Source of the DNA: Dulcicalothrix desertica PCC 7102
GTDB lineage: Bacteria > Cyanobacteriota > Cyanobacteriia > Cyanobacteriales > Nostocaceae
Length of the DNA stretch: 64,000 nt
Direction of reading: 5' to 3'
Assembly: GCF_003991905.1 (NCBI RefSeq)
Contig: NZ_RSCL01000027.1
Location: 1 to 64,000 of the forward strand
Below the pieces are notes generated by a model. That model did not search any database. It was not told the DNA's origin and was given only the letters and a program-made list of their open reading frames with translations. The position numbers were made by a program, and so were the translations under genes. Shown one piece after another: positions 1-64,000 of this stretch. The first letter of the stretch is position 1. The number at the start of each line of letters is the position of its first letter.

Positions 1-70
1 TTGTATTTTTTAGTTGTGTTGTTATATATTTAAAAGTATAGCACAACACCCCAAAACTAATGACACGGAC

Positions 71-245
71 TACTAGTGGTCTGTGTCATAAGTTTTGGTA
101 GGTTGGTTTGCAACGGATGTAACGGATGTAACGGATGAGTTATTCGTCAAAAATATAGATTTTGTTATCTAAAATTACCTATCCGTTACATCCGTTTCAC
201 ATCCGTTGCTAGCCTACCCACCAAATTTAATGACATGAACTAGTA
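71..245. mobile_element. MITE-like element, copy A (degenerate)
   Basis: The outer ends form an imperfect inverted repeat: the left end begins TACTAGTGGTCTGTGTCATA and the right end reads ATGACATGAACTAGTA. Inside lies a second inverted pair made of the iterated unit aacggatgt, left arm 110-139 and right arm 181-209. A better-preserved copy with the same nested structure is at 61212-61399. There is no internal ORF, so any movement would need a transposase encoded elsewhere. Both layers of inverted repeat are visible; mobility is inferred. Confidence 0.6.
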
Positions 246-467
246 GTTACGCAAAACCAAGGGCGCCTTTATAAAAGCATTTGGTGCAATGGTTAGAGAA
301 GATTATCCATGTAACTTTGGACTGTTAGTATAGTTTTAGCAAATTTCTAAATTAACAAAAGTTAACTCAGTGGTTATTATTTCGATTATTCTTCTGGAGG
401 CTAAAATAGTATTTTAATACTGCAATTCCTTATTTGAGTTTTATGTTGCAACTACGAACCCGTTATT

Positions 468-1862
468 ATGGACTTAAATGAAAGGCACCGTCGTTGGCAA
501 CTAATTTTAGAATCAGGTACTGAAGGTGTGTTTGGCAAAACTTTAGATGATATTTCCCAGGCACGCGCGCAAGCTATTACATTTCTCTATGACCGGGAAT
601 ATAATTCCAAAGGTAATAAATCACGGAATATTCGTCCTGGCAGCTTGGGTACACAAAGAAAAGTCAGCAAACTTTCTAAAAGTGGGCAAAACAGTCACGC
701 GACACAAGAAGATAAACCATCTCAACAACAAGCAAAACAAACCGAAAATTTAAACAGTGATGGTTCCAGCGAAGCTTTGGCGCCTTCTCTTCAACAAAAA
801 TCAGAACAAGAAAATGGTAATAGTAGTGACAAGTTAGAACAAACTGGACAAGGAGAAGGACAAGGGCAAAGTGGGGATCAAAATTTTGTTCCACCTTTAG
901 ACCGTCAGGGAGGGATAGGACCATCTATATTAACGATTCCCGACTGGATTAATGCGATACACGAATTGTTTCCACAAAAAACTATTGAACGTTTGGAAAA
1001 GGATGCATTGGAACGTTACCAGCTTGAAGAAATGGTGACAAATCCAGATTTGCTAAGTCGCGCGCAACCAAGCCAAACTTTACTCAAAGCTGTACTACGT
1101 ACTAAGCATTTAATGAATCAAGAAGTGTTGGCAATGGCACGTCACTTGGTTAGAAAAGTAATTGAACAATTAATCGAGAAACTCGCGCAAGAAGTAAAAT
1201 CTCCGTTTATTGGTGCAGTTAACCGAAAAAGGTCTTTTCTAAAAGCTGCCAAGAACTTTGACGCTGATACTACTATTCGTCGTAATTTACAGTACTATGA
1301 CTTAGCAACCAAACGTTTGTACATTCAACAACCTTACTTTTTCTCTCGTGTCCGGCGCCATCTCGACCGTTGGCAAATTATTATTTTGGTTGATGAGTCA
1401 GGTAGTATGCTCGATAGTGTAATTCATGCAGCGGTAACGGCAGCAATATTCTTTGGCTTAAAACAAGTACGCACTCACCTTTGTTTATTCGACACTTCAA
1501 TAGTTGATGTTACTGAAGATTGTTCAGACCCAGTAGAAACAATCATGAAAGTACAGCTAGGTGGTGGGACAGATATTGGTAAAGCACTTGCTTACGCTGC
1601 TACTTTAGTTGAGAATCCCCGCAATACTATTGTGATATTAATTACAGATTTCTTTGAAGGGGCGCCTGTACAGCAATTACTCACCACTACTAAAAACTTA
1701 ATCGAAAGTGGCGTAACATTGCTGGGACTCGCGGCTTTAGATGAACAAGCTAATCCTAATTATGACCGTAACATAGCGCAACAAATGGTTAACCTTGGCG
1801 CCAGTGTTGGGGCAATGACTCCAGGAGAATTAGCTGAATGGGTAGCACAGAAGATACGGTAA
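468..1862 (+). CDS. VWA domain protein of the MoxR/VWA/SWIM type
   Basis: 464 aa. The C-terminal third is a von Willebrand A domain with an intact MIDAS: D309, S311 and S313 in VDESGSM, a Thr near 368 in GGGTDIG and an Asp near 394 in LITDFFEG. The N-terminus (NERHRRWQLILES) matches the start of VWA proteins encoded with a MoxR ATPase, a DUF5682 protein and a SWIM zinc-finger protein. Residues about 60-145 are Gln/Ser/Gly-rich and look disordered. A double-SWIM protein lies at 8554-10572, so the usual partners may be split by the intervening Cas6/CRISPR block. The MoxR partner would have to lie upstream of the window. These sets are thought to act as ATPase-driven assemblies, possibly in biological conflict; the role here is inferred. 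Confidence 0.85.
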   Translation: MDLNERHRRWQLILESGTEGVFGKTLDDISQARAQAITFLYDREYNSKGNKSRNIRPGSLGTQRKVSKLSKSGQNSHATQEDKPSQQQAKQTENLNSDGSSEALAPSLQQKSEQENGNSSDKLEQTGQGEGQGQSGDQNFVPPLDRQGGIGPSILTIPDWINAIHELFPQKTIERLEKDALERYQLEEMVTNPDLLSRAQPSQTLLKAVLRTKHLMNQEVLAMARHLVRKVIEQLIEKLAQEVKSPFIGAVNRKRSFLKAAKNFDADTTIRRNLQYYDLATKRLYIQQPYFFSRVRRHLDRWQIIILVDESGSMLDSVIHAAVTAAIFFGLKQVRTHLCLFDTSIVDVTEDCSDPVETIMKVQLGGGTDIGKALAYAATLVENPRNTIVILITDFFEGAPVQQLLTTTKNLIESGVTLLGLAALDEQANPNYDRNIAQQMVNLGASVGAMTPGELAEWVAQKIR

Positions 1863-1866
1863 ATTT

Positions 1867-1967
1867 GCAACGGATACAACGGATGTAACGGATAGGTTAT
1901 TTAAAAATAACCAAACTTTTTTTGTAACCAATCACTCATCCGTTACATCTGTTCATCATCCGTTGCC
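1867..1967. repeat. STRR hairpin (iterated aacggatgt, inverted pair)
   Basis: Directly after the VWA stop codon, gcaacggatacaacggatg is answered about 60 nt later by an inverted arm ending catccgttgc. It belongs to the same family as the core of the MITE-like elements and the units at 16521, 37772, 50549 and 56353. It is followed by a copy of the ctctgtgactctgtggtaaa repeat, which also occurs near 16565 and 63210. It could act as a transcript end for the VWA gene. Confidence 0.8.
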
Positions 1968-2041
1968 AATCTTCCCTCTGTGTCCTCTGTGACTCTGTGG
2001 TAAATATCTTTACCATCAAACCAGCTTATAATACGAAGAAA

Positions 2042-2776
2042 ATGATAGATAAACTAACTCAAGAGCAAGAAGCATTAATTCCTGTATATCAAGAAAAATG
2101 GAATAAAATTGCGCTATCAACAGAGAGTATAGATTTTAATAAGCTTAAAGCTGATATTGAAAAAGCTTGCAGTATACTGGGCGTTAATATTCCTAAAATA
2201 TCTTTTTACGAAAGCCCATATGCTGCATTTAAAGAAGACATAGTATACCCTTGTAGTGAATTTTTAAGTCAACTGCGCTCGCAAATTTTAATAAATCCGG
2301 CTGATAAAATTTCCTATTCATCAAAAGATTATTTAATAAATAACTTATATTTAAATCAAGACGTATGGCAGAAGTTAATACATGCACTAATGTTTATATA
2401 CGAAGTATTACAAGATAACCTTGATAATGGAGATGTGTTTATTAATGAAGATGCATATGGTTATAATGATGATTGTGGCACCACTTATTACTACCCTGAA
2501 ATATTAAGTCTTAATTGTAGTTATTTAGATTTTTGTATTTCTGTATTAGGTATTCCTCATAATCAAGAAATTTGGGAAGTTTATCAAGATATAATTACCA
2601 ATTGTGGTTGAATTTTTGAAGATTACAAAGGAGATTATATTGTTTGTAATCGCCCAGTAAAACTTTCTTTTGATAATCAATGTACTATCCACGCTGAAGG
2701 AGAAGCGGCTATTCAATACGCTGATGGTTATGCTATTTATGTATATCATGGTGTACGCATTGAATTGAAAGGGTAG
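2042..2776 (+). pseudogene. DUF6745-like gene, interrupted and truncated
   Basis: The first segment (to the TGA at 2609-2611) reads like the start of a DUF6745 protein: LTQEQEALIPVYQEKW, then FYESPYAAFKED. After the TGA the same frame continues with family sequence, IVCNRPVKLSFDN then IHAEGEAAIQYADG and YVYHGVRIE, to a stop at 2776. The family usually has a Trp where the TGA sits (NCGW), so a single TGG to TGA change is the simplest explanation. The C-terminal part expected after the YHGV motif is missing. I prefer the ATG at 2042; the earlier GTG at 1997 lies inside a dispersed repeat. Function of the family is unknown. Probably dead, or a short 189-aa product. Confidence 0.7.
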
Positions 2777-2981
2777 TTCTAAAAAGTAGATTATTGTACT
2801 CATGCAAACATTTTGTGTCGGCATCAGGGGTATCTACAATCGCTATTTATTTGCTAATTGGTAATAATGCGAACTATATTTGTGATTAACCTACAATCAT
2901 ATATGGAATAGTAGCATTTCCCCCTTTCTTAGGTCGCTTGTATCAAACCCAGAACATGTAGAATAAAGTTAATGAGTAAAA

Positions 2982-4106
2982 TTGCATCACATTGTGCCAA
3001 GAGTAATAGCAAAACCCAAACGAAAAACTCCTATTTGGTCAAAGAAAACTGAAATAGTCAGCTTGGCATTTGACCTGATTGCTTCTAAAGATGCCATACT
3101 TTACCCTCAGTACACTACAGGACTTCATGCTTGGTTTTTAGACCAAGTTCGCAGTATTGACCCAGATTTATCAGCTTATCTTCACGATGGACAGTCAGAA
3201 AAAGCGTTTACAATATCAAACCTTGAGGGAAATTTAATTGTTTCAGGACAGCATTTACATGCAATAGCAAACCAAAGCTATCGCTGGTACGTGACTGGAC
3301 TTTCTAAAGAATTAGTGCAATGTTTAGAGATTTGGTTGAAACAATTACCTTCAACTATTGCACTTAGGCATTGTCCTTTAGTAATTCAAAATTGTGAATT
3401 AGCACTACCTGCTACAACCTATCGTGAGTTATATAACGCTGAACTAATTAACCAAACTATAAAATTAAGTTTTGTAACTCCCACAAGTTTTAGGCGCCGT
3501 TCCCATCATTTCCCGTTACCAGTTCCCAGTACAGTATTTCAAAGCTACCTGCGGCGATGGAATAATTTTTCAGGCATGGAATTTGACTCAACAGAATTTA
3601 GTGATTGGGTAGAGAATAATGTAACCATAAATCGTCATCGCATTGCGTCAGAGAAAGTAGCAGCGGGTAAACGAGGAATGGTGACAGGGTTTACAGGTAT
3701 GGTGGAATTTGGATTATCTAGTAAAAGAGAGCCAAACCCAGAATTCGAGAAATTATATTACGCCTTATATAGACTGGCGCCGTATTGTGGAACAGGACAT
3801 AAAACAACATTCGGACTAGGGCAAACACGCGCTTGTTGGATAGAAGAAGAAACAATAGAAGCCCCATCATTACAAACTATATTGGCACAAAGAATAGAAG
3901 AACTAACAGAAAAATTCAGAATCCAACGCAAACGCACAGGAGGAGAACGCGCGGATTTAATAGCAGAAAAATGGGCAACAATATTAGCACGTAGAGAATT
4001 AGGAGAAAGTATAATTGCAATAGCCGAAGATTTAGAAATACCGTATGAAACCGCAAAAAGTTATTTAAAATTAGCACGACGCGCAATAAACGTAGGGGCG
4101 GGTTAA
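2982..4106 (+). CDS. cas6: CRISPR pre-crRNA endoribonuclease Cas6 with C-terminal HTH
   Basis: About 374 aa. RAMP-type Cas6: the Gly-rich segment GTGHKTTFGLGQTR at roughly residues 270-283 is the hallmark, preceded by FTGMVEFGLS. The last ~45 residues (ILARRELGES...IPYETAKSYLKLARRA) form a helix-turn-helix-like tail also seen in other cyanobacterial Cas6 proteins. Cas6 cuts repeat RNA 3' of a hairpin and leaves an 8-nt tag. The array at 6315-6496 has the matching hairpin and would leave ATTGAAAC. The start is uncertain: TTG at 2982 or GTG at 2994, since the ATG at 2972 is out of frame. No cas1, cas2 or effector genes are in the window. The last codons and stop come from a dispersed repeat. 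Confidence 0.85.
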   Translation: MHHIVPRVIAKPKRKTPIWSKKTEIVSLAFDLIASKDAILYPQYTTGLHAWFLDQVRSIDPDLSAYLHDGQSEKAFTISNLEGNLIVSGQHLHAIANQSYRWYVTGLSKELVQCLEIWLKQLPSTIALRHCPLVIQNCELALPATTYRELYNAELINQTIKLSFVTPTSFRRRSHHFPLPVPSTVFQSYLRRWNNFSGMEFDSTEFSDWVENNVTINRHRIASEKVAAGKRGMVTGFTGMVEFGLSSKREPNPEFEKLYYALYRLAPYCGTGHKTTFGLGQTRACWIEEETIEAPSLQTILAQRIEELTEKFRIQRKRTGGERADLIAEKWATILARRELGESIIAIAEDLEIPYETAKSYLKLARRAINVGAG

Positions 4107-4149
4107 CCCAAAATCCACACACATAAAACAATCAAACAAAACCCGCCCC
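4092..4149. repeat. GTAGGGGCGGGTT inverted repeat overlapping the cas6 stop
   Basis: The left arm gtaggggcgggttaaccc supplies the Cas6 C-terminus VGAG and its TAA stop; the right arm aaacccgcccc lies at 4138-4149. The same arrangement ends the SAM hydroxide adenosyltransferase gene (right arm 12047-12061 on the other strand). Confidence 0.75.
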
Positions 4150-4235
4150 AAACCCAGCCCCAAAAACGCATCAATCATAAACACATTATAGCGGCGCCAA
4201 TCATTAAGAGTAAGCCAAAAAATGAATTATCCTGC

Positions 4236-4345
4236 GGTGTCATGCTGAGGTACGAAGGGCGCAGTTTTCCCGTTATCCGTAAACGGAGTTTTCCCGCAGG
4301 GTAGGATATCCCGAAGGGTAGGGTAGCATCTCCGCGAGATTATAA
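4236..4345. repeat. GTCATGCTGAGG...ACGAAG dispersed repeat with variants
   Basis: Contains gtcatgctgaggtacgaag and then several short units (gttttcccg, cgaagggtag) ending in gcatctccgcgagatt. Related to the tandem repeat at 41389-41538 and the single unit near 6629. The rest of 4107-4570 shows no gene. Confidence 0.6.
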
Positions 4346-4570
4346 TTCAAGTTTTACAACAAAAGCGGATATGCTGATAAAAATGACTGGAGTCCGCTTT
4401 TAGCAAGTGAGAATCCTTTCGTGTAGTAATCAGCGTACTAATACGGACTATTAGCGTTAGATAAAACACTTCTTATTAATGCAAATGGCGCCTGCCAAAT
4501 CGAATAAAATAGAGTATTATTATATACCAATAAACTTTAAGGCTCAATTCGTATAGTACTTTTGCATTGC

Positions 4571-5305
4571 ATGAATAATTATTACTTTAGAATCTTTTCC
4601 ATAGCTTCAGTTATCACAATACTTATATTGCTAACTAGTAAAACATTACTGAGTAGTAATAATAAAGCTAACGAAAACCAATCTAATTCAACCGAAACAA
4701 TAAAAACAGAAAAGCCACAACAATCACAAGTAGAATTATCTCAACAAAAACAGTGGCGCCAACAATTATCTGTACTACAGCCAAATTTAAAAAAATACCA
4801 GCAAGATGGTAATATTACTCAAGAAATATCAACATTAAGTCAAATAGGTATTATTCATAACGAGCTAAATGAATATTCACAAGCATTAGAATATTTACAA
4901 TTAGCCCAAACGAAGCTCAACGCATCAAATTTGGCGCCAAGGGAAAAATCTTTTATGGAATCTGAGCTACTTGTTGGTTTAGGAACTATTTATGCTGACC
5001 AAGGAAATTATCCTCAAGTTTTAGAAATTACAAGAAAAATATCTCAGTCTAGCTCTTTAAGTATAGGTGATTTGGGTAGCAATGCAAAACCTACACCAGA
5101 CAAAAAGCAACCGCCAGAAGTAAATATAAGAAAAGATGCTTATACACTTTATAGCATCGCAACCACACAACAAAAACGCGGTAAAGTTCGTGAAGCATTA
5201 CGCACTGCTGAAGAAGTATTAAAAATGCTCAGAACAGTAAATGAGAAAAACGGCGAACAAGAAGTTACTAATTTTATTAATACTCTGCGTCAGCAATTAC
5301 AGTAA
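4571..5305 (+). CDS. membrane-anchored TPR-like protein
   Basis: 244 aa from the ATG at 4571; an in-frame TTG nine bases earlier is less likely. One N-terminal hydrophobic segment (residues ~8-27, ASVITILILLTSKTLL) acts as an anchor or uncleaved signal. A Gln/Asn/Ser-rich linker follows, then helical repeats of TPR character (ITQEISTLSQIGIIHNELNE, YSQALEYLQLAQTKL, YADQGNYPQVLEI). It is probably a periplasm-facing scaffold of unknown partner. It stands alone on its strand between cas6 and the CRISPR array, with no sign of belonging to the CRISPR system. Confidence 0.7.
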   Translation: MNNYYFRIFSIASVITILILLTSKTLLSSNNKANENQSNSTETIKTEKPQQSQVELSQQKQWRQQLSVLQPNLKKYQQDGNITQEISTLSQIGIIHNELNEYSQALEYLQLAQTKLNASNLAPREKSFMESELLVGLGTIYADQGNYPQVLEITRKISQSSSLSIGDLGSNAKPTPDKKQPPEVNIRKDAYTLYSIATTQQKRGKVREALRTAEEVLKMLRTVNEKNGEQEVTNFINTLRQQLQ

Positions 5306-5439
5306 CTCTATTCTCAAAATATAAATAAAAAAGATAGAAGTTGAAATTTACATCAATCAACTTCTATCAAACCTTTTACATGCATTATACAAATATAGCC
5401 TTCAAGCATCTAACTATCTAGCTAGAATTACTTTGCACC

Positions 5440-5661
5440 TTAGCCGTTCAACATAACATCAGGGCATCGTCTACGACAAACTTTTTTACCATTGATAATT
5501 TCACAGATTAAAACAGGGTATCCACCTCCGTTACACTGTGCAATTAACTGTTGAGGTTTTAAGTTTGATGAGGTTTGGGCTACAACTGGAATTACATTTA
5601 GTAATAGGGTAGTTGCAGTTGACAAGAACGCAGCAAAACTAAAAATTTTTGACTTTTTCAT
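5440..5661 (-). CDS. small secreted cysteine-containing peptide
   Basis: 73 aa from MKKSKIF. A clear signal peptide (KKSKIFSFAAFLSTATTLLLN, then VVAQ) is followed by a short mature part with four cysteines: CNGGGYPVLIC and KKVCRRRC. The upstream in-frame ATG at 5679 would only add MFVRLT before the charged n-region, so I prefer 5661. Two disulfides are plausible. No family recognised; could be a secreted signalling or metal-binding peptide. Convergent with the preceding TPR gene. Confidence 0.6.
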   Translation of the reverse strand: MKKSKIFSFAAFLSTATTLLLNVIPVVAQTSSNLKPQQLIAQCNGGGYPVLICEIINGKKVCRRRCPDVMLNG

Positions 5662-5679
5662 GGTCAATCTCACAAACAT

Positions 5680-6314
5680 TGTATGTTTAATAGATTTGTA
5701 AGTTGTTATCCTTACCCATCTAAACGTTTACATGTTTGGCTATTCAGGTTTATGCAACTTATTCAATATAAACAGGCGCCTTATAGGTTTACACAAAGGC
5801 TCAAGATGACTAGCACCCTCCCAATGCTGATGATTTCAAATATCTGGCTTATTCCAAACCTTAGTCCTAGGTTGGTGTAGAAGAACGTAAACGTTTCTCA
5901 AGCAGCCTACGCATTCTCACTAGACCGCGACTTCGTTATTTATTATCCTGAGAATGGGAACGGCGCCGTGTGTTAAATTTATTTCTAAGAAGTCTTATTA
6001 AATAAACACATTTTGCTTCGGGCGCCATTTTTAATAAATCATAAGCCCGTAGCGATACATCTTCCATTACTGTGTTTTTTCCTAAGTACGATATACTTTT
6101 AAGTAGCTTATATTTTGGCGGCTCGAAGCGGGAGCTAAAACCTAGGGGGTTCTGCCAAAATGCTCAGAACCTAGACAACATAATATTTACAGCAATTCAG
6201 TATTTATAATAAGTGAGAAATTGTTTCAATACTGGCGCCTGAAATGGCATCTTTTTTTAGTCCTGCCAAAACCTACTCTCAGAAGCTTATTCTACGGTGG
6301 TTACAGGCGCCGGG
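5680..6314. other. non-coding stretch, probable CRISPR leader at its 3' side
   Basis: AT-rich with no convincing ORF. A hairpin is formed by ctagggggttct (6142-6153) and agaacctag (6166-6174), with TTCTGCCAAAAT between. Similar short stem-loops precede arrays in other cyanobacteria. The 140 bp before the first repeat would be the leader if the array is read on the + strand. Confidence 0.45.
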
Positions 6315-6496
6315 GTTCTTACCACTACTTCTCCGTGAGGAGATTGAAACCTCTCTTCGTTATGCCGAATTGCATGACAAGGCTCTGTTCTTACCACTAC
6401 TTCTCCGTGAGGAGATTGAAACAACTTTATTAGCAACATCTTTCGGATTGCGGTCAGATAGTTCTTACCACTACTTCTCCGTGAGGAGATTGAAAC
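6315..6496 (+). CRISPR. short CRISPR array: three identical 36-nt repeats, two spacers
   Basis: Exact 36-nt repeats lie at 6315-6350, 6387-6422 and 6461-6496, with spacers of 36 nt (6351-6386) and 38 nt (6423-6460). Each repeat contains the hairpin CTCC-GTGA-GGAG and ends GGAGATTGAAAC, which fits Cas6 cleavage leaving an ATTGAAAC tag and sets the direction as +. A degenerate repeat follows at 6697-6732. Cas6 is 2.2 kb upstream; no adaptation or effector genes are visible. Confidence 0.95.
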
Positions 6497-7142
6497 TTGT
6501 TAGCACGATGATTATTAGCCGTTTGTTGGGTTACGCAAAGCCTCCACCCAACCTACAAATTTTCTTAACCGAGCAGTATTGTATACTCAAAACGGCTTAA
6601 AACTATACTTTTTATGCAAACGTAAACCTTTAAGATGCTTCGTTCCTCAGCATGACAAAGTTCATTTTTTACCCGTTTGCAGTATATCAGTTCCGAGTTT
6701 CTTACTACCACTTGTCCGTAAGGAGATTGAAAGATTACGAACGTAGCTTCAATCTTTAGTAATTACACGAACAATTTATGATTAGCGCTCCTGTATCTTT
6801 ATACCTTTATACTCATTATTTATTGCTACTTTGTACTTACGCTAACAATATTATTAGCGTGTGCTGAAAGCAGATATCAACGTGGTTCTGTTCCAAAAAA
6901 AGGCGCCAATGTTAGAAAAGCAGGTATCAATGGGTATTCTAATATTAGAATGCAAAGATTACTTCACTTTTAAGCGTGCAAGCGCATAAAAATGACGTAA
7001 GAAATTGTCAAAAAATCCCCTCTAACCCCGTGAATTCGGGAAAAAAAGAGCATTTTAGTCTCATTATTAAGGGGAAAAAAAGATAATTCTTAGCCCCCCT
7101 TATTAAGGGGGGTTGGGGGGATTATAACTTTTAAATAAAACT
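6497..7142. other. non-coding tail of the CRISPR region with inserted dispersed repeats
   Basis: After the last intact repeat come pieces of dispersed repeats: gttgggttacgcaaagcctc, then agatgcttcgttcctcagca near 6632. A degenerate CRISPR repeat follows at 6697-6732 (cttactaccacttgtccgta, ending ggagattgaaag). Further on, around 7016-7125, is a ccccttattaagggg-type hairpin repeat like the one at 49645. No gene seen. Confidence 0.6.
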
Positions 7143-8453
7143 GTGCTTAACTCTCAAAACAATTCCCAAAACAACCATCCTCTACCACCTGGATACTCCA
7201 TTCGTCTTGCAACAGACGAAGATATTCGCAAGCTAAATAATAATATCAATATACCGATTTTAATCGGTACATTTTTAGGTTGCTTAGTCATCTCAATTCC
7301 AATTATTCAAATTGTTATTCAACAAAGCTTGCAGAATTGGGAAAACATGCAGAGAGCTATATTATATGAGACTGGAACGCGAAGAAACACACCAACTATT
7401 GAAGATTTGTATCAAATTATTATTAACTTAGGTATAGATAAATTTTTCTTAGGAATTACCACAAGTCTTGCAATTGGACGTGGTATTTATTTATTATTAC
7501 AGTCACTTTTCCCACAATCAAAGCACAAATTTCAACGTTGGGTTGCTGAATATAAAGGTAAAATAATCGGACAGGCAATACTTGAAAGAAAGCGTAGTTA
7601 CACATTACTTATATATATATGTGTAAATTCTAGCCATTGGTGGCAAGGTATTGGTTCTTGCTTAGTATGGAATAGTATAAAAGATGCAAAAAAGCCACTT
7701 TATTTAACATGTAGACCAGGACTAAAACCTTTTTATCAACGCTTTGGGTTTGTTTCAGTACCTAATTTTGAGCAACCAGTAGAGTTTAGACGATACAATC
7801 TTGGTTGTGTCATGGTACTGCTTAATAAAGCTATTTTACCATTAGAACGGCGCCAATCTCAGTATCCATTACCTGCTAATCATTCAATTACCAGCTTTGA
7901 CAACATCTGGATGCGATGGCAAGTGTATAAACAATTATGGTCAAGTCAAGTATTTAAACAGTGGCGCTTCTATATCTTAAACTTTATAGCTGTAATATAC
8001 ATACCTTTAATTTTAATTCTTGTAGCTATTTGGAATATACTTATCACCTGGGATATTTCCTGGTTAGCTGGTATAATTAGCATTATTGCACTTTTAACAC
8101 CAATATTTACCATCTTTATATATTGGCAAGAATGGAGAGTCGAAATAAATAACAATACAGTTGCTTATGCTCACTTATCATGTCGTTTAAAATACTCCAT
8201 CCTTTACTGTTTGTATGCAGAAAATAGCCCCCTTCTTCAACAAATTAGTCAAGCCTTTTTAGAGCGATTAAGTCGAAGAATTCAATTACCTATATACCTA
8301 GTTTGCTCACGTCAAGAAGCTAAATTATATACCCAGCTAGGTTTTTTTCCAATCAGTCAGCAACTCTTACCATTTGAACTACAAATTATCCGCTTTCAAC
8401 ATTACGTTGCACTTAAATATACGGCGCCTATAAATACGCAAACTGAACAATAA
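7143..8453 (+). CDS. membrane protein with two GNAT-like halves
   Basis: 436 aa, GTG start. The first half begins like a GNAT acetyltransferase (YSIRLATDEDIRKL), is interrupted by membrane segments (IPILIGTFLGCLVISIPIIQ and a weaker second), then resumes with WVAEYKGKIIGQAIL and the acetyl-CoA loop WWQGIGSCLVW, ending PFYQRFGFVSVP. The second half repeats the plan: two strong membrane segments (FYILNFIAVIYIPLILILVA; IISIIALLTPIFTIFIYW), then VEINNNTVAYAHL and LYTQLGFFPI. It lacks the QxxGxG loop, so it is probably catalytically dead. It looks like an internal duplication that kept one active site. Substrate unknown. It lies 100 bp upstream of the SWIM gene on the same strand. Confidence 0.75.
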   Translation: MLNSQNNSQNNHPLPPGYSIRLATDEDIRKLNNNINIPILIGTFLGCLVISIPIIQIVIQQSLQNWENMQRAILYETGTRRNTPTIEDLYQIIINLGIDKFFLGITTSLAIGRGIYLLLQSLFPQSKHKFQRWVAEYKGKIIGQAILERKRSYTLLIYICVNSSHWWQGIGSCLVWNSIKDAKKPLYLTCRPGLKPFYQRFGFVSVPNFEQPVEFRRYNLGCVMVLLNKAILPLERRQSQYPLPANHSITSFDNIWMRWQVYKQLWSSQVFKQWRFYILNFIAVIYIPLILILVAIWNILITWDISWLAGIISIIALLTPIFTIFIYWQEWRVEINNNTVAYAHLSCRLKYSILYCLYAENSPLLQQISQAFLERLSRRIQLPIYLVCSRQEAKLYTQLGFFPISQQLLPFELQIIRFQHYVALKYTAPINTQTEQ

Positions 8454-8553
8454 GTTTTGTAAAGTTACCAGACGAGAAACCCTTGTATGCACTGCACAGG
8501 CGCCTTTGACTTGTGCTACAACGTAATAAAATCCCAAAGAGCGCGTAAGTAAT

Positions 8554-10572
8554 ATGTCACGTCAAGATTTACTTGCACTTACCACAGATGATTTAACTGT
8601 CCTTAGTAATAGAGGATTAGTTAAACGTGCGCTCAAGGAACTCGAAGAGGGGAAATTATCTTATGAGTTAACACAAGACACTCAAGGTAATATTTCTGTA
8701 CGCTGGTCGGATGTAGAATGTATATTGCCTGCTACAGAAGAATTAAGTGACCGTCATTGTAATTGTTCTGCGACTACTGTTTGTCGTCATCTTATTCGTT
8801 CGATTCTGATTTATCAACGTACTCAAGAAGCTAAACCAGACTCTCAAACCTCTTCACAATTTTGGAATCCTGGGGATATTAGTGATGCAGAACTGAGTAA
8901 TTATTTTAATAAAACTATCATTACGCGCGCTAAAAGTGAATTTGACTCAGGTCATGTTATCGAGCTTATCAAAAGTAACAAACCTGTTGCCCGTATTCAT
9001 ACTTTAGCTTATACGGTTAGATTTTTAGTTCCTGGTGATATTCGTTATACTTACTGTGATTGCTCTGAACCTGCTCCTTGTCGTCACGTTCTTTATAGTG
9101 TTTGGGCTTTTCGCAAACTTCAACCTGAACAAATTAGTGGTATTATTTCTACACAGCAAGAAGCGGCGCCTATTCCCGTTGATGTATTAAATGATATTGA
9201 AGATAACTTGAACTCATTACTAAAAAGCGGAATTAGAGGTGTTAATAAAGCTTATATTAGTCGTTTACGGCGCCTAGAACAAAATTGTCGCGCTTCTTCT
9301 TTAATTTGGCTAGCAGAAATTATTGCAGAAATTATACAAGAAACAGAACGTTACGAATCTCGTGACGCGCGCTTTTCTCCCATACGAGTAGTTGAACTTG
9401 TCGGAGAACTTTGTATTCGCAGTGATGCTATACGTAACGATACAGGCGCCGTACCCCAATTATTTATTCGCGGTTCCCAAACTGATAAACTTACTGATAT
9501 AGGCGCCGCACGATTAATTAGTTTAGGTTGTGGTGTGCAGGTGCGTCATAAAAATGTACAGCTAACTACTTATCTTCAAGATACTGACTCTGGTAGTGTA
9601 GTTGCGATTTACCATGATTTTCCAGACTCTCAAGATGATAACCTTGTTGATTTTTGGCAGTTGGCTCAAAATAATGCATTTAAACAAGTCTCTTTTGCTA
9701 CTTTGAGTGCTGGGCAAATGCTGGTGAAAGGAGGCAAACGAACACCCAATTATCAATTTTTACCAGGTCGCGCACAAGTAGTAGTCAATCCTCAAACTTT
9801 TGAATGGGAATCGTTACGACCACCTTTACTGGTTGAAGATTTTAATTCATTGCGAGCGTATTTGGAGTTATTACCCCCTACTTCACTACGTCCCAGAAGA
9901 CTTACTGAGAATTTTTATGTTTTCCAAATTCATCAGCTACAAAGTGTTGAGTTTTGTAACGTTGAGCAAGTAGTTAAAGCTAGGCTTTTTGACCAAAGTA
10001 ATAATCAAGCTGTTCTGAAGTTTCCTTATTTATATAGAAGCAGAATTGGAACTGAAGCTTTATTAAAATATGTTACAAACCCATTGTTGTTTGTTGCAGG
10101 TCACGCTCATTTAACTACCGAAGGTTTGGTAATTATTCCTGTTTCTTTAATTTTTGAGGTGGATAATAAGCGCGTTATGCTTCAACCTTGGATTTGTGGC
10201 GCCGATTTTGAACGAGTTAAGTATGAGGGTGAATTATTACTTGATGGTTCTCAGTTAGATTTATCTAATAAGCATCCAATAAATTTGGTTTTGGAGGAGT
10301 TGCAACAAGTTTTGAGCGATTCGTTTATTATAGGATTGGAAAGAGTTGATGCACAAGTTATACATGAGTGGCGAAGAGTTTATAGTTATGGTCAGAGTAT
10401 AGGGTTTAGTTATTTGCTGGAACCGATAAGTAAGTTGGTAAAGATTTTTGAGCAGAGGTTAGAGCGGGAAAATGGCGCCGTTATGTCTGAAGCTATTACA
10501 GATTTTAATTCATCTGTGGCTCAATTGGTGCTTCAAGTTTGTGTTTTGGTTAGGTTATCTCAGGATATATAA
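8554..10572 (+). CDS. double SWIM zinc-finger protein
   Basis: 672 aa. Two SWIM motifs (CxC...CxH): C69-x-C71...C77-x-H79 in HCNCSATTVCRH, and C168-x-C170...C176-x-H178 in YCDCSEPAPCRH. The remaining ~480 residues are not recognised. SWIM fingers bind zinc and nucleic acid or protein. SWIM proteins of this kind are encoded with MoxR ATPases and VWA proteins; the VWA gene at 468 fits this. Six GGCGCC words sit inside this one gene. Confidence 0.8.
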   Translation: MSRQDLLALTTDDLTVLSNRGLVKRALKELEEGKLSYELTQDTQGNISVRWSDVECILPATEELSDRHCNCSATTVCRHLIRSILIYQRTQEAKPDSQTSSQFWNPGDISDAELSNYFNKTIITRAKSEFDSGHVIELIKSNKPVARIHTLAYTVRFLVPGDIRYTYCDCSEPAPCRHVLYSVWAFRKLQPEQISGIISTQQEAAPIPVDVLNDIEDNLNSLLKSGIRGVNKAYISRLRRLEQNCRASSLIWLAEIIAEIIQETERYESRDARFSPIRVVELVGELCIRSDAIRNDTGAVPQLFIRGSQTDKLTDIGAARLISLGCGVQVRHKNVQLTTYLQDTDSGSVVAIYHDFPDSQDDNLVDFWQLAQNNAFKQVSFATLSAGQMLVKGGKRTPNYQFLPGRAQVVVNPQTFEWESLRPPLLVEDFNSLRAYLELLPPTSLRPRRLTENFYVFQIHQLQSVEFCNVEQVVKARLFDQSNNQAVLKFPYLYRSRIGTEALLKYVTNPLLFVAGHAHLTTEGLVIIPVSLIFEVDNKRVMLQPWICGADFERVKYEGELLLDGSQLDLSNKHPINLVLEELQQVLSDSFIIGLERVDAQVIHEWRRVYSYGQSIGFSYLLEPISKLVKIFEQRLERENGAVMSEAITDFNSSVAQLVLQVCVLVRLSQDI

Positions 10573-10633
10573 GAGTAAGTATGTGGGAAAGTGGGAAAGC
10601 GCTAAAGCGCTTATTACTAGTGGTTTCAGGGTT

Positions 10634-11311
10634 TTAATAGGTTTTGAATAGTGCGTAAATATAGGCTATGGCTTCGGGAATTACTGTTCGTATTCCTTCG
10701 CTGGAACTCCACCATCTTTTTGTGTCGTAACTGCGGGTTTCGGCGGCAATTACACCTATTTTTACATTTGGTAAGACTTTTTTGTATAGCATCCAGCTAC
10801 GTCGCGCGTGTACGTTATCGCTGAATAGGTTCATTGATTCTAGTTTAATTGGAGATGTTGCTAGTTTTTCTTTTAATGCAATCACTGATGCATATGTTCT
10901 ATCTTTTCTGACGTCTGGTGTTGGTATTGGTATTATTTTATCTCCGTCGGCGCCCATCGCTTTTAATGTGGAGAAAGCAAGGTTTGCAAAGTCTTTATAT
11001 TCAGATAAATAATATCCACGTTGTAGGGGAATGCCTGTAGTTATTATATGAGTATATGAACCCATTTCAAATTCATTTAATGCTTGTTTTAGTGCTTCGT
11101 CAGCAAGCCATCCTTCGACTACCAGTATATCGGCTTTTATTGGAGAGGTAACGGCGAGAAATGGTTGAACTTGAGTTATTAAAATTGTGATTAAAGCTAG
11201 GATTAGTGTAGTTGTTAGTATCCAGCCTTGTAGTGTTAGAGTCAACATTTCTTGCCGTTTTACTAATTTAATATCAAAAGGTTTTTTCCTTTTACTAACT
11301 TTACTACGCAT
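10634..11311 (-). CDS. YdcF/ElyC/SanA (DUF218) family membrane-associated protein
   Basis: 225 aa. One N-terminal membrane anchor (LTLQGWILTTTLILALITIL) and a DUF218-type domain: ADILVVEGWLAD, then THIITTGIPLQRG, DVRKDRTYASVIAL and the SDNVHARRSW segment. E. coli relatives act in envelope or peptidoglycan maintenance; in cyanobacteria related proteins also accompany exosortases, but none is visible here. Starts 4 bp after the DUF2301 stop, so the two are probably one transcript. Confidence 0.8.
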   Translation of the reverse strand: MRSKVSKRKKPFDIKLVKRQEMLTLTLQGWILTTTLILALITILITQVQPFLAVTSPIKADILVVEGWLADEALKQALNEFEMGSYTHIITTGIPLQRGYYLSEYKDFANLAFSTLKAMGADGDKIIPIPTPDVRKDRTYASVIALKEKLATSPIKLESMNLFSDNVHARRSWMLYKKVLPNVKIGVIAAETRSYDTKRWWSSSEGIRTVIPEAIAYIYALFKTY

Positions 11312-11315
11312 TTAG

Positions 11316-11954
11316 TTATGTTGAAGGTTGTTCCTTTTGTTGTGCTTTCAAATAAGCAAACACTGATTTGTCTCCAATATCCGGAGGAATTGCTTGAATT
11401 AATTTGCGTGTTGCGAAGACTACAAAGAAAATAGCCCAAATGCCTAATAACGCCCGCTCCCACTGTAATGGTAAAATTCCTAACATGTGTCCTAGTAGTA
11501 GTGTGGGTACTAGGGGAGTTAAAATTTTTGTTTCTAAGCGATTAAAACAAAATGCTTCTTTGAAGAAAATACCTGTGAGCGCTGCAAATGTAAAACCTAT
11601 TCCTAGTATGGTTAATGGATGGGTGTATACGGTTACTGCAAAGGGTTGAGGGTCTGTATGTGCGACAAATAAAGCTGCGATACTACCAATTACCCAGAAT
11701 GCTTGTAACGCTCGATGCAGTGCTGCCATGTATATGTGGATGAATAGTAAGCTGACACCTAGGGCTATACTAAAACATGTGTATAGGGGTGTTAGAAGTG
11801 GGTAGATGTTGGGGTTGTTATTGAATAATACTAAGATGGCGCCTGTTGCGAAGCATGATGCAGCAACTGCTAAACCTGTACGGTAGATTATTACTCCCCG
11901 ACGGTCGTCCGAATCTACTGTGAATTCGCCAAATTGTCCTTGATATATTTCCAT
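11316..11954 (-). CDS. DUF2301 integral membrane protein
   Basis: 212 aa with about six hydrophobic segments and the conserved start YQGQFGEFTVDSDDRRGVII. The pattern (LTPLYTCFSIALGVSLLFIH, LHRALQAFWVIGSIA) matches the DUF2301 family of cyanobacteria and plastid-bearing relatives. Function unknown. Co-directional with the YdcF-like gene and only 4 bp apart. The upstream gap holds a G-run array that faces its template strand. Confidence 0.85.
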   Translation of the reverse strand: MEIYQGQFGEFTVDSDDRRGVIIYRTGLAVAASCFATGAILVLFNNNPNIYPLLTPLYTCFSIALGVSLLFIHIYMAALHRALQAFWVIGSIAALFVAHTDPQPFAVTVYTHPLTILGIGFTFAALTGIFFKEAFCFNRLETKILTPLVPTLLLGHMLGILPLQWERALLGIWAIFFVVFATRKLIQAIPPDIGDKSVFAYLKAQQKEQPST

Positions 11955-11971
11955 ATGTTATTCCTGTGTGG

Positions 11972-12014
11972 ATGGGTTGGGTTGGGGTGGGTCGGGTCGG
12001 GTCGGGGCGGGTTT
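11972..12014 (+). repeat. G-run array, possible G-quadruplex
   Basis: About eight runs of three or four G separated by 1-2 bases (gggttgggttgg, gtgggtcgggtcgg, gtcggggcggg), built from short units such as gggtc. It lies just upstream of the DUF2301 start on its template strand, and its end pairs with the repeat arm at the 3' end of the next gene. Confidence 0.6.
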
Positions 12015-12046
12015 ATGTATATCCTAATGATAATGAAGATTTTGCG

Positions 12047-12835
12047 TTAACCCGCCCCTACCTCTACCGTTTGTGCTAATTGTATATTTAATTGTTGTTG
12101 GGCGTTGCCTCTATTAATTGCTATTTCTACCCAACCTTCACTTCCTACTAGTGCAATTGCACTATCTATGGGTACACTATTATATGTTGCTCCTCCTTTT
12201 ATCTTTAAGTTACCTACTACGATATGCCAAGTTTTACCTTCTACGTAGCTTCCGGGTATGTTGGTGATTAGATTTCCGAATATGTCTATATATTGGATGC
12301 AACCGACGGCGCCTGTGGTAATGTAACAGCATTTGGGCAAGTTAAGTTCTACCAAACTATCTATATCTATTTCCCTACCTAAATTTTTTATTGGAACACC
12401 ACTGGCAAGATGTGCAGCACACGGAGCAAAGATGTCTCGACCGTGAAAGGTGTAGCTCGGATTAGGAACTCTCCAATATTGTGGGTTTGTTAATTCTACT
12501 GCTCGAATCGCTCGACTTTGACTTAATACCCCACTAATTATGCCATTATCCGGCGCCACCAAAAACCCATGTGCAAATTCTACGGCAACGGCACGTCGCG
12601 TACTTCCAACACCTGGGTCAACTACTGCCATGTGTACTGTTCCATCAGGAAAATAGGGACAAGCACTCATTAAACAAAACCGTGCAGCAGCTATATTTTG
12701 CGGTGGAATTTGGTGCGTTAAGTCTATCACCCTCATTTCTGGGTTAATTCGAGCTATTACACCCTTCATTACACCGACATAAATATCACTTAAACCAAAA
12801 TCGCTTAACAAGGTAAGCAGTTGTGGAGAAATCAT
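12047..12835 (-). CDS. S-adenosyl-L-methionine hydroxide adenosyltransferase (DUF62)
   Basis: 262 aa from MISPQLL. Family motifs: LLSDFGLSDIYVGVMKGVI, DLTHQIPPQN, VVDPGVGSTRR, VAPDNG and FHGRDIFAP. Members hydrolyse SAM to adenosine and methionine with an activated hydroxide; the Asp-Arg-His set of the hydroxide relatives lies in these motifs. An upstream ATG at 12898 would add 21 Cys/Lys-rich residues and overlap the NtcA box at 12892-12905, so 12835 is the better start. The C-terminus VEVGAG and its stop come from a dispersed repeat shared with cas6. Confidence 0.85.
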   Translation of the reverse strand: MISPQLLTLLSDFGLSDIYVGVMKGVIARINPEMRVIDLTHQIPPQNIAAARFCLMSACPYFPDGTVHMAVVDPGVGSTRRAVAVEFAHGFLVAPDNGIISGVLSQSRAIRAVELTNPQYWRVPNPSYTFHGRDIFAPCAAHLASGVPIKNLGREIDIDSLVELNLPKCCYITTGAVGCIQYIDIFGNLITNIPGSYVEGKTWHIVVGNLKIKGGATYNSVPIDSAIALVGSEGWVEIAINRGNAQQQLNIQLAQTVEVGAG

Positions 12836-12891
12836 CGTGTTATCACATAGACACTTATCTTGCTTGCTACATGATAAATAATTACATTTCT

Positions 12892-12905
12892 GTAACAACA
12901 GTTAC
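12892..12905. promoter_or_regulatory. NtcA box GTA-N8-TAC
   Basis: A perfect palindromic GTAACAACAGTTAC. A TATATT hexamer lies 11 nt downstream (12917-12922), so the box would cover about -30 of a promoter for the small gene at 12969. NtcA bound there would be expected to repress, as at the gif genes. The site is seen; binding is inferred. Confidence 0.65.
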
Positions 12906-12968
12906 CAAATTTATGCTATATTATGAATACAAGACATAGATATTTATAGATGATAGAGGCAAATTACT

Positions 12969-13124
12969 ATGATTCGTAACAAGTTTGAGGCTGCTGAAAA
13001 AGCGCGCGAAGCACACAAACAAAGCATTAAAAAGAATTTAGAGCATCGTCTAGAAGTTGCTAGAACCAAAGGTGATGAGAACTTAATCCGCCAAATTGAA
13101 GCTGAAATGCAGTATTTCAATTAA
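12969..13124 (+). CDS. 51-aa charged small protein, PirA-like candidate
   Basis: 51 aa, reading MIRNKFEAAEKAREAHKQ then LEHRLEVARTKGDENLIR and ending EMQYFN. It is almost all helix, with alternating basic and acidic clusters. Size, charge pattern and the NtcA box in a repressing position recall PirA, the small PII-interacting regulator of arginine synthesis in cyanobacteria. This identity rests on memory of the family, not on an alignment. A perfect 15-bp hairpin (13146-13175) follows and may end the transcript. Confidence 0.7.
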   Translation: MIRNKFEAAEKAREAHKQSIKKNLEHRLEVARTKGDENLIRQIEAEMQYFN

Positions 13125-13145
13125 CCCATCACAAATTTTTGTTGT

Positions 13146-13175
13146 TGTAGAGACGTTACATGTAACGTCTCTACA
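13146..13175. repeat. perfect palindrome of the GTAGAGACG...CGTCTCTAC family
   Basis: tgtagagacgttaca is followed at once by its exact reverse complement. Relatives are at 24388-24420, 45901-45928, 46961-46996 and 59363-59388. It sits between two convergent genes and may terminate both. Confidence 0.8.
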
Positions 13176-13189
13176 CACGTTGGGTTGTT

Positions 13190-14062
13190 TTACAAAATAA
13201 TTCCCAACATCCCCAAAATCTCATTCACAGGAGCTTTGCTAATTTCTAGCTCCAGAATTATGTTGAACAAATGCTTTGGTATATATGTACTGCGAGAAAT
13301 TGTTTTGCTTCCTGTGTTTAATTCCCAGTCATACCAAGGTTGCTCATACTGCTTACCATTTCTTTTAGTTACAGTTCTAAAATGAATTCTTCCCGTTCCT
13401 TTTCCTCTGCTTCTCCTTTTGGTACTACTGGTTAACTCAACTGGTAGTACTTCATCGTTTGATGGTAGTTGCTGCGCTTCATCTGACTTCCAAATTGGAA
13501 GGTAGACTATACCATGCGGTTCAAATACTTCTTTGAATCTATACTGGTTATTTCCCCAGTAAAGAAAACAGTGAGACTGTGTTGCTGGTAAATTGGGTTG
13601 TGAATTTGCGTCTAAAAATGTAATTCGTTCTTTCCAAAAACAAACTGGTTGAGTCTTTAATACTGAATTTAACCAGTCTGTATCCGTCTGTGCTGGTAAA
13701 AGAGCAACCGCTTCACTGACTCTGCCACTTGATACTTCGGTTTGTAATTTTGCTATCCACTTGTCTGGATGAGAAGAAGGTGGGTACAGGAAAAGGCGCC
13801 CATTCCACTCATGTTCTAATCCATCATCTATTCTGGTGTAATGGGAACGTGCTGGAATATTCTTATTACCCTCTGCACAAGGGTCTAAGTCAATCTCATT
13901 TAAAACCCTCTGTACAAGGGAGATAATATTTGGTGGAGTGTACCATTCATCTAAATGTTGTGTATTCGTTGTATAGTAAGCACTCGGAGCTTCTTGAGTA
14001 ACAACGCGCGTTGTTCCCAAGTTTTGGTACTTCAAAGAGTACCGATTGATTACATTAACCAT
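13190..14062 (-). CDS. phage-type DNA N6-adenine methyltransferase (Dam family)
   Basis: 290 aa. Matches the phage Dam family: EWYTPPNIISLVQRVLNE, DLDPCAEGN, YTRIDDGLEHEWNGRLF, the catalytic-loop equivalent YPPS, then AVALLPAQTDTDW and TQSHCFLYWG. The usual [DN]PP[YF] is here YPPS, a weakened motif, so activity is uncertain. Residues ~220-290 (GTGRIHFRT... STYIPKHLFNIILELE) form a separate cyanobacterial tail often linked to DNA binding. Divergent from an XRE regulator, with a GIY-YIG gene beyond, so probably a phage or island remnant. The window's near-absence of GATC makes its target of special interest. Confidence 0.75.
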   Translation of the reverse strand: MVNVINRYSLKYQNLGTTRVVTQEAPSAYYTTNTQHLDEWYTPPNIISLVQRVLNEIDLDPCAEGNKNIPARSHYTRIDDGLEHEWNGRLFLYPPSSHPDKWIAKLQTEVSSGRVSEAVALLPAQTDTDWLNSVLKTQPVCFWKERITFLDANSQPNLPATQSHCFLYWGNNQYRFKEVFEPHGIVYLPIWKSDEAQQLPSNDEVLPVELTSSTKRRSRGKGTGRIHFRTVTKRNGKQYEQPWYDWELNTGSKTISRSTYIPKHLFNIILELEISKAPVNEILGMLGIIL

Positions 14063-14361
14063 TTTTAGCAGCCATTGTTGATTTTTCCGCAGAAATCTCT
14101 TTTTACGTGTATTACCGTTCCCGCTTCACCACCAAAGTGTGCTACTAAAACCATGATTAATTCTGTGAATTCAGTTAGATGGTGTACCGGGTTGCAGTAT
14201 TAAGTTTTGTCTATGTGCGAGAGCTATAGCGTCTGAGTACTTACAAACTGTTACCTCCGCGATTATTTTGATAGTATTGAGAAGTAAGTTAATTCGCTAT
14301 TATAAATTAAGCCACTACTGAATATTATAAGCGATCATTCAGTCATGGCGTAACCAAACTT

Positions 14362-14712
14362 ATGAATTTTTCACAGGCTTTGGATAGAACCCTCGAAAAG
14401 TATGGGATTAGTGCTAAGTGGCTGTCTGAGCAAACAGGTGTTTCTCAGCAGATGATTAGTGGCTTTCGGCGGGGTCAACAGCGAATTTATTCTGATAGTC
14501 TAGAGCGACTGTTAGCTGGATTACCCTCGGAAGCTAAGAATTATCTGTTATGCCAACTAGGAGAAGTTGATACAAATAAGATAGATATACGCTCGTTGGT
14601 GCTATCGGCATCACCGACCGAAAAAGCAGAAATTTTAAATACACTCGCTAATTGGGTACTTTTAAGCAAAGAAGAAATAGCACAAAACGCGGAATTAGTC
14701 AAGATTAGATAA
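14362..14712 (+). CDS. XRE-family helix-turn-helix regulator
   Basis: 116 aa. The N-terminal HTH is clear: LDRTLEKYGISAKWLSEQTG then VSQQMISGFRRGQQRI. The second half (IDIRSLVLSASPTEKAEILN) is helical and unrecognised. Diverges from the Dam-like gene and may control it. The only GATC in this stretch lies about 30 bp before its start. Confidence 0.75.
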   Translation: MNFSQALDRTLEKYGISAKWLSEQTGVSQQMISGFRRGQQRIYSDSLERLLAGLPSEAKNYLLCQLGEVDTNKIDIRSLVLSASPTEKAEILNTLANWVLLSKEEIAQNAELVKIR

Positions 14713-15069
14713 ATCCTATCAACAAATAATTGAATGGATTTACCAGGCTATTATGTGCTGTGTACTTTTGTGCTGGCTTCAATTGCAGGCGCCTATAATA
14801 AAATACGTTATTCAGTAAGTAACTTCATCACTATAAATTTTTTAAAGTTATTTGTAGCCAAAGAGTATTTATATACCTGTTCGATTAATACTAAGTTCGA
14901 TTAATACTAAGTTCGATTAGTTTCTGCTTGTGGATATCAAGAAGAAATCGCACTTTGGGATTGTATCGCTGGGGATAGAATTGATTAATACCAATAATAA
15001 CTAGTTAATGGTGCGTAACAGCACAAAGTTATTTTGTTTGAATCGAATTTGTTTATGCTGTTACGCACC
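14713..15069. other. gene-free stretch with a 16-bp tandem repeat
   Basis: 14879-14920 holds 2.6 direct copies of gttcgattaatactaa. The rest shows no convincing gene, apart from a short remnant reading CGYQEEIALWDCIAGDRID near 14927-14988 that lacks a start. Confidence 0.6.
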
Positions 15070-15648
15070 CTACTCTTTACCAAAGGGTTGTCCCCAATAT
15101 TTCCAATTTTCTTTGTTGAATGGAGATTTCCATTTCTTGATTAACTCTAATTCTAATCGCTGTCGCGGTCTTGTTGGTACAGGTGCATCCCACCAAAAGC
15201 CGATGTTTACTGCTGTCTCTAATTTATATCTATGATGTAAGTCTTGGTAATTTTCAATATACCGCTTACAATCATGTACTCCTTTCCATCGTTTGTTAGA
15301 TTTACAAGTTTCACCGATGTATAAAAGTAGATTAGCTGTTGAATCAATTACAAAATATAGACAAGCTTGTCCAGGACTATCTACAGGTAGTCGATAAAAA
15401 GATAACGCTGATAAATGTAGGGTAAATGGGTCGATAAAATTTGGGTCAACGTGCGACTTGGGCACGTCGAATAAACTTACTTCTTCTATTGGTTCGTTTG
15501 TTGTTACCTGTTGTTGATGGATGGCAATTTGTTTTTTCCATTTGGAAAGTGCTATATCATCCATCAATAACAAAGGGCTTCGATTAAGTGGCGCCCTTAC
15601 TATATCAGTTGGTGAGAACAAGTCAAGTTGATTTGTCTCCAATGGCAA
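15070..15648 (-). CDS. GIY-YIG nuclease-domain protein
   Basis: 192 aa. The C-terminal part carries the GIY-YIG pattern in diverged form: LYFVIDSTANLLLYIGET, a conserved Arg/Lys stretch (CKSNKRWKG) and the Glu in LELELIKKWKSPFNKENW. The N-terminal ~85 residues are unrecognised but include LDLFSPTDIVRAPLN. Members cut DNA in repair, restriction or mobile contexts. Near the Dam-like and XRE genes, which suggests an island. Confidence 0.7.
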   Translation of the reverse strand: MPLETNQLDLFSPTDIVRAPLNRSPLLLMDDIALSKWKKQIAIHQQQVTTNEPIEEVSLFDVPKSHVDPNFIDPFTLHLSALSFYRLPVDSPGQACLYFVIDSTANLLLYIGETCKSNKRWKGVHDCKRYIENYQDLHHRYKLETAVNIGFWWDAPVPTRPRQRLELELIKKWKSPFNKENWKYWGQPFGKE

Positions 15649-16658
15649 TCCCCAATAAATGCGACGCTGGTCATGCTATCACTGGGGTGTTACATTTGTA
15701 AACAATAAACAAGTACTATTTTATACTGAGAAGTATATTCGTGGCGCCGAGCAACCTAAATTTACTAAAAGTACTACCTGTTTACTTAACCAGTAGTACT
15801 TCACAGTTGTGACTTAAAAATTCATTATCTTGATAAAAGTACCCCCAATTGAAAAATATCCGTTTTTAATCTTGTAGGATAGGCTTGGAGCCTGTCCGTC
15901 TTAAAACATTATTGGCGCCCGCACACCATAAGGAACAGTGAGCAACTGGGTAGGCGCCGTTCACAGTACTACCTGTTTACTTAACCAGTAGTACGAGAAA
16001 GGGTGCTGATTTAAAAGTTGATAATCTTGTTAATACTAATCTCTAAACAATCAGATTAACGTAAATATCACTACTTGCTTTTGAAATTAACTACGTGTTA
16101 TTCTCCTCCGGAGACACTCCGTGAACGCAAAAAAAGCGTTGTTTTACAGAATGAATAGATATGAATAATAAATTTTTTATACAGATAACCCCACAGACAT
16201 TGGGTGATATTAATTTCAATTACTGGGGCTTATTTACTATATCCCCCAGTAAAATATTATCGGCGCCCACACACCATAAGGAACAGTGCTGGTATTCGCT
16301 GCTCAAGTTATAAATATGATAATTTTTACCACTTGACTCAAATCGCTGTTTATTTAAATTACTGGGGCTGTTTTTACTGGTGGTTATGATTTCTATCTCT
16401 TTTTACTGGGGTTTGTTTCTTATATCCCCCAGTAAAACATTAGTAAGCGTTCAGAAGGCGCCGCTACATCTTTATCAGCAAAATTAATGTTATAAATAAT
16501 ACTGAACTATTTAAAATAACACATCCGTTACATCCGTTTACCATCCGTTGCCAATCTTCTTATTCTCTGTGACTCTGTGGTAAAAATAATTATTAGTACT
16601 GACTGCACAGGCAAGATGCCTGTGCCACAAGAGCAACAAGAGCCACAAGGATTTGTAT
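15649..16658. repeat. 1-kb repeat cluster without genes
   Basis: Contains two exact 30-nt copies of agtactacctgtttac... (15770-15799 and 15965-15994), two copies of an approximately 27-nt unit with caccataaggaacagtg after GGCGCCC (near 15914 and 16262), and several ttactgggg / ccccagtaa hairpins (16218-16256, 16360-16440). An STRR arm (16521-16553), a ctctgtgactctgtggtaaa unit and ctgcacaggcaagatgcctg (16603-16628) follow. No ORF is credible. Confidence 0.75.
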
Positions 16659-17651
16659 TTATTCAGCGACAGTAGAACTTAGGCTTCGAGTATCCCACAT
16701 TACAACGTTGTGATTGCTGTGTGTAACAGGCTGACTGTTAACGTGACTTAGGAGTATTGGTGATGAGGGTTGATGCAGAGCGATTAACTGTGCTAGGGTT
16801 TTCTTCATTTGGGTGCGGGGGACTATTTCGTCGATAAACCCGTGCTTGAGTAAATCTTCTGCCGTTTGGAAATCTTCGGGTAGTTTTTCTCGCAGGGTTT
16901 GCTCTATCACGCGCCGACCAGCAAAGCCTATTGTTGCTTTTGGTTCCGCTATTATTATATCTCCTAACATTGCGAAGCTTGCCGTTACTCCCCCTGTTGT
17001 TGGGTTTGTTAATACGGGTATATATAATAGTCGCTCGTCTTGATGACGTTGTAATGCTCCTGATATTTTTGCCATCTGCATTAGCGATAGCATTCCTTCT
17101 TGCATTCTGGCGCCACCTGATGTACACACAATTACCACAGCACAGCGTTTTTGTGTGGCGATTTCTATTAAACGAGTTAATTTTTCACCCACTACCGACC
17201 CCATACTGGCGCCAATAAAACGAAAGTCCATTACACCCAGTGCAACTGGTAAACCGTCTATTTCTCCTAAACCTGTTCTTACAGCATCAGTCAAACCTGT
17301 TTTTTGCTGCATTTCTCGCAAACGGTCAATATACGGTTTACGGTCACGAAACTGTAATGGGTCTGCTGGACGCAAATGCTCATCTAATGGTTTCCATGTA
17401 TTCGCGTCTATTAATTGTCGAATACGTTCGTCGCTATCTACCCGGTTGTGATATCCACACTCGGTGCAAACCATTTGATTTGCCATTAAATCTTTTGTAT
17501 AGCTTAATACTCCACATTTAGAACATTTGTGCCAGAGTCCATCAGCTATTTCACGCTCTTGACGTTCTGGTGTTGTTGACCCTGATTTTCGGCGGTTTGC
17601 AAACCAATCTAATAGAGATTTTAAACCGCGTGTTTCTTCGTTGTTTGCCAT
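16659..17651 (-). CDS. accD: acetyl-CoA carboxylase carboxyltransferase subunit beta
   Basis: 330 aa, full length. The N-terminal zinc ribbon is C-x2-C-x15-C-x2-C ([13 protein letters not shown] ... VCTECG). The crotonase-fold carboxyltransferase part carries [52 protein letters not shown] and [18 protein letters not shown]. With AccA it moves the carboxyl group from biotin-BCCP to acetyl-CoA, the first step of fatty acid synthesis. No acc partner is adjacent, as is usual in cyanobacteria. Confidence 0.97.
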
Positions 17652-17942
17652 TTTTTTCTTATAGGTCGTGGGTAGTATGTCGTTATCAAAGTCATCTTGT
17701 TAGCAAGACAGACATTTTAACAGTATCTTTGGTTGCCAGCTTAACGAAAATATGTATACCAATTCAAGTATTTTGCTCGAATACCACCCCAGACTAGCAA
17801 TATTCGTTGGTATGCATGTTGTAAATGCACAGCACGGCGCCTGTTCTGAAGAGGAATATTTAAGATACAAAATAATATTACCAAAATATGAAGAATAGTT
17901 GAGGTAATCAAATTGACAGTTGCGGTTTGAGGAAAAATGTGG

Positions 17943-18752
17943 TTAGGGAAATAATCGTAAATAGCTTGATATAATCATCTCGCCTCCCAACAGGGTAATC
18001 AGCGAACCCAAGGCTAGACATGGACCAAATGGCATTTTTTTTCCCCATTTTCTACTCGTAAGTACTACGCCACTTCCACCAGCTACTACACCAACTATAC
18101 AGCTAATAAAAACCGCTAGTAGCAAATGTCTCCATCCTAACCAGGCGCCCATCATCGCAGCAAGTTTGGCATCTCCTCCACCCATTGCCTCTTTTTGAAA
18201 TATTATCGAGCCAATAAAGGAAATAGCGTCAAAAAGCCATATTCCCAAAACTGCACCAAATATGGCGCCTATTAGATGGTTGATACCAGTAGAACTATTA
18301 GACTGCATAAAACCCAAAACCGTTTGGTACACAACCCCTAACACTAAACCAGATTTAGTTAATGGGTTTGGTAGAGTCATTGTATCGAAGTCAATTAACG
18401 ATAAAGCGAGTAACCAACTACAAAAAATCCAATATCCTATAGTTTGGGGCGAATACTGAAATACCCAAAATACCAACAAAAACAACAACCCTGTAATAGT
18501 CTCAACCACAGGGTAACGCATCGAAATTTTACTCTTGCAGTAACGACAACGCCCTTTCAACCATAACCATCCCAACAAAGGAACATTGTCATAAGCTTTT
18601 AACTCATTCAAACAACGTGGACACCGTGATGGTGGATAAATAACCGATAACCCAGCAGGGAGACGGTAGACCACTACATTTATAAAACTGCCAATCGATG
18701 CACCCAAAGCGAAGACAATAAGACTTGCCGGGACTAACATCAAAACATCCAT
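17943..18752 (-). CDS. pilD: prepilin peptidase / N-methyltransferase (A24 family)
   Basis: 269 aa integral membrane protein. GSFINVVVYRLP, then two CxxC pairs of the zinc-binding loop (CPRCLNEL, CRYCKSKI), then the two catalytic aspartates in IDFDTMTLP and GGGDAKL. Cleaves the leader of type IV prepilins and methylates the new N-terminus, in the inner membrane. Full length; both activities look intact. Confidence 0.95.
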   Translation of the reverse strand: MDVLMLVPASLIVFALGASIGSFINVVVYRLPAGLSVIYPPSRCPRCLNELKAYDNVPLLGWLWLKGRCRYCKSKISMRYPVVETITGLLFLLVFWVFQYSPQTIGYWIFCSWLLALSLIDFDTMTLPNPLTKSGLVLGVVYQTVLGFMQSNSSTGINHLIGAIFGAVLGIWLFDAISFIGSIIFQKEAMGGGDAKLAAMMGAWLGWRHLLLAVFISCIVGVVAGGSGVVLTSRKWGKKMPFGPCLALGSLITLLGGEMIISSYLRLFP

Positions 18753-18764
18753 ATATCATTTAAG

Positions 18765-18842
18765 CCATTTGTCCTTTGTCATTTGTACTTTGTACAAGTG
18801 TCATTTGTCACTTGTTATTTTTCTTTACTGAATGACAAATTC
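18765..18842. repeat. STRR of the GACAAAT type
   Basis: Iterated catttgtc units (gtcctttgtcatttgtactt, gtcatttgtcacttg) ending in the inverse atgacaaat. It fills the gap upstream of pilD. Confidence 0.6.
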
Positions 18843-18863
18843 TTTGAATGCATGGAACAATGA

Positions 18864-19124
18864 CTAATACATATACGATTCAATTTGACTTATAGGTACA
18901 AAGCACTCTTCTGGCAACAATACCGGATGCTGCGTAAAAATAACTTTACCTCGGTGGTTAGAACGATTAATCGCTACACCCGAAGCATGTCCTGTAATTT
19001 CAGGATGAACTTCGCAATATATATGATATATCTGTCCAGCGGCTCTAATGAGGGCAGGGTCAATCAAAGCTGGCTGGTTTCTATTATTCGTGTAATTATC
19101 GGGTTCTTGTTTTAAAGCGTACAC
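18864..19124 (-). CDS. conserved hypothetical protein, 86 aa
   Basis: 86 aa, soluble and with no recognised domain: IDPALIRAAGQIYHIYCEVH, TGHASGVAINRSNHRGK and VLLPEECFVPISQIE. The even composition and a full reading frame between pilD and leuB suggest a real gene. An ATG start with nothing better upstream. Confidence 0.55.
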   Translation of the reverse strand: MYALKQEPDNYTNNRNQPALIDPALIRAAGQIYHIYCEVHPEITGHASGVAINRSNHRGKVIFTQHPVLLPEECFVPISQIESYMY

Positions 19125-19220
19125 TGCTTATACTAATTATTTGTGTTTAGGTTTACTTTTAGTTTATCCGAAAATTTAGGCGCCGAAACTTCCTAAATTT
19201 TCACAGATTGAACCAAACTA

Positions 19221-20306
19221 TTATTCTTCCAAGGCTTGAATTAATGCGTCGCCTATTGCACGACAGCCTAATTGCTTCATACCCGGAGACATTATATCTC
19301 CTGTACGCAACCCCCGCTGTAAAATCAGCGACACACTTTTTTCAATATGGTCAGCGGCTGTGGGTTGATTTAAGCCGTATCGTAACATCATTGCAGCACT
19401 TAAGACCTGTGCTAAAGGATTAGCTTTGTCTTGTCCTGCAATATCAGGTGCAGAACCATGAACTGGCTCAAACACTCCTGGCCCGGTTGCACCCAGACTA
19501 GCAGATGGTAGCATACCTATACTGCCTGTCAACATGGCTGCCGCATCCGACAGGATATCACCAAACAAGTTACCTGTTACAATTGTGTCGAACTGAGATG
19601 GCGCCCGTAGAAGTTGCATCGCGGCATTATCTACATAAAGATGCGATAATTCTACCGAAGGATACTCTGCTGCGAGTTTAGTCATGCTTTCGCGCCATAG
19701 CTGTGACACATCCAAAACATTCGCTTTATCTACAGAACATAATTTACCACTACGTTTCTGTGCTGCTTCAAAAGCAACTCTGCCAATACGATTTATTTCC
19801 GACTCTGTATAAACCATCGTATTTACACCACGCTTTTCACCTGTCTCTGTGGCAAAAACTCCTCTAGGTTTACCAAAGTAAATACCTCCCGTCAACTCGC
19901 GCACCACCAGAATATCAACGCCTTCGACAACTTCTTTTTTTAACGTTGAAGCATCAATTAACTCAGGAATGATTTTTGCAGGTCGCAAATTAGCAAATAA
20001 CTCTAAACCCGCGCGCAATGCTAACAAACCTCCTTCGGGACGTTGAGCAGGTGGTAATGAGTCCCATTTATAACCGCCAATAGCAGCAAGTAACACCGCA
20101 TCACTATTACGACATTTTTCTAAACTTTCTTGTGGTAAAGGTTCCCCAGTTAGGTCAATCGCGGCGCCACCAATAGGCACCTCTTGAAAATGAAACTCAA
20201 TATCAAACTTCTTTCCTACAACCTTGAGTACATCCACAGCAACGTTCATGATTTCGGGACCGATGCCATCGCCTGGTAGAAGGGTTATGCGGAATTGCTG
20301 TGTCAT
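19221..20306 (-). CDS. leuB: 3-isopropylmalate dehydrogenase
   Basis: 361 aa. [12 protein letters not shown] at the N-terminus, substrate and Mg sites in [30 protein letters not shown] and [30 protein letters not shown], and the NAD site in [20 protein letters not shown]. Catalyses the NAD-dependent oxidation and decarboxylation step of leucine synthesis. Complete; no other leu gene is in the window. Confidence 0.97.
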
Positions 20307-20392
20307 AAGGGTTATGGAAATATTTTATAGTGCCAATAAATTTAATATCATACAAAGAAAGTGCATTATCTTAGATGGAATATTTAATTTAT

Positions 20393-20460
20393 CTTGTGGA
20401 ATGGGCATCGCAAGCCCCGTTCCATAAGCTTAGGGCGGGCAAGGATGCCCACCCCACAAG
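20393..20460. repeat. GTGGGCATCCTTGCCCGCCC-type inverted repeat
   Basis: cttgtggaatgggcatcgca at one end and gcaaggatgcccaccccac at the other form a long imperfect hairpin. A single arm occurs at 47398-47430. Confidence 0.6.
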
Positions 20461-20526
20461 AACTTCGCTCATAGAAGTTTGAACATCTTTTATTTGGAAG
20501 ATACAAACGCAAAGGACGCAAAGGAA

Positions 20527-20643
20527 GAAATAAAAAAGTTACGTCAAGATTATACACGTGATAGATATAAAATATTAGGAAATCCTACGGTTGATGAGAT
20601 TTTCTCACGTATTAAGAAGCGGCGCCAACAGGGAGAAATGTGA
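20527..20643 (+). pseudogene. short gene remnant
   Basis: The frame reads KLRQDYTRDRYKILGN then PTVDEIFSRIKKRRQQGEM and a TGA. It looks like the C-terminal tail of a small protein but has no start codon or N-terminus, and is joined upstream to an acgcaaaggacgcaaagg repeat. Family not recognised. Confidence 0.3.
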
Positions 20644-20685
20644 GGTAATGAGGGCTGAAGCCCTCACAACGAACATACTACAAAT

Positions 20686-21258
20686 TTACGCGCTTCGATA
20701 TGCTGTGATAAATGCTTTTACGCAATCTCCACAGTCACTTAGTGTTGTGTAATTTACACTCTCTCGTTCTTTGAATTTGGCGATTAATCTGGCGCCCAAT
20801 AATTTGTTAATTTCTGCAAATTGATTTCTTGATACCGATTGTAAGGCTTTTTGTATAGCGGAGGGCGCCGAGGATGTTTCTAGTTGATTTGCTAGTTCTG
20901 TAACGCTGACACCTGATGCTGCTGCTAATACAAGCGGATGTGCGGTTGCACGTATTGTATCAATTCCATAAATAGTAAAAAGTGTTGACGTAAGCTTGAT
21001 ATGCGAGTAAAGCAATGCTGCTATTTCTGATGGTATTCCTGCTGTGTTAAAAAAATCACCACAATATTGTTCATCAATATTGTTTCGCAAGGTATAAACT
21101 GCTGACTCGCTAATAGCGTGTTTAGCCATTTTAGTTTTATTACCTTTCCAAGACAGGTCATTTACGAACAGTTGCCCCCACTCCCTACCATGCTCTATTG
21201 CTAGGGCAACCGTTTGTCCAATCACGTGCAACCTGATTCCAGAGATATCGAAAAGCAT
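20686..21258 (-). CDS. hypothetical protein, 190 aa
   Basis: No family recognised. Alpha-helical, without signal or membrane segments. The N-terminus (LFDISGIRLHVIGQTVALAI) is followed by a Lys-rich stretch and by long Ala/Leu/Ser helices (HPLVLAAASGVSVTELANQL). Isolated between leuB and the ABC operon. Confidence 0.55.
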   Translation of the reverse strand: MLFDISGIRLHVIGQTVALAIEHGREWGQLFVNDLSWKGNKTKMAKHAISESAVYTLRNNIDEQYCGDFFNTAGIPSEIAALLYSHIKLTSTLFTIYGIDTIRATAHPLVLAAASGVSVTELANQLETSSAPSAIQKALQSVSRNQFAEINKLLGARLIAKFKERESVNYTTLSDCGDCVKAFITAYRSA

Positions 21259-21482
21259 AAAATATTTGGTAATGAAACGATTTTTTAAAGCCTACAGTTC
21301 CATAGTTCCCATTTTTATTATCAAACTAACTACAGAATGTAATGCTTAAATGAATCTTTATTGTTTTGATAATACATATATAAAGTTTCAATGAATACAG
21401 TTACATTTTCCGTAACAGGTGTAACAAAGCCTGTAAATAGAAGCTAAGTTAGTATTTACTTACGTGGCTTTCTGGTATAGCT

Positions 21483-22433
21483 ATGGTGACAGATTTATCA
21501 ATACATACTATTGGTTTAACTAAGCAGTTTGACCGACACATTGCTGTTAACGAGATCGAATTGGAAATAGGCGCCGGGGAAGTCTATGGTTTAATTGGCC
21601 CGAATGGTGCTGGTAAAACCACCTTAATTAGAATGTTGGCAGCAGTTGAGGAACCAACACAAGGGGAAATTTATATTGATGGGAACCGACTGACACGCGA
21701 CAGAAGTAACCCAACTCTTAAGCGTCGTTTAGGATATCTACCCGATGATTACCCTTTATACGATGAACTTACTGTTTGGGATTACTTAGAATATTTCGCC
21801 AGATTATATAAGTTACGCGAACCACGTCGCACTCAGCGGTTACATGAGGTGCTAGAACTGATTCAACTCGGAAATAAACGTAATAGTTTAATTTCTACGT
21901 TGTCGCGTGGGATGAAACAGCGCTTAAGTTTAGCACGCACTATTATTCATGAACCAATAGTGTTGCTACTCGATGAACCTGTTTCTGGACTAGACCCTAT
22001 TGCACGATTGCAGTTTCGCGAAATTATTAAAGCACTGCAAGAAGCTGGGATGACGATATTAATTTCTTCACATGTTCTTAGTGATTTAGCTGAACTTTGC
22101 ACATCTGTAGGAATTATGGAGTTGGGTTGTTTGGTAGAAAGCACATCGCTTACGGAACTTTACCAACGTCTGTCTCGTCAGCAAATAGAAATTTCTACTC
22201 TTGGAAAAATTGATGAGTTACTGGGGGAATTAAAAAATAACCCATTTGTACAAGAGTGGGAAGTTATGCCAACTAAAGACAAAGTACGGGTAAATTTTTC
22301 TGGTCAACAACAAGACTGTGCCAATTTGCTTCGTTCTTTGATTGACGCAAGAGTTCCTCTAACTAATTTTCATTGTACTCAAGAAGATTTAGAAACAATT
22401 TTCTTGAAAATGGGTCATAAGCAAGCTTCGTAA
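21483..22433 (+). CDS. ABC transporter ATP-binding protein (ABC-2 exporter type)
   Basis: 316 aa. Walker A GPNGAGKTT (39-47), Q-loop region LGYLPDDYPLYDELTVWDYL, signature LSRGMKQRLSLAR (~140-152), Walker B VLLLDEPVSGLDP (~160-172) and switch His in ISSHVLSDL. The C-terminal 80 residues are the regulatory extension typical of CcmA/DrrA-like exporters. Starts a three-gene operon with two ABC-2 permeases, the first beginning about 30 bp downstream. Substrate unknown. Confidence 0.9.
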   Translation: MVTDLSIHTIGLTKQFDRHIAVNEIELEIGAGEVYGLIGPNGAGKTTLIRMLAAVEEPTQGEIYIDGNRLTRDRSNPTLKRRLGYLPDDYPLYDELTVWDYLEYFARLYKLREPRRTQRLHEVLELIQLGNKRNSLISTLSRGMKQRLSLARTIIHEPIVLLLDEPVSGLDPIARLQFREIIKALQEAGMTILISSHVLSDLAELCTSVGIMELGCLVESTSLTELYQRLSRQQIEISTLGKIDELLGELKNNPFVQEWEVMPTKDKVRVNFSGQQQDCANLLRSLIDARVPLTNFHCTQEDLETIFLKMGHKQAS

Positions 22434-22464
22434 CAATTCGCAATTTATTAAATTGAATAAATAT

Positions 22465-24375
22465 ATGCTTCAATTTCTTGAGAAAATCGGTGAATGGAAC
22501 CCGCAATTTACTAGGGAAATAAAAGGGCGCCTTAAAATATTTCCAATTTTAGTTACCAGTGCAATATCTTTAATCGTTCAATCTGTTGTGTTTTTAGCTC
22601 AACTAGGTCAAATACCTGGTAAAGAATATCAGATGAGTGGACAGTATTGCGGTATTGGTAAGTCTTATCAAGAGCAAATTTCTGACCTGGGTCAAGTTCT
22701 TAGCAAGCTACAAAAGAATTTTTTTCATTACAGTAGCAAACAATATTTTGACGCTGAGAAACTAGAAAATATCCGAACACAATTACAAGAAGTAAAAAAT
22801 ACACGCGCTCATCTACAAGATATTTTGTATAAACAGCCATGTCCGCGCAGTCAAATTGATATGGCTGAATGGTGGCGCGACCATTGGGAGTACATGTTTC
22901 AGGCTTTAAGCGTGATTTTTATTTTCACACTACTAGTTGCAGGTACTTATTTACTAATTAATAATTTAGCACAAGAAGAACGTAAAGGCACACTCAATTT
23001 TATTCGCCTTAGTCCGCAGTCTGAGGTTAGCGTTTTAACTGGTAAAATACTAGGTGTACCAATTTTAGTTTACTTGTTTGTAGCGCTTGCGATTCCTTTT
23101 CATATTTTTTCAGGAAAGCTTGCTGGTATTGCTTTCAGTCATATTTTCAGTTATTACATTGTTTTAGTAGGCAGTTGTATTTTCTTTTATAGTGCAGCAT
23201 GTCTGTTTAGCCTAGTCACACAATTTTTGGGTGGTTTTCAACCTTGGTTAGGTGCTGGTGCAGTTTTAATGTTTTTGACAATTGTTTTCTCAACTGCCCA
23301 GTATAGTAATAATCTGAATAATGGCGCCGCTTGGTTTAGAATGTTTACTCCAATAGATGCAACTAGTTATCTATTTCCTAACTTCTTTAGAAATTATTCC
23401 GAGAGATATTTTGACAAATATAAAGAAACACAGTTTTTCTATATTCCAATTGGCGCCAATATCGCTAGCTTTATTGGAATGCATTTAGCCAACTTCGGTC
23501 TTTGGACTTATGGAATTTGGCAAGGACTTCTACGACGTTTCCGCAACCCAAACACACCAGTAATTAGTAAATTACAAAGTTACTTCCTTGTGATTTTTAT
23601 ACAGGTGTTGTCATGGGGATTTACGCTACAAAACGTCAAAAATTTCTATCCGAATTCATCTTTTGGTAAGCCACGACCTTCTTACTATGACATAAATACT
23701 CAAATCTTACAAAACTTGCCAATATTCGCACTATTCAACTTTGCGCTAATGTTTGGTTTGATATTTATTCTCTCACACGAACGCCAAACAATTCAAGATT
23801 GGGCGCGTTATCGTTATAAAGGCACTTCTACCCGTAAAGGTTGGTGGCATAATTCTCTGCTTAGAGACTTAATCTTTGGTGAAAAAAGTCCAGCACTGCT
23901 TACATTTGCACTTTGCTCGCTCATCATAACTATTCCTATTACCATTTGGGTCATCCTCTCGGAACACCTTAATGTTCGTAATAACTATGCAATAGATTGG
24001 TTAATTGAAGATGTTGGTAGATTCAAAGCTATTCTAGGTATTGTCTTATTGGTTGTTTTATGGGGTATTGGCGCCACTGTTGCCCAACGAATGCTACTGT
24101 TAAAAACATCGAAACGTTATTTGTGGGCACTTGGCACCACTAGCGCGTTATTATTTGCACCAGCGATAATCTTATCAATACTTAATAATACAATTGCAAG
24201 AAACTCTGCTCTCTGGCTTTTTTCAAGTTACCCTTGGGCAGCTTTAGCAGAAACAAACTTACCAATTGTATTCATGGCACTATTTACAGAAGTCATGGTG
24301 CTAGGATTCTTAAATGTTCGTTTGGCTAAACAAATTAAGCTAGCCGGCGAATCTGCAACCCAAGCGTTAAAATAA
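22465..24375 (+). CDS. ABC-2 type permease, copy 1
   Basis: 636 aa from the ATG at 22465 (a TTG at 22453 is possible). Starts MLQFLEKIGEWNPQF, then alternates membrane segments (ILVTSAISLIVQSVVFLAQL, LSVIFIFTLLVAGTYLLINN) with loops. A cytoplasmic LAQEERKGTLNFIRLSPQSE box is typical of ABC-2 permeases coupled to CcmA-like ATPases. Clearly homologous over its full length to the next gene, so the pair arose by tandem duplication. Confidence 0.85.
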   Translation: MLQFLEKIGEWNPQFTREIKGRLKIFPILVTSAISLIVQSVVFLAQLGQIPGKEYQMSGQYCGIGKSYQEQISDLGQVLSKLQKNFFHYSSKQYFDAEKLENIRTQLQEVKNTRAHLQDILYKQPCPRSQIDMAEWWRDHWEYMFQALSVIFIFTLLVAGTYLLINNLAQEERKGTLNFIRLSPQSEVSVLTGKILGVPILVYLFVALAIPFHIFSGKLAGIAFSHIFSYYIVLVGSCIFFYSAACLFSLVTQFLGGFQPWLGAGAVLMFLTIVFSTAQYSNNLNNGAAWFRMFTPIDATSYLFPNFFRNYSERYFDKYKETQFFYIPIGANIASFIGMHLANFGLWTYGIWQGLLRRFRNPNTPVISKLQSYFLVIFIQVLSWGFTLQNVKNFYPNSSFGKPRPSYYDINTQILQNLPIFALFNFALMFGLIFILSHERQTIQDWARYRYKGTSTRKGWWHNSLLRDLIFGEKSPALLTFALCSLIITIPITIWVILSEHLNVRNNYAIDWLIEDVGRFKAILGIVLLVVLWGIGATVAQRMLLLKTSKRYLWALGTTSALLFAPAIILSILNNTIARNSALWLFSSYPWAALAETNLPIVFMALFTEVMVLGFLNVRLAKQIKLAGESATQALK

Positions 24376-24387
24376 AACCCTTTACAT

Positions 24388-24420
24388 GTATGGAGACTGT
24401 TCATGTACAGTCTCTACATC
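24388..24420. repeat. GAGACTG...CAGTCTC palindrome between the permease genes
   Basis: gtatggagactgttcatgta is followed by cagtctctacat. It belongs to the family at 13146 and 46961 and runs into the in-frame upstream extension of the second permease, a reason to reject the ATG at 24403. Confidence 0.65.
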
Positions 24421-24438
24421 TATTCACGAAATAAATAT

Positions 24439-26337
24439 ATGCTTCAATTTATTGAAAAACTTGGTGAATGGAATCCACAATTCACACGGGAAATAAAAGG
24501 ACGGTTAAAACTCTTTCCAATTTTAGTTACCAGTGCAATATCTTTAGTTGTTCAAGCTGTGGTTTTCCTCGCTCAACTAGGTCAAATTCCAGGGTCAGCA
24601 TATCGCATGACTGAAAAGTACTGCGGGATTGGAAGGTCTTATCAACAAGAGCTTTCTGACATTAGTGAAATTCTTCCCAAGCTGCAAAATAGCTTTTTCC
24701 TTTATAGTAGTAAAGAAAATTTTGACGCTATTAAACTAGAGCAAGTTAAAATACAATTAGAACAAGCTACAAATAGACGTATTACCTTAGAAAAGGTTTT
24801 ATACGAACAACCATGCCCGCCTGGTCAAATTAATATGACAGAATGGTGGCACGAACATTTTCAGTATATTTTTCAAGCTTTGAGTGTGATTTTTATTATC
24901 ACTTTACTTGTTGCAGGTACTTATTTACTCATAAATAATTTAGCGCAAGAAGAACGTCGAGGTACACTAAATTTTATTCGTCTTAGTCCGCAATCGGAAT
25001 TTAGTATTTTAACTGGTAAAATGCTAGGTGTACCGATTTTAGTGTACTTGTCTGTTACGCTAGCTATTCCTTTTCATATTTTCTCTGGACAAGCAGCAGG
25101 TATTGCTTTTAATCATATTTTAAGCTATTACGCCGTTTTAGCTGGCAGTTGTATTTTCTTTTTTAGTGCAGCTTTTCTATTTAGCTTGACCACGCGCGCT
25201 TTAGGTGGTTTCCAACCTTGGTTAGGCGCCGGCTCCGTATTAATGTTTTTGACATTTTTGCTTTTAAGCACTTTGTACGGGTCATATCTTCGTAATGGCG
25301 CCGCTTGGTTTATAATGTTTAGCCCAGTTGATGCAACAAGCTATTTATTTCCTAACTTATTTAAAACTTACGACGGTATAGGCTGGAGTAAATACAAAGA
25401 AATACAATTTTTCTATATTCCAATAAGCACCAACTTAGTTAGCTTTCTTGGAATACATCTAGTAAACTACGGTCTTTGGACTTACGGAATTTGGCAAGGA
25501 CTACAAAGACGTTTTCGCAACCCAAACACACCAGTAATTAGTAAACAACAAAGTTACTTCTTAGTAGCTTTCGTGCAAATCTTATTATGGGGATTCACAC
25601 TACAACAATACGCCGAAAATCGTGGAAGTACGGCTGTGGATAATCCATACTATAATATTGATATTAATAGCCAAATTTTGTCTAACTTGCCAATATTTGC
25701 ACTATTTAACTTTGTGCTACTATTTGGTTTAATATTCATTCTCTCGCAGGAACGTCAAACAATTCAAGATTGGGCACGTTATCGTCATAAAGGTCGTAGG
25801 GGTTGGTGGCATAATTCTCTGCTTAGGGATTTACTGTTTGGTGAAAAAAGCCCTGCAATACTCGCGTTTGCGCTCCATTTGTTGACTATGAGTATTCCTT
25901 TTGCTATTTGGATTTTTCTCTCAAAACAACTTTATACTCGTAAGAACGTCTCAATAGACTGGCTATTTCAAGATAACAGTAGATTAAAATTTGCCCTAGG
26001 TATCGCACTATTAGCAGTATTATGGGCTATTGGCGCCACTGTTGCTCAAAGAATGCTGTTGTTGAAAACATCAAAACGATATTTGTGGGCATGTGGTACA
26101 ACAAGCGCTTTATTATTTGCACCAGCATTAATATTATCAATACTCAATAATACATCTGATAAGCGCTCTTTTCTCTGGCTTTTCTCAATTCACCCTTGGG
26201 AAGCTTTACCAACAACAAGCTTACCAATTGTATTTATGGCACTGTTTACCGAGGTAATGGTGTTAGGATTCTTAAATATTCGCATGGTAAAAAAAATTAT
26301 ATCACTGCACAGGCAGGATGCCTGTGCTACGGATTAA
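24439..26337 (+). CDS. ABC-2 type permease, copy 2
   Basis: 632 aa from MLQFIEKLGEWNPQF, which aligns with the start of copy 1. Shares LAQEERRGTLNFIRLSPQSE, YGIWQGLQRRFRNPNTPVIS and the C-terminal VLWAIGATVAQRMLLLKTSK with copy 1. They differ mainly in the extracytoplasmic loop near residues 50-130 and around 390-410, as expected for a heteromeric exporter. The last nine residues, HRQDACATD, and the stop are encoded by a dispersed repeat (26303-26331). Confidence 0.85.
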   Translation: MLQFIEKLGEWNPQFTREIKGRLKLFPILVTSAISLVVQAVVFLAQLGQIPGSAYRMTEKYCGIGRSYQQELSDISEILPKLQNSFFLYSSKENFDAIKLEQVKIQLEQATNRRITLEKVLYEQPCPPGQINMTEWWHEHFQYIFQALSVIFIITLLVAGTYLLINNLAQEERRGTLNFIRLSPQSEFSILTGKMLGVPILVYLSVTLAIPFHIFSGQAAGIAFNHILSYYAVLAGSCIFFFSAAFLFSLTTRALGGFQPWLGAGSVLMFLTFLLLSTLYGSYLRNGAAWFIMFSPVDATSYLFPNLFKTYDGIGWSKYKEIQFFYIPISTNLVSFLGIHLVNYGLWTYGIWQGLQRRFRNPNTPVISKQQSYFLVAFVQILLWGFTLQQYAENRGSTAVDNPYYNIDINSQILSNLPIFALFNFVLLFGLIFILSQERQTIQDWARYRHKGRRGWWHNSLLRDLLFGEKSPAILAFALHLLTMSIPFAIWIFLSKQLYTRKNVSIDWLFQDNSRLKFALGIALLAVLWAIGATVAQRMLLLKTSKRYLWACGTTSALLFAPALILSILNNTSDKRSFLWLFSIHPWEALPTTSLPIVFMALFTEVMVLGFLNIRMVKKIISLHRQDACATD

Positions 26338-26343
26338 TACAGG

Positions 26344-27234
26344 TTAATGAGTGATTTTTGTGACTTTTTTGAGTAGCTCTGGTATTTGAGATGGACGTTC
26401 GGCAATTGGAATTTCAGCTTCGGTAAATGCTGCTAGTTTATTTTTCGCTGTGCCAAAGTCGGAGTCACGTCCAATAACTGCTGCTAATGTTCCTGTTTGG
26501 CGCCAGTGTTTACCGCGCGGCGCCTCTTTTCCTGCTATATAACCTATAACAGGTGTATCTATAACTTCAGCAATGTAACGCGCTGCTGCTTCTTCACTAC
26601 CTCCACCAGGTTGACCAACTAGCACTATTGCTTCGGTTGCTTCGTCTTCGTCAAGAATTTGTAACCACTGCATAAACGACGAACCAACTATTGCGTCGCT
26701 ACCAATGCTTACACTTATAGATTGACCGACACCAGCTTGCGTTAATTCTCTCGCGATTTCATAAGTAAGAGTTGTGCTTCGACTCAATATCGCTACTGAA
26801 CCTGGAGTATAAAATTCACTAGGTTGTGTACCTAAGAGAATTTTCCCTGGAACGATAATACCAGGACTATTTGGTCCAATTATTAAAGTTTCTGTGGCTT
26901 CTGCTGTACGCAATAACTGCACCATGTCCAAAGGTGGAACCCCAGGTGAAATTATCACGATTTGACGAATACCTGATGCAATCGCTTCTAACGCTGCATC
27001 CAAAACTTCGTAAGGATATACATTTAAAATCGTTGTGTCTATTATTCCATATTGCTCAGTAGCTTCTTCAACTAAATCAAATATCGGCAAATCGTGTAAC
27101 GTATTACCACCACATCCAGGATTCACCCCAGCAATTAAATTGGTGCCATACGCTTTCATTTGCGCGATTTGCATTGGCGATATGAATTCACAAAAGCCTT
27201 GAATTATAACTTTGCTATTAGGCGTTAAGTTCAT
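26344..27234 (-). CDS. succinyl-CoA ligase alpha-like protein lacking the active-site His
   Basis: 296 aa from MNLTPNSKVIIQGF (an ATG at 27324 would add 30 residues). SucD-like throughout: the CoA-binding start VIIQGFCEF, LIAGVNPGCGGNTLHDLPIFD, IIGPNSPGIIVPGKI, VGQPGGGSEEAAARYI and PVIGYIAGKEAPRGK. SucD has MGHAGAI next, with the phosphorylated His; here it reads WRQTGTL, so that His is Gln (codon at 26497-26499). ATP- or GTP-dependent ligase chemistry through phospho-His should therefore fail. Pairs with the SucC-like gene upstream on the same strand. A true SucCD may exist elsewhere. Confidence 0.8.
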   Translation of the reverse strand: MNLTPNSKVIIQGFCEFISPMQIAQMKAYGTNLIAGVNPGCGGNTLHDLPIFDLVEEATEQYGIIDTTILNVYPYEVLDAALEAIASGIRQIVIISPGVPPLDMVQLLRTAEATETLIIGPNSPGIIVPGKILLGTQPSEFYTPGSVAILSRSTTLTYEIARELTQAGVGQSISVSIGSDAIVGSSFMQWLQILDEDEATEAIVLVGQPGGGSEEAAARYIAEVIDTPVIGYIAGKEAPRGKHWRQTGTLAAVIGRDSDFGTAKNKLAAFTEAEIPIAERPSQIPELLKKVTKITH

Positions 27235-27520
27235 AAAATACGTAGTAAATTTTCCACTCAGCACGTAGTCATAACTGAGATGTGACACTTTATAAAGTGT
27301 CCTGTTTATTTGATTGTTATTCAATTTTGTGCTTAGTTTTTACTGAACACTCACTTTTGCCGAATCATATTATTGATATCTAGAAATTGCCTATAAAGAC
27401 AATTGACCTATAAATAAATCATAAACTTTTTTCGGATTTGTTTTAAAATTGAATTAGATATTGTCAATACCTCCCGTTACATCTGCTGGATAATATAATT
27501 TCTACTTGGTTGGCAAGTTT

Positions 27521-28747
27521 TTACTTTTTATACACGAGAGGTTGAGTAAGGCGCACTGCTTCACTTACTGCCTCATCTAAGTTTTCTGTCATTACTATAG
27601 ACATATCGCTTTCGTGTTTTAACGCTGTTAGCTCTTTTTTGGCGCCATCTAAGTCTGAACCAGCGAGTCTCACAACCAAACGTGGGAAGTTAGTATCACG
27701 TTTGTGTTTATGACCGTTGCGCGTACCGTTTAATTTATGCTCGCTGTTATAGTGATGCACAAATTCAGTGATAACTTCTGCAATTTCAATCGCTTGAGGT
27801 ATACTGCCCAAAAGATTAATTAGAATCACCTGAATACTTTTGTCAGCGCTCATGATGCTCAAAGCTTTTTCTAAACGAGTTTTAAATGTCGTTGGAGAAG
27901 TATCAAGGGGAGATGCATGACGCAAGTTCAGACAAAAGCCGGGTTTTCCACCTGCTAAAGTAACTAAGTCCATCGTGGTTAATACCGAACCGGCGCCATT
28001 ACCCATAATACCGATTTTACCGTGCAGTTCCAATCCCTCCCATTCTTTAAAATCTTGATTTTTACCATTGCCGTTATACCGATTATGCATTTTAGTTGCC
28101 ATTAGGGCAATGTCAGGATGACGCGAGATTGCACGCTCATTGACACTAATGCTACCGTTCAACGCCATCGCTTCACCTTGCGAATTTATACCAAGTGGAT
28201 TAATTTCAACTAAATCTAAATCTTTCTCGATTAGTAAATAGTACATTTTTTCAATAACACTGCTAACAGTTTGCATTCGCTTTCCCTGCAATCCCATTTT
28301 CAACGCTAACCGTCGAGCATAAAACGGTGAAAATTCATGCTCGACAACGACGTGCTGCATCTTATCTCCATACGAGTCCAAATCTATATCTGGTTCTTGA
28401 CAACCCAGTAAAATTGGACGACAAACGGCTGTATCAATTACAACAGCTAAATATAACTCCTGTTCAGCGTCATATTTTGCTTCTGCTAGCAGCACTTCTG
28501 GTAGTTCACCCATTATTGGTAAATTAAAGATATTTTGAGCTGCTGCTATTGCGTCAATTGTTGTCTCTACAAACCTAACTCCACCAACTTTTAACCTTGC
28601 TCCCCCACTGACTTGCGACTTTAGAACAATTGGGTAAGGTATTTTTAACCTCTTTAAGTCTGTTGGATGGTCTATTCGCTGTGATGGCAGTACTGGAATG
28701 CCAATCTGCCCGAACCATTCTTTAACCTGATACTCTAGTAAATCCAT
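27521..28747 (-). CDS. succinyl-CoA ligase beta-like ATP-grasp protein, diverged
   Basis: 408 aa from MDLLEYQVKEWF (a GTG 9 bases earlier is possible). ATP-grasp half: PIVLKSQVSGGARLKVGGV, ELYLAVVIDTAVCRPILLGC and LVEINPLGINSQGE. The ligase half keeps GNGAGSVLTTMDLVTLAGGKP, but the Gly-rich DVGGGA motif is replaced by NLRHAS, and NIFGGI by NLLGSI. A 20-residue Lys/His/Asn-rich insert (near HKLNGTRNGHKHKRD) is unusual. The partner alpha-like subunit has lost its His, so the pair has probably moved to a new function together. Confidence 0.8.
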   Translation of the reverse strand: MDLLEYQVKEWFGQIGIPVLPSQRIDHPTDLKRLKIPYPIVLKSQVSGGARLKVGGVRFVETTIDAIAAAQNIFNLPIMGELPEVLLAEAKYDAEQELYLAVVIDTAVCRPILLGCQEPDIDLDSYGDKMQHVVVEHEFSPFYARRLALKMGLQGKRMQTVSSVIEKMYYLLIEKDLDLVEINPLGINSQGEAMALNGSISVNERAISRHPDIALMATKMHNRYNGNGKNQDFKEWEGLELHGKIGIMGNGAGSVLTTMDLVTLAGGKPGFCLNLRHASPLDTSPTTFKTRLEKALSIMSADKSIQVILINLLGSIPQAIEIAEVITEFVHHYNSEHKLNGTRNGHKHKRDTNFPRLVVRLAGSDLDGAKKELTALKHESDMSIVMTENLDEAVSEAVRLTQPLVYKK

Positions 28748-29356
28748 ACCACGCACCTTTGAAATACCACTTCACGCTTGTTGGAGTTGCCGTCAAATTT
28801 TTAAGTTGCTGCATCCCCAAAGCAAAAGTCGGCTTTTAATTAACTATAATTTCTTTCTCCATCATTAATTCTATCCAATTCGGTTGATGCGGTAAATAAC
28901 ATGCGATTTAAATTTACTTACATACATCAAAATTGGCATTCAATTTCAGTAAAACCGCTTACGTAATACATAACAGGCATTTTTTTTAACAATTCAATTA
29001 GTATTTTTACAATGTATATCTTTTCTAAATGCTCAAGTATTTACATATGTAAAATTGGCATAGAAATATGGCAGGTTTAGTATAGTAAGAAACCCGGTTT
29101 CTAGTATAAGTGATTCATATTCCAACAATATAGTAGTTACATTTGTAACCAATTTATAAGTTTTTGTCATCTGCTTAACTATCTTTAGATAGATGAAATA
29201 TGTGACAAAGAGTCATATTAATATTCTACGATTGTAAATTTATTGCTTTATTAGCGTTTTTTCTAAATCTGTGCTAGAACATTTGGCTGGTTGTATAGGA
29301 AAATAATAACTGGTCAAACTGTGTCTTTGTTAACAAACCCCAGCCTGTCATCGCCA
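28748..29356. other. gene-free stretch
   Basis: AT-rich divergent promoter region between the SucC-like gene and the coiled-coil protein. It contains one gaaacccggtttct unit near 29091; nothing else was recognised. Confidence 0.5.
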
Positions 29357-31183
29357 ATGAAATCAGCAGCACAGCAGGAAGACTTAGATTTTCTATCGTC
29401 CATTTTGGAAGAAAGCTTGCTCGAAATTAGTCAGCGCAATACCTTTGAAGTTAAGTGTGTTGTTAAAGACCAGCTAATGGTTTTAATACAGCACCCTAAA
29501 ACTATCACCGTCGATACCGAGCATGTTTTTGCAGTCGTAGCAAAAACCCTCCAATCAGATACCGCATATCAAACGCAAGAAATACAGATGTTTGTGCGTC
29601 ATACTGGAATCAAGCTCCCGTATGCTCAGAAAACGCTGTATATTGTCCCAAATATCTCAATTAATAGCGAGCAAGCTTCAAATCCATCAGATTTGTCAGA
29701 TTATGATGTTTTTTCAGATTTTGTTCTTCCCGAACTCAATCAAGAACCTTTACCTCAGTCATCATTATCCTCTGAAGGAATGTTTGACTCTTCTGCTTCA
29801 CTGTTGACTATAAATGCATCAGTTGTTGAAGAAGAAAAATTTGACCCGTTTGAGTCGGCGCCTCCCAACAATCAAACTAAAAAAAGCCAGCGCAGCTTCA
29901 AGCCATTATTAATTGGAGCATGTGTTCTAGCTGTTACAACAATATTCGGCGCCAGTGGTTACTTTCTAATGAGTCCCTGTATATTATCTACATGTAAAGA
30001 ATTACAAACGGCAAAGCAATTACAAAATTCATTTCCCCAATTAGCTAACAACGTTAAAACCGAAGAAGATTTATTAAAGCTGCAACAACAGTTAGATGTA
30101 ACAATTGCATCATTACAAAGAATACCTGGTTGGTCGCCAAATCACCAGGATGCTGTACAAGCGGCAACTGCTTTATCGAGCGAGTCGCAACAAATTAAAC
30201 TGTTGACACAAGCTTTGCAATTAGGCGCCACAGCTTTGCGTTCTTCACAAAGCACGAGCAATGATATTAACGAGTTACAAGCACGTTCAAAATTATGGCG
30301 CTCTTCTATTGCCCCATTAGAAGCAATTCGTACAGATAGTAAATTTTACGGATTTGCTCAGTCAAAATTATCACTATTTCGTAGCGGTTTACAGTCGGTT
30401 AATGTTCAAACATTAGCTCAAAGCAGATGGCAGAAAAAAGTAAACGATGCTCAAGCAGCAGCAAAAGTGGCACGTGAGCGCGAAACAAACGCAAAATCAC
30501 TCCTAGATTTACAACGCGCACTCACAACTTGGCAAATAGTCGTCAATGCCTTAATTGCAGTACCTCAAACCAGTCCAGCTTATGCCGAAGCACGGACACT
30601 TTTGAACGATTACCAACCAAGACTATTAACACTTCGCGACCGCGTTTCAAAACAAGAACAAGCGGCAACAAGTTTAGCCCAAGCAGTAGCTACCGCAAAA
30701 CAAGCTGAACAATACGAACAGCAAAACCAGTGGCAATCAGCAACTGTTCGCTGGCAACAAGCAATAAACACAATTAAGCAAATTCCACCTGAGAGTCCAC
30801 TGTATAATCAAGCACAACCTTTATTACAAGCGTATGCAGTAGCATTTGAACAAGCTCAAACTAAATTACAAACAATGATGGTGACTGGTGCGACAGCTAG
30901 TACAACTTCAACTCGTGCTGATTTAGAAAAAACTTGTAAAGGTAGCGTTCAGATTTGTAATTTCACTGTCGATGAGAGATTTATAACAGTTCGCATTACC
31001 CCAGAATATGAAAAAACTTTAGAAAGTAACGCTCCCCAAGATGTCCAGAGTGTTCAAAAGCATCTAGAAACTTTACAAAAAGCACTAGAAGTAATTGGTG
31101 ATAATGCCAATACAGCAGTCTTGGTCTTTGACGCACAAGGACAGCAAATTTTTACCCATATTCCGCGACAATCACCGAATTAA
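29357..31183 (+). CDS. membrane-anchored coiled-coil protein
   Basis: 608 aa from the ATG at 29357 (a TTG at 29291 would add 22 residues). An N-terminal ~110-residue globular part (EDLDFLSSILEESLLEISQR, KCVVKDQLMVLIQHP) is followed by a Ser/Pro-rich acidic linker, one membrane helix (LLIGACVLAVTTIFGASGYF) and some 330 residues of long helices rich in Gln and Ala. It ends in a small beta domain (RFITVRITPEYEKTLES). The arrangement recalls cyanobacterial envelope or division scaffolds, but no family is recognised. Its 3' end overlaps fetB by 12 bp, tail to tail. Confidence 0.7.
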   Translation: MKSAAQQEDLDFLSSILEESLLEISQRNTFEVKCVVKDQLMVLIQHPKTITVDTEHVFAVVAKTLQSDTAYQTQEIQMFVRHTGIKLPYAQKTLYIVPNISINSEQASNPSDLSDYDVFSDFVLPELNQEPLPQSSLSSEGMFDSSASLLTINASVVEEEKFDPFESAPPNNQTKKSQRSFKPLLIGACVLAVTTIFGASGYFLMSPCILSTCKELQTAKQLQNSFPQLANNVKTEEDLLKLQQQLDVTIASLQRIPGWSPNHQDAVQAATALSSESQQIKLLTQALQLGATALRSSQSTSNDINELQARSKLWRSSIAPLEAIRTDSKFYGFAQSKLSLFRSGLQSVNVQTLAQSRWQKKVNDAQAAAKVARERETNAKSLLDLQRALTTWQIVVNALIAVPQTSPAYAEARTLLNDYQPRLLTLRDRVSKQEQAATSLAQAVATAKQAEQYEQQNQWQSATVRWQQAINTIKQIPPESPLYNQAQPLLQAYAVAFEQAQTKLQTMMVTGATASTTSTRADLEKTCKGSVQICNFTVDERFITVRITPEYEKTLESNAPQDVQSVQKHLETLQKALEVIGDNANTAVLVFDAQGQQIFTHIPRQSPN

Positions 31184-31948
31184 TTGTGCGTGTTCGTTGA
31201 AAAACTGCCGTGATAGTCCACGTGTGATTAATATTGTCGTTACTAGGTTGGCAAAGGCAATCATAAATAAAACCACAATTTGATATGAAATTGCTTCGTC
31301 AGCTTTGACACCAGCAAGTAACTGTCCTGTGAAAAAACTAGGTATTGTTACCATACCTACTAACGTCATTTGGTTGATAGTAGGTATTATTCCCGCACGT
31401 ATTGCCTCTTTACGATATTGTGCTACTGCTTGAGTCGGTGTGGCGCCTAAACTTAAGTGGGTTTCAATTTCTAAGTGACTTGAATCTATGGTTTTAACTA
31501 ATCTTTCCCCCGCTATCGCTGCTGCATTCATGGCGCCTGCTATCACCATCAGCGCTAAAGGTATCACATAACGTGGCTCAAACCAACGTTGAGGCTGAAT
31601 TATTAAATAATTTGTATAAATAATAGATACTGAAGTACTAATAAACATTGCTCCCCACACCAATGGTAAAACAAGGGGAATTTTTTGACTAATACGATTT
31701 CTTGTAATAATTGCCGCAATCGTGATTATTACTGCTAAAATCGCCAAAACTGCAATTACATTATCAACGGCGAAGATAAAATCTAGTACATATCCCAAAA
31801 CCATCAGTTGAAGGATAGTTCTCCCTGTTGCCATAAGCAACTTAATCTCAATTCCTAGTTTTTCCCAAGCTGACAACCCAATGGTTATAGCCATTAGTGC
31901 GACGGCAATACCTAAATCTGTAAAATCTAACTTGATGATTTCTGGCAT
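31172..31948 (-). CDS. fetB: FetB/UPF0014 family ABC permease
   Basis: 258 aa from MPEIIKLDF (an ATG two codons earlier is possible). About seven membrane segments plus the family motifs ATGRTILQLMVLGYVLDFIF, IAGAMNAAAIAGERL, LSLGATPTQAVAQYRKEAIRAGIIPTIN (shown as the EAA-like loop) and GMVTIPSFFTGQLLAG. The E. coli relative exports iron together with the FetA ATPase. No ATPase gene is adjacent, so the partner is elsewhere or missing. Confidence 0.85.
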   Translation of the reverse strand: MPEIIKLDFTDLGIAVALMAITIGLSAWEKLGIEIKLLMATGRTILQLMVLGYVLDFIFAVDNVIAVLAILAVIITIAAIITRNRISQKIPLVLPLVWGAMFISTSVSIIYTNYLIIQPQRWFEPRYVIPLALMVIAGAMNAAAIAGERLVKTIDSSHLEIETHLSLGATPTQAVAQYRKEAIRAGIIPTINQMTLVGMVTIPSFFTGQLLAGVKADEAISYQIVVLFMIAFANLVTTILITRGLSRQFFNEHAQLIR

Positions 31949-32133
31949 AAGCAAGAGTGGGAACTTTGATTGTAACGATTTATTCTTGATGGATATCTAT
32001 ATATATATGTACATTTATCGCTAATGATAATGTAATAAATTGACCAATAGGTAAAAATGCTTAAGAAACCAGGTTTTAACAATAAACCCAGTTTCTCGTC
32101 CAAATTATACTTCCATAAACCTTCATACAAACT

Positions 32134-33306
32134 ATGATACAGAGTGTAAAATCTGTTCCTGCATTTGACAATAAACAACAATACGCTGTAATTGAGGCAG
32201 AAGTTAGTGCTGCTGTCCTCGAAGTTTTATCATCAGGACGTTATATTGGTGGACCCGTTATTGATGGGTTTGAGCAAGCGTTTGCTGCATACCACGGTGT
32301 ATCTAACTGTATAGCGTGTAATTCTGGTACTGATGCTCTTTATTTAGCTTTGCGTGCGTTGGATATTGGTGCAGGTGATGAAGTCATTACCACTGCGTTT
32401 ACTTTTATCGCTACTTCTGAAGTTATTAGTGCTGTTGGCGCCAAACCTGTATTTGTCGATATAGATGCGAATACATATAATCTCAATTTACAACAAGTAG
32501 AAGCCGCAATTACTCCCAATACAAAAGCAATTATTCCTGTACATTTGTTCGGTCAACCTGTAGATATGACTGGGTTGATGGAAATTGCTTCTTCTCATAA
32601 AATCGTAGTAATTGAAGATTGCGCTCAATCAACGGGAGCGACTTGGAACGAGCAAAAAGTTGGTAGCATTGGACATATAGGCGCCTTTAGCTTCTATCCC
32701 ACAAAAAATTTAGGTGGTTGTGGTGATGGAGGAGCAATAACGACAAATGACCCCGAAATTGCCCAAAGAATGCGAGTCATTAAAAATCACGGACAAACAA
32801 ATCAATATTATTACAACGAAGTTGGTGTAAATAGCCGTTTGGATAGTATTCAAGCGGTTATTCTGCAAATTAAGCTCAAATATTTAGATGATTGGAATAC
32901 TAAAAGAAAAACTATAGCATCTCGTTATCATCAGTTTCTTTCTAAAGTACCTGGTATTATTATTCCCCAAGAACTGCCAGGTGGCGCCAGCGTTTGGAAC
33001 CAATATACTATTCGGATTCTCGACAATCAACGTGAGATAGTGCGTAAAAAGCTACAAGACATGGGAGTAAATACAATGATTTACTATCCCATGCCTTTGC
33101 ACTTACAACCTGTATATAAAGATTTAGGGTATAAAGAGGGACAATTACCCGTTTGTGAGCAACTAAGTAAGGAAGTCACATCATTACCGATGTTTCCCGA
33201 ACTTTCATCTGAACAACAAGACCAAGTAATTTACTCAATAAAAGAAGTAATGAGCTTAAACTCAACACTCAGAACTCAGCACTCAGCATTTAATACTCAG
33301 GACTAA
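32134..33306 (+). CDS. DegT/DnrJ/EryC1/StrS aminotransferase
   Basis: 390 aa. PLP enzyme of sugar aminotransferase type: FIGGPVIDGFEQAFAAYHGV-like start (YIGGPVIDGFEQAF), CNSGTDALYLALRALDIG, TTAFTFIATSEVI, IEDCAQSTGA, the Schiff-base Lys in SFYPTKNLGGCGDGGA, and NSRLDSIQAVILQIKL. Transfers an amino group to a keto-sugar nucleotide, usually for surface polysaccharide. The C-terminus STLRTQHSAFNTQD is repeat-encoded and overlaps the 3' end of ycf23 by 17 bp. Confidence 0.9.
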   Translation: MIQSVKSVPAFDNKQQYAVIEAEVSAAVLEVLSSGRYIGGPVIDGFEQAFAAYHGVSNCIACNSGTDALYLALRALDIGAGDEVITTAFTFIATSEVISAVGAKPVFVDIDANTYNLNLQQVEAAITPNTKAIIPVHLFGQPVDMTGLMEIASSHKIVVIEDCAQSTGATWNEQKVGSIGHIGAFSFYPTKNLGGCGDGGAITTNDPEIAQRMRVIKNHGQTNQYYYNEVGVNSRLDSIQAVILQIKLKYLDDWNTKRKTIASRYHQFLSKVPGIIIPQELPGGASVWNQYTIRILDNQREIVRKKLQDMGVNTMIYYPMPLHLQPVYKDLGYKEGQLPVCEQLSKEVTSLPMFPELSSEQQDQVIYSIKEVMSLNSTLRTQHSAFNTQD

Positions 33307-34051
33307 AGCTGTGAGCGGAAGTGCTAGTCGTTGCTAGCGCTTCTACAATACCGCGTATAGCAGCAATCATGGCGATTTCGCTGTTAAGTTGATTAATAGC
33401 AGAACCAACACCAACACCTGCGGCGCCTGCTGCTGTAGCAAGTGGTGCGGTAACATTAGAAATACCAGAAGCGCAGAGTACAGGTATAGCAACCGCGCGT
33501 GAAATTTCATAAGCTGCGGCTAATGTTGGAGCAGCTTTTTCGATTAAACCAACTGTACCACCATGTACTGGCTTAGTATTGATGCCACCTTCGGTTTGAA
33601 TAATATCAGCACCTGCTTGTACAAGTTCTTCTGCAAGCTGAACTTGTTTGTCGAGCGTCAGAATATGTGGAACTGTTACCGATAGAGTAACTTCAGGAAG
33701 CAACTCACGAGTTTGGTATGTTAGTGCCAATACTTCTTCTGCTTCAAATCTTCGTCCTTGAGCATAAAACGCATCAAAGTTACCGATTTCGATTAAATCT
33801 GCACCTGCTGCTACTGCTTTTCTGAACTTTTCTGGTTCAACAGCAGATACGCAAACAGGTAATTTTGTCAATCTTTTAGCTAATTTTACCAGTTCTGGGT
33901 CAGCGGCGATGTCAACAAAAGTGGCGCCACCGAGTTCCGCAGCTCTTACAACCGCAGCGACATTATCCTTGTCGAAATTATTCAAACCGCTAATAACTTT
34001 TAAAGCGCGGCGAATAGTACACGCACGTTGAAGAGTAGAATGCATCGTCAT
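33290..34051 (-). CDS. ycf23: Ycf23 / DUF561 TIM-barrel protein
   Basis: About 253 aa; ATG at 34051 or 34045. Conserved blocks: RALKVISGLNNFDKDNVAAV, GGATFVDIAADPELVKLAK, PVCVSAVEPEKF, GADLIEIGNFDAFYAQGR, GADIIQTEGGINTKPVHGGT (split across a strand) and IPVLCASGISNVTAPLA. Found in cyanobacteria and plastids and resembles ThiG/NanE-like barrels. Exact reaction not known. The 3' end overlaps the DegT gene tail to tail. Confidence 0.88.
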   Translation of the reverse strand: MTMHSTLQRACTIRRALKVISGLNNFDKDNVAAVVRAAELGGATFVDIAADPELVKLAKRLTKLPVCVSAVEPEKFRKAVAAGADLIEIGNFDAFYAQGRRFEAEEVLALTYQTRELLPEVTLSVTVPHILTLDKQVQLAEELVQAGADIIQTEGGINTKPVHGGTVGLIEKAAPTLAAAYEISRAVAIPVLCASGISNVTAPLATAAGAAGVGVGSAINQLNSEIAMIAAIRGIVEALATTSTSAHSFSPEY

Positions 34052-34320
34052 GGTTCTTGTGTATAGCAATTAAGTAAAACTATTGTCACATTATAGGTAA
34101 CTATTCGCTAGTGGCTTTAGGTATAATGCAATATTTCCCATTTGGAATAAGTGTACTGCTTTTATCTACACCTAGAGAATGGTTGATATTTGAAATTCTG
34201 AATAAATCAAGTTTCTTAATTTTCGTATTGTGCTGTGCATGACATCAAACTTAGGGTAGATGTAAAATTAAGGGCGCAGCTTGAGCAAAGTTTAAAAATT
34301 GGGATAGCATTCCTCTACTT

Positions 34321-37300
34321 ATGCCTGAAATCAGCAGTGTAGCTAGTACCATTGCCTTTTTTGGTACAATAATCGGCATTTTTGCAGCTTCGTTTCAAGT
34401 GTTAGACCAAATTGAAAAACGACGCGATAAATGGTTTCAAAAACTACAAAATAATAATTCAAAGTCTGATATAGACTTACATCCGGCTCAAATCTCAAAT
34501 ATAGTACAAAACATCGAGTGCCGTGTCGATTGGGGCGAAGCTGTTGATGTTTCAGTTTTTTATGGACGCACGCAGGAACTCGCTACTCTAGAAGAATGGA
34601 TAATTAATGATAATTGTCGTTTGATAGCGCTGTTGGGGATGGGGGGTATAGGTAAAACCTCACTTTCGGTGAAATTAGCGCAAAAAATTGTTTCTTCAAA
34701 AACTTTTGAGTTTGTAATTTGGCGTAGTTTGGGTAATGCTCCACCATTGCCAGATATATTAGCAGAATTAATAAGATTTGTTTCTTTAGAGCAAGAAACA
34801 AACTTACCACTTGACATTGGCGCCCTTATTACGCTGCTTAAAAAATATTTACGTGCGTCGCGTTGTTTTTTAATTCTCGATAATTTTGAATCTATATTGA
34901 CAGAAGGTGATAAAGCCGGAGAATATCGGGAGGGGTATGAGGACTATGGTATACTTCTTAAACGTGTTGGTGAAGAACTTCATAACAGTTGTTTAATTAT
35001 TACTAGTAGAGAAAAACCTAGAGAAGTTGCAGCGAGTGAAGGTGAAACGCTTCCAGTTCGGTCATTACAGTTAAGCGGTTTACCTGCGTCAGATTCTGGA
35101 GTAATTTTTCAAGAGAAGGGAATTAGTGGAACTCAAGACGAACAAATTCGACTTGTAGATTCTTATCAAGGTAATCCTTTAGCGCTCAAAATTATTTCTA
35201 CTACAATTAAAGATATATTTCAGGGTAGCATTTCCGAGTTTTTAGCACAAGAGTCGATAGTATTTGGCACAATTAGAACTTTGCTCGAAACCCAATTTAA
35301 TCGTTTATCTGACTTAGAAAAAGAAGTCATGTATTGGTTAGCGATTAATCGTGAACCTGTAACGATGCTGGAATTACTTGATGATATTATTACACTTGAA
35401 AAGGCGCCGAAGCTAATTGAAACCCTTGAATCATTAATGCAACGTTCTCTAATTGAAAAAGCTAGAGATGCAACATCCGACGCTTCCACATTTACACTTC
35501 AAAATGTGGTTATGGAGTATATCACAGATAGATTTATCGAGCAAATAATTACTGAAATAAATCAGGGAGAATTTGAGTTATTTAATACTCATGCGATTAT
35601 TAAAGCAACTACGAGTGATTATATTCGTTCTTCCCAAATTCGCTTAATTCTCAATCCAATACTTTATGCACTCAGTTCCGAAATTAAACGTGGTAGTGAT
35701 TTATTAGAGATATTGCGTAATCAACCAGAAATTAAATCAGGATATGCAACGGGCAATATTATTAATTTATTAGTTAATCTAAAAATAAATCTAAATGGAT
35801 ATGATTTTTCGGAACTAGTAATAAAACAAGCGTACTTGCAGGGTGTAAATTTACGCTCGTGTAATTTTAGTAATTCTAGTTTTGATAAATGTATTTTTAC
35901 TCAACCATTTGGTAGTATTCAATCAGTTGCATTTAGTCCTAATGGTCAACTTGCCGCAAGCGATACAAATGGGCAAATTATATTATGGCAAGTCGCAGAT
36001 AGTAAACATTTTCTGAGCTTGAAAGCACATTTAAGCTGGGTTTGGTCGGTTGGTTTTAGCTGTGATGGTAGTATATTTGCCAGTGGTAGCTCTGACCATA
36101 CTATCTGTTTGTGGCGCCTCTCGGATGGTCAGCTAATTAAAACTTTACAAGGACACACAAGTGAGGTAAGGTCGGTTACTTTTAGCTGCGATGGTACTAT
36201 TATTGCAAGTGGTAGTTCTGACCATACTATACGTATTTGGAATATAAACACAGCTCAAACCCTAAAAATTTTGCGTGGACATACCAATGTAGTTAGTGCA
36301 GTTGCGTTTAGTCCAGATGGAGAAACTATTGTTAGTGGTAGTTATGACCAAACTATACGGTTATGGGATGTAGTTACAGGTAAATGTATAAAAGTTATAT
36401 ACGGACATACTAACCAAATACGCTCAGTAGCATTTTCACCTGATGGTACTATTATTGCAAGTGGTAGCTATGACCGCACAATTCGTATATGGAGTACACA
36501 GACAGGAGAATGTCTAAGTATTTTGCAAGGACACTCTAGTCAAGTGCGTACAGTTGCTTTTAGTCACGATGGACTTTTACTTGCGAGTGCGGGTAGAGAT
36601 TTAACTATTAAACTATGGTTTATCTTATATAACGAATATTCCATCGAAACACAATTAATTTCCTCTCTTGCAGGACACACTCAGTCGATTGAATCAGTAG
36701 CTTTTAGCCCTGATGATAAAATGTTAGTGAGTGGAAGTTTTGACCAAACGGTAAGACTATGGGATGTAGACAACGAAAAATGTCTAAAGACACTTCAGGG
36801 ATATGCAAATTCCATCTGGTCAGTAGCTTTTAGTCAAGACGGTCAAATTCTTGCTACTGCCAGCGATGATTTTGCTGTGAGATTTTGGAGTGTTGCGACT
36901 GGTGAACTTTTACGTACCTTCAATAAACATACAAACCGGGTTTGGTCTGTTGCTTTTAGTCCTTCTGGGCAAATCGTTGCTAGTGGTAGTGACGATAAAA
37001 CGATTCGACTTTGGGAAGTTAATACAGGTGAACTCCTCAAAACTATAATTGTACATACATATCATATTCGGTCACTTGAATTTAGTCCCGATGGAAAAAT
37101 GCTTGCAAGTACAGGCGCCGATGAAACAATATGTATATGGGACGTTGCTTCATGTAAATGTTTAAGAATATTACATCAACATTTACGACGTGTAGAATCA
37201 GTAGCTTTTAGTAGTGATGGAAAAATTTTAGCTAGTGGTAGTAGTGACAGCACTATAAAATTATGGGTTCCAGAAACAGGGGAGTGTGTGCAAACCTTAC

Positions 37301-37809
37301 AAGGACATACAGCAGAAGTAAATTCAGTGATATTTAGTCCAAATGGTAAAACTCTTGCAAGTGCCAGCAATGACGGAACATTAAAATTATGGTCTACAAA
37401 TAAAGGGGAATGTATTAAAACTTTACGAGGTCATGCTTATGCAGTTCAGTCGGTTGTGTTTAGTCCCGATGGTAAATATTTAATTAGTGCTGGAACCGAT
37501 GAAACAATCAAGTTATGGAATATTAGAACAGGCGAATGCGTTAAAACTTTAGAGGGACATATTGGTGTAATATGGTCTGTGGCAATTAATCAATTAGGCG
37601 CCATAATTGCCAGTGGTAGTCAAGATGAGACAATTAAACTTTGGGATATCAACACAGGTGAATGTCTAAACACCCTTAGAGCAAAACGTCCCTACGAAGA
37701 AATGAATATAACCGGAGTCAAAGGACTAACTGAAGCTACCATTTCTACTTTACTAGCTTTAGGCGCCGTAGAACTGGCAACGGATACAACGGATGTAACG
37801 GATGTATAA
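34321..37809 (+). CDS. STAND NTPase with 14 WD40 repeats
   Basis: 1162 aa. A membrane helix at the N-terminus (VASTIAFFGTIIGIFAASFQ), then a P-loop NTPase of the NB-ARC/STAND type: Walker A GMGGIGKTS (~105-113), Walker B LILDNFES, sensor TSREK, and a winged-helix region to ~residue 400. A short pentapeptide-like linker (YLQGVNLRSCNFSNSSF) leads to 14 WD40 units (from ~533), with matching phases such as SVAFSPDGTIIASGS. Fourteen units make two seven-bladed propellers. Such proteins sense a ligand and oligomerise, in signalling or defence. The C-terminal TDTTDVTDV is encoded by an STRR. Confidence 0.9.
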   Translation: MPEISSVASTIAFFGTIIGIFAASFQVLDQIEKRRDKWFQKLQNNNSKSDIDLHPAQISNIVQNIECRVDWGEAVDVSVFYGRTQELATLEEWIINDNCRLIALLGMGGIGKTSLSVKLAQKIVSSKTFEFVIWRSLGNAPPLPDILAELIRFVSLEQETNLPLDIGALITLLKKYLRASRCFLILDNFESILTEGDKAGEYREGYEDYGILLKRVGEELHNSCLIITSREKPREVAASEGETLPVRSLQLSGLPASDSGVIFQEKGISGTQDEQIRLVDSYQGNPLALKIISTTIKDIFQGSISEFLAQESIVFGTIRTLLETQFNRLSDLEKEVMYWLAINREPVTMLELLDDIITLEKAPKLIETLESLMQRSLIEKARDATSDASTFTLQNVVMEYITDRFIEQIITEINQGEFELFNTHAIIKATTSDYIRSSQIRLILNPILYALSSEIKRGSDLLEILRNQPEIKSGYATGNIINLLVNLKINLNGYDFSELVIKQAYLQGVNLRSCNFSNSSFDKCIFTQPFGSIQSVAFSPNGQLAASDTNGQIILWQVADSKHFLSLKAHLSWVWSVGFSCDGSIFASGSSDHTICLWRLSDGQLIKTLQGHTSEVRSVTFSCDGTIIASGSSDHTIRIWNINTAQTLKILRGHTNVVSAVAFSPDGETIVSGSYDQTIRLWDVVTGKCIKVIYGHTNQIRSVAFSPDGTIIASGSYDRTIRIWSTQTGECLSILQGHSSQVRTVAFSHDGLLLASAGRDLTIKLWFILYNEYSIETQLISSLAGHTQSIESVAFSPDDKMLVSGSFDQTVRLWDVDNEKCLKTLQGYANSIWSVAFSQDGQILATASDDFAVRFWSVATGELLRTFNKHTNRVWSVAFSPSGQIVASGSDDKTIRLWEVNTGELLKTIIVHTYHIRSLEFSPDGKMLASTGADETICIWDVASCKCLRILHQHLRRVESVAFSSDGKILASGSSDSTIKLWVPETGECVQTLQGHTAEVNSVIFSPNGKTLASASNDGTLKLWSTNKGECIKTLRGHAYAVQSVVFSPDGKYLISAGTDETIKLWNIRTGECVKTLEGHIGVIWSVAINQLGAIIASGSQDETIKLWDINTGECLNTLRAKRPYEEMNITGVKGLTEATISTLLALGAVELATDTTDVTDV

Positions 37810-37899
37810 GTCATACATATTATCATATAATGTCATACTGAACGCAGTGAACTATCTAATTTTCAAAATGTCATACTGAACGCAGTGAACTATCTAATT
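37772..37899. repeat. STRR arm followed by a 38-bp tandem repeat
   Basis: ggcaacggatacaacggatg... forms the end of the WD40 reading frame (37772-37806). It is followed by two copies of gtcatactgaacgcagtgaa...ctatctaat at 37832-37860 and 37870-37898, and then by a ccacagagccacggagtaca unit near 37924. Confidence 0.7.
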
Positions 37900-38016
37900 A
37901 TTATTTTGATGGTAAATAAAATTACCACAGAGCCACGGAGTACACAGAAGAGTTGAAGAGATTTAAAATGGCGCCACTGTTTTGATGCGTTACATCGAAA
38001 TCAACTATATACTTTA

Positions 38017-38658
38017 TCAGTTCATATGTTCTTGTATCCAACGGCGAAACGCTTTAAGTGTTGCATTCCTACCAGCAGTCTTACTTTGCTTAAAGTACTG
38101 AGGAATAATATCAGTTAAAGGTAGGTTTGGAAAATTCAAGCTTTGCTGAGATTCGACGTAAGAACCTGCTTGTAGTAAATTAATTTGCAGTATACCTTTT
38201 TCAAAGCGCCAAAGTTCAGGGACTTTTAAGGCTTCGTAAATACTTGGGTGAGTTCGTGAAGTGACATCAATTTCTAATGCTAAGTCTGGTGGAGGGTCTT
38301 TTTGTAAATCAAGTCTTGCTTTACCACGAATCAAAATTTCGTTTTGAATATAAAAGCATTGGTCAGGTTCTATACCTTGAGCCATTGCCTGATTTTTAAA
38401 TGTTGTAGAGCCAAGACTTATAAATTCAATATCTAATTCTTCTAAAAGCGCTTTGACTAAATCACTAATAATTTCTTTACTAAATTCATGTTCCGGCAAC
38501 GGTGCCATAATTTCCAGTACTCCCTTATCATAGGCAATTCGCGTTGCCCGATGTTCTCCTAGCTCATCTAAAATTGTCTCAAATTCTTCCCATGTAACAT
38601 CACGCAACAATACACGTTGTCCAGGTGGAACGTTGATACGTTTAATGTTTAAGAGCAT
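38017..38658 (-). CDS. Uma2 family (DUF820) endonuclease-like protein
   Basis: 213 aa. Restriction-fold protein: VTWEEFETILDELGEHRATR, LEIMAPLPEHEFSKEIISDL, then the PD-(D/E)xK core PDLALEIDVTSR followed by KVPELWRFEKG. The Lys of the usual DxK is replaced by Val-Thr after ExD, as is common in this large cyanobacterial family. Function unsettled; often found in many copies near repeats and mobile elements. Confidence 0.88.
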   Translation of the reverse strand: MLLNIKRINVPPGQRVLLRDVTWEEFETILDELGEHRATRIAYDKGVLEIMAPLPEHEFSKEIISDLVKALLEELDIEFISLGSTTFKNQAMAQGIEPDQCFYIQNEILIRGKARLDLQKDPPPDLALEIDVTSRTHPSIYEALKVPELWRFEKGILQINLLQAGSYVESQQSLNFPNLPLTDIIPQYFKQSKTAGRNATLKAFRRWIQEHMN

Positions 38659-38815
38659 GACTGTTACTCCTAGTTGTTGAGCTTACAGTATAGCGTGTTC
38701 AACTGGGCGCCTCGTTGCCATAATTACGTCATATTATAAATTAAAAAGCTGTAAATCTGGGTTGTTGGCGCCAATAGCACAAAACTGAAGTACTAGCTAG
38801 TAACGAATATATTTT

Positions 38816-39448
38816 TTAAACTCGTACCTGTAACTTTGATTGTCTTGCAGCTTCTTCAATGATATATCGCCTGCTTGTAAAAACTTGGATACCCGGAACC
38901 ACGGCGTAATCAATGTCATCAGTAATTACTTTTATATTTCCGGCGCCTGCTTGACTAATTGCTTCAAGTATTAATAAATCATATCCATCAAGAGCCTGAG
39001 TTTTAAATCTATTTAAGGCAGCATCAGTTGTTTCATCGTTAACGTTCAGATTTACAGGAACAGCAAAATCTTTGACTTGCTCCCAACATTTCTCAACTTC
39101 TGCAACAACATTTAGTCGTTCTTCTGGGTAGTTATGACGGTATTCTTTTGATGTAATACTAGGATGAGATTGCCTATAGATTTTATACTCATTTTTCTCA
39201 ATAATATGGGCAAGCTCTGCTAGAGTTAACCCTGAATAAGTTAAAGTTGCTCCATTTATTACAGCTTCTGTAAGATAGTTAGGGTAATCAGTTAATTTAT
39301 AACTATCTCCGCTTCTAATAGTAGAAGCAGCATTTTGATATCCTTGCCAAAACCATACATTAGTATCAACGATGAAAATATCTTCCTTTCGCGGAATATC
39401 GCTTTGGATATCAATAATGTCTGCTTGAATATTAAGATTTACTGCCAT
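38816..39448 (-). CDS. PIN-like ribonuclease domain protein
   Basis: 210 aa. PIN acidic residues in the right order: D28 in FIVDTNVWFW, E78 in LTLAELAHII, D157 in LDGYDLLILEA, and D177/D180 in VITDDIDYA. It begins 3 bp after the stop of the STAS-like gene, so the two are almost certainly one operon. PIN proteins usually cut RNA. The pairing with a small STAS-like partner resembles a toxin-antitoxin layout, but the partner is not a known PIN antitoxin (VapB/AbrB/PHD type). Middle segment ~85-130 is unrecognised. Confidence 0.75.
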   Translation of the reverse strand: MAVNLNIQADIIDIQSDIPRKEDIFIVDTNVWFWQGYQNAASTIRSGDSYKLTDYPNYLTEAVINGATLTYSGLTLAELAHIIEKNEYKIYRQSHPSITSKEYRHNYPEERLNVVAEVEKCWEQVKDFAVPVNLNVNDETTDAALNRFKTQALDGYDLLILEAISQAGAGNIKVITDDIDYAVVPGIQVFTSRRYIIEEAARQSKLQVRV

Positions 39449-39451
39449 AAA

Positions 39452-39799
39452 TTATAATGCCGATGCCATTTCTGACATAACGGTATCAACTGCATTACGA
39501 TATTGCTCATCATAATAATAACGTTCAGCGTTTTTTATAAGATGAGTGAGAAGTTTTTGATGACGTTCTGATAATCCTGTAAATTCCACAAGTTGATCAA
39601 ATTTTTTACGTGTGATATCTTTCAAAATCCGAGTGATCGCTAAGTTAAAAAATAATGACGTAACAATTTTTACACCCGTAAAATCCAAGCTGATATTTTT
39701 CTCTGCTAGCAATTCAGGATAGACTATATCATACAACTTTTGTGCTGTAGATACTGTAGTTGCATATTCTGCAACAATATCATAAACTTTGATTTCCAT
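39452..39799 (-). CDS. STAS-like domain protein (DUF4325 type)
   Basis: 115 aa. The fold signature is a short strand then ISLDFTGVKIVTSLFFNLAI, which matches STAS-like DUF4325 proteins, followed by helices ILKDITRKKFDQLVEFTGLS and a Tyr-rich C-terminus. DUF4325 proteins often sit next to PIN or kinase-like ATPase genes. First gene of the pair, so its product may be needed before the PIN protein. Two of the window's six GATC words lie in this gene. Confidence 0.7.
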   Translation of the reverse strand: MEIKVYDIVAEYATTVSTAQKLYDIVYPELLAEKNISLDFTGVKIVTSLFFNLAITRILKDITRKKFDQLVEFTGLSERHQKLLTHLIKNAERYYYDEQYRNAVDTVMSEMASAL

Positions 39800-40101
39800 G
39801 TGAATTTACCCCTAAACGCAATTCTTTTTTATACCAGCACTTCTGGTGTAACGCAATTTGCTTTTATTCTAACACAGTAATTTGAGTATAGCTAAAGTAA
39901 TTGTATAAGTAATTAAAAAGATAATCAATTTCAAAATATGTAATTTATTTGGATTTTAACAATTCAAACGACAGTTTTTTACAACTTGTATAATACGGTG
40001 ATGCTGCCACGTTTAAAATGTGAATTTTTTATATAAAGTTTATACCCAAATGTTTATATATATGTTTTACTATTTATAACCATTGGTGCAGAAGTATTAT
40101 T
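39800..40101. other. intergenic stretch
   Basis: AT-rich divergent promoter region between the STAS-like/PIN operon and the DUF1016 gene. No repeat or gene seen. Confidence 0.5.
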
Positions 40102-41289
40102 GTGAACTACGAAGAACTTATTAGTGATATTAGTAACATTAACAACACAAGTTTAGCGACAGTTGCGCGCGCGGTTAATAAGATTTTGACTATTCGTAAT
40201 TGGTTTATAGGCGCCTACATTTTTGAGTATGAGCAAAATGGAGTTGATAGGGCAGCGTATGGCACACAGTTGCTTCAAAGGCTTGCCAATGACTTAAAAC
40301 GTAGAAAAATTGAAGGTTTATCTGAGCGTAATTTAAAGAATTTTCGCCAGTTCGCGCTGGCTTATCCTGCTTTGGCAAAAAATGAAAATATATCTACTTT
40401 TTTACCAGTGCTTGGTATATCAGGAAACGCTCTTCAAATTCGGCAGGCAGTGTCTGCCGAATTTCAAAACGCCGACCAGGACATATTTCCAGCCCTTTTT
40501 GCTCGTGAATTACAGAAACCTTCATTTTCGTGGCAAGATAGCAATTATTACTTGCGCTTGTTCTCTACATTATCATGGTCACACTTATTGGAATTAACTC
40601 GTATAGACGACAAAACTAAACAGGCTTTTTATGAGTCAGAATGTATAAAAAGCAACTGGACAATAAGAGAATTCAAACGTCAAATGGACAGTATGCTTTA
40701 TGAGCGGGTAGGGTTATCGAAGGATAAAGAAGCTGTTTTGGCACTGAAGAGTGAAGAGCAGATTATCCAGAGTCCTGAAACTCTTTTGCGTGACCCGTAT
40801 ATTTTAGAGTTTTTGAGGTTAGAGGAGCGAGCAAGTTATTCAGAGTCTGACCTGGAAAAAGCTTTAATTAGCCATTTGCAAGATTTTATGCGCGAGTTAG
40901 GGCGAGATTTTTGCTTTGTTGACCGTCAATTTAGAGTTACTGTTGGGGGAGAACATTATTTTCTTGACCTGTTATTCTACCATCGTTCTTTGCAATGCCT
41001 GATTGCTATCGATTTAAAACTAGGAAAGTTTAAACATGATTATGCTGGGCAAATGAACTTTTATCTGAATTATTTGAAAGAGAATGTCGCATATCCTCAC
41101 GAAAATCCCCCTGTTGGGATTCTTCTTTGTGCAGAAAAGGATGCGGAAGCTGTCCATTATGCAACGGCAGGACTTGATAATCAATTGTTTGTGTCGCGTT
41201 ATATGGTGGCGCTTCCTTCTGAAGAGATGCTCAAACAGTGGTTGATAGATGAGCAAGATAGACTAAAGCAAAAGTTTGATATTACTTAA
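40102..41289 (+). CDS. YhcG/DUF1016 PD-(D/E)xK nuclease family protein
   Basis: 395 aa, GTG start. The N-terminal DUF1016 domain (RNWFIGAYIFEYEQNG, LANDLKRRKIEGLSERNLKN) is followed by the nuclease domain with FFLDLLFYHRSL and the core CLIAIDLKLGKFKHDYAGQM. E. coli YhcG-type proteins are DNA-associated and often sit beside restriction or mobile genes. It is divergent from the STAS-like/PIN pair, and both could belong to one accessory island. Confidence 0.9.
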   Translation: MNYEELISDISNINNTSLATVARAVNKILTIRNWFIGAYIFEYEQNGVDRAAYGTQLLQRLANDLKRRKIEGLSERNLKNFRQFALAYPALAKNENISTFLPVLGISGNALQIRQAVSAEFQNADQDIFPALFARELQKPSFSWQDSNYYLRLFSTLSWSHLLELTRIDDKTKQAFYESECIKSNWTIREFKRQMDSMLYERVGLSKDKEAVLALKSEEQIIQSPETLLRDPYILEFLRLEERASYSESDLEKALISHLQDFMRELGRDFCFVDRQFRVTVGGEHYFLDLLFYHRSLQCLIAIDLKLGKFKHDYAGQMNFYLNYLKENVAYPHENPPVGILLCAEKDAEAVHYATAGLDNQLFVSRYMVALPSEEMLKQWLIDEQDRLKQKFDIT

Positions 41290-41316
41290 AAAGAAGAAAG
41301 TTAAGACTCTCTTGTG

Positions 41317-41363
41317 GGCTGGGTCTCTGTGGTAAGATTAAAAGCTTTTTTACCACAGAGTAC
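41317..41363. repeat. CTCTGTGGTAA...TTACCACAGAG inverted repeat
   Basis: tctctgtggtaagattaaaa is answered by ttttaccacagagtacac. It may terminate the DUF1016 transcript. Confidence 0.6.
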
Positions 41364-41388
41364 ACATTTAGTAGTGTGAAAATTTTAG

Positions 41389-41538
41389 AGATGCTTCGTT
41401 CCTCAGCATGACAATTGAAAGATGCTTCGTTCCTCAGCATGACAATTGAGAGATGCTTCGTTCCTCAGCATGACAATTGAGAGATGCTTCGTTCCTCAGC
41501 ATGACAATGGTGGAGATGCTTCGTTCCTCAGCATGACA
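41389..41538. repeat. five tandem copies of a ~31-bp unit
   Basis: Five copies of agatgcttcgttcctcagca followed by tgacaatt, with only small changes at the joints. Single units occur near 6632 and, inverted and altered, near 4240. It stops 5 bp before the tex stop codon. Confidence 0.9.
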
Positions 41539-41543
41539 TTATT

Positions 41544-43703
41544 TTATTGTTTTGCGGCTTTCATTGATAAACCGATGCGTTTGAGTTTTTCGTTGACTTC
41601 CATGACTCGAACTTTGACGACTTGTCCGACTTTGACTATTTTCTTAGGGTCGTCTACAAATCTGTCGGCTAGTTGGGATATATGTACTAACCCGTCTTGG
41701 TGAACACCGACATCGACAAAGGCGCCAAAGTTAGCGACATTAGTAACAACACCTTCTAATTCCATTCCTACTTTGAGGTCGGTAATTTCTTTGATACCTT
41801 CTTTAAAGGTGGCATATTTAAATTCAGCACGTGGGTCACGTCCTGGTTTCTCTAGTTCGCTAAGGATATCACGCAGCGTTGGTTCTCCAATAGTATCAGT
41901 AAGGTATTTTTTCAAACCTGTTTTTTTCAGGTTTTCGGCAATTTGTGTTACCTGGTTTATTGGAACTTTGAGGTCAGATGCTATATTTTCTACTAATTTG
42001 TAACTTTCTGGGTGTACGGCAGTATTATCTAAAGGATTTTCACCACCCCTTATTCGTAAAAAACCTGCTGCTTGTTCAAAAGCTTTTGGTCCAAGTTTGG
42101 GAACTTTCAATAACTGGCGCCGATTTTTAAATGTACCGTTAGCATCACGATAAGCGACTATATTATTAGCTACTGCTGATGTAATGCCCGAAACAAAAGT
42201 TAATAGTTGACTCGAAGCAGTGTTTAAGTCTACACCCACGTAGTTTACACAGCTTTCTACAGTTTCTTCGAGCTTTTTCTTTAATAGTTTCTGGTCTACG
42301 TCGTGTTGATATTGTCCCACTCCAATTGATTTAGGGTCAATTTTGACTAGTTCTGCGAGTGGGTCTTGCAGGCGCCGACCTATACTAATGGCGCCGCGCA
42401 CGGTAACATCAAGGTCGGGGAACTCTTGCCCAGCTAGTTTGCTTGCCGAATATATAGATGCTCCCGATTCGTTTACTATTACTTTGACGGGTTTACGGTC
42501 AATTGTTTTGAGTACATCACCAATAAATTCGTCGGTTTCGCGTGATGCTGTACCGTTACCAATAGCTATCAACTCTATTTTGTATTTCTCAATCAAATTT
42601 TTGACCGACTGGGCAGCTTTCACACGTCCATCGGCGCCTGTATGAGGGAAAATAGCCTGATATTCTAAAAATTTTCCCGTTTGGTCAAGAATCGCGACTT
42701 TACAACCAGTTCTAAAACCTGGGTCTACCGCCATTGTTGGTTTCATTCCCGCAGGCGCCGATAATAACAACTCGCGTAAGTTTGTTTCAAAGGTCTTTAT
42801 CGACTCAATATCAGCATAAAGCTTTTTCTCGGCAATAACTTCATTTATCAACGAAGTTTTCATCAAGCGGTTAAATGCATCTTTGAGCATTTCTTGATAA
42901 AACGCGCGTATTGGACGGTGCTTTGTTTTAATTTCTTGAGATTCTATATACGAAAGTACTGTATCTTCGTCGTAAGATATTTCAAAACTCAATATCCCTT
43001 CATTTTCGCCACGACACAGCGCTAATAAGTTGTGAGGTGCAATATTTCTAACTTTTGCGCTAAAGCTACGATACATCTCAAATTTTGTCGTTCCTTCGGC
43101 GTGTTCGTCTTTGATGTGCGAGACAAACGTACCTTCGTCTAACAAATAATCGCGTAAATATGCCCGCAATTCTGCTTTATCCGCAACTTCCTCTGCTAAA
43201 ATATCAGCGGCGCCTTTGAGTGCATCGTCACCACTCTTTACACCTTTTTCTTCTGAAATATATTTAACTGCTTCAAGTTCAAGAGGAACAAGCGGCCCAT
43301 TTTTGACATTTAAAGACTTAATAAATTCAGCCAAAGATTCTAGACCTTTTTCACGGGCAATAGTCGCACGTGTACGACGCTTAGGACGATAAGGTAAATA
43401 TAAATCTTCTAACTCATTTTTTTGCAAACAAGTCTCTATTTTCGCTTTTAGCTCAGGGGTTAGCTTACCTTGTTCGTTAATTGAATTAAGTATCGCCGCT
43501 TTTCGCTCTTCTAACTCTGTTAAATAACTATATCTATCTGATAAGTCCCGTAACTGCACTTCGTCCATCTCACCAGTGCGTTCCTTACGGTAGCGTGCAA
43601 TAAAGGGAATCGTCGCACCTTCAGCGAAAAGTTCAAGCGCACTCTCAATTTGAAAGGGTTTAAGGTTAAGTTCGCTTGCTAGAGTCTGTGGAATATTAAG
43701 CAT
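41544..43703 (-). CDS. tex: Tex family RNA-binding transcription accessory protein
   Basis: 719 aa from MLNIPQTLASELN; the longer frame to 43778 runs into a dispersed hairpin repeat, so I reject it. Order: Tex N-domain (LFAEGATIPFIARYRKERTG), YqgF-like RNase H fold (AVDPGFRTGCKVAILDQTG), helix-hairpin-helix region (FVSGITSAVANNIVAYRD, LLKVPKLGPKAFEQAAGFLR), and a C-terminal S1 domain (LEGVVTNVANFGAFVDVGVH). Binds RNA and transcription complexes. Complete. Confidence 0.95.
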   Translation of the reverse strand: MLNIPQTLASELNLKPFQIESALELFAEGATIPFIARYRKERTGEMDEVQLRDLSDRYSYLTELEERKAAILNSINEQGKLTPELKAKIETCLQKNELEDLYLPYRPKRRTRATIAREKGLESLAEFIKSLNVKNGPLVPLELEAVKYISEEKGVKSGDDALKGAADILAEEVADKAELRAYLRDYLLDEGTFVSHIKDEHAEGTTKFEMYRSFSAKVRNIAPHNLLALCRGENEGILSFEISYDEDTVLSYIESQEIKTKHRPIRAFYQEMLKDAFNRLMKTSLINEVIAEKKLYADIESIKTFETNLRELLLSAPAGMKPTMAVDPGFRTGCKVAILDQTGKFLEYQAIFPHTGADGRVKAAQSVKNLIEKYKIELIAIGNGTASRETDEFIGDVLKTIDRKPVKVIVNESGASIYSASKLAGQEFPDLDVTVRGAISIGRRLQDPLAELVKIDPKSIGVGQYQHDVDQKLLKKKLEETVESCVNYVGVDLNTASSQLLTFVSGITSAVANNIVAYRDANGTFKNRRQLLKVPKLGPKAFEQAAGFLRIRGGENPLDNTAVHPESYKLVENIASDLKVPINQVTQIAENLKKTGLKKYLTDTIGEPTLRDILSELEKPGRDPRAEFKYATFKEGIKEITDLKVGMELEGVVTNVANFGAFVDVGVHQDGLVHISQLADRFVDDPKKIVKVGQVVKVRVMEVNEKLKRIGLSMKAAKQ

Positions 43704-43758
43704 CGGATGTTTTAAGCTGCTATTCAAACCGAAGTTACTATAACCTACTTTCACAAGA

Positions 43759-43927
43759 GAAACCGGGCTTGTTGTCAAAATTTTGCATCGAAGCTCTAGT
43801 CTATCGTGAAGAAGCCCGGTTTCTTAAGTGTAAGTAACAAATTTTACGCATCAAATCCTAGAAACCGGGCTTCTGGTCAAAATTTTGCATCGAAGCTCTA
43901 GTCTATCGTGAAGAAGCCCGGTTTCTT
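43759..43927. repeat. two direct copies of a GAAACCGGGCTT hairpin
   Basis: 43759-43825 and 43861-43927 are nearly identical ~67-bp units. Each starts gaaaccgggctt and ends aagcccggtttctt, with gcatcgaagctctagtctat between. Related shorter forms are at 29091, 32066-32098 and 52745-52823. Confidence 0.88.
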
Positions 43928-44335
43928 GAGTTGTAAGTAACAAATTTTTCTTACCTTGGGTATAGTTAAAACTAATCCAAATTTGTTAAGTAAATATACT
44001 TATAGACTCGAAATTCTTATTAAAATATAAAATTATGTCATATGTTAAGAAATATTAACGCATTTATACCTATAACTCATAATAGAATAACGATTTCACG
44101 TGGCTTTTTGCTTTTTAATTTTTTATAACTTTATAAGTATTAATATTCTCATAATCAGATGTTAAGATAACATACCAAATGGATTCGGAATTTAACTCCC
44201 CATCCTTGTTATCTTAAGCAGGGTGCAGTAACGAAAGTTGAAAGTAAGTGTAAAATTTACTACTTTTGCTATATTAGAAGGTCGCAAGATTTATATCTAT
44301 GCGCTTCTGCTTGTGAATTCAGAGGTTTTAAAGAG
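43928..44335. other. gene-free stretch
   Basis: AT-rich divergent region between tex and a small membrane gene. No repeat or gene recognised beyond the preceding hairpin units. Confidence 0.5.
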
Positions 44336-44572
44336 ATGGTCTTAGCATTTTTATTACCGCTTCTGACTGCTTTAGTTAGCGGCTACTTATTTCAAAAAAG
44401 CACTGACGAGATAGGCTATCTCGCTGGTGGTATTGCTATTATTAGTTTCGTTATAAGCTTGATACTGGCGCCTTGGGAAATCCAGCTTTTGCTACTAGTG
44501 GTTGTTTTGGTTTCTACTCAAAAGCTGCTTCAGCAAAACGACTACAAGTTTGACAGGAGGGGTAAAGGCTAA
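44336..44572 (+). CDS. small two-helix membrane protein
   Basis: 78 aa. Two or three hydrophobic segments (VLAFLLPLLTALVSGYLF, GGIAIISFVISLILAPW, LLLLVVVLVSTQKLL) and a basic tail (YKFDRRGKG). No family name. A hairpin-like gggtaaagggtaaaaa / cctttaccc follows at 44581-44610 and could terminate it. Confidence 0.65.
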   Translation: MVLAFLLPLLTALVSGYLFQKSTDEIGYLAGGIAIISFVISLILAPWEIQLLLLVVVLVSTQKLLQQNDYKFDRRGKG

Positions 44573-44635
44573 GGAATAAAGGGTAAAGGGTAAAAACTTT
44601 CCTTTACCCCTAATGGTTAAGCGTTTTGAGCAAGA

Positions 44636-45169
44636 TTAAACTGTAAATTGTTTGACATATTTAACTACAGCAGGTGTGAGTAAAGTTTCAACTGAGGATA
44701 TTACTTCACGGTCGAACTGCGACCAAACTCTTGGAGTATTAAACATACAGGGTTGTAGAATTCCCCAAAGTTGATTTTCATAACATAAGTGCGCGTGAAC
44801 TAGTGCCCGGTGTCCAAACGATGAACGCTCAAATTCAACGGATAGAACATCTGGACTTGTAGTTTCAACATCTTCAATATAAATTGAGGGTTCAGTTCGC
44901 ACAGCAGCAGCAAACATTGGGTCTTCTGAAGTTAAAGATGCTGGTTCTTGTTTCCAATCAGAGTCTAGCACCTCTGGAATTTCAGTATGAAGGCGCCAGC
45001 AAACGGGAACTATACCAATTTTGGTATTAGGATTTCGCACGTACAGAAATACGCGGTCACATTTTAAAATTTCTCCAAGTGCTGGCATTAAAGCATCGAA
45101 AAGTGCTTCTGGTTGGGAGTGTTCTTCAAAAACGCTGCTTAATGTATTGGGTAAGGTTGAGCTAGTCAT
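44636..45169 (-). CDS. GAF domain protein
   Basis: 177 aa, one GAF domain: ALMPALGEILKCDRVFLYVRN at the start and a phytochrome-like end (LWGILQPCMFNTPRVWSQFDREVI). The Cys-His chromophore motif of bilin-binding GAFs is not present; the sequence there is VHAHLCYEN. So more likely a small-ligand or dimerisation module. No output domain. Confidence 0.85.
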   Translation of the reverse strand: MTSSTLPNTLSSVFEEHSQPEALFDALMPALGEILKCDRVFLYVRNPNTKIGIVPVCWRLHTEIPEVLDSDWKQEPASLTSEDPMFAAAVRTEPSIYIEDVETTSPDVLSVEFERSSFGHRALVHAHLCYENQLWGILQPCMFNTPRVWSQFDREVISSVETLLTPAVVKYVKQFTV

Positions 45170-45288
45170 TTATATAGTTGTTCGATTTTAGCTTTATCCT
45201 CGCAACAACTAATATTTACAACATCGTTCTAGCGATGCAGATACTTTAAGTTTAGGGCTATATAATCATAATCATTTTTATATTGATT

Positions 45289-45792
45289 TTAGGTCAGTGC
45301 CAGATTTAGCTGCTCGTATTCAAGTGCATCAAGCGGTGAAAATGGTTTACGAAACGAGAAAGCATAAGGTGTAGAGCCATATTGCTGTAAATGTTCCAGT
45401 CTTTTCTTCGCTTCGTTAACGGTTGGCGTGTAACCTGCACATATCCACCACATTGCTAAAATTGGCTGTTCTACCTTTTCAAACCAACGGCGCCGAGAAC
45501 GCATGATATCACTATGGGCGCCGTGATAAACATAATTAGACAAAGCTTCGAGTGATTTCCATACAGTCAAAGTAATTAAAATACTCTCATCATCAAAAAC
45601 TCGAATATTGGTAGCATCTTCAGCACCTTCACCACGTAATCGCCAAACAAAACCAGGGTCATCATCAGCAACGGCATTAACACTATTAATTTGTGCAACA
45701 AAATCAGCCATTTCTGGAGCATCGAGCGAATAGCGCATTTTTGCTGTATTCACTTGAGCTAAATGGTATTGCCCTACGTTTACTGGTTGCAT
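45289..45792 (-). CDS. DUF3291 family protein
   Basis: 167 aa from MQPVNVGQYHLAQVNTA; an upstream ATG at 45864 would add 24 residues. Matches DUF3291: HLAQVNTAKMRYSLD, then ADDDPGFVWRLRGEG, SILITLTVWKSLEALSNYVY and MWWICAGYTPTVNEAKKRLE. Resembles dimeric alpha-beta barrel monooxygenase folds. Function unknown. Confidence 0.85.
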   Translation of the reverse strand: MQPVNVGQYHLAQVNTAKMRYSLDAPEMADFVAQINSVNAVADDDPGFVWRLRGEGAEDATNIRVFDDESILITLTVWKSLEALSNYVYHGAHSDIMRSRRRWFEKVEQPILAMWWICAGYTPTVNEAKKRLEHLQQYGSTPYAFSFRKPFSPLDALEYEQLNLALT

Positions 45793-45900
45793 TATTTCTA
45801 ACTCCCGATAGATGTTTTGAATAGATTGGCATACTTCATCTATCTTGGGAGGTACTTTAGGCACAAATTTACAAAATTTAATATTTCTTAATAGTGCTGA

Positions 45901-45928
45901 GTAGAGACGCGATTAATCGCGTCTCTAC
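45901..45928. repeat. perfect GTAGAGACGCGATTAATCGC palindrome
   Basis: 28-bp perfect palindrome (gtagagacgcgatt and its complement). Its last bases supply the TAG stop of the DUF4385 gene. An almost identical unit lies at 59363-59388. Confidence 0.85.
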
Positions 45929-46416
45929 AATTCGTAACGATTTTTATGTTGGTTCAAAAGCAGAAGATACCTAGGATTTGTTTTTGCAATTTGCCACTTT
46001 TGTTTAAAAATCGCCGCCGACTCAGCTTTGTAGTGGTCTTCTTCATAAGGTAAAATTAATTGCCTTGCTTGTTGCTGTGCTTCAAGTGACAATTCTTTTT
46101 GGGGATTGCTTTTATACTTTCTACCGCTTTTGTGATTTGCATAGCGACGCGCACGGGTGTATCCCATTTGCAGGAATTTTCTTGCCATATCTGCACCCAC
46201 AAAATCATCCTGCTCTAAATAAGCAAGAAACATCTCGTATATTTTTTCGCTTGATTCTCTGGCTATTTCTGGAGACTTAAATCGCCAATACGGCAAAATC
46301 TCCGATTTATACGGCTCAACCAATAATACACCTTGTTCACCTTTGCCAACGCGGTAGAGTTCAGGATGTGCGCGGAAATCTATATTTTTAAAATCTAAAG
46401 AATAATCAAATGCCAT
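45925..46416 (-). CDS. DUF4385 family protein
   Basis: 163 aa. FDYSLDFKNIDFRAHPELYR, GEQGVLLVEPYKSEILPYWR, then FLAYLEQDDFVGADMARKFL and a basic RARRYANHKSGRKYKS stretch are the DUF4385 pattern. Function unknown. Its stop codon lies in a dispersed palindrome. Confidence 0.88.
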   Translation of the reverse strand: MAFDYSLDFKNIDFRAHPELYRVGKGEQGVLLVEPYKSEILPYWRFKSPEIARESSEKIYEMFLAYLEQDDFVGADMARKFLQMGYTRARRYANHKSGRKYKSNPQKELSLEAQQQARQLILPYEEDHYKAESAAIFKQKWQIAKTNPRYLLLLNQHKNRYEL

Positions 46417-46493
46417 AGCAGAAGTTTATTTTTCATCTTAAGATTTAAAAGTAAAGTCTCGCTTCTGTCTTAGTAAATAGCTTTGGTGCAGTT

Positions 46494-46955
46494 ATGCTAT
46501 TAAGTTCTCCTCATTTAAACACTACTCTTACGCGCGGTGATTTGCGACGAGTTCACCATATTGCGCTAAATGTTAAAGATATGCAAGCTTCGCGGAAGTT
46601 TTACGGTAATCTTTTGGGGTTACATGAGCTAATAGGTGATGAAATACCCGAAACTTTAGCAAAATTAGTAGCAGAGGGAAAAGTCGCTAACTTTGAAACA
46701 CCCGACGGTACTATACTTGATTTATTCTGGGAACCCGATTTACAACCACCCGACCCAAATCCAGAACATACCTTTACAAGAGCTTACCATCTCGCATTCG
46801 ACATATCACCCGAATCATTCGACCGCGCGGTGGAGGTTTTACAAGAAAATAGTATAACAATCGCACATGGCCCAGTCAGTCGTCCCACAGGTAGAGGTGT
46901 ATATTTTTATGACCCTGATGGGTTCATGGTAGAAATTCGCTGTGACCCAGTGTAA
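46494..46955 (+). CDS. VOC superfamily (glyoxalase/dioxygenase-like) protein
   Basis: 153 aa. Two beta-alpha-beta-beta-beta units: VHHIALNVKDMQASRKFYGNLLG, then FDISPESFDRAVEVLQE. Metal-ligand positions His (VHHIALN), His (AYHLAFD) and Glu (GFMVEIRCDP) are all present. Substrate cannot be told from sequence. Confidence 0.88.
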   Translation: MLLSSPHLNTTLTRGDLRRVHHIALNVKDMQASRKFYGNLLGLHELIGDEIPETLAKLVAEGKVANFETPDGTILDLFWEPDLQPPDPNPEHTFTRAYHLAFDISPESFDRAVEVLQENSITIAHGPVSRPTGRGVYFYDPDGFMVEIRCDPV

Positions 46956-46960
46956 ATAAT

Positions 46961-46996
46961 GCATGTAGAGACTAAACAGGTTCAGTCTCTACATGC
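46961..46996. repeat. GCATGTAGAGACT...AGTCTCTACATGC hairpin
   Basis: gcatgtagagact and its exact complement flank a 10-nt loop. May terminate the VOC gene transcript. Confidence 0.8.
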
Positions 46997-47076
46997 AGAA
47001 TTAACAATGGCGCCGGAAGTTAAAATTAAAGCCACTAATTATTTAAAATAAGTAAAAAGCGTTTTAATGTAAAAAA

Positions 47077-47382
47077 ATGTCAGAACAAGCTAAGTTGTAT
47101 AGTGTTATCGAAGATGCCATCAGAAGACCTTTAATTCCTTATGACCCGACAAGACAGTCTTTAAAACAGTGGACAATGTTTGTCTTACGTGATAAGGGGT
47201 TTAAAGTTGTGTATGCACAAAATGCTGATTTTGCAATTGAAAGAGGTGGTGAAAAGCTTTACTTTAATGTTTCTGATACTGACCATGAGTTAGATGGAAA
47301 GTTTGGATGGGTTGTGTGGGATAGTGCGACTAAAACTCTGAGTGTGATTCCTAAAAACACTGACTCAAAGGCGCCAAATTAA
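47077..47382 (+). CDS. conserved hypothetical protein, 101 aa
   Basis: Soluble alpha/beta protein: LKQWTMFVLRDKGFKVVYAQ, ADFAIERGGEKLYFNVSD and GWVVWDSATKTLSVIP. The pattern suggests a small nuclease-like or restriction-like fold, but the catalytic residues are not convincing. No family recognised. Confidence 0.6.
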   Translation: MSEQAKLYSVIEDAIRRPLIPYDPTRQSLKQWTMFVLRDKGFKVVYAQNADFAIERGGEKLYFNVSDTDHELDGKFGWVVWDSATKTLSVIPKNTDSKAPN

Positions 47383-47444
47383 AATACTTAAATTTACCTC
47401 TTGTGGGGTGGGCATCCTTGCCCGCCCATACTATTTAAGTAAAT

Positions 47445-48167
47445 TTAGGCTTTTGTGAATAACATTAAATGCTGTTGTGGTAGTAAGTTTTTTGTTTCTT
47501 GCCATGTTAAACCTACAGCTTGCATTTCGTTTTTGACTTGCTTTTGTGTCATTTTATGCAACCCTTTAATCATAATAAAAGGGTTTTCACCTCGATATTC
47601 AACAAGTGCGACTCGACCACCTGGTTTTAATGCTTTAGCAATACCAGACATCACTTCATAAGGATATTCAAATTCATGATATGCATCGACCATTACGGCT
47701 AAGTCAATACTTTCTGATGGTAAATTTGGACTATTGAGAGTTGCTAAGATGGGTTCCACGTTATCAATGTGCTTTTCTTCTTTGAAAAAATTAATGATGT
47801 CGAGCATTTGTGGTTGAATATCCACGGCTAAAACTTTACCTTGTGTAAGGGTCGGCGCCATCAAAAAACTTAGATAACCTGTTCCGGCGCCTATATCAGC
47901 AACTACATAATTGGGTTTTAGTTCTAATGCATTGACTATTTTACTAGGTTGTTCTTCAGCTTCTCGACTTGGACGCTCTAACCACATGGCGCCTGTATGT
48001 CGCATTACATGAGCAATTTCACGACCCATATAGAATTTACCAATCCCGTCAGGGTTATGAATTGTACGCTCAGAGTATTTACTAGTTGTTATGGTGTTGC
48101 TAGATGCTGTAACAGGATAAGCTATTAAGCTATATATAAAGATAATGATAATTAATACAGTTCTCAT
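47445..48167 (-). CDS. exported SAM-dependent methyltransferase
   Basis: 240 aa from MRTVLIIIIFIYSLIAYPVT, a signal peptide; an upstream in-frame ATG (48206) is less likely. Class I methyltransferase core: VVADIGAGTGYLSFLMA (SAM site), VLAVDIQPQMLDII, DLAVMVDAYHEFEYP and ALKPGGRVALVEYR. An exported methyltransferase is unusual because SAM is cytoplasmic, so it may stay membrane-tethered facing inwards or bind something else. A conserved YMGREIAHVMRHTGAMWLER block precedes the core. Confidence 0.85.
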   Translation of the reverse strand: MRTVLIIIIFIYSLIAYPVTASSNTITTSKYSERTIHNPDGIGKFYMGREIAHVMRHTGAMWLERPSREAEEQPSKIVNALELKPNYVVADIGAGTGYLSFLMAPTLTQGKVLAVDIQPQMLDIINFFKEEKHIDNVEPILATLNSPNLPSESIDLAVMVDAYHEFEYPYEVMSGIAKALKPGGRVALVEYRGENPFIMIKGLHKMTQKQVKNEMQAVGLTWQETKNLLPQQHLMLFTKA

Positions 48168-48310
48168 AATTTTTGAAATAGTTGATGTTGTGCAAATAAG
48201 GTGCATAACACACCTTATAGAAAAGGCTATATCTGCATTCAGCAGCTACAGCAACTTACTTTAACGTTGTTAGCAACTCTTGGAATAACCTCTAACTTAA
48301 CAATTGGGAT

Positions 48311-48646
48311 TTAATGGCGCCAGTTATTCTCAGCCTGCTGTAGTACATATGTCGCAACATCCTGAATTTCTGGCGCCGTCAATTTGTCTTTATAAGCAGG
48401 CATATTATTCTTACCATTGGTTACCAGCTCAGTAATAGCTTCCATCGAATCGATTCCATTTCGTTTCAGAGCCTTCTTAAACAGATTTTTACCACGTCGC
48501 ACAATATTACCACCATTAATATGGCATCCTGCACAATTGGCTTCAAATATTTTACTTCCGGCGCCTATATCTTCAGCATATGCGGGTTGAATAGTAATAA
48601 CTATCAATAATAATACTAGAACTACTAACTTCTTCAATTTATTCAC
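48311..48646 (-). CDS. petJ: cytochrome c6-type protein (c6-like)
   Basis: 111 aa. Signal peptide (KKLVVLVLLLIVITIQPAYA), haem site NCAGCH, axial Met in NNMPAYKDKL, and the family ending ATYVLQQAENNW. The INGGNIVRRGKNLFKKAL stretch resembles the c6-like (c6B/c6C) group more than classic c6, so it may be a low-potential paralogue and not the photosystem I donor. Located in the thylakoid lumen or periplasm. The petJ symbol is provisional for that reason. Confidence 0.85.
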   Translation of the reverse strand: MNKLKKLVVLVLLLIVITIQPAYAEDIGAGSKIFEANCAGCHINGGNIVRRGKNLFKKALKRNGIDSMEAITELVTNGKNNMPAYKDKLTAPEIQDVATYVLQQAENNWRH

Positions 48647-48823
48647 CTCATAATTACTGGTATCTATAATTATACTCTACTTAAGAAGTATATCTAAAGA
48701 TAGATGCTATTAAAAATGTACTGATTATCTACCTAAAGGAAGTAACGAATTTTAAGTTACTGCGCCAATATAAAAATAATATGACATGTCAATTAATTAG
48801 TGCGGTAAGAACCGTAGTAGCAT

Positions 48824-49627
48824 ATGGCTAATAACATAAAAGAACAAATAAAAGCTGACTTAGATTTAGCGAAACAAACTGGGCAACTGCGAGTTGACCG
48901 AGTTAGAGAAATCGTGAAATCTGCCGTTTCGGGGGTAGTTGGAGAATTTAAAGAAGGTTCAAGAGATTTACGTATATTAGTACGTGAAGCCGTTTCTGCG
49001 GTAACTGAAAACCTAACTGAACGCGGTACTGAAATCAAAGAAGAAGTTACTGCATCAATTGAAGGTGCCCTCGAAGCTGTAAACGCCCAAAGACACGAAG
49101 CAATTGCACAAACACAAGCTCAAGTTAAGCAGTTGCAAGCGCAGGTAGACGAAGAAGAAGAGAAAATTCAACAAGAAGTAGACGGAATCTTGGCAGAAAT
49201 TAAAGACACAAGCACAGAAAAGTCTTCACACGTCAAAACCTCTATTGAATCTGCTGTAAACGCAATTCAAAATAGTGACGAAGCAGCATTATTAAGAAAA
49301 CGCTATGCTCAGTTACAAGCACAACTGGCAATTGTTAGAGCAAACTTAGCCGCGCGTTATGGTGGACGTGGTGAAGAAGTAACTAATTACCTTGAAGAAG
49401 CCAAAAAATGGTACAATGATTCACGCCCACAAGCTGAATCCATGATTGGACAAGTCAAAGAAAAGCATGGGCAACTCGATGTTAAATTGGGTGAAGCTGG
49501 CGGCGCCATTGCACGTCGTGAACATCAAGTAAAACAAGTATTAAAAGACTTACTTGTAGCAGCGACAAGCTTGTTTAAAGACAAAGACACTGTAGACAAC
49601 GGTAAGGAACCTGCAATTCGTAAGTAA
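48824..49627 (+). CDS. coiled-coil / LEA-like protein
   Basis: 267 aa, nearly all amphipathic helix and without Cys or membrane segments. Repetitive motifs VREIVKSAVSGVVGEFKEGS, REAVSAVTENLTERG and AIAQTQAQVKQLQAQVDEEE recall LEA or apolipoprotein-like proteins. Downstream, on the other strand, are YqaE and a four-helix holin-like gene, a set that suggests envelope or desiccation stress. Ends before a dispersed repeat and a hairpin terminator. Confidence 0.7.
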   Translation: MANNIKEQIKADLDLAKQTGQLRVDRVREIVKSAVSGVVGEFKEGSRDLRILVREAVSAVTENLTERGTEIKEEVTASIEGALEAVNAQRHEAIAQTQAQVKQLQAQVDEEEEKIQQEVDGILAEIKDTSTEKSSHVKTSIESAVNAIQNSDEAALLRKRYAQLQAQLAIVRANLAARYGGRGEEVTNYLEEAKKWYNDSRPQAESMIGQVKEKHGQLDVKLGEAGGAIARREHQVKQVLKDLLVAATSLFKDKDTVDNGKEPAIRK

Positions 49628-49644
49628 ATTAAATTGTAGATAAA

Positions 49645-49725
49645 ATCCCCCCCTGCCCCCCGAAATTCGGGGGGTAAATTTATGCATTTAAAGCCCCCCT
49701 TATCAAGGGGGTTGGGGGGGTTAAT
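49645..49725. repeat. CCCCTTATCAAGGGGG-type hairpin repeat
   Basis: ccccgaaattcggggggta and ccccccttatcaagggggtt follow one another. The same family is at about 7016-7125. Confidence 0.75.
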
Positions 49726-49740
49726 TATATATCAAAAAAT

Positions 49741-49768
49741 AAGGTGTAAGCTTAACTTACACCTTTTG
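49741..49768. terminator. bidirectional hairpin terminator
   Basis: aaggtgtaag and cttacacctt form a 10-bp stem with a short loop, then tttt. It lies between the convergent LEA-like gene and yqaE. Confidence 0.7.
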
Positions 49769-49804
49769 AAAACCACTCTTATCCTTACTTACCTAGATAA
49801 ACTT

Positions 49805-49993
49805 TTATACAGTTCTGCGGGGGTCGAGACCTTCTTCATACTTGGAAATTGCCCAAAGCGCATGAATACTACCAGGAAGCCAACCTAACAAAGTCAACAG
49901 AACATTGATAATTAGAGTTTGACCTACACCGTATGTGAGGAAAATACCTAAAGGAGGTATTGCAATACCGAGAATGTAACGAAGTGCTTTCAT
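49805..49993 (-). CDS. YqaE/Pmp3 family membrane protein
   Basis: 62 aa, two membrane helices: ILGIAIPPLGIFLTYGVG and LIINVLLTLLGWLPGSIHAL. This is the Pmp3/UPF0057 pattern. Members are induced by salt, cold or membrane stress. 41 bp downstream of the holin-like gene on the same strand, so probably one transcript. Confidence 0.92.
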   Translation of the reverse strand: MKALRYILGIAIPPLGIFLTYGVGQTLIINVLLTLLGWLPGSIHALWAISKYEEGLDPRRTV

Positions 49994-50034
49994 AGTTTTG
50001 TGAGTTGTTTGTACAGATTGATTTAGTTGAATAA

Positions 50035-50442
50035 TTAGCTAGAAGGCAATTGAGCTTTATTTTCGCTACCCTTGAGGGCAACATTCTTTTCGACGAAGTA
50101 GTTGTTAATAAACGTGTTAGCTAGCGATAGAATTACAGGTCCTAAAATAAATGCTGCAATTCCATGTACGCCAAATCCAGGAACTAATGCTGCTGCCAAC
50201 CAAAAACAGAATCCGTTGACAATTAATGAGAAACCGCCGAAAGTGGCAAAATTCAATGGTAAAGAGAATGCTGATAAAACTGGCTTAAGCGAACCATTAA
50301 GAAAACCGATTACGGCGCCCGCAATTAAAGCTGCTGGAAAGTTGGCGATAACAACGCCACGAAAAAGAATATCTACAATCAATAGGCTCAATGTGGTAGC
50401 CAAGACTGTTAAAAAGGTGGGTAACATCACTTTCACCTGCAA
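50035..50442 (-). CDS. four-helix 'phage holin family' membrane protein (PF04020 type)
   Basis: 135 aa with four membrane helices. Key stretch: AGAVIGFLNGSLKPVLSAFS then LPLNFATFGGFSLIVNGFCF. Widespread in bacteria and, despite the family name, not a phage gene. Function unknown; the yqaE neighbour suggests an envelope-stress role. Confidence 0.88.
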   Translation of the reverse strand: MQVKVMLPTFLTVLATTLSLLIVDILFRGVVIANFPAALIAGAVIGFLNGSLKPVLSAFSLPLNFATFGGFSLIVNGFCFWLAAALVPGFGVHGIAAFILGPVILSLANTFINNYFVEKNVALKGSENKAQLPSS

Positions 50443-50548
50443 TGAATATTAGCTTGTTATGTTCTTTTTATATATTTATCGATTTGCCAATTCTTTACCT
50501 CTTTAACAAGGATGATAACGGTTATATCGTGAGATAGAGATTAAACTA

Positions 50549-50655
50549 GCAACGGATGATGAACGGATGTAACGGATAGTTTATTTTAGCTAACTGTTGG
50601 TGGCTTATAAGCCACCTTACAATTACTCATCCGTTACATCCGTTACATCCGTTGC
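50549..50655. repeat. STRR inverted pair downstream of uvrB
   Basis: gcaacggatgatgaacggat on the left and catccgttacatccgttgcc on the right enclose a short ggtggcttataagccacc palindrome. It may terminate uvrB, whose stop is 3 bp away. Confidence 0.8.
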
Positions 50656-50658
50656 CAG

Positions 50659-52659
50659 TTATCTACCTACCAACTTGTCGCGTAAGGTTTTAATTTTGTC
50701 GCGAAACTTAGCTGCTTCTTCAAATTCTAAGTTCTTGGCAGCATCCTTCATTTGCGCTTCTAATTTGGTAATTAAATCAGGAATGCTTTCTAATGGTATT
50801 TCGTCAATGTGTTCTTCGACTATCTGTAATTCCTGGGAATTCAGGCGCCGCGAAACTTCTAAGAATGATAAAATTGCATTACTCGATTTTTTCTTGGCTA
50901 TTGGTTGCGGTGTAATGCCGTGCATCTTATTATGTGCCATTTGAATACCACGGCGCCGTTCGGTTTCTTCGATGGTTTTTAACATGCTGTTAGTAAGGTT
51001 ATCAGCGTACATTATCGCTTGCCCACGTATATGACGCGCAGCTCGACCTACGGTTTGAATTAAAGAACGTTCCGCACGTAGAAATCCTTCTTTATCAGCA
51101 TCTAAAATTGCCACTAACGAAACTTCAGGTAAATCTAAACCTTCCCGCAGTAAGTTTACACCTACCAATACATCAAATTTTCCATCACGTAAGTCTTGGA
51201 TAATTTCAATACGTTCAATGGAATTAATTTCTGAGTGTAAATATCTAACGCGAATACTATTATCTTGCAAATACTCGGTTAAATCCTCAGCCATTCGTTT
51301 AGTTAAAGTCGTAACTAATACCCGTTCTTGTAGGTCTACACGGTCTTTAATTTCGCCTAATAAATCATCAATTTGACCATTACTAGGACGGACAACAATT
51401 TCTGGGTCAAGCACTCCAGTCGGACGAATAATTTGTTCAGCGACATTATCTTCAGAGATTCCTAACTCCCAATCCCCAGGAGTTGCTGAGACAAAAATAC
51501 ACTGATTGACTTTCTGCCAAAATTCCTCTGATTTTAAAGGACGGTTATCAGCAGCACTTGGTAAACGAAACCCATGTTCGATTAGTACTTTTTTACGCGC
51601 TTGGTCGCCATTATACATACCGCGAATCTGAGGTACTGTAACGTGAGACTCATCTATTACTAGCAACCAATCTTTAGGAAAATAATCAATTAAACATTCA
51701 GGTGGTTCTCCTGCAAGTCTCCCAGCTAAATGACGTGAGTAATTCTCGACACCGTTACAATAACCAACTTCGCGCAACATTTCTAAATCGTAACGGGTAC
51801 GCTGGTCAATGCGCTGTGCTTCTAACAACTTATTTTGTTCTTCTAGTTCCAGTTTACGTGCTTTAAGTTCAGCCGCTATATCATTAATAGCTACCTCTAA
51901 TCTATCTTCGGGTGTAACGAAGTGACGTGCTGGATACAAATTTACTGCTTGTAAACTCTGTAATATTTCCCCTGTTACTGGGTCAACATAACGAATTGCA
52001 TCAACTTCATCCCCAAAAAACTCAATGCGAATAATTCTATCTTCGTATGCAGGTCCAATTTCGAGAACATCACCCCGAACCCTAAACTTACCCCGACCCA
52101 TTTCAATATCGTTACGGGTATATTGAACAGACACAAGGTCTTTCAAAATTTCTCGTTGGTCTACTTCCATCCCGACTTGAAACGGAATTGCAGCTTTGAG
52201 ATATTCATTAGGGATACCCAAACCATATATACAGCTAATCGAGGCAACAACAATAACATCGTTCCGTTCAAACAGCGAACGAGTCGCTGAGTGTCGTAAC
52301 ATATCTATTTCGTCATTAATCGAAGCTGTCTTTTCTATAAATGTATCGCTGACAGGAATATAAGCTTCTGGCTGATAATAATCGTAATAACTAACAAAAT
52401 ATTCAACAGCGTTATTTGGGAAAAACTCTCGTAATTCGTTACATAACTGCGCTGCCAACGTTTTATTGTGTGCTAAAACTAACGTTGGTTTACCTACCTT
52501 TTCTATTACTGACGCGATTGAAAACGTTTTACCAGTCCCAGTGGCGCCGAGCAACGTTTGGTACATATTACCAGCATTTACAGATTTAACCAATCGCTCA
52601 ATAGCGTGCGGTTGGTCACCAGTTGGTTGAAAGGGTGCTTGAAGATTAAACTCTTTCAT
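50659..52659 (-). CDS. uvrB: excinuclease ABC subunit B
   Basis: 666 aa from [19 protein letters not shown]. Walker [15 protein letters not shown], the beta-hairpin region [12 protein letters not shown], helicase motifs VIDESHVT and [24 protein letters not shown], and the C-terminal UVR domain ([20 protein letters not shown]). Works with UvrA and UvrC in nucleotide excision repair. The reading frame extends 19 codons further up, but the family starts at this Met. Confidence 0.97.
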
Positions 52660-52744
52660 ATATTCGTACTTAAGTACTATGAATACCCTACATAATAGTA
52701 GCGAATGTACCACCAAGAGCGCTTGCTAAAAATACGGTATTTTC

Positions 52745-52823
52745 CTACGGATAACCAGAAACCGGGTTTCTACGCTAATTTGTAACTTTTATTACAATCC
52801 CCAACAAAGAAACCCGGTTTCTA
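52745..52823. repeat. GAAACCGGGTTTCT inverted repeat
   Basis: accagaaaccgggtttctac and aagaaacccggtttctaacg face each other across about 45 nt. Same family as 43759 and 32066. Confidence 0.75.
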
Positions 52824-53000
52824 ACGTTTCTATTTTGTAATTAAGTTTTACTAATCGTAACGATTAATGTTTACTTATATGTATATGATGAAGATAATTA
52901 TACCTATGTAAGCCCTTTTGAAGTTAAACTCTCATATAGAGGGAAATTTTTCATACTCCTAAGTATCGTAAAATTCAATTAAGAAGTGAGGGTATAATAC

Positions 53001-53564
53001 ATGGGCATCAGCAGCACTGGCAAACCAACCAGTCCTCGGCAGCGACGTGCCAAGCTCAAAGGGGAAGCCACAGTGGATGTTGAAAACAGCCAAGGTCAAG
53101 CTGAAACCACACCTGAAACCAACAATTCAGTTGAAACAGAAGAAACAAAAGTAGAAAACAAAGTCGAGTTAACAAAGGATAAGCCAGTGCCAGCAGAATC
53201 ATCCAACGGAAAAGAAAAATCGAGCAAGCTTGAGCTTCGTGAAGAAAAACCCAGTTCACTTGCAGTTTCCGGTCAACGTCCAATTGCCGCAAGTGATTTA
53301 GAAATTGCCGAAACAATGTCAATTTCAGGTATTCGTCCAATTGGGGTTAGCCATCTACATGTTGTAGACACAGTGAATATCATGGGTATTCGTCCAATTG
53401 GTGCGAATACAATAGATGTAGTAGACAACATCAACCTTTCTGGTATTCGTCCTATCGCTTCCAGTGCGCTTGTTGTTTCAGAAACCTATTCAGTAATGGG
53501 CAATCGTCCTGTCGCTTCAAACAGCATTGACGATTCCGACATGATAATGGGCTTTTTAGATTAA
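53001..53564 (+). CDS. GIRPI-repeat protein, cyanobacterial
   Basis: 187 aa. The N-terminal half is charged and disordered (VENSQGQAETTPETNNSVET). The second half is five ~20-residue repeats of the form SGIRPIxxxxLxVxxTxxI: SGQRPIAASDLEIAETMSI, SGIRPIGVSHLHVVDTVNI, and so on. Probably a small beta-solenoid or sheet. No known function. The SD-like gtgaggg and a TATAAT sit close to the ATG. A clear terminator follows. Confidence 0.75.
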   Translation: MGISSTGKPTSPRQRRAKLKGEATVDVENSQGQAETTPETNNSVETEETKVENKVELTKDKPVPAESSNGKEKSSKLELREEKPSSLAVSGQRPIAASDLEIAETMSISGIRPIGVSHLHVVDTVNIMGIRPIGANTIDVVDNINLSGIRPIASSALVVSETYSVMGNRPVASNSIDDSDMIMGFLD

Positions 53565-53606
53565 TAATTTAAATTAATTCAATAAGTAAAACTTATTTAT
53601 TCTCTC

Positions 53607-53634
53607 AACCCGATTTTGAACAATCGGGTTTTTT
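53607..53634 (+). terminator. Rho-independent terminator of the GIRPI gene
   Basis: aacccgatt / aatcgggtt stem (9 bp) with a 6-nt loop, followed by tttttt. Confidence 0.9.
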
Positions 53635-53644
53635 AGTTTGAATA

Positions 53645-53895
53645 TTTTTACTAGGGGATATATGCCATTTCCATAATTACTAGGGTCGTTACTAGGGTCA
53701 TTACTAGGGCTAATGTTATATCCCCTAGTAATTTTGAGATGTTTTTACTAGGGGATATACGCTATTTCCATTAATTACTAGGGTTTTTACTAGGGTCATT
53801 ACTAGGGCTAGTGTTATATCCCCTAGTAATTTTGAGATGTTTTTACTAGGGGATATACGCTATTTCCATTAATTACTAGGGTTTTTACTAGGGTC
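53645..53895. repeat. 2.6 tandem copies of a ~98-bp hairpin repeat
   Basis: Each unit starts tttttactaggggatatac and ends atatcccctagtaatttt, with ttactagggtcattactagg inside. Spacing is 97 and 98 bp. The ends of each unit are inverted repeats. The ttactgggg hairpins near 16220 look like relatives. Confidence 0.9.
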
Positions 53896-54098
53896 ATGGC
53901 GCCTGCTTCTAATGAAACGTGGTATCTATCTTTAAGTAGACTATCGCTTATCCCAATAGAGAGAAGGCATCATCTGAGGGATCAAGTTAAGATTCATCAA
54001 TAAATAAACAAAATATAAATAAAGTTTAAAGTTTTACCAGTGCCAGAGCTTCAATAATAGGCTTACTGGGATTTAAGTGTTTACTGTGGTTGAATTTT

Positions 54099-54127
54099 AG
54101 GTGAGTATTAATGCTCACCTTTTTTTA
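54099..54127 (+). terminator. orphan Rho-independent terminator
   Basis: aggtgag ... ctcacct stem followed by ttttttt. It lies about 490 bp beyond the previous terminator with no ORF between, so it may end a small RNA read on the + strand from around 53950-54030. Confidence 0.6.
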
Positions 54128-54188
54128 TTGGAGGAAAGCACGCTTGGGAAGCACTGAAGTGCTTATTACGTGGGGCAGCAGCGTTTTG

Positions 54189-54986
54189 TTAACTTCCAAT
54201 TACGACACCCCAGAAATAATCCTCGAAAGGCGCCTCGTCTAAATTGATATGATATTGTCTAGCCCAAGAATACACGTCCATACTAATACGCCCGTTCTCG
54301 TCAGAAAACCAGTCGCCTCCTTTTATTGAGATATTACCTAAAATGCTAATCCAATGGGTGGGAAGTGGAAGGAATGGTGTTTTTCCACGTAACAAACCAT
54401 CAGCAGTAATTAAAGCAAATGCAACTCCACCTGCTGCAACTGATGCAGATGCTTCTTGCAGTGCGTCAAATTCTCCATATAAATATGTGTGACGGTAAGT
54501 GCAGGTGCGATAGCCTAATATTTCTTTTGTCCAACCTTTCATTTCCCAAGATTTTGTCATCCCAGCTAAGTTACGCACAATCTCCGGCGCCTCTGCTTCA
54601 ATATTAAATATGGAGTTTTCAGATTCTCGCAACGTCGCTAAAACCATCCAGTCAGACTGACTCATTCGCAGGCGCCCATTACTACGTCGTAAAGTCCGTG
54701 ATGCCTCTATTTTGGTTGTTGTCAGAGTGTAACTGCCTGTTTCAAACAAACTACGGCAAATTTGGACATACCGTAAAGGCTGCTTGCGAACCAATTCAAA
54801 TACAATAGCAGCAGGGCCACAAAAAGGTTGGGCACCTTGGTTGATTTGAAACGGGTCATTTAGACGCAACCGCATTTCTGCAACTAACTGCTTTTTATCA
54901 ACGCTTGCCCATACACCAGGAGTTTTGGAATTTTCAAAGTCTGTTAAGGCGCCGAGGACTGTAGGATTTAATAGCTGGGAAGTCAT
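54189..54986 (-). CDS. hypothetical protein, papain-like cysteine peptidase candidate
   Basis: 265 aa. A QGAQPFCGPAAIVFELV block looks like the oxyanion Gln and nucleophile Cys of a papain-like/C39-like fold, and a later PTHWISILGN could hold the His. Between them are helices without membrane segments. The pattern is seen; enzyme identity is inferred. No partner gene is adjacent, so the substrate is unknown. Confidence 0.6.
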   Translation of the reverse strand: MTSQLLNPTVLGALTDFENSKTPGVWASVDKKQLVAEMRLRLNDPFQINQGAQPFCGPAAIVFELVRKQPLRYVQICRSLFETGSYTLTTTKIEASRTLRRSNGRLRMSQSDWMVLATLRESENSIFNIEAEAPEIVRNLAGMTKSWEMKGWTKEILGYRTCTYRHTYLYGEFDALQEASASVAAGGVAFALITADGLLRGKTPFLPLPTHWISILGNISIKGGDWFSDENGRISMDVYSWARQYHINLDEAPFEDYFWGVVIGS

Positions 54987-55052
54987 AATTAGCTGGTATA
55001 AATAAAATTAGTTAAAAACAAACTTATAACCATTTATACCTGCTTGAACAAA

Positions 55053-56297
55053 CTAATTACAGAATTTCTCTACACATCGTACAAAAATTTCCACACCCAT
55101 TGCCAAAGCAGTTTCGTCAAAATCGAATCGTGGGTGATGGTGCGGATATGCTAAACCCTTCTCAGGATTTGCTGAACCCAAGAAAAAGTAACAACCAGGA
55201 ACTTCTTGTAAGAAAAATGACATATCCTCGGCGCCCATAGTTTGACATTCGGGTGCAATACCAAGCGGTGTCTCCACAACTTCCTCAGCAACAGAGCGAA
55301 CAAGTTCTGCGATAGCTGCATCGTTAATTACTGCCGGATATAATGACCAGTAATTTAAGTCATATTTGGCACCCTGCGCTTCACAAATACCACTGATAAC
55401 TTGCTCGATACGATTCTTAAAAAAGCCTACTAAAGCTGGGTTAAAGTACCTAACAGTCCCGCTCATGTCAGCAGTATCAGCAATTACATTACGCTTAGTG
55501 CCCGCATGAAGTTTACCAATGGTAACAACGGCGGAATCAATCGGGTTAACGTTACGTGAGACAATAGTTTGCAGTGCATTAACAACTTGGGCAGCAACAA
55601 CAACCGAATCTACAGTTTGATGTGGCATGGCGCCATGTCCACCTCGACCAGAAATCGTGCAATCAAAAGATTCTACAGCAGCCATTAAGGCGCCGGGTCG
55701 AACACCTACAGTTCCTACAGACAAGTTATTCCACAAATGTAAGCCAATAATCGCATCAACCTGTGGATTTTTGAGAACTCCCGCTTCTATCATCGGTTTG
55801 GCGCCACCTGGGCCTTCTTCAGCAGGTTGAAAAATTATTTTAACAGTGCCAGCAAAATCATGACGATGTTGATGTAAATAATACGCTGTACCAAGAGCAA
55901 TAGCAGTGTGCCCATCATGTCCACAAGCGTGCATCAACCCGTCGTGCTGCGAACGGTAACTTACTTCGTTAAGCTCCTGAACAGGTAATGCGTCCATATC
56001 CGCACGAATTGCCAAAACTTTAGAGTGCTGAGTGCTGAGTACTGAGTGCTGAGTGGGGAGTTTTTCGCCTTTGATAATGGCAACAATACCTGTTTGGGCA
56101 ATACCTGTTTGATGTTCAATGCCCCATTCTTGCAACTTACTCGCAATAAATGAAGAAGTAAGTTTTTCTTGAAAACCTAATTCGGGCTGTTGATGGAGTC
56201 GGCGCCGCCATTCGATTATTTGCGGATGAAGGTTGCGAATAGACAGGCGAATTCGAGATAAATCGACTGAAGTTAAACTTGGAAAAGCAGAAATCAT
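55053..56297 (-). CDS. M20-family amidohydrolase
   Basis: 414 aa. Starts before RLHQQPELGFQEKLTS, the family opening. Metal sites: ACGHDGHTA and EEGPGGAKPM, and a dimerisation-domain stretch (SGRGGHGAMPHQTVD). Likely releases an amino acid from an N-acyl or indole conjugate. Between IIKGEK and KVLAIRADMDAL sits PTQHSVLSTQHS, which is encoded by a dispersed agtgctg repeat inserted in frame. The rest is normal, so the enzyme may tolerate it. Confidence 0.92.
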   Translation of the reverse strand: MISAFPSLTSVDLSRIRLSIRNLHPQIIEWRRRLHQQPELGFQEKLTSSFIASKLQEWGIEHQTGIAQTGIVAIIKGEKLPTQHSVLSTQHSKVLAIRADMDALPVQELNEVSYRSQHDGLMHACGHDGHTAIALGTAYYLHQHRHDFAGTVKIIFQPAEEGPGGAKPMIEAGVLKNPQVDAIIGLHLWNNLSVGTVGVRPGALMAAVESFDCTISGRGGHGAMPHQTVDSVVVAAQVVNALQTIVSRNVNPIDSAVVTIGKLHAGTKRNVIADTADMSGTVRYFNPALVGFFKNRIEQVISGICEAQGAKYDLNYWSLYPAVINDAAIAELVRSVAEEVVETPLGIAPECQTMGAEDMSFFLQEVPGCYFFLGSANPEKGLAYPHHHPRFDFDETALAMGVEIFVRCVEKFCN

Positions 56298-56352
56298 CTT
56301 AAAACTCTAATTGAATAACAGTAATGCACTTCTATTCCTATTATGCTTTGGT

Positions 56353-56383
56353 TTATCCGTTACATCCGTTACATCCGTTGCCA
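56353..56383. repeat. STRR arm overlapping the bioD stop
   Basis: atccgttacatccgttacat then ccgttgcc. Read on the bioD strand it gives the final QRM codons and TAA. Confidence 0.75.
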
Positions 56384-57052
56384 GAGGTGTTCTAAATCTA
56401 AATTAGATACTGAAGCCGCTAACTTTTCTAAATCACTAGGGTTTTCAAAATATGGCAAACAGCCAAAAACTCGAATATTAGTAAGTGATTGTATCAAATC
56501 GGCTGGCGCCAAATCTTCAATGTCTGCTTCGCTATATGGTTGAGAACAGTTTAGAACGATTCCCAGTAAGTTAACTTTGGTTAATTTAGCGAGCGCGACA
56601 TTTGCAACAGCTTGAGAAATGGCGCCTAGTTTCACAGGCACAACTAATATAGTAGGTAAACGCCATTCGGCTGCTAAGTCAGCTACTGTTAACTCAAAAG
56701 TGACGGGAGAACCCAGTCCTCCTAATGCTTCGACAAACACAAAATCTCTGTTTTGCTGCAATTTCGTCAGAGTTTGCCATACTAACCCCAAATCTACATT
56801 TCTATTTTCTTTGGCAGCAGCAATTGGTGGCGCCAGTGGCGCCTGAAAATATAGTGGTGTGATTTCGGATGGTGACTGCTGTAACGAAAATAGCTTCTGG
56901 TAAGTTTCGCGGTCACCTTCTCCTGATTGTATTGGCTTCAGGATGCCAAAGCTATGGGATGCACGATATTTTTGCCAATAAGCTGCAAGCGCAGTTGTCA
57001 AAACTGTTTTACCTGCTTCGGTATCAGTGGCTGTAATTAGTAGTGAATTCAA
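56369..57052 (-). CDS. bioD: dethiobiotin synthetase
   Basis: 227 aa. The P-loop [17 protein letters not shown] at the N-terminus, [24 protein letters not shown] and [20 protein letters not shown] (NTPase motifs) identify BioD. Closes the ureido ring of biotin with CO2 and ATP. GEGD replaces the more usual TG-rich loop, a normal cyanobacterial variation. Its last residues are repeat-derived. No other bio gene is near. Confidence 0.92.
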
Positions 57053-57119
57053 CTTTAATTTTTTTTAAGGTTCTTGTTTATTTATTATCTTACAAATTTC
57101 ATCGATTATTTCGACCTGA

Positions 57120-58886
57120 CTACTCAGTAGGAGCAGCATTTTCTAGTTGAGTGCTATCTGGTGTTGGAGTCGGAAAACTACCAGGTACTCTTCTATCGAA
57201 AATGCCTTCTGCTGGTTTTGTTAAGTCAATAGTTGGGGTTGGTGTTGGAAAAATCTCTGTTGTAGTAGGTGTTGGTTCGGGAGTTGGTTCAAGCGTTGCT
57301 GTTGGTGTAGGTGTTGGGACTGTAGGAGAAGGTGTTGGTGTAGAAATTAAAGGTTTGACTAGCCCAACTGTTAAACTATACTCGCTTTCTGCAACTCCAG
57401 GCGCCGGACTAAGTTGAATCGTATATCTACCTGTAAATGGAAGCGTGCCTTGATATGATGCAACATTTCTTGCTGCCCCATCTACTGCTTCGCGGTTTGG
57501 CGCCAGTACCGTTAGCTCGATTTGACCTTGTTGAGCCAATGAAACTGTTAGTTGCTGTCCCTCTTCACCTTGAAATGTATATAAAACAATTTGATTGGCG
57601 CCTAATTTACCTTGAACAGTAGCAAGACCAGAAGCATCAAATCTCAACCTTTTACTAAATACAGCAGGTTCCGAGGTTGACGTAGGTGTTGGAGTTACCG
57701 TTGCGCTTTCACTAATTACAGGAGAAGGAAAAGTTTGCGGTGGTGTTTCTATTGGTGTTTGTGGTTTAGGTTGGTTACGAATTGTACTAACTAATGCCCA
57801 AGAACCAAATCCAGCTAGCACAACGACCGCAGCACCAATAGCTCCAACTGCCAAAGGATTATCTAATACCGAATTATTGCTATTGACAGGAGGAATAACT
57901 GGGTCGGGTCTGTTAGAAGCGCGTCCTTGGTATTCTTGTTCGATTGGTTGCAGTACTGGGTCTGGGCGCCGACCCACAGCAACAGTTTGTACGTTAGATA
58001 AATTATTAGCTCTGGGGTCAGGCTGTGTTAAACCATTGGTTAAACCATTTATAGAATCTAATGCTTGCTCAACATCGCGCGCGCTTTGATAACGCTCCCC
58101 AGGAATATACTTAAGCATTCGATTCAAAACTTGGGAAAAACGAGGATTAACTTTAGCAAAACGCTGCCAATTCCACAACGTCAAATTTTCATCATATAAA
58201 TCTGCTGGTTCTTTGCCAGTTAACAAAACAATTGCGGTTACAGCTAAAGCATATAAATCACTATTAGGGTATGCTCTGCCAGTTTGCATTTGTTCACCAG
58301 GTGCATAACCCAACTTACCAACTGATGTCGCGTTAACAGTTCCACTTGGTGACTGTAACTTAGTCGCCAATTCTTTAACGACACCAAAATCTATTAGTAC
58401 TGGTTTATTATCTATTTGACGTTGAATAATATTTTCTGGGGAAATATCGCGATGAATAATACCGCGATTGTGTAAATGTTCGAGTACAGGTAATAAAGAG
58501 CGTATAATATAGACAACTTCCTCTTCTGTAAAAGTACTTCCTGTAGCTTTACGTTCTTCGAGTAAATCGCGATAAGTTTTACCAGCAACGTAATCTTGCA
58601 CCAAAAATAGCCGCTGGTCTTGCTCGAATCGTTCGCGAAATTGTGGAATTTGGGGATGCTGAATTTGATAGAGAATTTCGGCTTCGCGTTGAAAAAGCTC
58701 TTGTGCTTTCTCCCAAGCGGAAGTTGTACCAGTAGCATTGGGAATTAATTCTTTTATTGCACAAGGTTCATTAAAACGTCGCTGGTCTTCTGCCAGATAG
58801 GTTCTACCAAACCCGCCCTGACCCAAAATATTGATTATGCGATAACGATTTTGTAGGATAGTGCCAGTTGGAATGGGTGGTTGCAT
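57120..58886 (-). CDS. serine/threonine protein kinase with PPC-like exterior domain
   Basis: 588 aa. Kinase domain: GQGGFGRTYLAE, Lys in CAIKELI, HRDISPEN, DFGVV and APGEQ. Pro/Asn linker, then one membrane helix (~345-365, VGAIGAAVVVLAGFGSWALV). The exterior part has a Thr/Pro stretch and a bacterial pre-peptidase-like beta domain (~412-510, FQGEEGQQLTVSLAQQGQ), then a long TPTPTP tail. A sensor for an envelope signal is likely. The kinase looks active. Confidence 0.92.
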   Translation of the reverse strand: MQPPIPTGTILQNRYRIINILGQGGFGRTYLAEDQRRFNEPCAIKELIPNATGTTSAWEKAQELFQREAEILYQIQHPQIPQFRERFEQDQRLFLVQDYVAGKTYRDLLEERKATGSTFTEEEVVYIIRSLLPVLEHLHNRGIIHRDISPENIIQRQIDNKPVLIDFGVVKELATKLQSPSGTVNATSVGKLGYAPGEQMQTGRAYPNSDLYALAVTAIVLLTGKEPADLYDENLTLWNWQRFAKVNPRFSQVLNRMLKYIPGERYQSARDVEQALDSINGLTNGLTQPDPRANNLSNVQTVAVGRRPDPVLQPIEQEYQGRASNRPDPVIPPVNSNNSVLDNPLAVGAIGAAVVVLAGFGSWALVSTIRNQPKPQTPIETPPQTFPSPVISESATVTPTPTSTSEPAVFSKRLRFDASGLATVQGKLGANQIVLYTFQGEEGQQLTVSLAQQGQIELTVLAPNREAVDGAARNVASYQGTLPFTGRYTIQLSPAPGVAESEYSLTVGLVKPLISTPTPSPTVPTPTPTATLEPTPEPTPTTTEIFPTPTPTIDLTKPAEGIFDRRVPGSFPTPTPDSTQLENAAPTE

Positions 58887-59597
58887 GGTGATGTTAATTT
58901 AAGAACGCCAATAAAAGCTTTATACGAGGATAAGCTATAAAGACAGACAGACGCACAACATAGTAAGTGCCGTAGACTTTAAACGGCTTGTGTAACTCTC
59001 AGATTGACAATTTTTACACTTACCATGAGTGTACTTCAGCAGAAAAATATGATTTTCCGCACTTCTTGGATATATTGTTAGATTTGCGACTCGAAATCAA
59101 GTATGTTGCATCATCAATATTAGTCCTTGATACAAAAGACGGCCTCGGTAACTCTCAAGCAAAGTGATTTGCATTACATCTAAAAATCAGCATTGCATTT
59201 GATAAGAGGAGTTACAACAGTGTAAACAATTTGCGACGAATAGCATAGAATATTGTACTGCCCCCTATCTGCACTCATAATAAGTGCTTTTGTAATTGCC
59301 GAAATAAAAACTGTACACAAAGTTAATTCAATAGTGATGCAAGAAGCTATAACTGATGAAGATAGAGACGCGATTAATCGCGTCTCTACAGAAAAAAACA
59401 AAAATAGGTCTTATATCCAGACTTCATGTCTGTTAAGCTGTCAAAAAGGTAGTTTTACTATTTTAAGACTGAAAAACTTAATAGTTATGTTTTGCGGAGT
59501 CATACGTGAAAGTTTTCATCAAAACTTCAAACAACAGACTATTCATTTTTCAGCAACTTCCGCGTAGAAAAGCCAAATCTCTGATGATAAGATTGCC
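58887..59597. other. gene-free stretch upstream of prs
   Basis: No convincing ORF. A tagagacgcgattaatcgcg palindrome is at 59363-59388, near-identical to 45901-45928. The rest is AT-rich and holds the divergent promoters of the kinase and prs genes. Confidence 0.6.
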
Positions 59598-60638
59598 ATG
59601 AATGCACATCGAGGAACTGCTGTGCTTAGTTCTGCAACTTTAAAAATGCAGCCAGCGCCAACAGGATTTACCGAAAGTAATCGTCTGCGGCTATTTTCTG
59701 GCTCTGCTAATTTACAACTTTCCCAAGAAGTTGCCCGCTATTTGGGCATGGATTTGGGACCGATGATTCGCAAACGTTTTGCGGATGGAGAACTATATGT
59801 CCAAATACAGGAATCAATACGGGGTTGTGATGTTTACCTAATCCAGCCTTGTTGCAATCCTGTCAACGACAACTTGATGGAACTCCTAATCATGATTGAT
59901 GCTTGTCGTCGTGCTTCCGCGCGGCAAGTCACGGCAGTAATTCCGTACTATGGATATGCACGCGCCGACCGTAAAACGGCAGGACGCGAATCAATCACCG
60001 CTAAATTGATTGCAAACCTAATTACGGAAGCAGGCGCCAATCGGGTTTTGGCGATGGACTTGCACTCTGCTCAAATTCAGGGTTATTTCGACATACCTCT
60101 CGACCATGTATACGGCTCGCCAGTACTTTTAGACTATCTGACGAGCAAAAAACTTGAGGATTTAGTCGTAGTATCACCTGACACAGGTGGTGTTGCAAGA
60201 GCGCGCGCATTTGCGAAAAAGCTCAATGATGCCCCGTTGGCAATCATTGACAAACGTCGTCAAGCGCACAACGTCGCTGAGGTATTAAATGTAATCGGTG
60301 ATGTTAAAGGCAAAACAGCCGTACTAGTCGATGATATGATAGACACCGGCGGTACCATCACCGAAGGCGCCAAACTGTTGCGCGAAGAAGGCGCGAGACA
60401 AGTATACGCTTGTGCGACCCATGCGGTGTTCTCACCACCAGCAATCGAGCGTTTATCAAGCGGACTATTTGAAGAAGTAATCGTCACCAATACAATACCG
60501 ATGTTAGGCGCCGACACTTCTATGGAATCGCTTCGTAAACGCTTCCCACAACTCGTAGTTCTGTCAGTGGCGAATCTACTCGGAGAAACGATTTGGCGCA
60601 TACACGAAGATAGCTCTGTAAGTAGTATGTTCCGATAA
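59598..60638 (+). CDS. prs: ribose-phosphate pyrophosphokinase
   Basis: 346 aa. RLRLFSGSANLQLSQEVARYLG, the ATP site PYYGYARADRKTAGRE, catalytic DLHSAQIQGYFDIPLDHVYG, and the PRPP loop VLVDDMIDTGGTI are all present. Makes PRPP from ribose-5-phosphate and ATP for nucleotide, His and Trp synthesis. The first ~20 residues are a non-conserved extension; a start at Met17 is possible. Confidence 0.97.
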   Translation: MNAHRGTAVLSSATLKMQPAPTGFTESNRLRLFSGSANLQLSQEVARYLGMDLGPMIRKRFADGELYVQIQESIRGCDVYLIQPCCNPVNDNLMELLIMIDACRRASARQVTAVIPYYGYARADRKTAGRESITAKLIANLITEAGANRVLAMDLHSAQIQGYFDIPLDHVYGSPVLLDYLTSKKLEDLVVVSPDTGGVARARAFAKKLNDAPLAIIDKRRQAHNVAEVLNVIGDVKGKTAVLVDDMIDTGGTITEGAKLLREEGARQVYACATHAVFSPPAIERLSSGLFEEVIVTNTIPMLGADTSMESLRKRFPQLVVLSVANLLGETIWRIHEDSSVSSMFR

Positions 60639-60691
60639 CAGCCTTTTTGTATGTGAGCTAGCCTACAAAAAGGACAAAACGCTTTAATGCA

Positions 60692-60732
60692 CAAGGAAAG
60701 TAAGGGCAATAACCTTGTTCCTGCTTTCCCTT
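60692..60732. terminator. hairpin downstream of prs
   Basis: aaggaaagtaagggcaa is partly answered by ttgttcctgctttccctt. Stem is imperfect and the T-tract weak. Likely the end of prs. Confidence 0.4.
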
Positions 60733-60810
60733 CCTCAATTATCTACGTAAAACTGTATAGAATTTATTCATAATTCATATTTGTTTACTTTTGTTTATAG
60801 TTATAGCCCC

Positions 60811-61056
60811 TTAGTTGCATCGGCACCACAAGCGAAAGCACCATTGGTAAACCTCATCAATTTCGGAGGCCTTCGCAGTCCCAAAAATGGCGCCCAAACG
60901 GTAACCCAAATTTGTCCAATTCATCTGTTGCAGCGTCTTCTCAGTATATACCTCACCATTGGCACCGTGATGCCAACCAGCAAAAAATCTAGCCCGACGA
61001 TAATCTTCTAATCCATGTTCATCACTAAATTGGAACGTTATAGCTGTCATATCCAC
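60811..61056 (-). CDS. conserved hypothetical protein, 81 aa
   Basis: Reads MTAITFQFSDEHGLEDYRRA then FFAGWHHGANGEVYTEKTLQ, NWTNLGYRLGAIFG and VYQWCFRLWCRC. I recall similar small proteins in other filamentous cyanobacteria, without a function. Convergent with prs. Confidence 0.6.
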   Translation of the reverse strand: MDMTAITFQFSDEHGLEDYRRARFFAGWHHGANGEVYTEKTLQQMNWTNLGYRLGAIFGTAKASEIDEVYQWCFRLWCRCN

Positions 61057-61211
61057 GCATCAAAAACTAAGCATCCCCAGAATATTGGTGTCGAAGCCAT
61101 ATAAAAAGCCAAAATTATACAAAGCATCACTTCTTGTGGAACAAAATCCCAGATGTGCATTATAAGTAATAATTTTTACTATAGATACTACTGAGGCACA
61201 GAGAAGCAACG

Positions 61212-61399
61212 TAGTGGTTCATGTCATAAGTTTTGGGGAGTTGGTTAGCAACGGATACAACGGATGTAACGGATGATTTATTTGATACAAACAAAATTTT
61301 TTTACGGCGCCTCCTTTAAACGAATCAATTATCCGTTACATCCGTTCATCATCCGTTGCCAATATCCCTACCCACCAAAACTTTTGACATGAACCACTA
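61212..61399. mobile_element. MITE-like element, copy B (well preserved)
   Basis: Terminal inverted repeats of about 25 bp: tagtggttcatgtcataag at the left and cttttgacatgaaccacta at the right, with one mismatch over the first 25 bases. Inside is an STRR inverted pair (gcaacggatacaacggatg ... catcatccgttgcc) around an AT-rich loop containing a GGCGCC. No ORF. Copy A is at 71-245. Confidence 0.8.
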
Positions 61400-61445
61400 G
61401 GTTATGTGAAACCCAATATTTCCTTAAAAATGACACTTAAGCAAA

Positions 61446-62768
61446 TTAATCATCACAGCTTTCAAGTTTCAATGCTATGGCAACTAACTCTACCCCACCT
61501 CTCCACTCATCCCATAATCTTGGAAGATGACCTTTAGGAGCATCAAGGCTAAATTTAATTTGAGAATAATAAGACCATTCTCTACTAGTCCAACTTGCAA
61601 ACAAAATTTGGTGTTGCCTTGTACTTCTCCAACCTACAGTTTCTCCAAATTTTACCCAAGCTTCTTCATCAAACTTACCAATACAACCTCCACTATTCCT
61701 CCAAATCTCCTTTTGAACACTAAAACCAAAATGTCCATTACTGCACTTTACCCATAACGTGTCAAGAATACAAATATCTTGCGTGTTTATATCTAAAATA
61801 CTTTCATAAGTAATATAATTTTCTACTTCTCTATTGCATAGCTTGAGCAGTATATTTTTTGTCTCTTTATCAGCTTCTTTCCATTTTCCATCTACTAATA
61901 GAGTTTCTAAAGAGCTATAATTATTTGCTTGTATTGAGATATGAGAGAATATATTTGTATAAATATCCTCAGAATCACTATTTAATAGCTGTAACCATGC
62001 TTTAATTGATTGAGGACGATTTTCTGGAACTAGCTCCAAACCTTTTAAAATAGCGTCATTTACTTTATTACTCAACCTTGGATTAAGTTCTTTGGGTGAC
62101 GCAAGCGCGCAGTCCATCATTCTAGAAATAGAACCTTCTGGCTCTTGCCCCGTTAAAACTTTATACAAAGTTGCAGCTAAAGAATATACATCTGTAAAAG
62201 CACCACGTTTTGCACGAGGATTATATTGCTCTGGTGGAGCATAAAAAGGTGTTACATATTCTGTATGAGTTTGGGTTACATTTGGATTAAATTCACGTGC
62301 GATACCAAAATCTATTAAAACAGCTTCTGACTTATTTGCCCTAATAATTATATTATTTGGTTTCACATCTCTATGCAACAAACCTTTATTATGAACCATT
62401 TCTAATGCTTCACCAATCTGATTAATGTAAAATAAAGCTTCCTGCTCTGGCAACGGCAAGTTTTTATAAATTAACTCTTCACCTTCAACATATTCCATTA
62501 CAATGCCCCACAAATCATCAACTTTTATGCATTCGTAAACTTTGACAATATGAGGGTGGACGCATTTAGCAAGTTTTAGCGCTTCGTTGACGAAATCTTG
62601 CTGACTTTTGCCAAAATCGTCGCCATCAGTTAGTTTTAAAGTTTTGATAACTACTTGATGACCAGTGTTACTTTTGGCAAGATAAGTAACACCAAAGCCA
62701 CCTTGCCCCAACTTTCTCTCGACTATATATTTTCCATTGTCCAATTGCTGTCCAGATTGCCAAAACAT
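61446..62768 (-). CDS. serine/threonine kinase with C-terminal GUN4 domain
   Basis: 440 aa. Kinase: GQGGFGVTYLAK, Lys in VVIKTLK, HRDVKPNNI and DFGIAREF. Residues ~280-435 form a GUN4 domain: LETLLVDGKWKEADKETKNI, ICILDTLWVKCSNGHFGFSVQK, then GETVGWRSTRQ. GUN4 domains bind Mg-porphyrins, so kinase control by tetrapyrrole state is plausible. No membrane helix. Kinase looks active. Confidence 0.92.
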   Translation of the reverse strand: MFWQSGQQLDNGKYIVERKLGQGGFGVTYLAKSNTGHQVVIKTLKLTDGDDFGKSQQDFVNEALKLAKCVHPHIVKVYECIKVDDLWGIVMEYVEGEELIYKNLPLPEQEALFYINQIGEALEMVHNKGLLHRDVKPNNIIIRANKSEAVLIDFGIAREFNPNVTQTHTEYVTPFYAPPEQYNPRAKRGAFTDVYSLAATLYKVLTGQEPEGSISRMMDCALASPKELNPRLSNKVNDAILKGLELVPENRPQSIKAWLQLLNSDSEDIYTNIFSHISIQANNYSSLETLLVDGKWKEADKETKNILLKLCNREVENYITYESILDINTQDICILDTLWVKCSNGHFGFSVQKEIWRNSGGCIGKFDEEAWVKFGETVGWRSTRQHQILFASWTSREWSYYSQIKFSLDAPKGHLPRLWDEWRGGVELVAIALKLESCDD

Positions 62769-62873
62769 AATTTACGTATAGTTTTATTGTCAATTATGTC
62801 TCATGATATGTTTATGTATTATACAGTACATATTCCATTAGGTAGGTTTACACTAACAGCGCTCAACAACGAT

Positions 62874-63177
62874 TTAAATACTATCCTCTTGTTTTTCTGC
62901 CACTTCAACAATTAATTTAAGACCTAATGCCGCTAACCATTCTCTAAGATGATATATAGCTTCATCCGCGCTTTGTGCAAGCAATGTATCTAATTTTTAT
63001 TGGTGCTGTTTAACTTGAACAGGCGCCATGTTATTTTGTTCACCGAGAGCTTCAGCAATGTCGGTTAATGCGGATTTTAGGAGTTATGTAAGCTGCTGCT
63101 AACTCAGGCTCTTTTTTCAAAGATTTAATAAGATACTCGTTATAACTATCACTCGTCGGCATTTTGTCGTTTTTCAT
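62874..63177 (-). pseudogene. broken HigA-like antitoxin/regulator gene
   Basis: The start MPTSDSYNEYLIKSLKKEPE and the later parts (ALTDIAEALGEQNN, LDTLLAQSADEAIYHLREWL, ALGLKLIVEVAEK) match a family of small cyanobacterial antitoxin/HTH regulators. They lie in two frames: a frameshift falls after AAAYITP, and an in-frame TAA interrupts after QVKQHQ. No toxin partner remains next to it. Confidence 0.7.
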
Positions 63178-63243
63178 AATATTAAGCCAAATTTATACCT
63201 TCTCTATGTCCTCTGTGTCTCTGTGGTAAAGAAAATTACTTAT

Positions 63244-63271
63244 ACTGCACAGGCAAGATACCTGTGCTACA
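63244..63271. repeat. ACTGCACAGGCAAGATACCTG repeat
   Basis: A tgcacaggcaagatacctgt hairpin unit. Relatives at 16603-16628 and inside the 3' end of the second permease (26303-26331). A tctgtgtctctgtggtaaag unit precedes it near 63210. Confidence 0.7.
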
Positions 63272-63484
63272 AGATTACATATATGTTACAATGGATGGGT
63301 AATTAGCGGCGACTTTACTTTAATTTCAAAAAAGTCTTGTCAAAGCAAACAATGGTGAAGTATTAAGGTTAGAATATAATTGTTAAGGCTTCTTTACAGA
63401 GTTACACAAAAATTCCGTATTCTGTTACTACAGCCGTGTAAACAATATCTGAAAACCCCCTCTTAAATTATTGGAACGCGCACT

Positions 63485-64000
63485 ATGACGCTCCCTATCC
63501 GTAACGTCGCTATTATCGCCCACGTAGACCACGGCAAAACCACCTTGGTTGATGCACTTTTGAAACAGTCCGGCATTTTCCGCGAAGGCGAAGACGTTCC
63601 GGACTGCGTTATGGACTCTAATGACCTAGAGCGCGAGCGTGGCATTACTATTCTTTCTAAAAATACAGCGGTTAAATATAAAGAGACGCTGATTAATATT
63701 GTTGATACTCCTGGACACGCGGACTTCGGTGGCGAAGTTGAGCGCGTACTTGGCATGGTTGATGGTTGTATCTTAATTGTGGATGCTAACGAAGGCCCAA
63801 TGCCTCAAACTCGTTTCGTGTTAAAAAAAGCACTCGAAAAGGGTTTACGTCCTATTGTTGTTGTTAACAAGATTGACCGTCCTCAAGCTGAACCACACAG
63901 CGCTACCGATAAAGTTCTTGATTTGTTTTTAGAACTCGGCGCCGATGATGACCAGTGTGATTTTCCATACTTATTTGCTTCAGGTTTAGCTGGGTTCGCT
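63485..64000 (+). CDS. typA: TypA/BipA ribosome-associated GTPase (5' part)
   Basis: 172 codons to the window edge; no stop. G1 AHVDHGKTT, switch I RERGITI, G3 [15 protein letters not shown] and G4 NKIDRP identify a translation GTPase of the TypA/BipA type. It binds ribosomes and is needed under cold or other stress. Starts at the ATG in cactATGACG. Continues outside the window. Confidence 0.95.

Follow-up and report, generated by a model that had tools for sequence, protein, structure and literature searches.

A Calothrix genus has GGCGCC as its highly iterated palindrome, probably marked by a methyltransferase left from a lost restriction system

Introduction

The highly iterated palindrome HIP1 (GCGATCGC), the usual one in cyanobacteria, has been linked to orphan methyltransferases. 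In 2015, Elhai (PMC4390886) described GGCGCC as an alternate highly iterated palindrome (HIP) in Calothrix PCC 7103 and in 19.3 kb from D253; this is the only report of the word as a highly iterated palindrome or in Calothrix that we found among open-licence PMC papers. The sections of that paper used here give a HIP1 density of 14 for PCC 7103, and they report a pair of GRCGYC methyltransferases, damage to a CGATCG methyltransferase and a strong depletion of GATC. Elhai considers that the second GRCGYC methyltransferase copy is possibly critical, argues that loss of HIP1 is a further condition for an alternate HIP, argues for selection on HIP1 itself and proposes a mismatch repair directed by GmeC (a ratchet); alternate HIPs are said there to be sporadic and not to occur in clades. 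GRCGYC is also the sequence of the BsaHI/HgiDI/HindVP restriction-modification systems. In the sections of PMC2413257 used here, M.BsaHI methylates the central cytosine of GRCGYC, and WGKNQF, KNDKAFA, SPERRFD and ExK are the motifs given for BsaHI and its homologues.

Here, we analysed a window of 64,000 bases (the whole stretch of DNA presented above), the genome that contains it (G000) and the genomes around it. The case resembles that of PCC 7103 and D253 in the word, the genus name, the depressed HIP1 and GATC and the presence of GRCGYC methyltransferases. It differs from the published sections of PMC4390886 used here in that the word recurs in all seven genomes of one genus, whereas the paper has alternate HIPs as sporadic; in that G000 and G001 each have one match only to the candidate methyltransferase (B, below), so that a second copy is not needed; and in that the restriction partner is absent genus-wide. 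Compared with HIP1, GGCGCC is likewise a GC-rich palindrome that is very dense inside and outside genes, but it is another word, with a methyltransferase of another family, in a genus where HIP1 has nearly disappeared. Compared with the BsaHI/HgiDI/HindVP systems (PMC2413257, same sections), B is homologous to the methyltransferase that accompanies HindVP-family restriction endonucleases (REases) in other Nostocaceae-like genera, but the genus has no REase and one target word is enriched rather than avoided. The reading of GGCGCC as an alternate HIP is correct but not new in outline, having been published in 2015 (PMC4390886). New are its genus-wide spread, a likely orphaned GRCGYC methyltransferase without a restriction partner and the substitution pattern within the genus.

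Results

An earlier note on this DNA had reported about 130 GGCGCC words in the window, roughly one per 490 bp and in both genes and gaps, at about 39% GC, where chance would give three to four; it had found no HIP1 octamer and had proposed a different HIP for this lineage. Our word counts bear this out (Table 1): GGCGCC occurs once per 490 bp at 38.35% GC, against 3.2 copies expected from base composition and 5.2 from a first-order Markov model. A maximal-order Markov model predicts 72.9, but the 5-mers that it uses are largely pieces of GGCGCC themselves. When the 50 window ORFs were shuffled 300 times among synonymous codons, keeping protein and codon usage, they gave 5.5 ± 2.2 GGCGCC with a maximum of 12, compared with the 103 observed. 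The remaining sites lie in 14.8 kb outside these ORFs; over 364 kb of the genome the density is 1943/Mb inside ORFs and 1177/Mb outside. Spacing in the window fits an exponential distribution (KS p = 0.68). Genome-wide, there are 19,393 GGCGCC in 11.42 Mb (109 contigs) and a single copy of the reversed word, CCGCGG, confirming the excess in window and genome. The suggestion in the note of a longer unit, TGGCGCCA, was dropped: in 184 kb of the genome this unit accounts for 0.157 of sites, where independent flanks predict 0.139 (left neighbour T 0.37, A 0.30, C 0.24, G 0.09).

Table 1. Positions of the features discussed; window coordinates unless a contig is given
Feature	Position	Strand	Remarks
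GGCGCC sites (131)	1..64000	.	first site 262, final site 63938; 103 within 50 ORFs, the other 28 outside them
HIP1 absence	1..64000	.	GCGATCGC 0, CGATCG 0
Other GRCGYC words, near-absent	1..64000		GACGCC 0, GGCGTC 0, GACGTC 1; compared with GGTGCC/GGCACC 11
uvrB-like ORF	50659..52716	-	served to place the genome; no role in the mechanism
Candidate methyltransferase B	G000 (genome under study):C4:441733-442671	-	outside the window

We counted the words in 100 genomes: seven of the genus (g1), 53 from the other genera in its family and 40 of other families of the order. All seven genus genomes carry 7,475-20,380 GGCGCC (1150-1711/Mb), against 0-530 copies (at most 108/Mb) in the 53 and at most 2,493 copies in the 40. 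HIP1 numbers 31-163 per genus genome (3.6-22.6/Mb; 14.1/Mb in G004) versus 535-7,734 (50-1017/Mb) in the 53. With its HIP1 density next to the published 14, G004 is probably PCC 7103 itself. Two marks of an alternate HIP in the sense of Elhai (2015) are a GC-rich palindrome at about 1000-2000 per Mb and a HIP1 that is low or nearly absent, and the seven genomes show both. GATC stands at 0.10-0.39 of its first-order expectation in samples of the same seven. These genomes are 5-18% apart in aligned DNA. The genus goes by the name Calothrix: plasmid-contig stretches of G002 match AP025019 (Calothrix sp. PCC 7716) at 100% identity, as do those of G003 with AP018291 (NIES-4105). The UvrB encoded in the window is 99% identical to that of the MAG Calothrix sp. 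FI2-JRJ7 (L096), which has 23 GGCGCC in 14.7 kb. A second Calothrix-named MAG (L039) has no GGCGCC and 12 HIP1 in 12.6 kb; the trait is not common to everything named Calothrix. Independent GGCGCC HIPs elsewhere were rejected, since among 388 members of the class (G311 and G067 represented by samples of 20 and 13 kb) high counts mostly track high counts of the reversed word. The proposal of a different HIP for the lineage is thus supported: GGCGCC has taken the place of HIP1 across the genome and in each of the seven genus genomes. Given the excess in 7/7 genomes, the near-absence of HIP1 and conservation in 6/6 pairs (below), this Calothrix genus has GGCGCC as its alternate HIP.

For conservation, 364 kb of G000 was aligned with stretches of the six other genus genomes. 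GGCGCC was kept above other all-GC hexamers in every one of the six comparisons: against G003 (86% identity), 273 of 362 GGCGCC were kept, versus 429 of 899 other all-GC hexamers; against G001 (82%), 175 of 316 versus 273 of 811. Within the window, 53 of 66 GGCGCC aligned with G003 were kept, compared with 551 of 1219 hexamers having at least five G or C. Outside ORFs, where each comparison has only 3-26 aligned sites, conservation was significant in one of five.

Synonymous losses were compared between sites and the same codons elsewhere in polarised counts, which use only codons for which G003 is present and at least two ingroup genomes agree; the 364-kb codon-matched counts include the data of a first codon-matched count. 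Because one ancestral site may count in up to five lineages, the p-values of these counts are nominal. Loss at C3 was equal in sites and elsewhere (49/591 versus 62/769), and at G4 was 14/218 versus 114/1313. Loss was suppressed at C6 (11/575 versus 47/984, nominal p = 0.0034) and at C5 (0/197 versus 107/1548, nominal p = 4e-6), and C3/G4 differ from C5/C6 at a nominal p = 1e-5. Sites of the deeper pair, G000-G003, show less change than background at all four positions: C3 14/167 against 139/429, G4 4/58 against 131/632, C6 2/158 against 127/520 and C5 0/55 against 146/608. In the same pair, GGT in site context faces GGC in the partner in 5/7 cases, versus 119/1740 elsewhere. Counted on branches, 57/81 losses are to GGTGCC, and gains come to 3/32 from GGTGCC/GGCACC, while the six other one-off words gave 0/163. 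The idea that C3 is an absolute C>T hotspot was discarded, as an apparent 3.5% versus 2.4% on a trinucleotide background was gone with a codon-matched one; what we retain is the difference between C3/G4 and C5/C6. In our reading, some force preserves every position of GGCGCC, and the central C has additional T/C turnover. Such turnover would fit methylation there, by analogy with M.BsaHI, for which the sections of PMC2413257 used here give this as the methylated base.

The m5C class of methyltransferases (PF00145; 9-17 matches per genus genome) was listed for the seven genomes and then clustered. Clustering took ORFs with a motif string, which included neighbours and missed the B of G001; a later homology search recovered it. 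With cut-offs of E <= 1e-60 for A and 1e-50 for B, two enzymes occur in 7/7 genus genomes, A (370 aa) and B (about 319 aa). B is found in 14 of the 53 other-genus genomes. A is found in 34 of them (one partial), all without the GGCGCC excess, and was rejected as the specific partner. In G006, the close copy of B is broken up at the ends of contigs, and a different contig carries an additional, intact copy (83%). B sits between a GHL10 gene and a RuBisCO-like gene in G000, G001, G002 and G004; both neighbours are present in G003 with small ORFs between them, and in G005 only the RuBisCO-like one (Pfam on G000, other genomes matched by eye). No REase ORF adjoins B in G000-G005. B has a C5-cytosine methyltransferase domain (PF00145, 223 bits) and a RHPRxYxRR..PTIR..NRP-type region (TL motif/TRD) common to its REase-linked homologues, the searched string being missing in 4 of 25 rows of a comparison that set aside G039 and four fragments (G002, G006). 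Domain, TL motif and conserved surroundings are those of BsaHI/HindVP-type methyltransferases, the motif being read from homologues. A dN/dS of 0.08-0.12 in five pairs indicates purifying selection on B. The earlier note had proposed a search for a cognate orphan methyltransferase, and B, present throughout the genus with no restriction gene, is a plausible candidate: a relative of the BsaHI/HindVP-type GRCGYC enzymes, with its target assigned by homology and site statistics.

No HindVP-family REase was found in the seven genus genomes, by protein search or by PF09519, so that the cognate endonuclease of a GRCGYC restriction-modification system is missing from the genus. The REase was found in 12 of the 53 other-genus genomes, all of which have B; it adjoins B in 11 and is on another contig in G039. 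Seven of the 12 genes run full length with no internal stop; the others are split, partial or interrupted by stops, and not all 12 are therefore active. The one examined (L201) has a full-length PF09519 match (514.9 bits), with WGKNQF, KNDKAFA, SPERRFD and an ExK. Compared with the 39 genomes without B, the 12 that have both B and the REase are poorer in GACGTC (median 0.92/Mb versus 18.65/Mb, p = 1.4e-5) and in GGCGCC (0.64/Mb versus 5.33/Mb, p = 0.0024) and have equal HIP1 (p = 0.48). Carriers of B also have somewhat less of the reversed control word CCGCGG (p = 0.085 with the 12, p = 0.032 with all 14), and all of these comparisons, made between related genomes, are uncorrected for phylogeny.

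Within the genus, the density of GACGTC is 4.4-8.2/Mb. Three genus samples have 33-46 GACGCC/Mb but 240-367/Mb of GACGCA/T/G, and avoidance of GACGC (HgaI-like) was rejected as the reason for the missing GACGCC. Since GACGCC is low (41/Mb) in an other-genera sample without B as well, its scarcity need not stem from B. GGTGCC is at 171-262/Mb in genus samples versus 51-95/Mb in three outside samples. Two other-genus genomes have B without a HindVP gene: G027 (42.6 GGCGCC/Mb, HIP1 1017/Mb) and G050 (0.5/Mb, HIP1 329/Mb). Because neither shows the excess and both keep HIP1, B without its REase is insufficient to produce it, and HIP1 loss may be a second condition.

Discussion

Taken as a whole, the explanation that we favour, with some reserve, is that GGCGCC is the alternate HIP of this genus, that it carries the mark of an orphan B and that a repair-bias ratchet acts on it. 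Its parts differ in strength. It is likely, from homology and site statistics, that B, which has no restriction partner in the genus, methylates the central cytosine of the sites to give GG-m5C-GCC. We are more tentative about the history that would follow: HIP1 would have been lost first, after which mismatch repair with a bias that depends on methylation, as in the GmeC ratchet proposed by Elhai (2015; PMC4390886, in the sections used here), would have turned one-off words into GGCGCC, would keep the sites once made and would drive GGCGTC on to GGCGCC.

The main alternative to this ratchet is direct selection for GGCGCC or its methylated form, as a strand signal for mismatch repair or in chromosome organisation or recombination, with no repair bias. 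We regard this as a real possibility, if a somewhat doubtful one. It would account for conservation far above that of other hexamers, synonymous positions included, and for the persistence of sites in 7/7 genomes 5-18% apart, and it is what Elhai argues for HIP1 itself. Selecting each of about 1700 sites per Mb would, however, be a large load. Moreover, if any methylated GRCGYC site sufficed, GGCGTC should be tolerated; this word is still a GRCGYC target and yet is the least tolerated, C5>T being the rarest change, which is hard to square with selection in which every methylated site would do. The low tolerance of GGCGTC fits either the ratchet or selection for the symmetric word GGCGCC.

Another methyltransferase could be the partner instead of B: A with a changed specificity, another m5C enzyme, or an m4C or m6A enzyme. 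The genus has many PF00145 genes, and A was the sole cluster in 7/7 genomes in the ORF clustering. We nevertheless consider this unlikely, given how common A is in genera without the excess and that, of the two methyltransferases found in every genus genome, B is the one with the GRCGYC site statistics.

Over-repair of T:G by a Vsr-type endonuclease has been proposed for Dcm sites in E. coli, and here it could raise GGCGCC from GGTGCC, which is the main decay word and the source of 3/3 gains. It is very improbable in this genus: there was no match to the Vsr family in the 42 genomes searched (of the 64 used elsewhere), genus included, while control genomes were positive, and such repair would leave the suppression at C5 and C6 unexplained. 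Chance production of GGCGCC by codon or dipeptide usage (Gly-Ala, GGC GCC), for which in-frame GGC.GCC as the top phase in window ORFs (60/103) might speak, is ruled out by the synonymous shuffle and by the frequency of sites outside ORFs, and we give it practically no weight.

Returning to the orphan-B reading, GGCGCC is probably marked by an enzyme left from a lost restriction defence system. The fuller history is speculative, and we would not call it probable: a GRCGYC defence methyltransferase whose REase was lost at the base of the genus may have taken over the role of a HIP, with methyl-directed repair raising a formerly avoided word, as GG-m5C-GCC, to about 1500/Mb in place of HIP1, where it has been held since. 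If true, a mark that serves repair or strand recognition throughout a genome can switch to another word and still function. The genus-wide spread contradicts the sections of PMC4390886 used here, in which alternate HIPs are a sporadic feature that does not last through clades. The purpose of HIP sites is an old puzzle that a genus-wide swap makes easier to test. With HIP1 exchanged across a genus, a candidate methyltransferase at hand, its restriction version in other genera and species 5-18% apart, the contributions of methylation, repair bias and selection become separable in this genus, by methylomes and mutation-accumulation lines.

Other over-represented and avoided words

Among palindromic hexamers ranked by over-representation in the window (1-64000), CGCGCG came second, with 22 copies against 5.0 expected; in samples of all seven Calothrix genomes (G000-G006), it occurred at 3.8-8.4 times expectation. 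The 8-mer TACTAGGG was also enriched in the window (13 copies; 0.6 expected). Two short palindromes were strongly avoided, GATC with six copies in the window and GGCC with nine. In sampled DNA from the seven genomes, they reached 0.10-0.39 and 0.09-0.15 of first-order expectation, respectively.

The window also carries an interspersed repeat, which has many further matches in the genus genomes at 80-100% identity; among the matches listed, the chromosome of G002 was the most frequent location.

Interspersed repeat in the window
Feature	Position	Approximate length	Basis
Interspersed repeat	about 41364-41546	roughly 150 bases	matches elsewhere in genus genomes

Methyltransferase B in G006

In one of the seven genomes (G006; contigs C207, C29 and C60), the close copy of methyltransferase B, the m5C enzyme that is the candidate partner of GGCGCC, is split into two fragments that each lie at the end of a contig, and its central part is absent. 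This split may reflect either an assembly gap or a real break.

Iterated words outside the genus

In a genome of the same family (G028), HIP1 is reduced to 535 copies in 10.7 Mb, and no evident replacement palindrome was found in a 31.8 kb sample (L310, L312 and L358). A genome from another family of the order (G311) has 9,489 GGCGCC in 3.8 Mb; three congeners searched had 304-343 copies each. In a 20 kb sample of G311 (L353 and L354; 56% GC), GGCGCC was present at 4.0 times, AGCGCC/GGCGCT at 6.3 times and CGGCGCCG at 25 times first-order expectation. G311 possibly has an independent iterated word, of the RGCGCY type.

Plasmids of PCC 7716 and NIES-4105

GGCGCC was thinner in 50 kb plasmid samples than in the respective whole genomes: 1280/Mb versus 1644/Mb in PCC 7716 (L359), and 620/Mb versus 1511/Mb in NIES-4105 (L360). 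The NIES-4105 sample also retains nine HIP1 and 48 GATC sites. Given its thinner GGCGCC and this retention, the NIES-4105 plasmid looks like younger DNA in which conversion is still under way.
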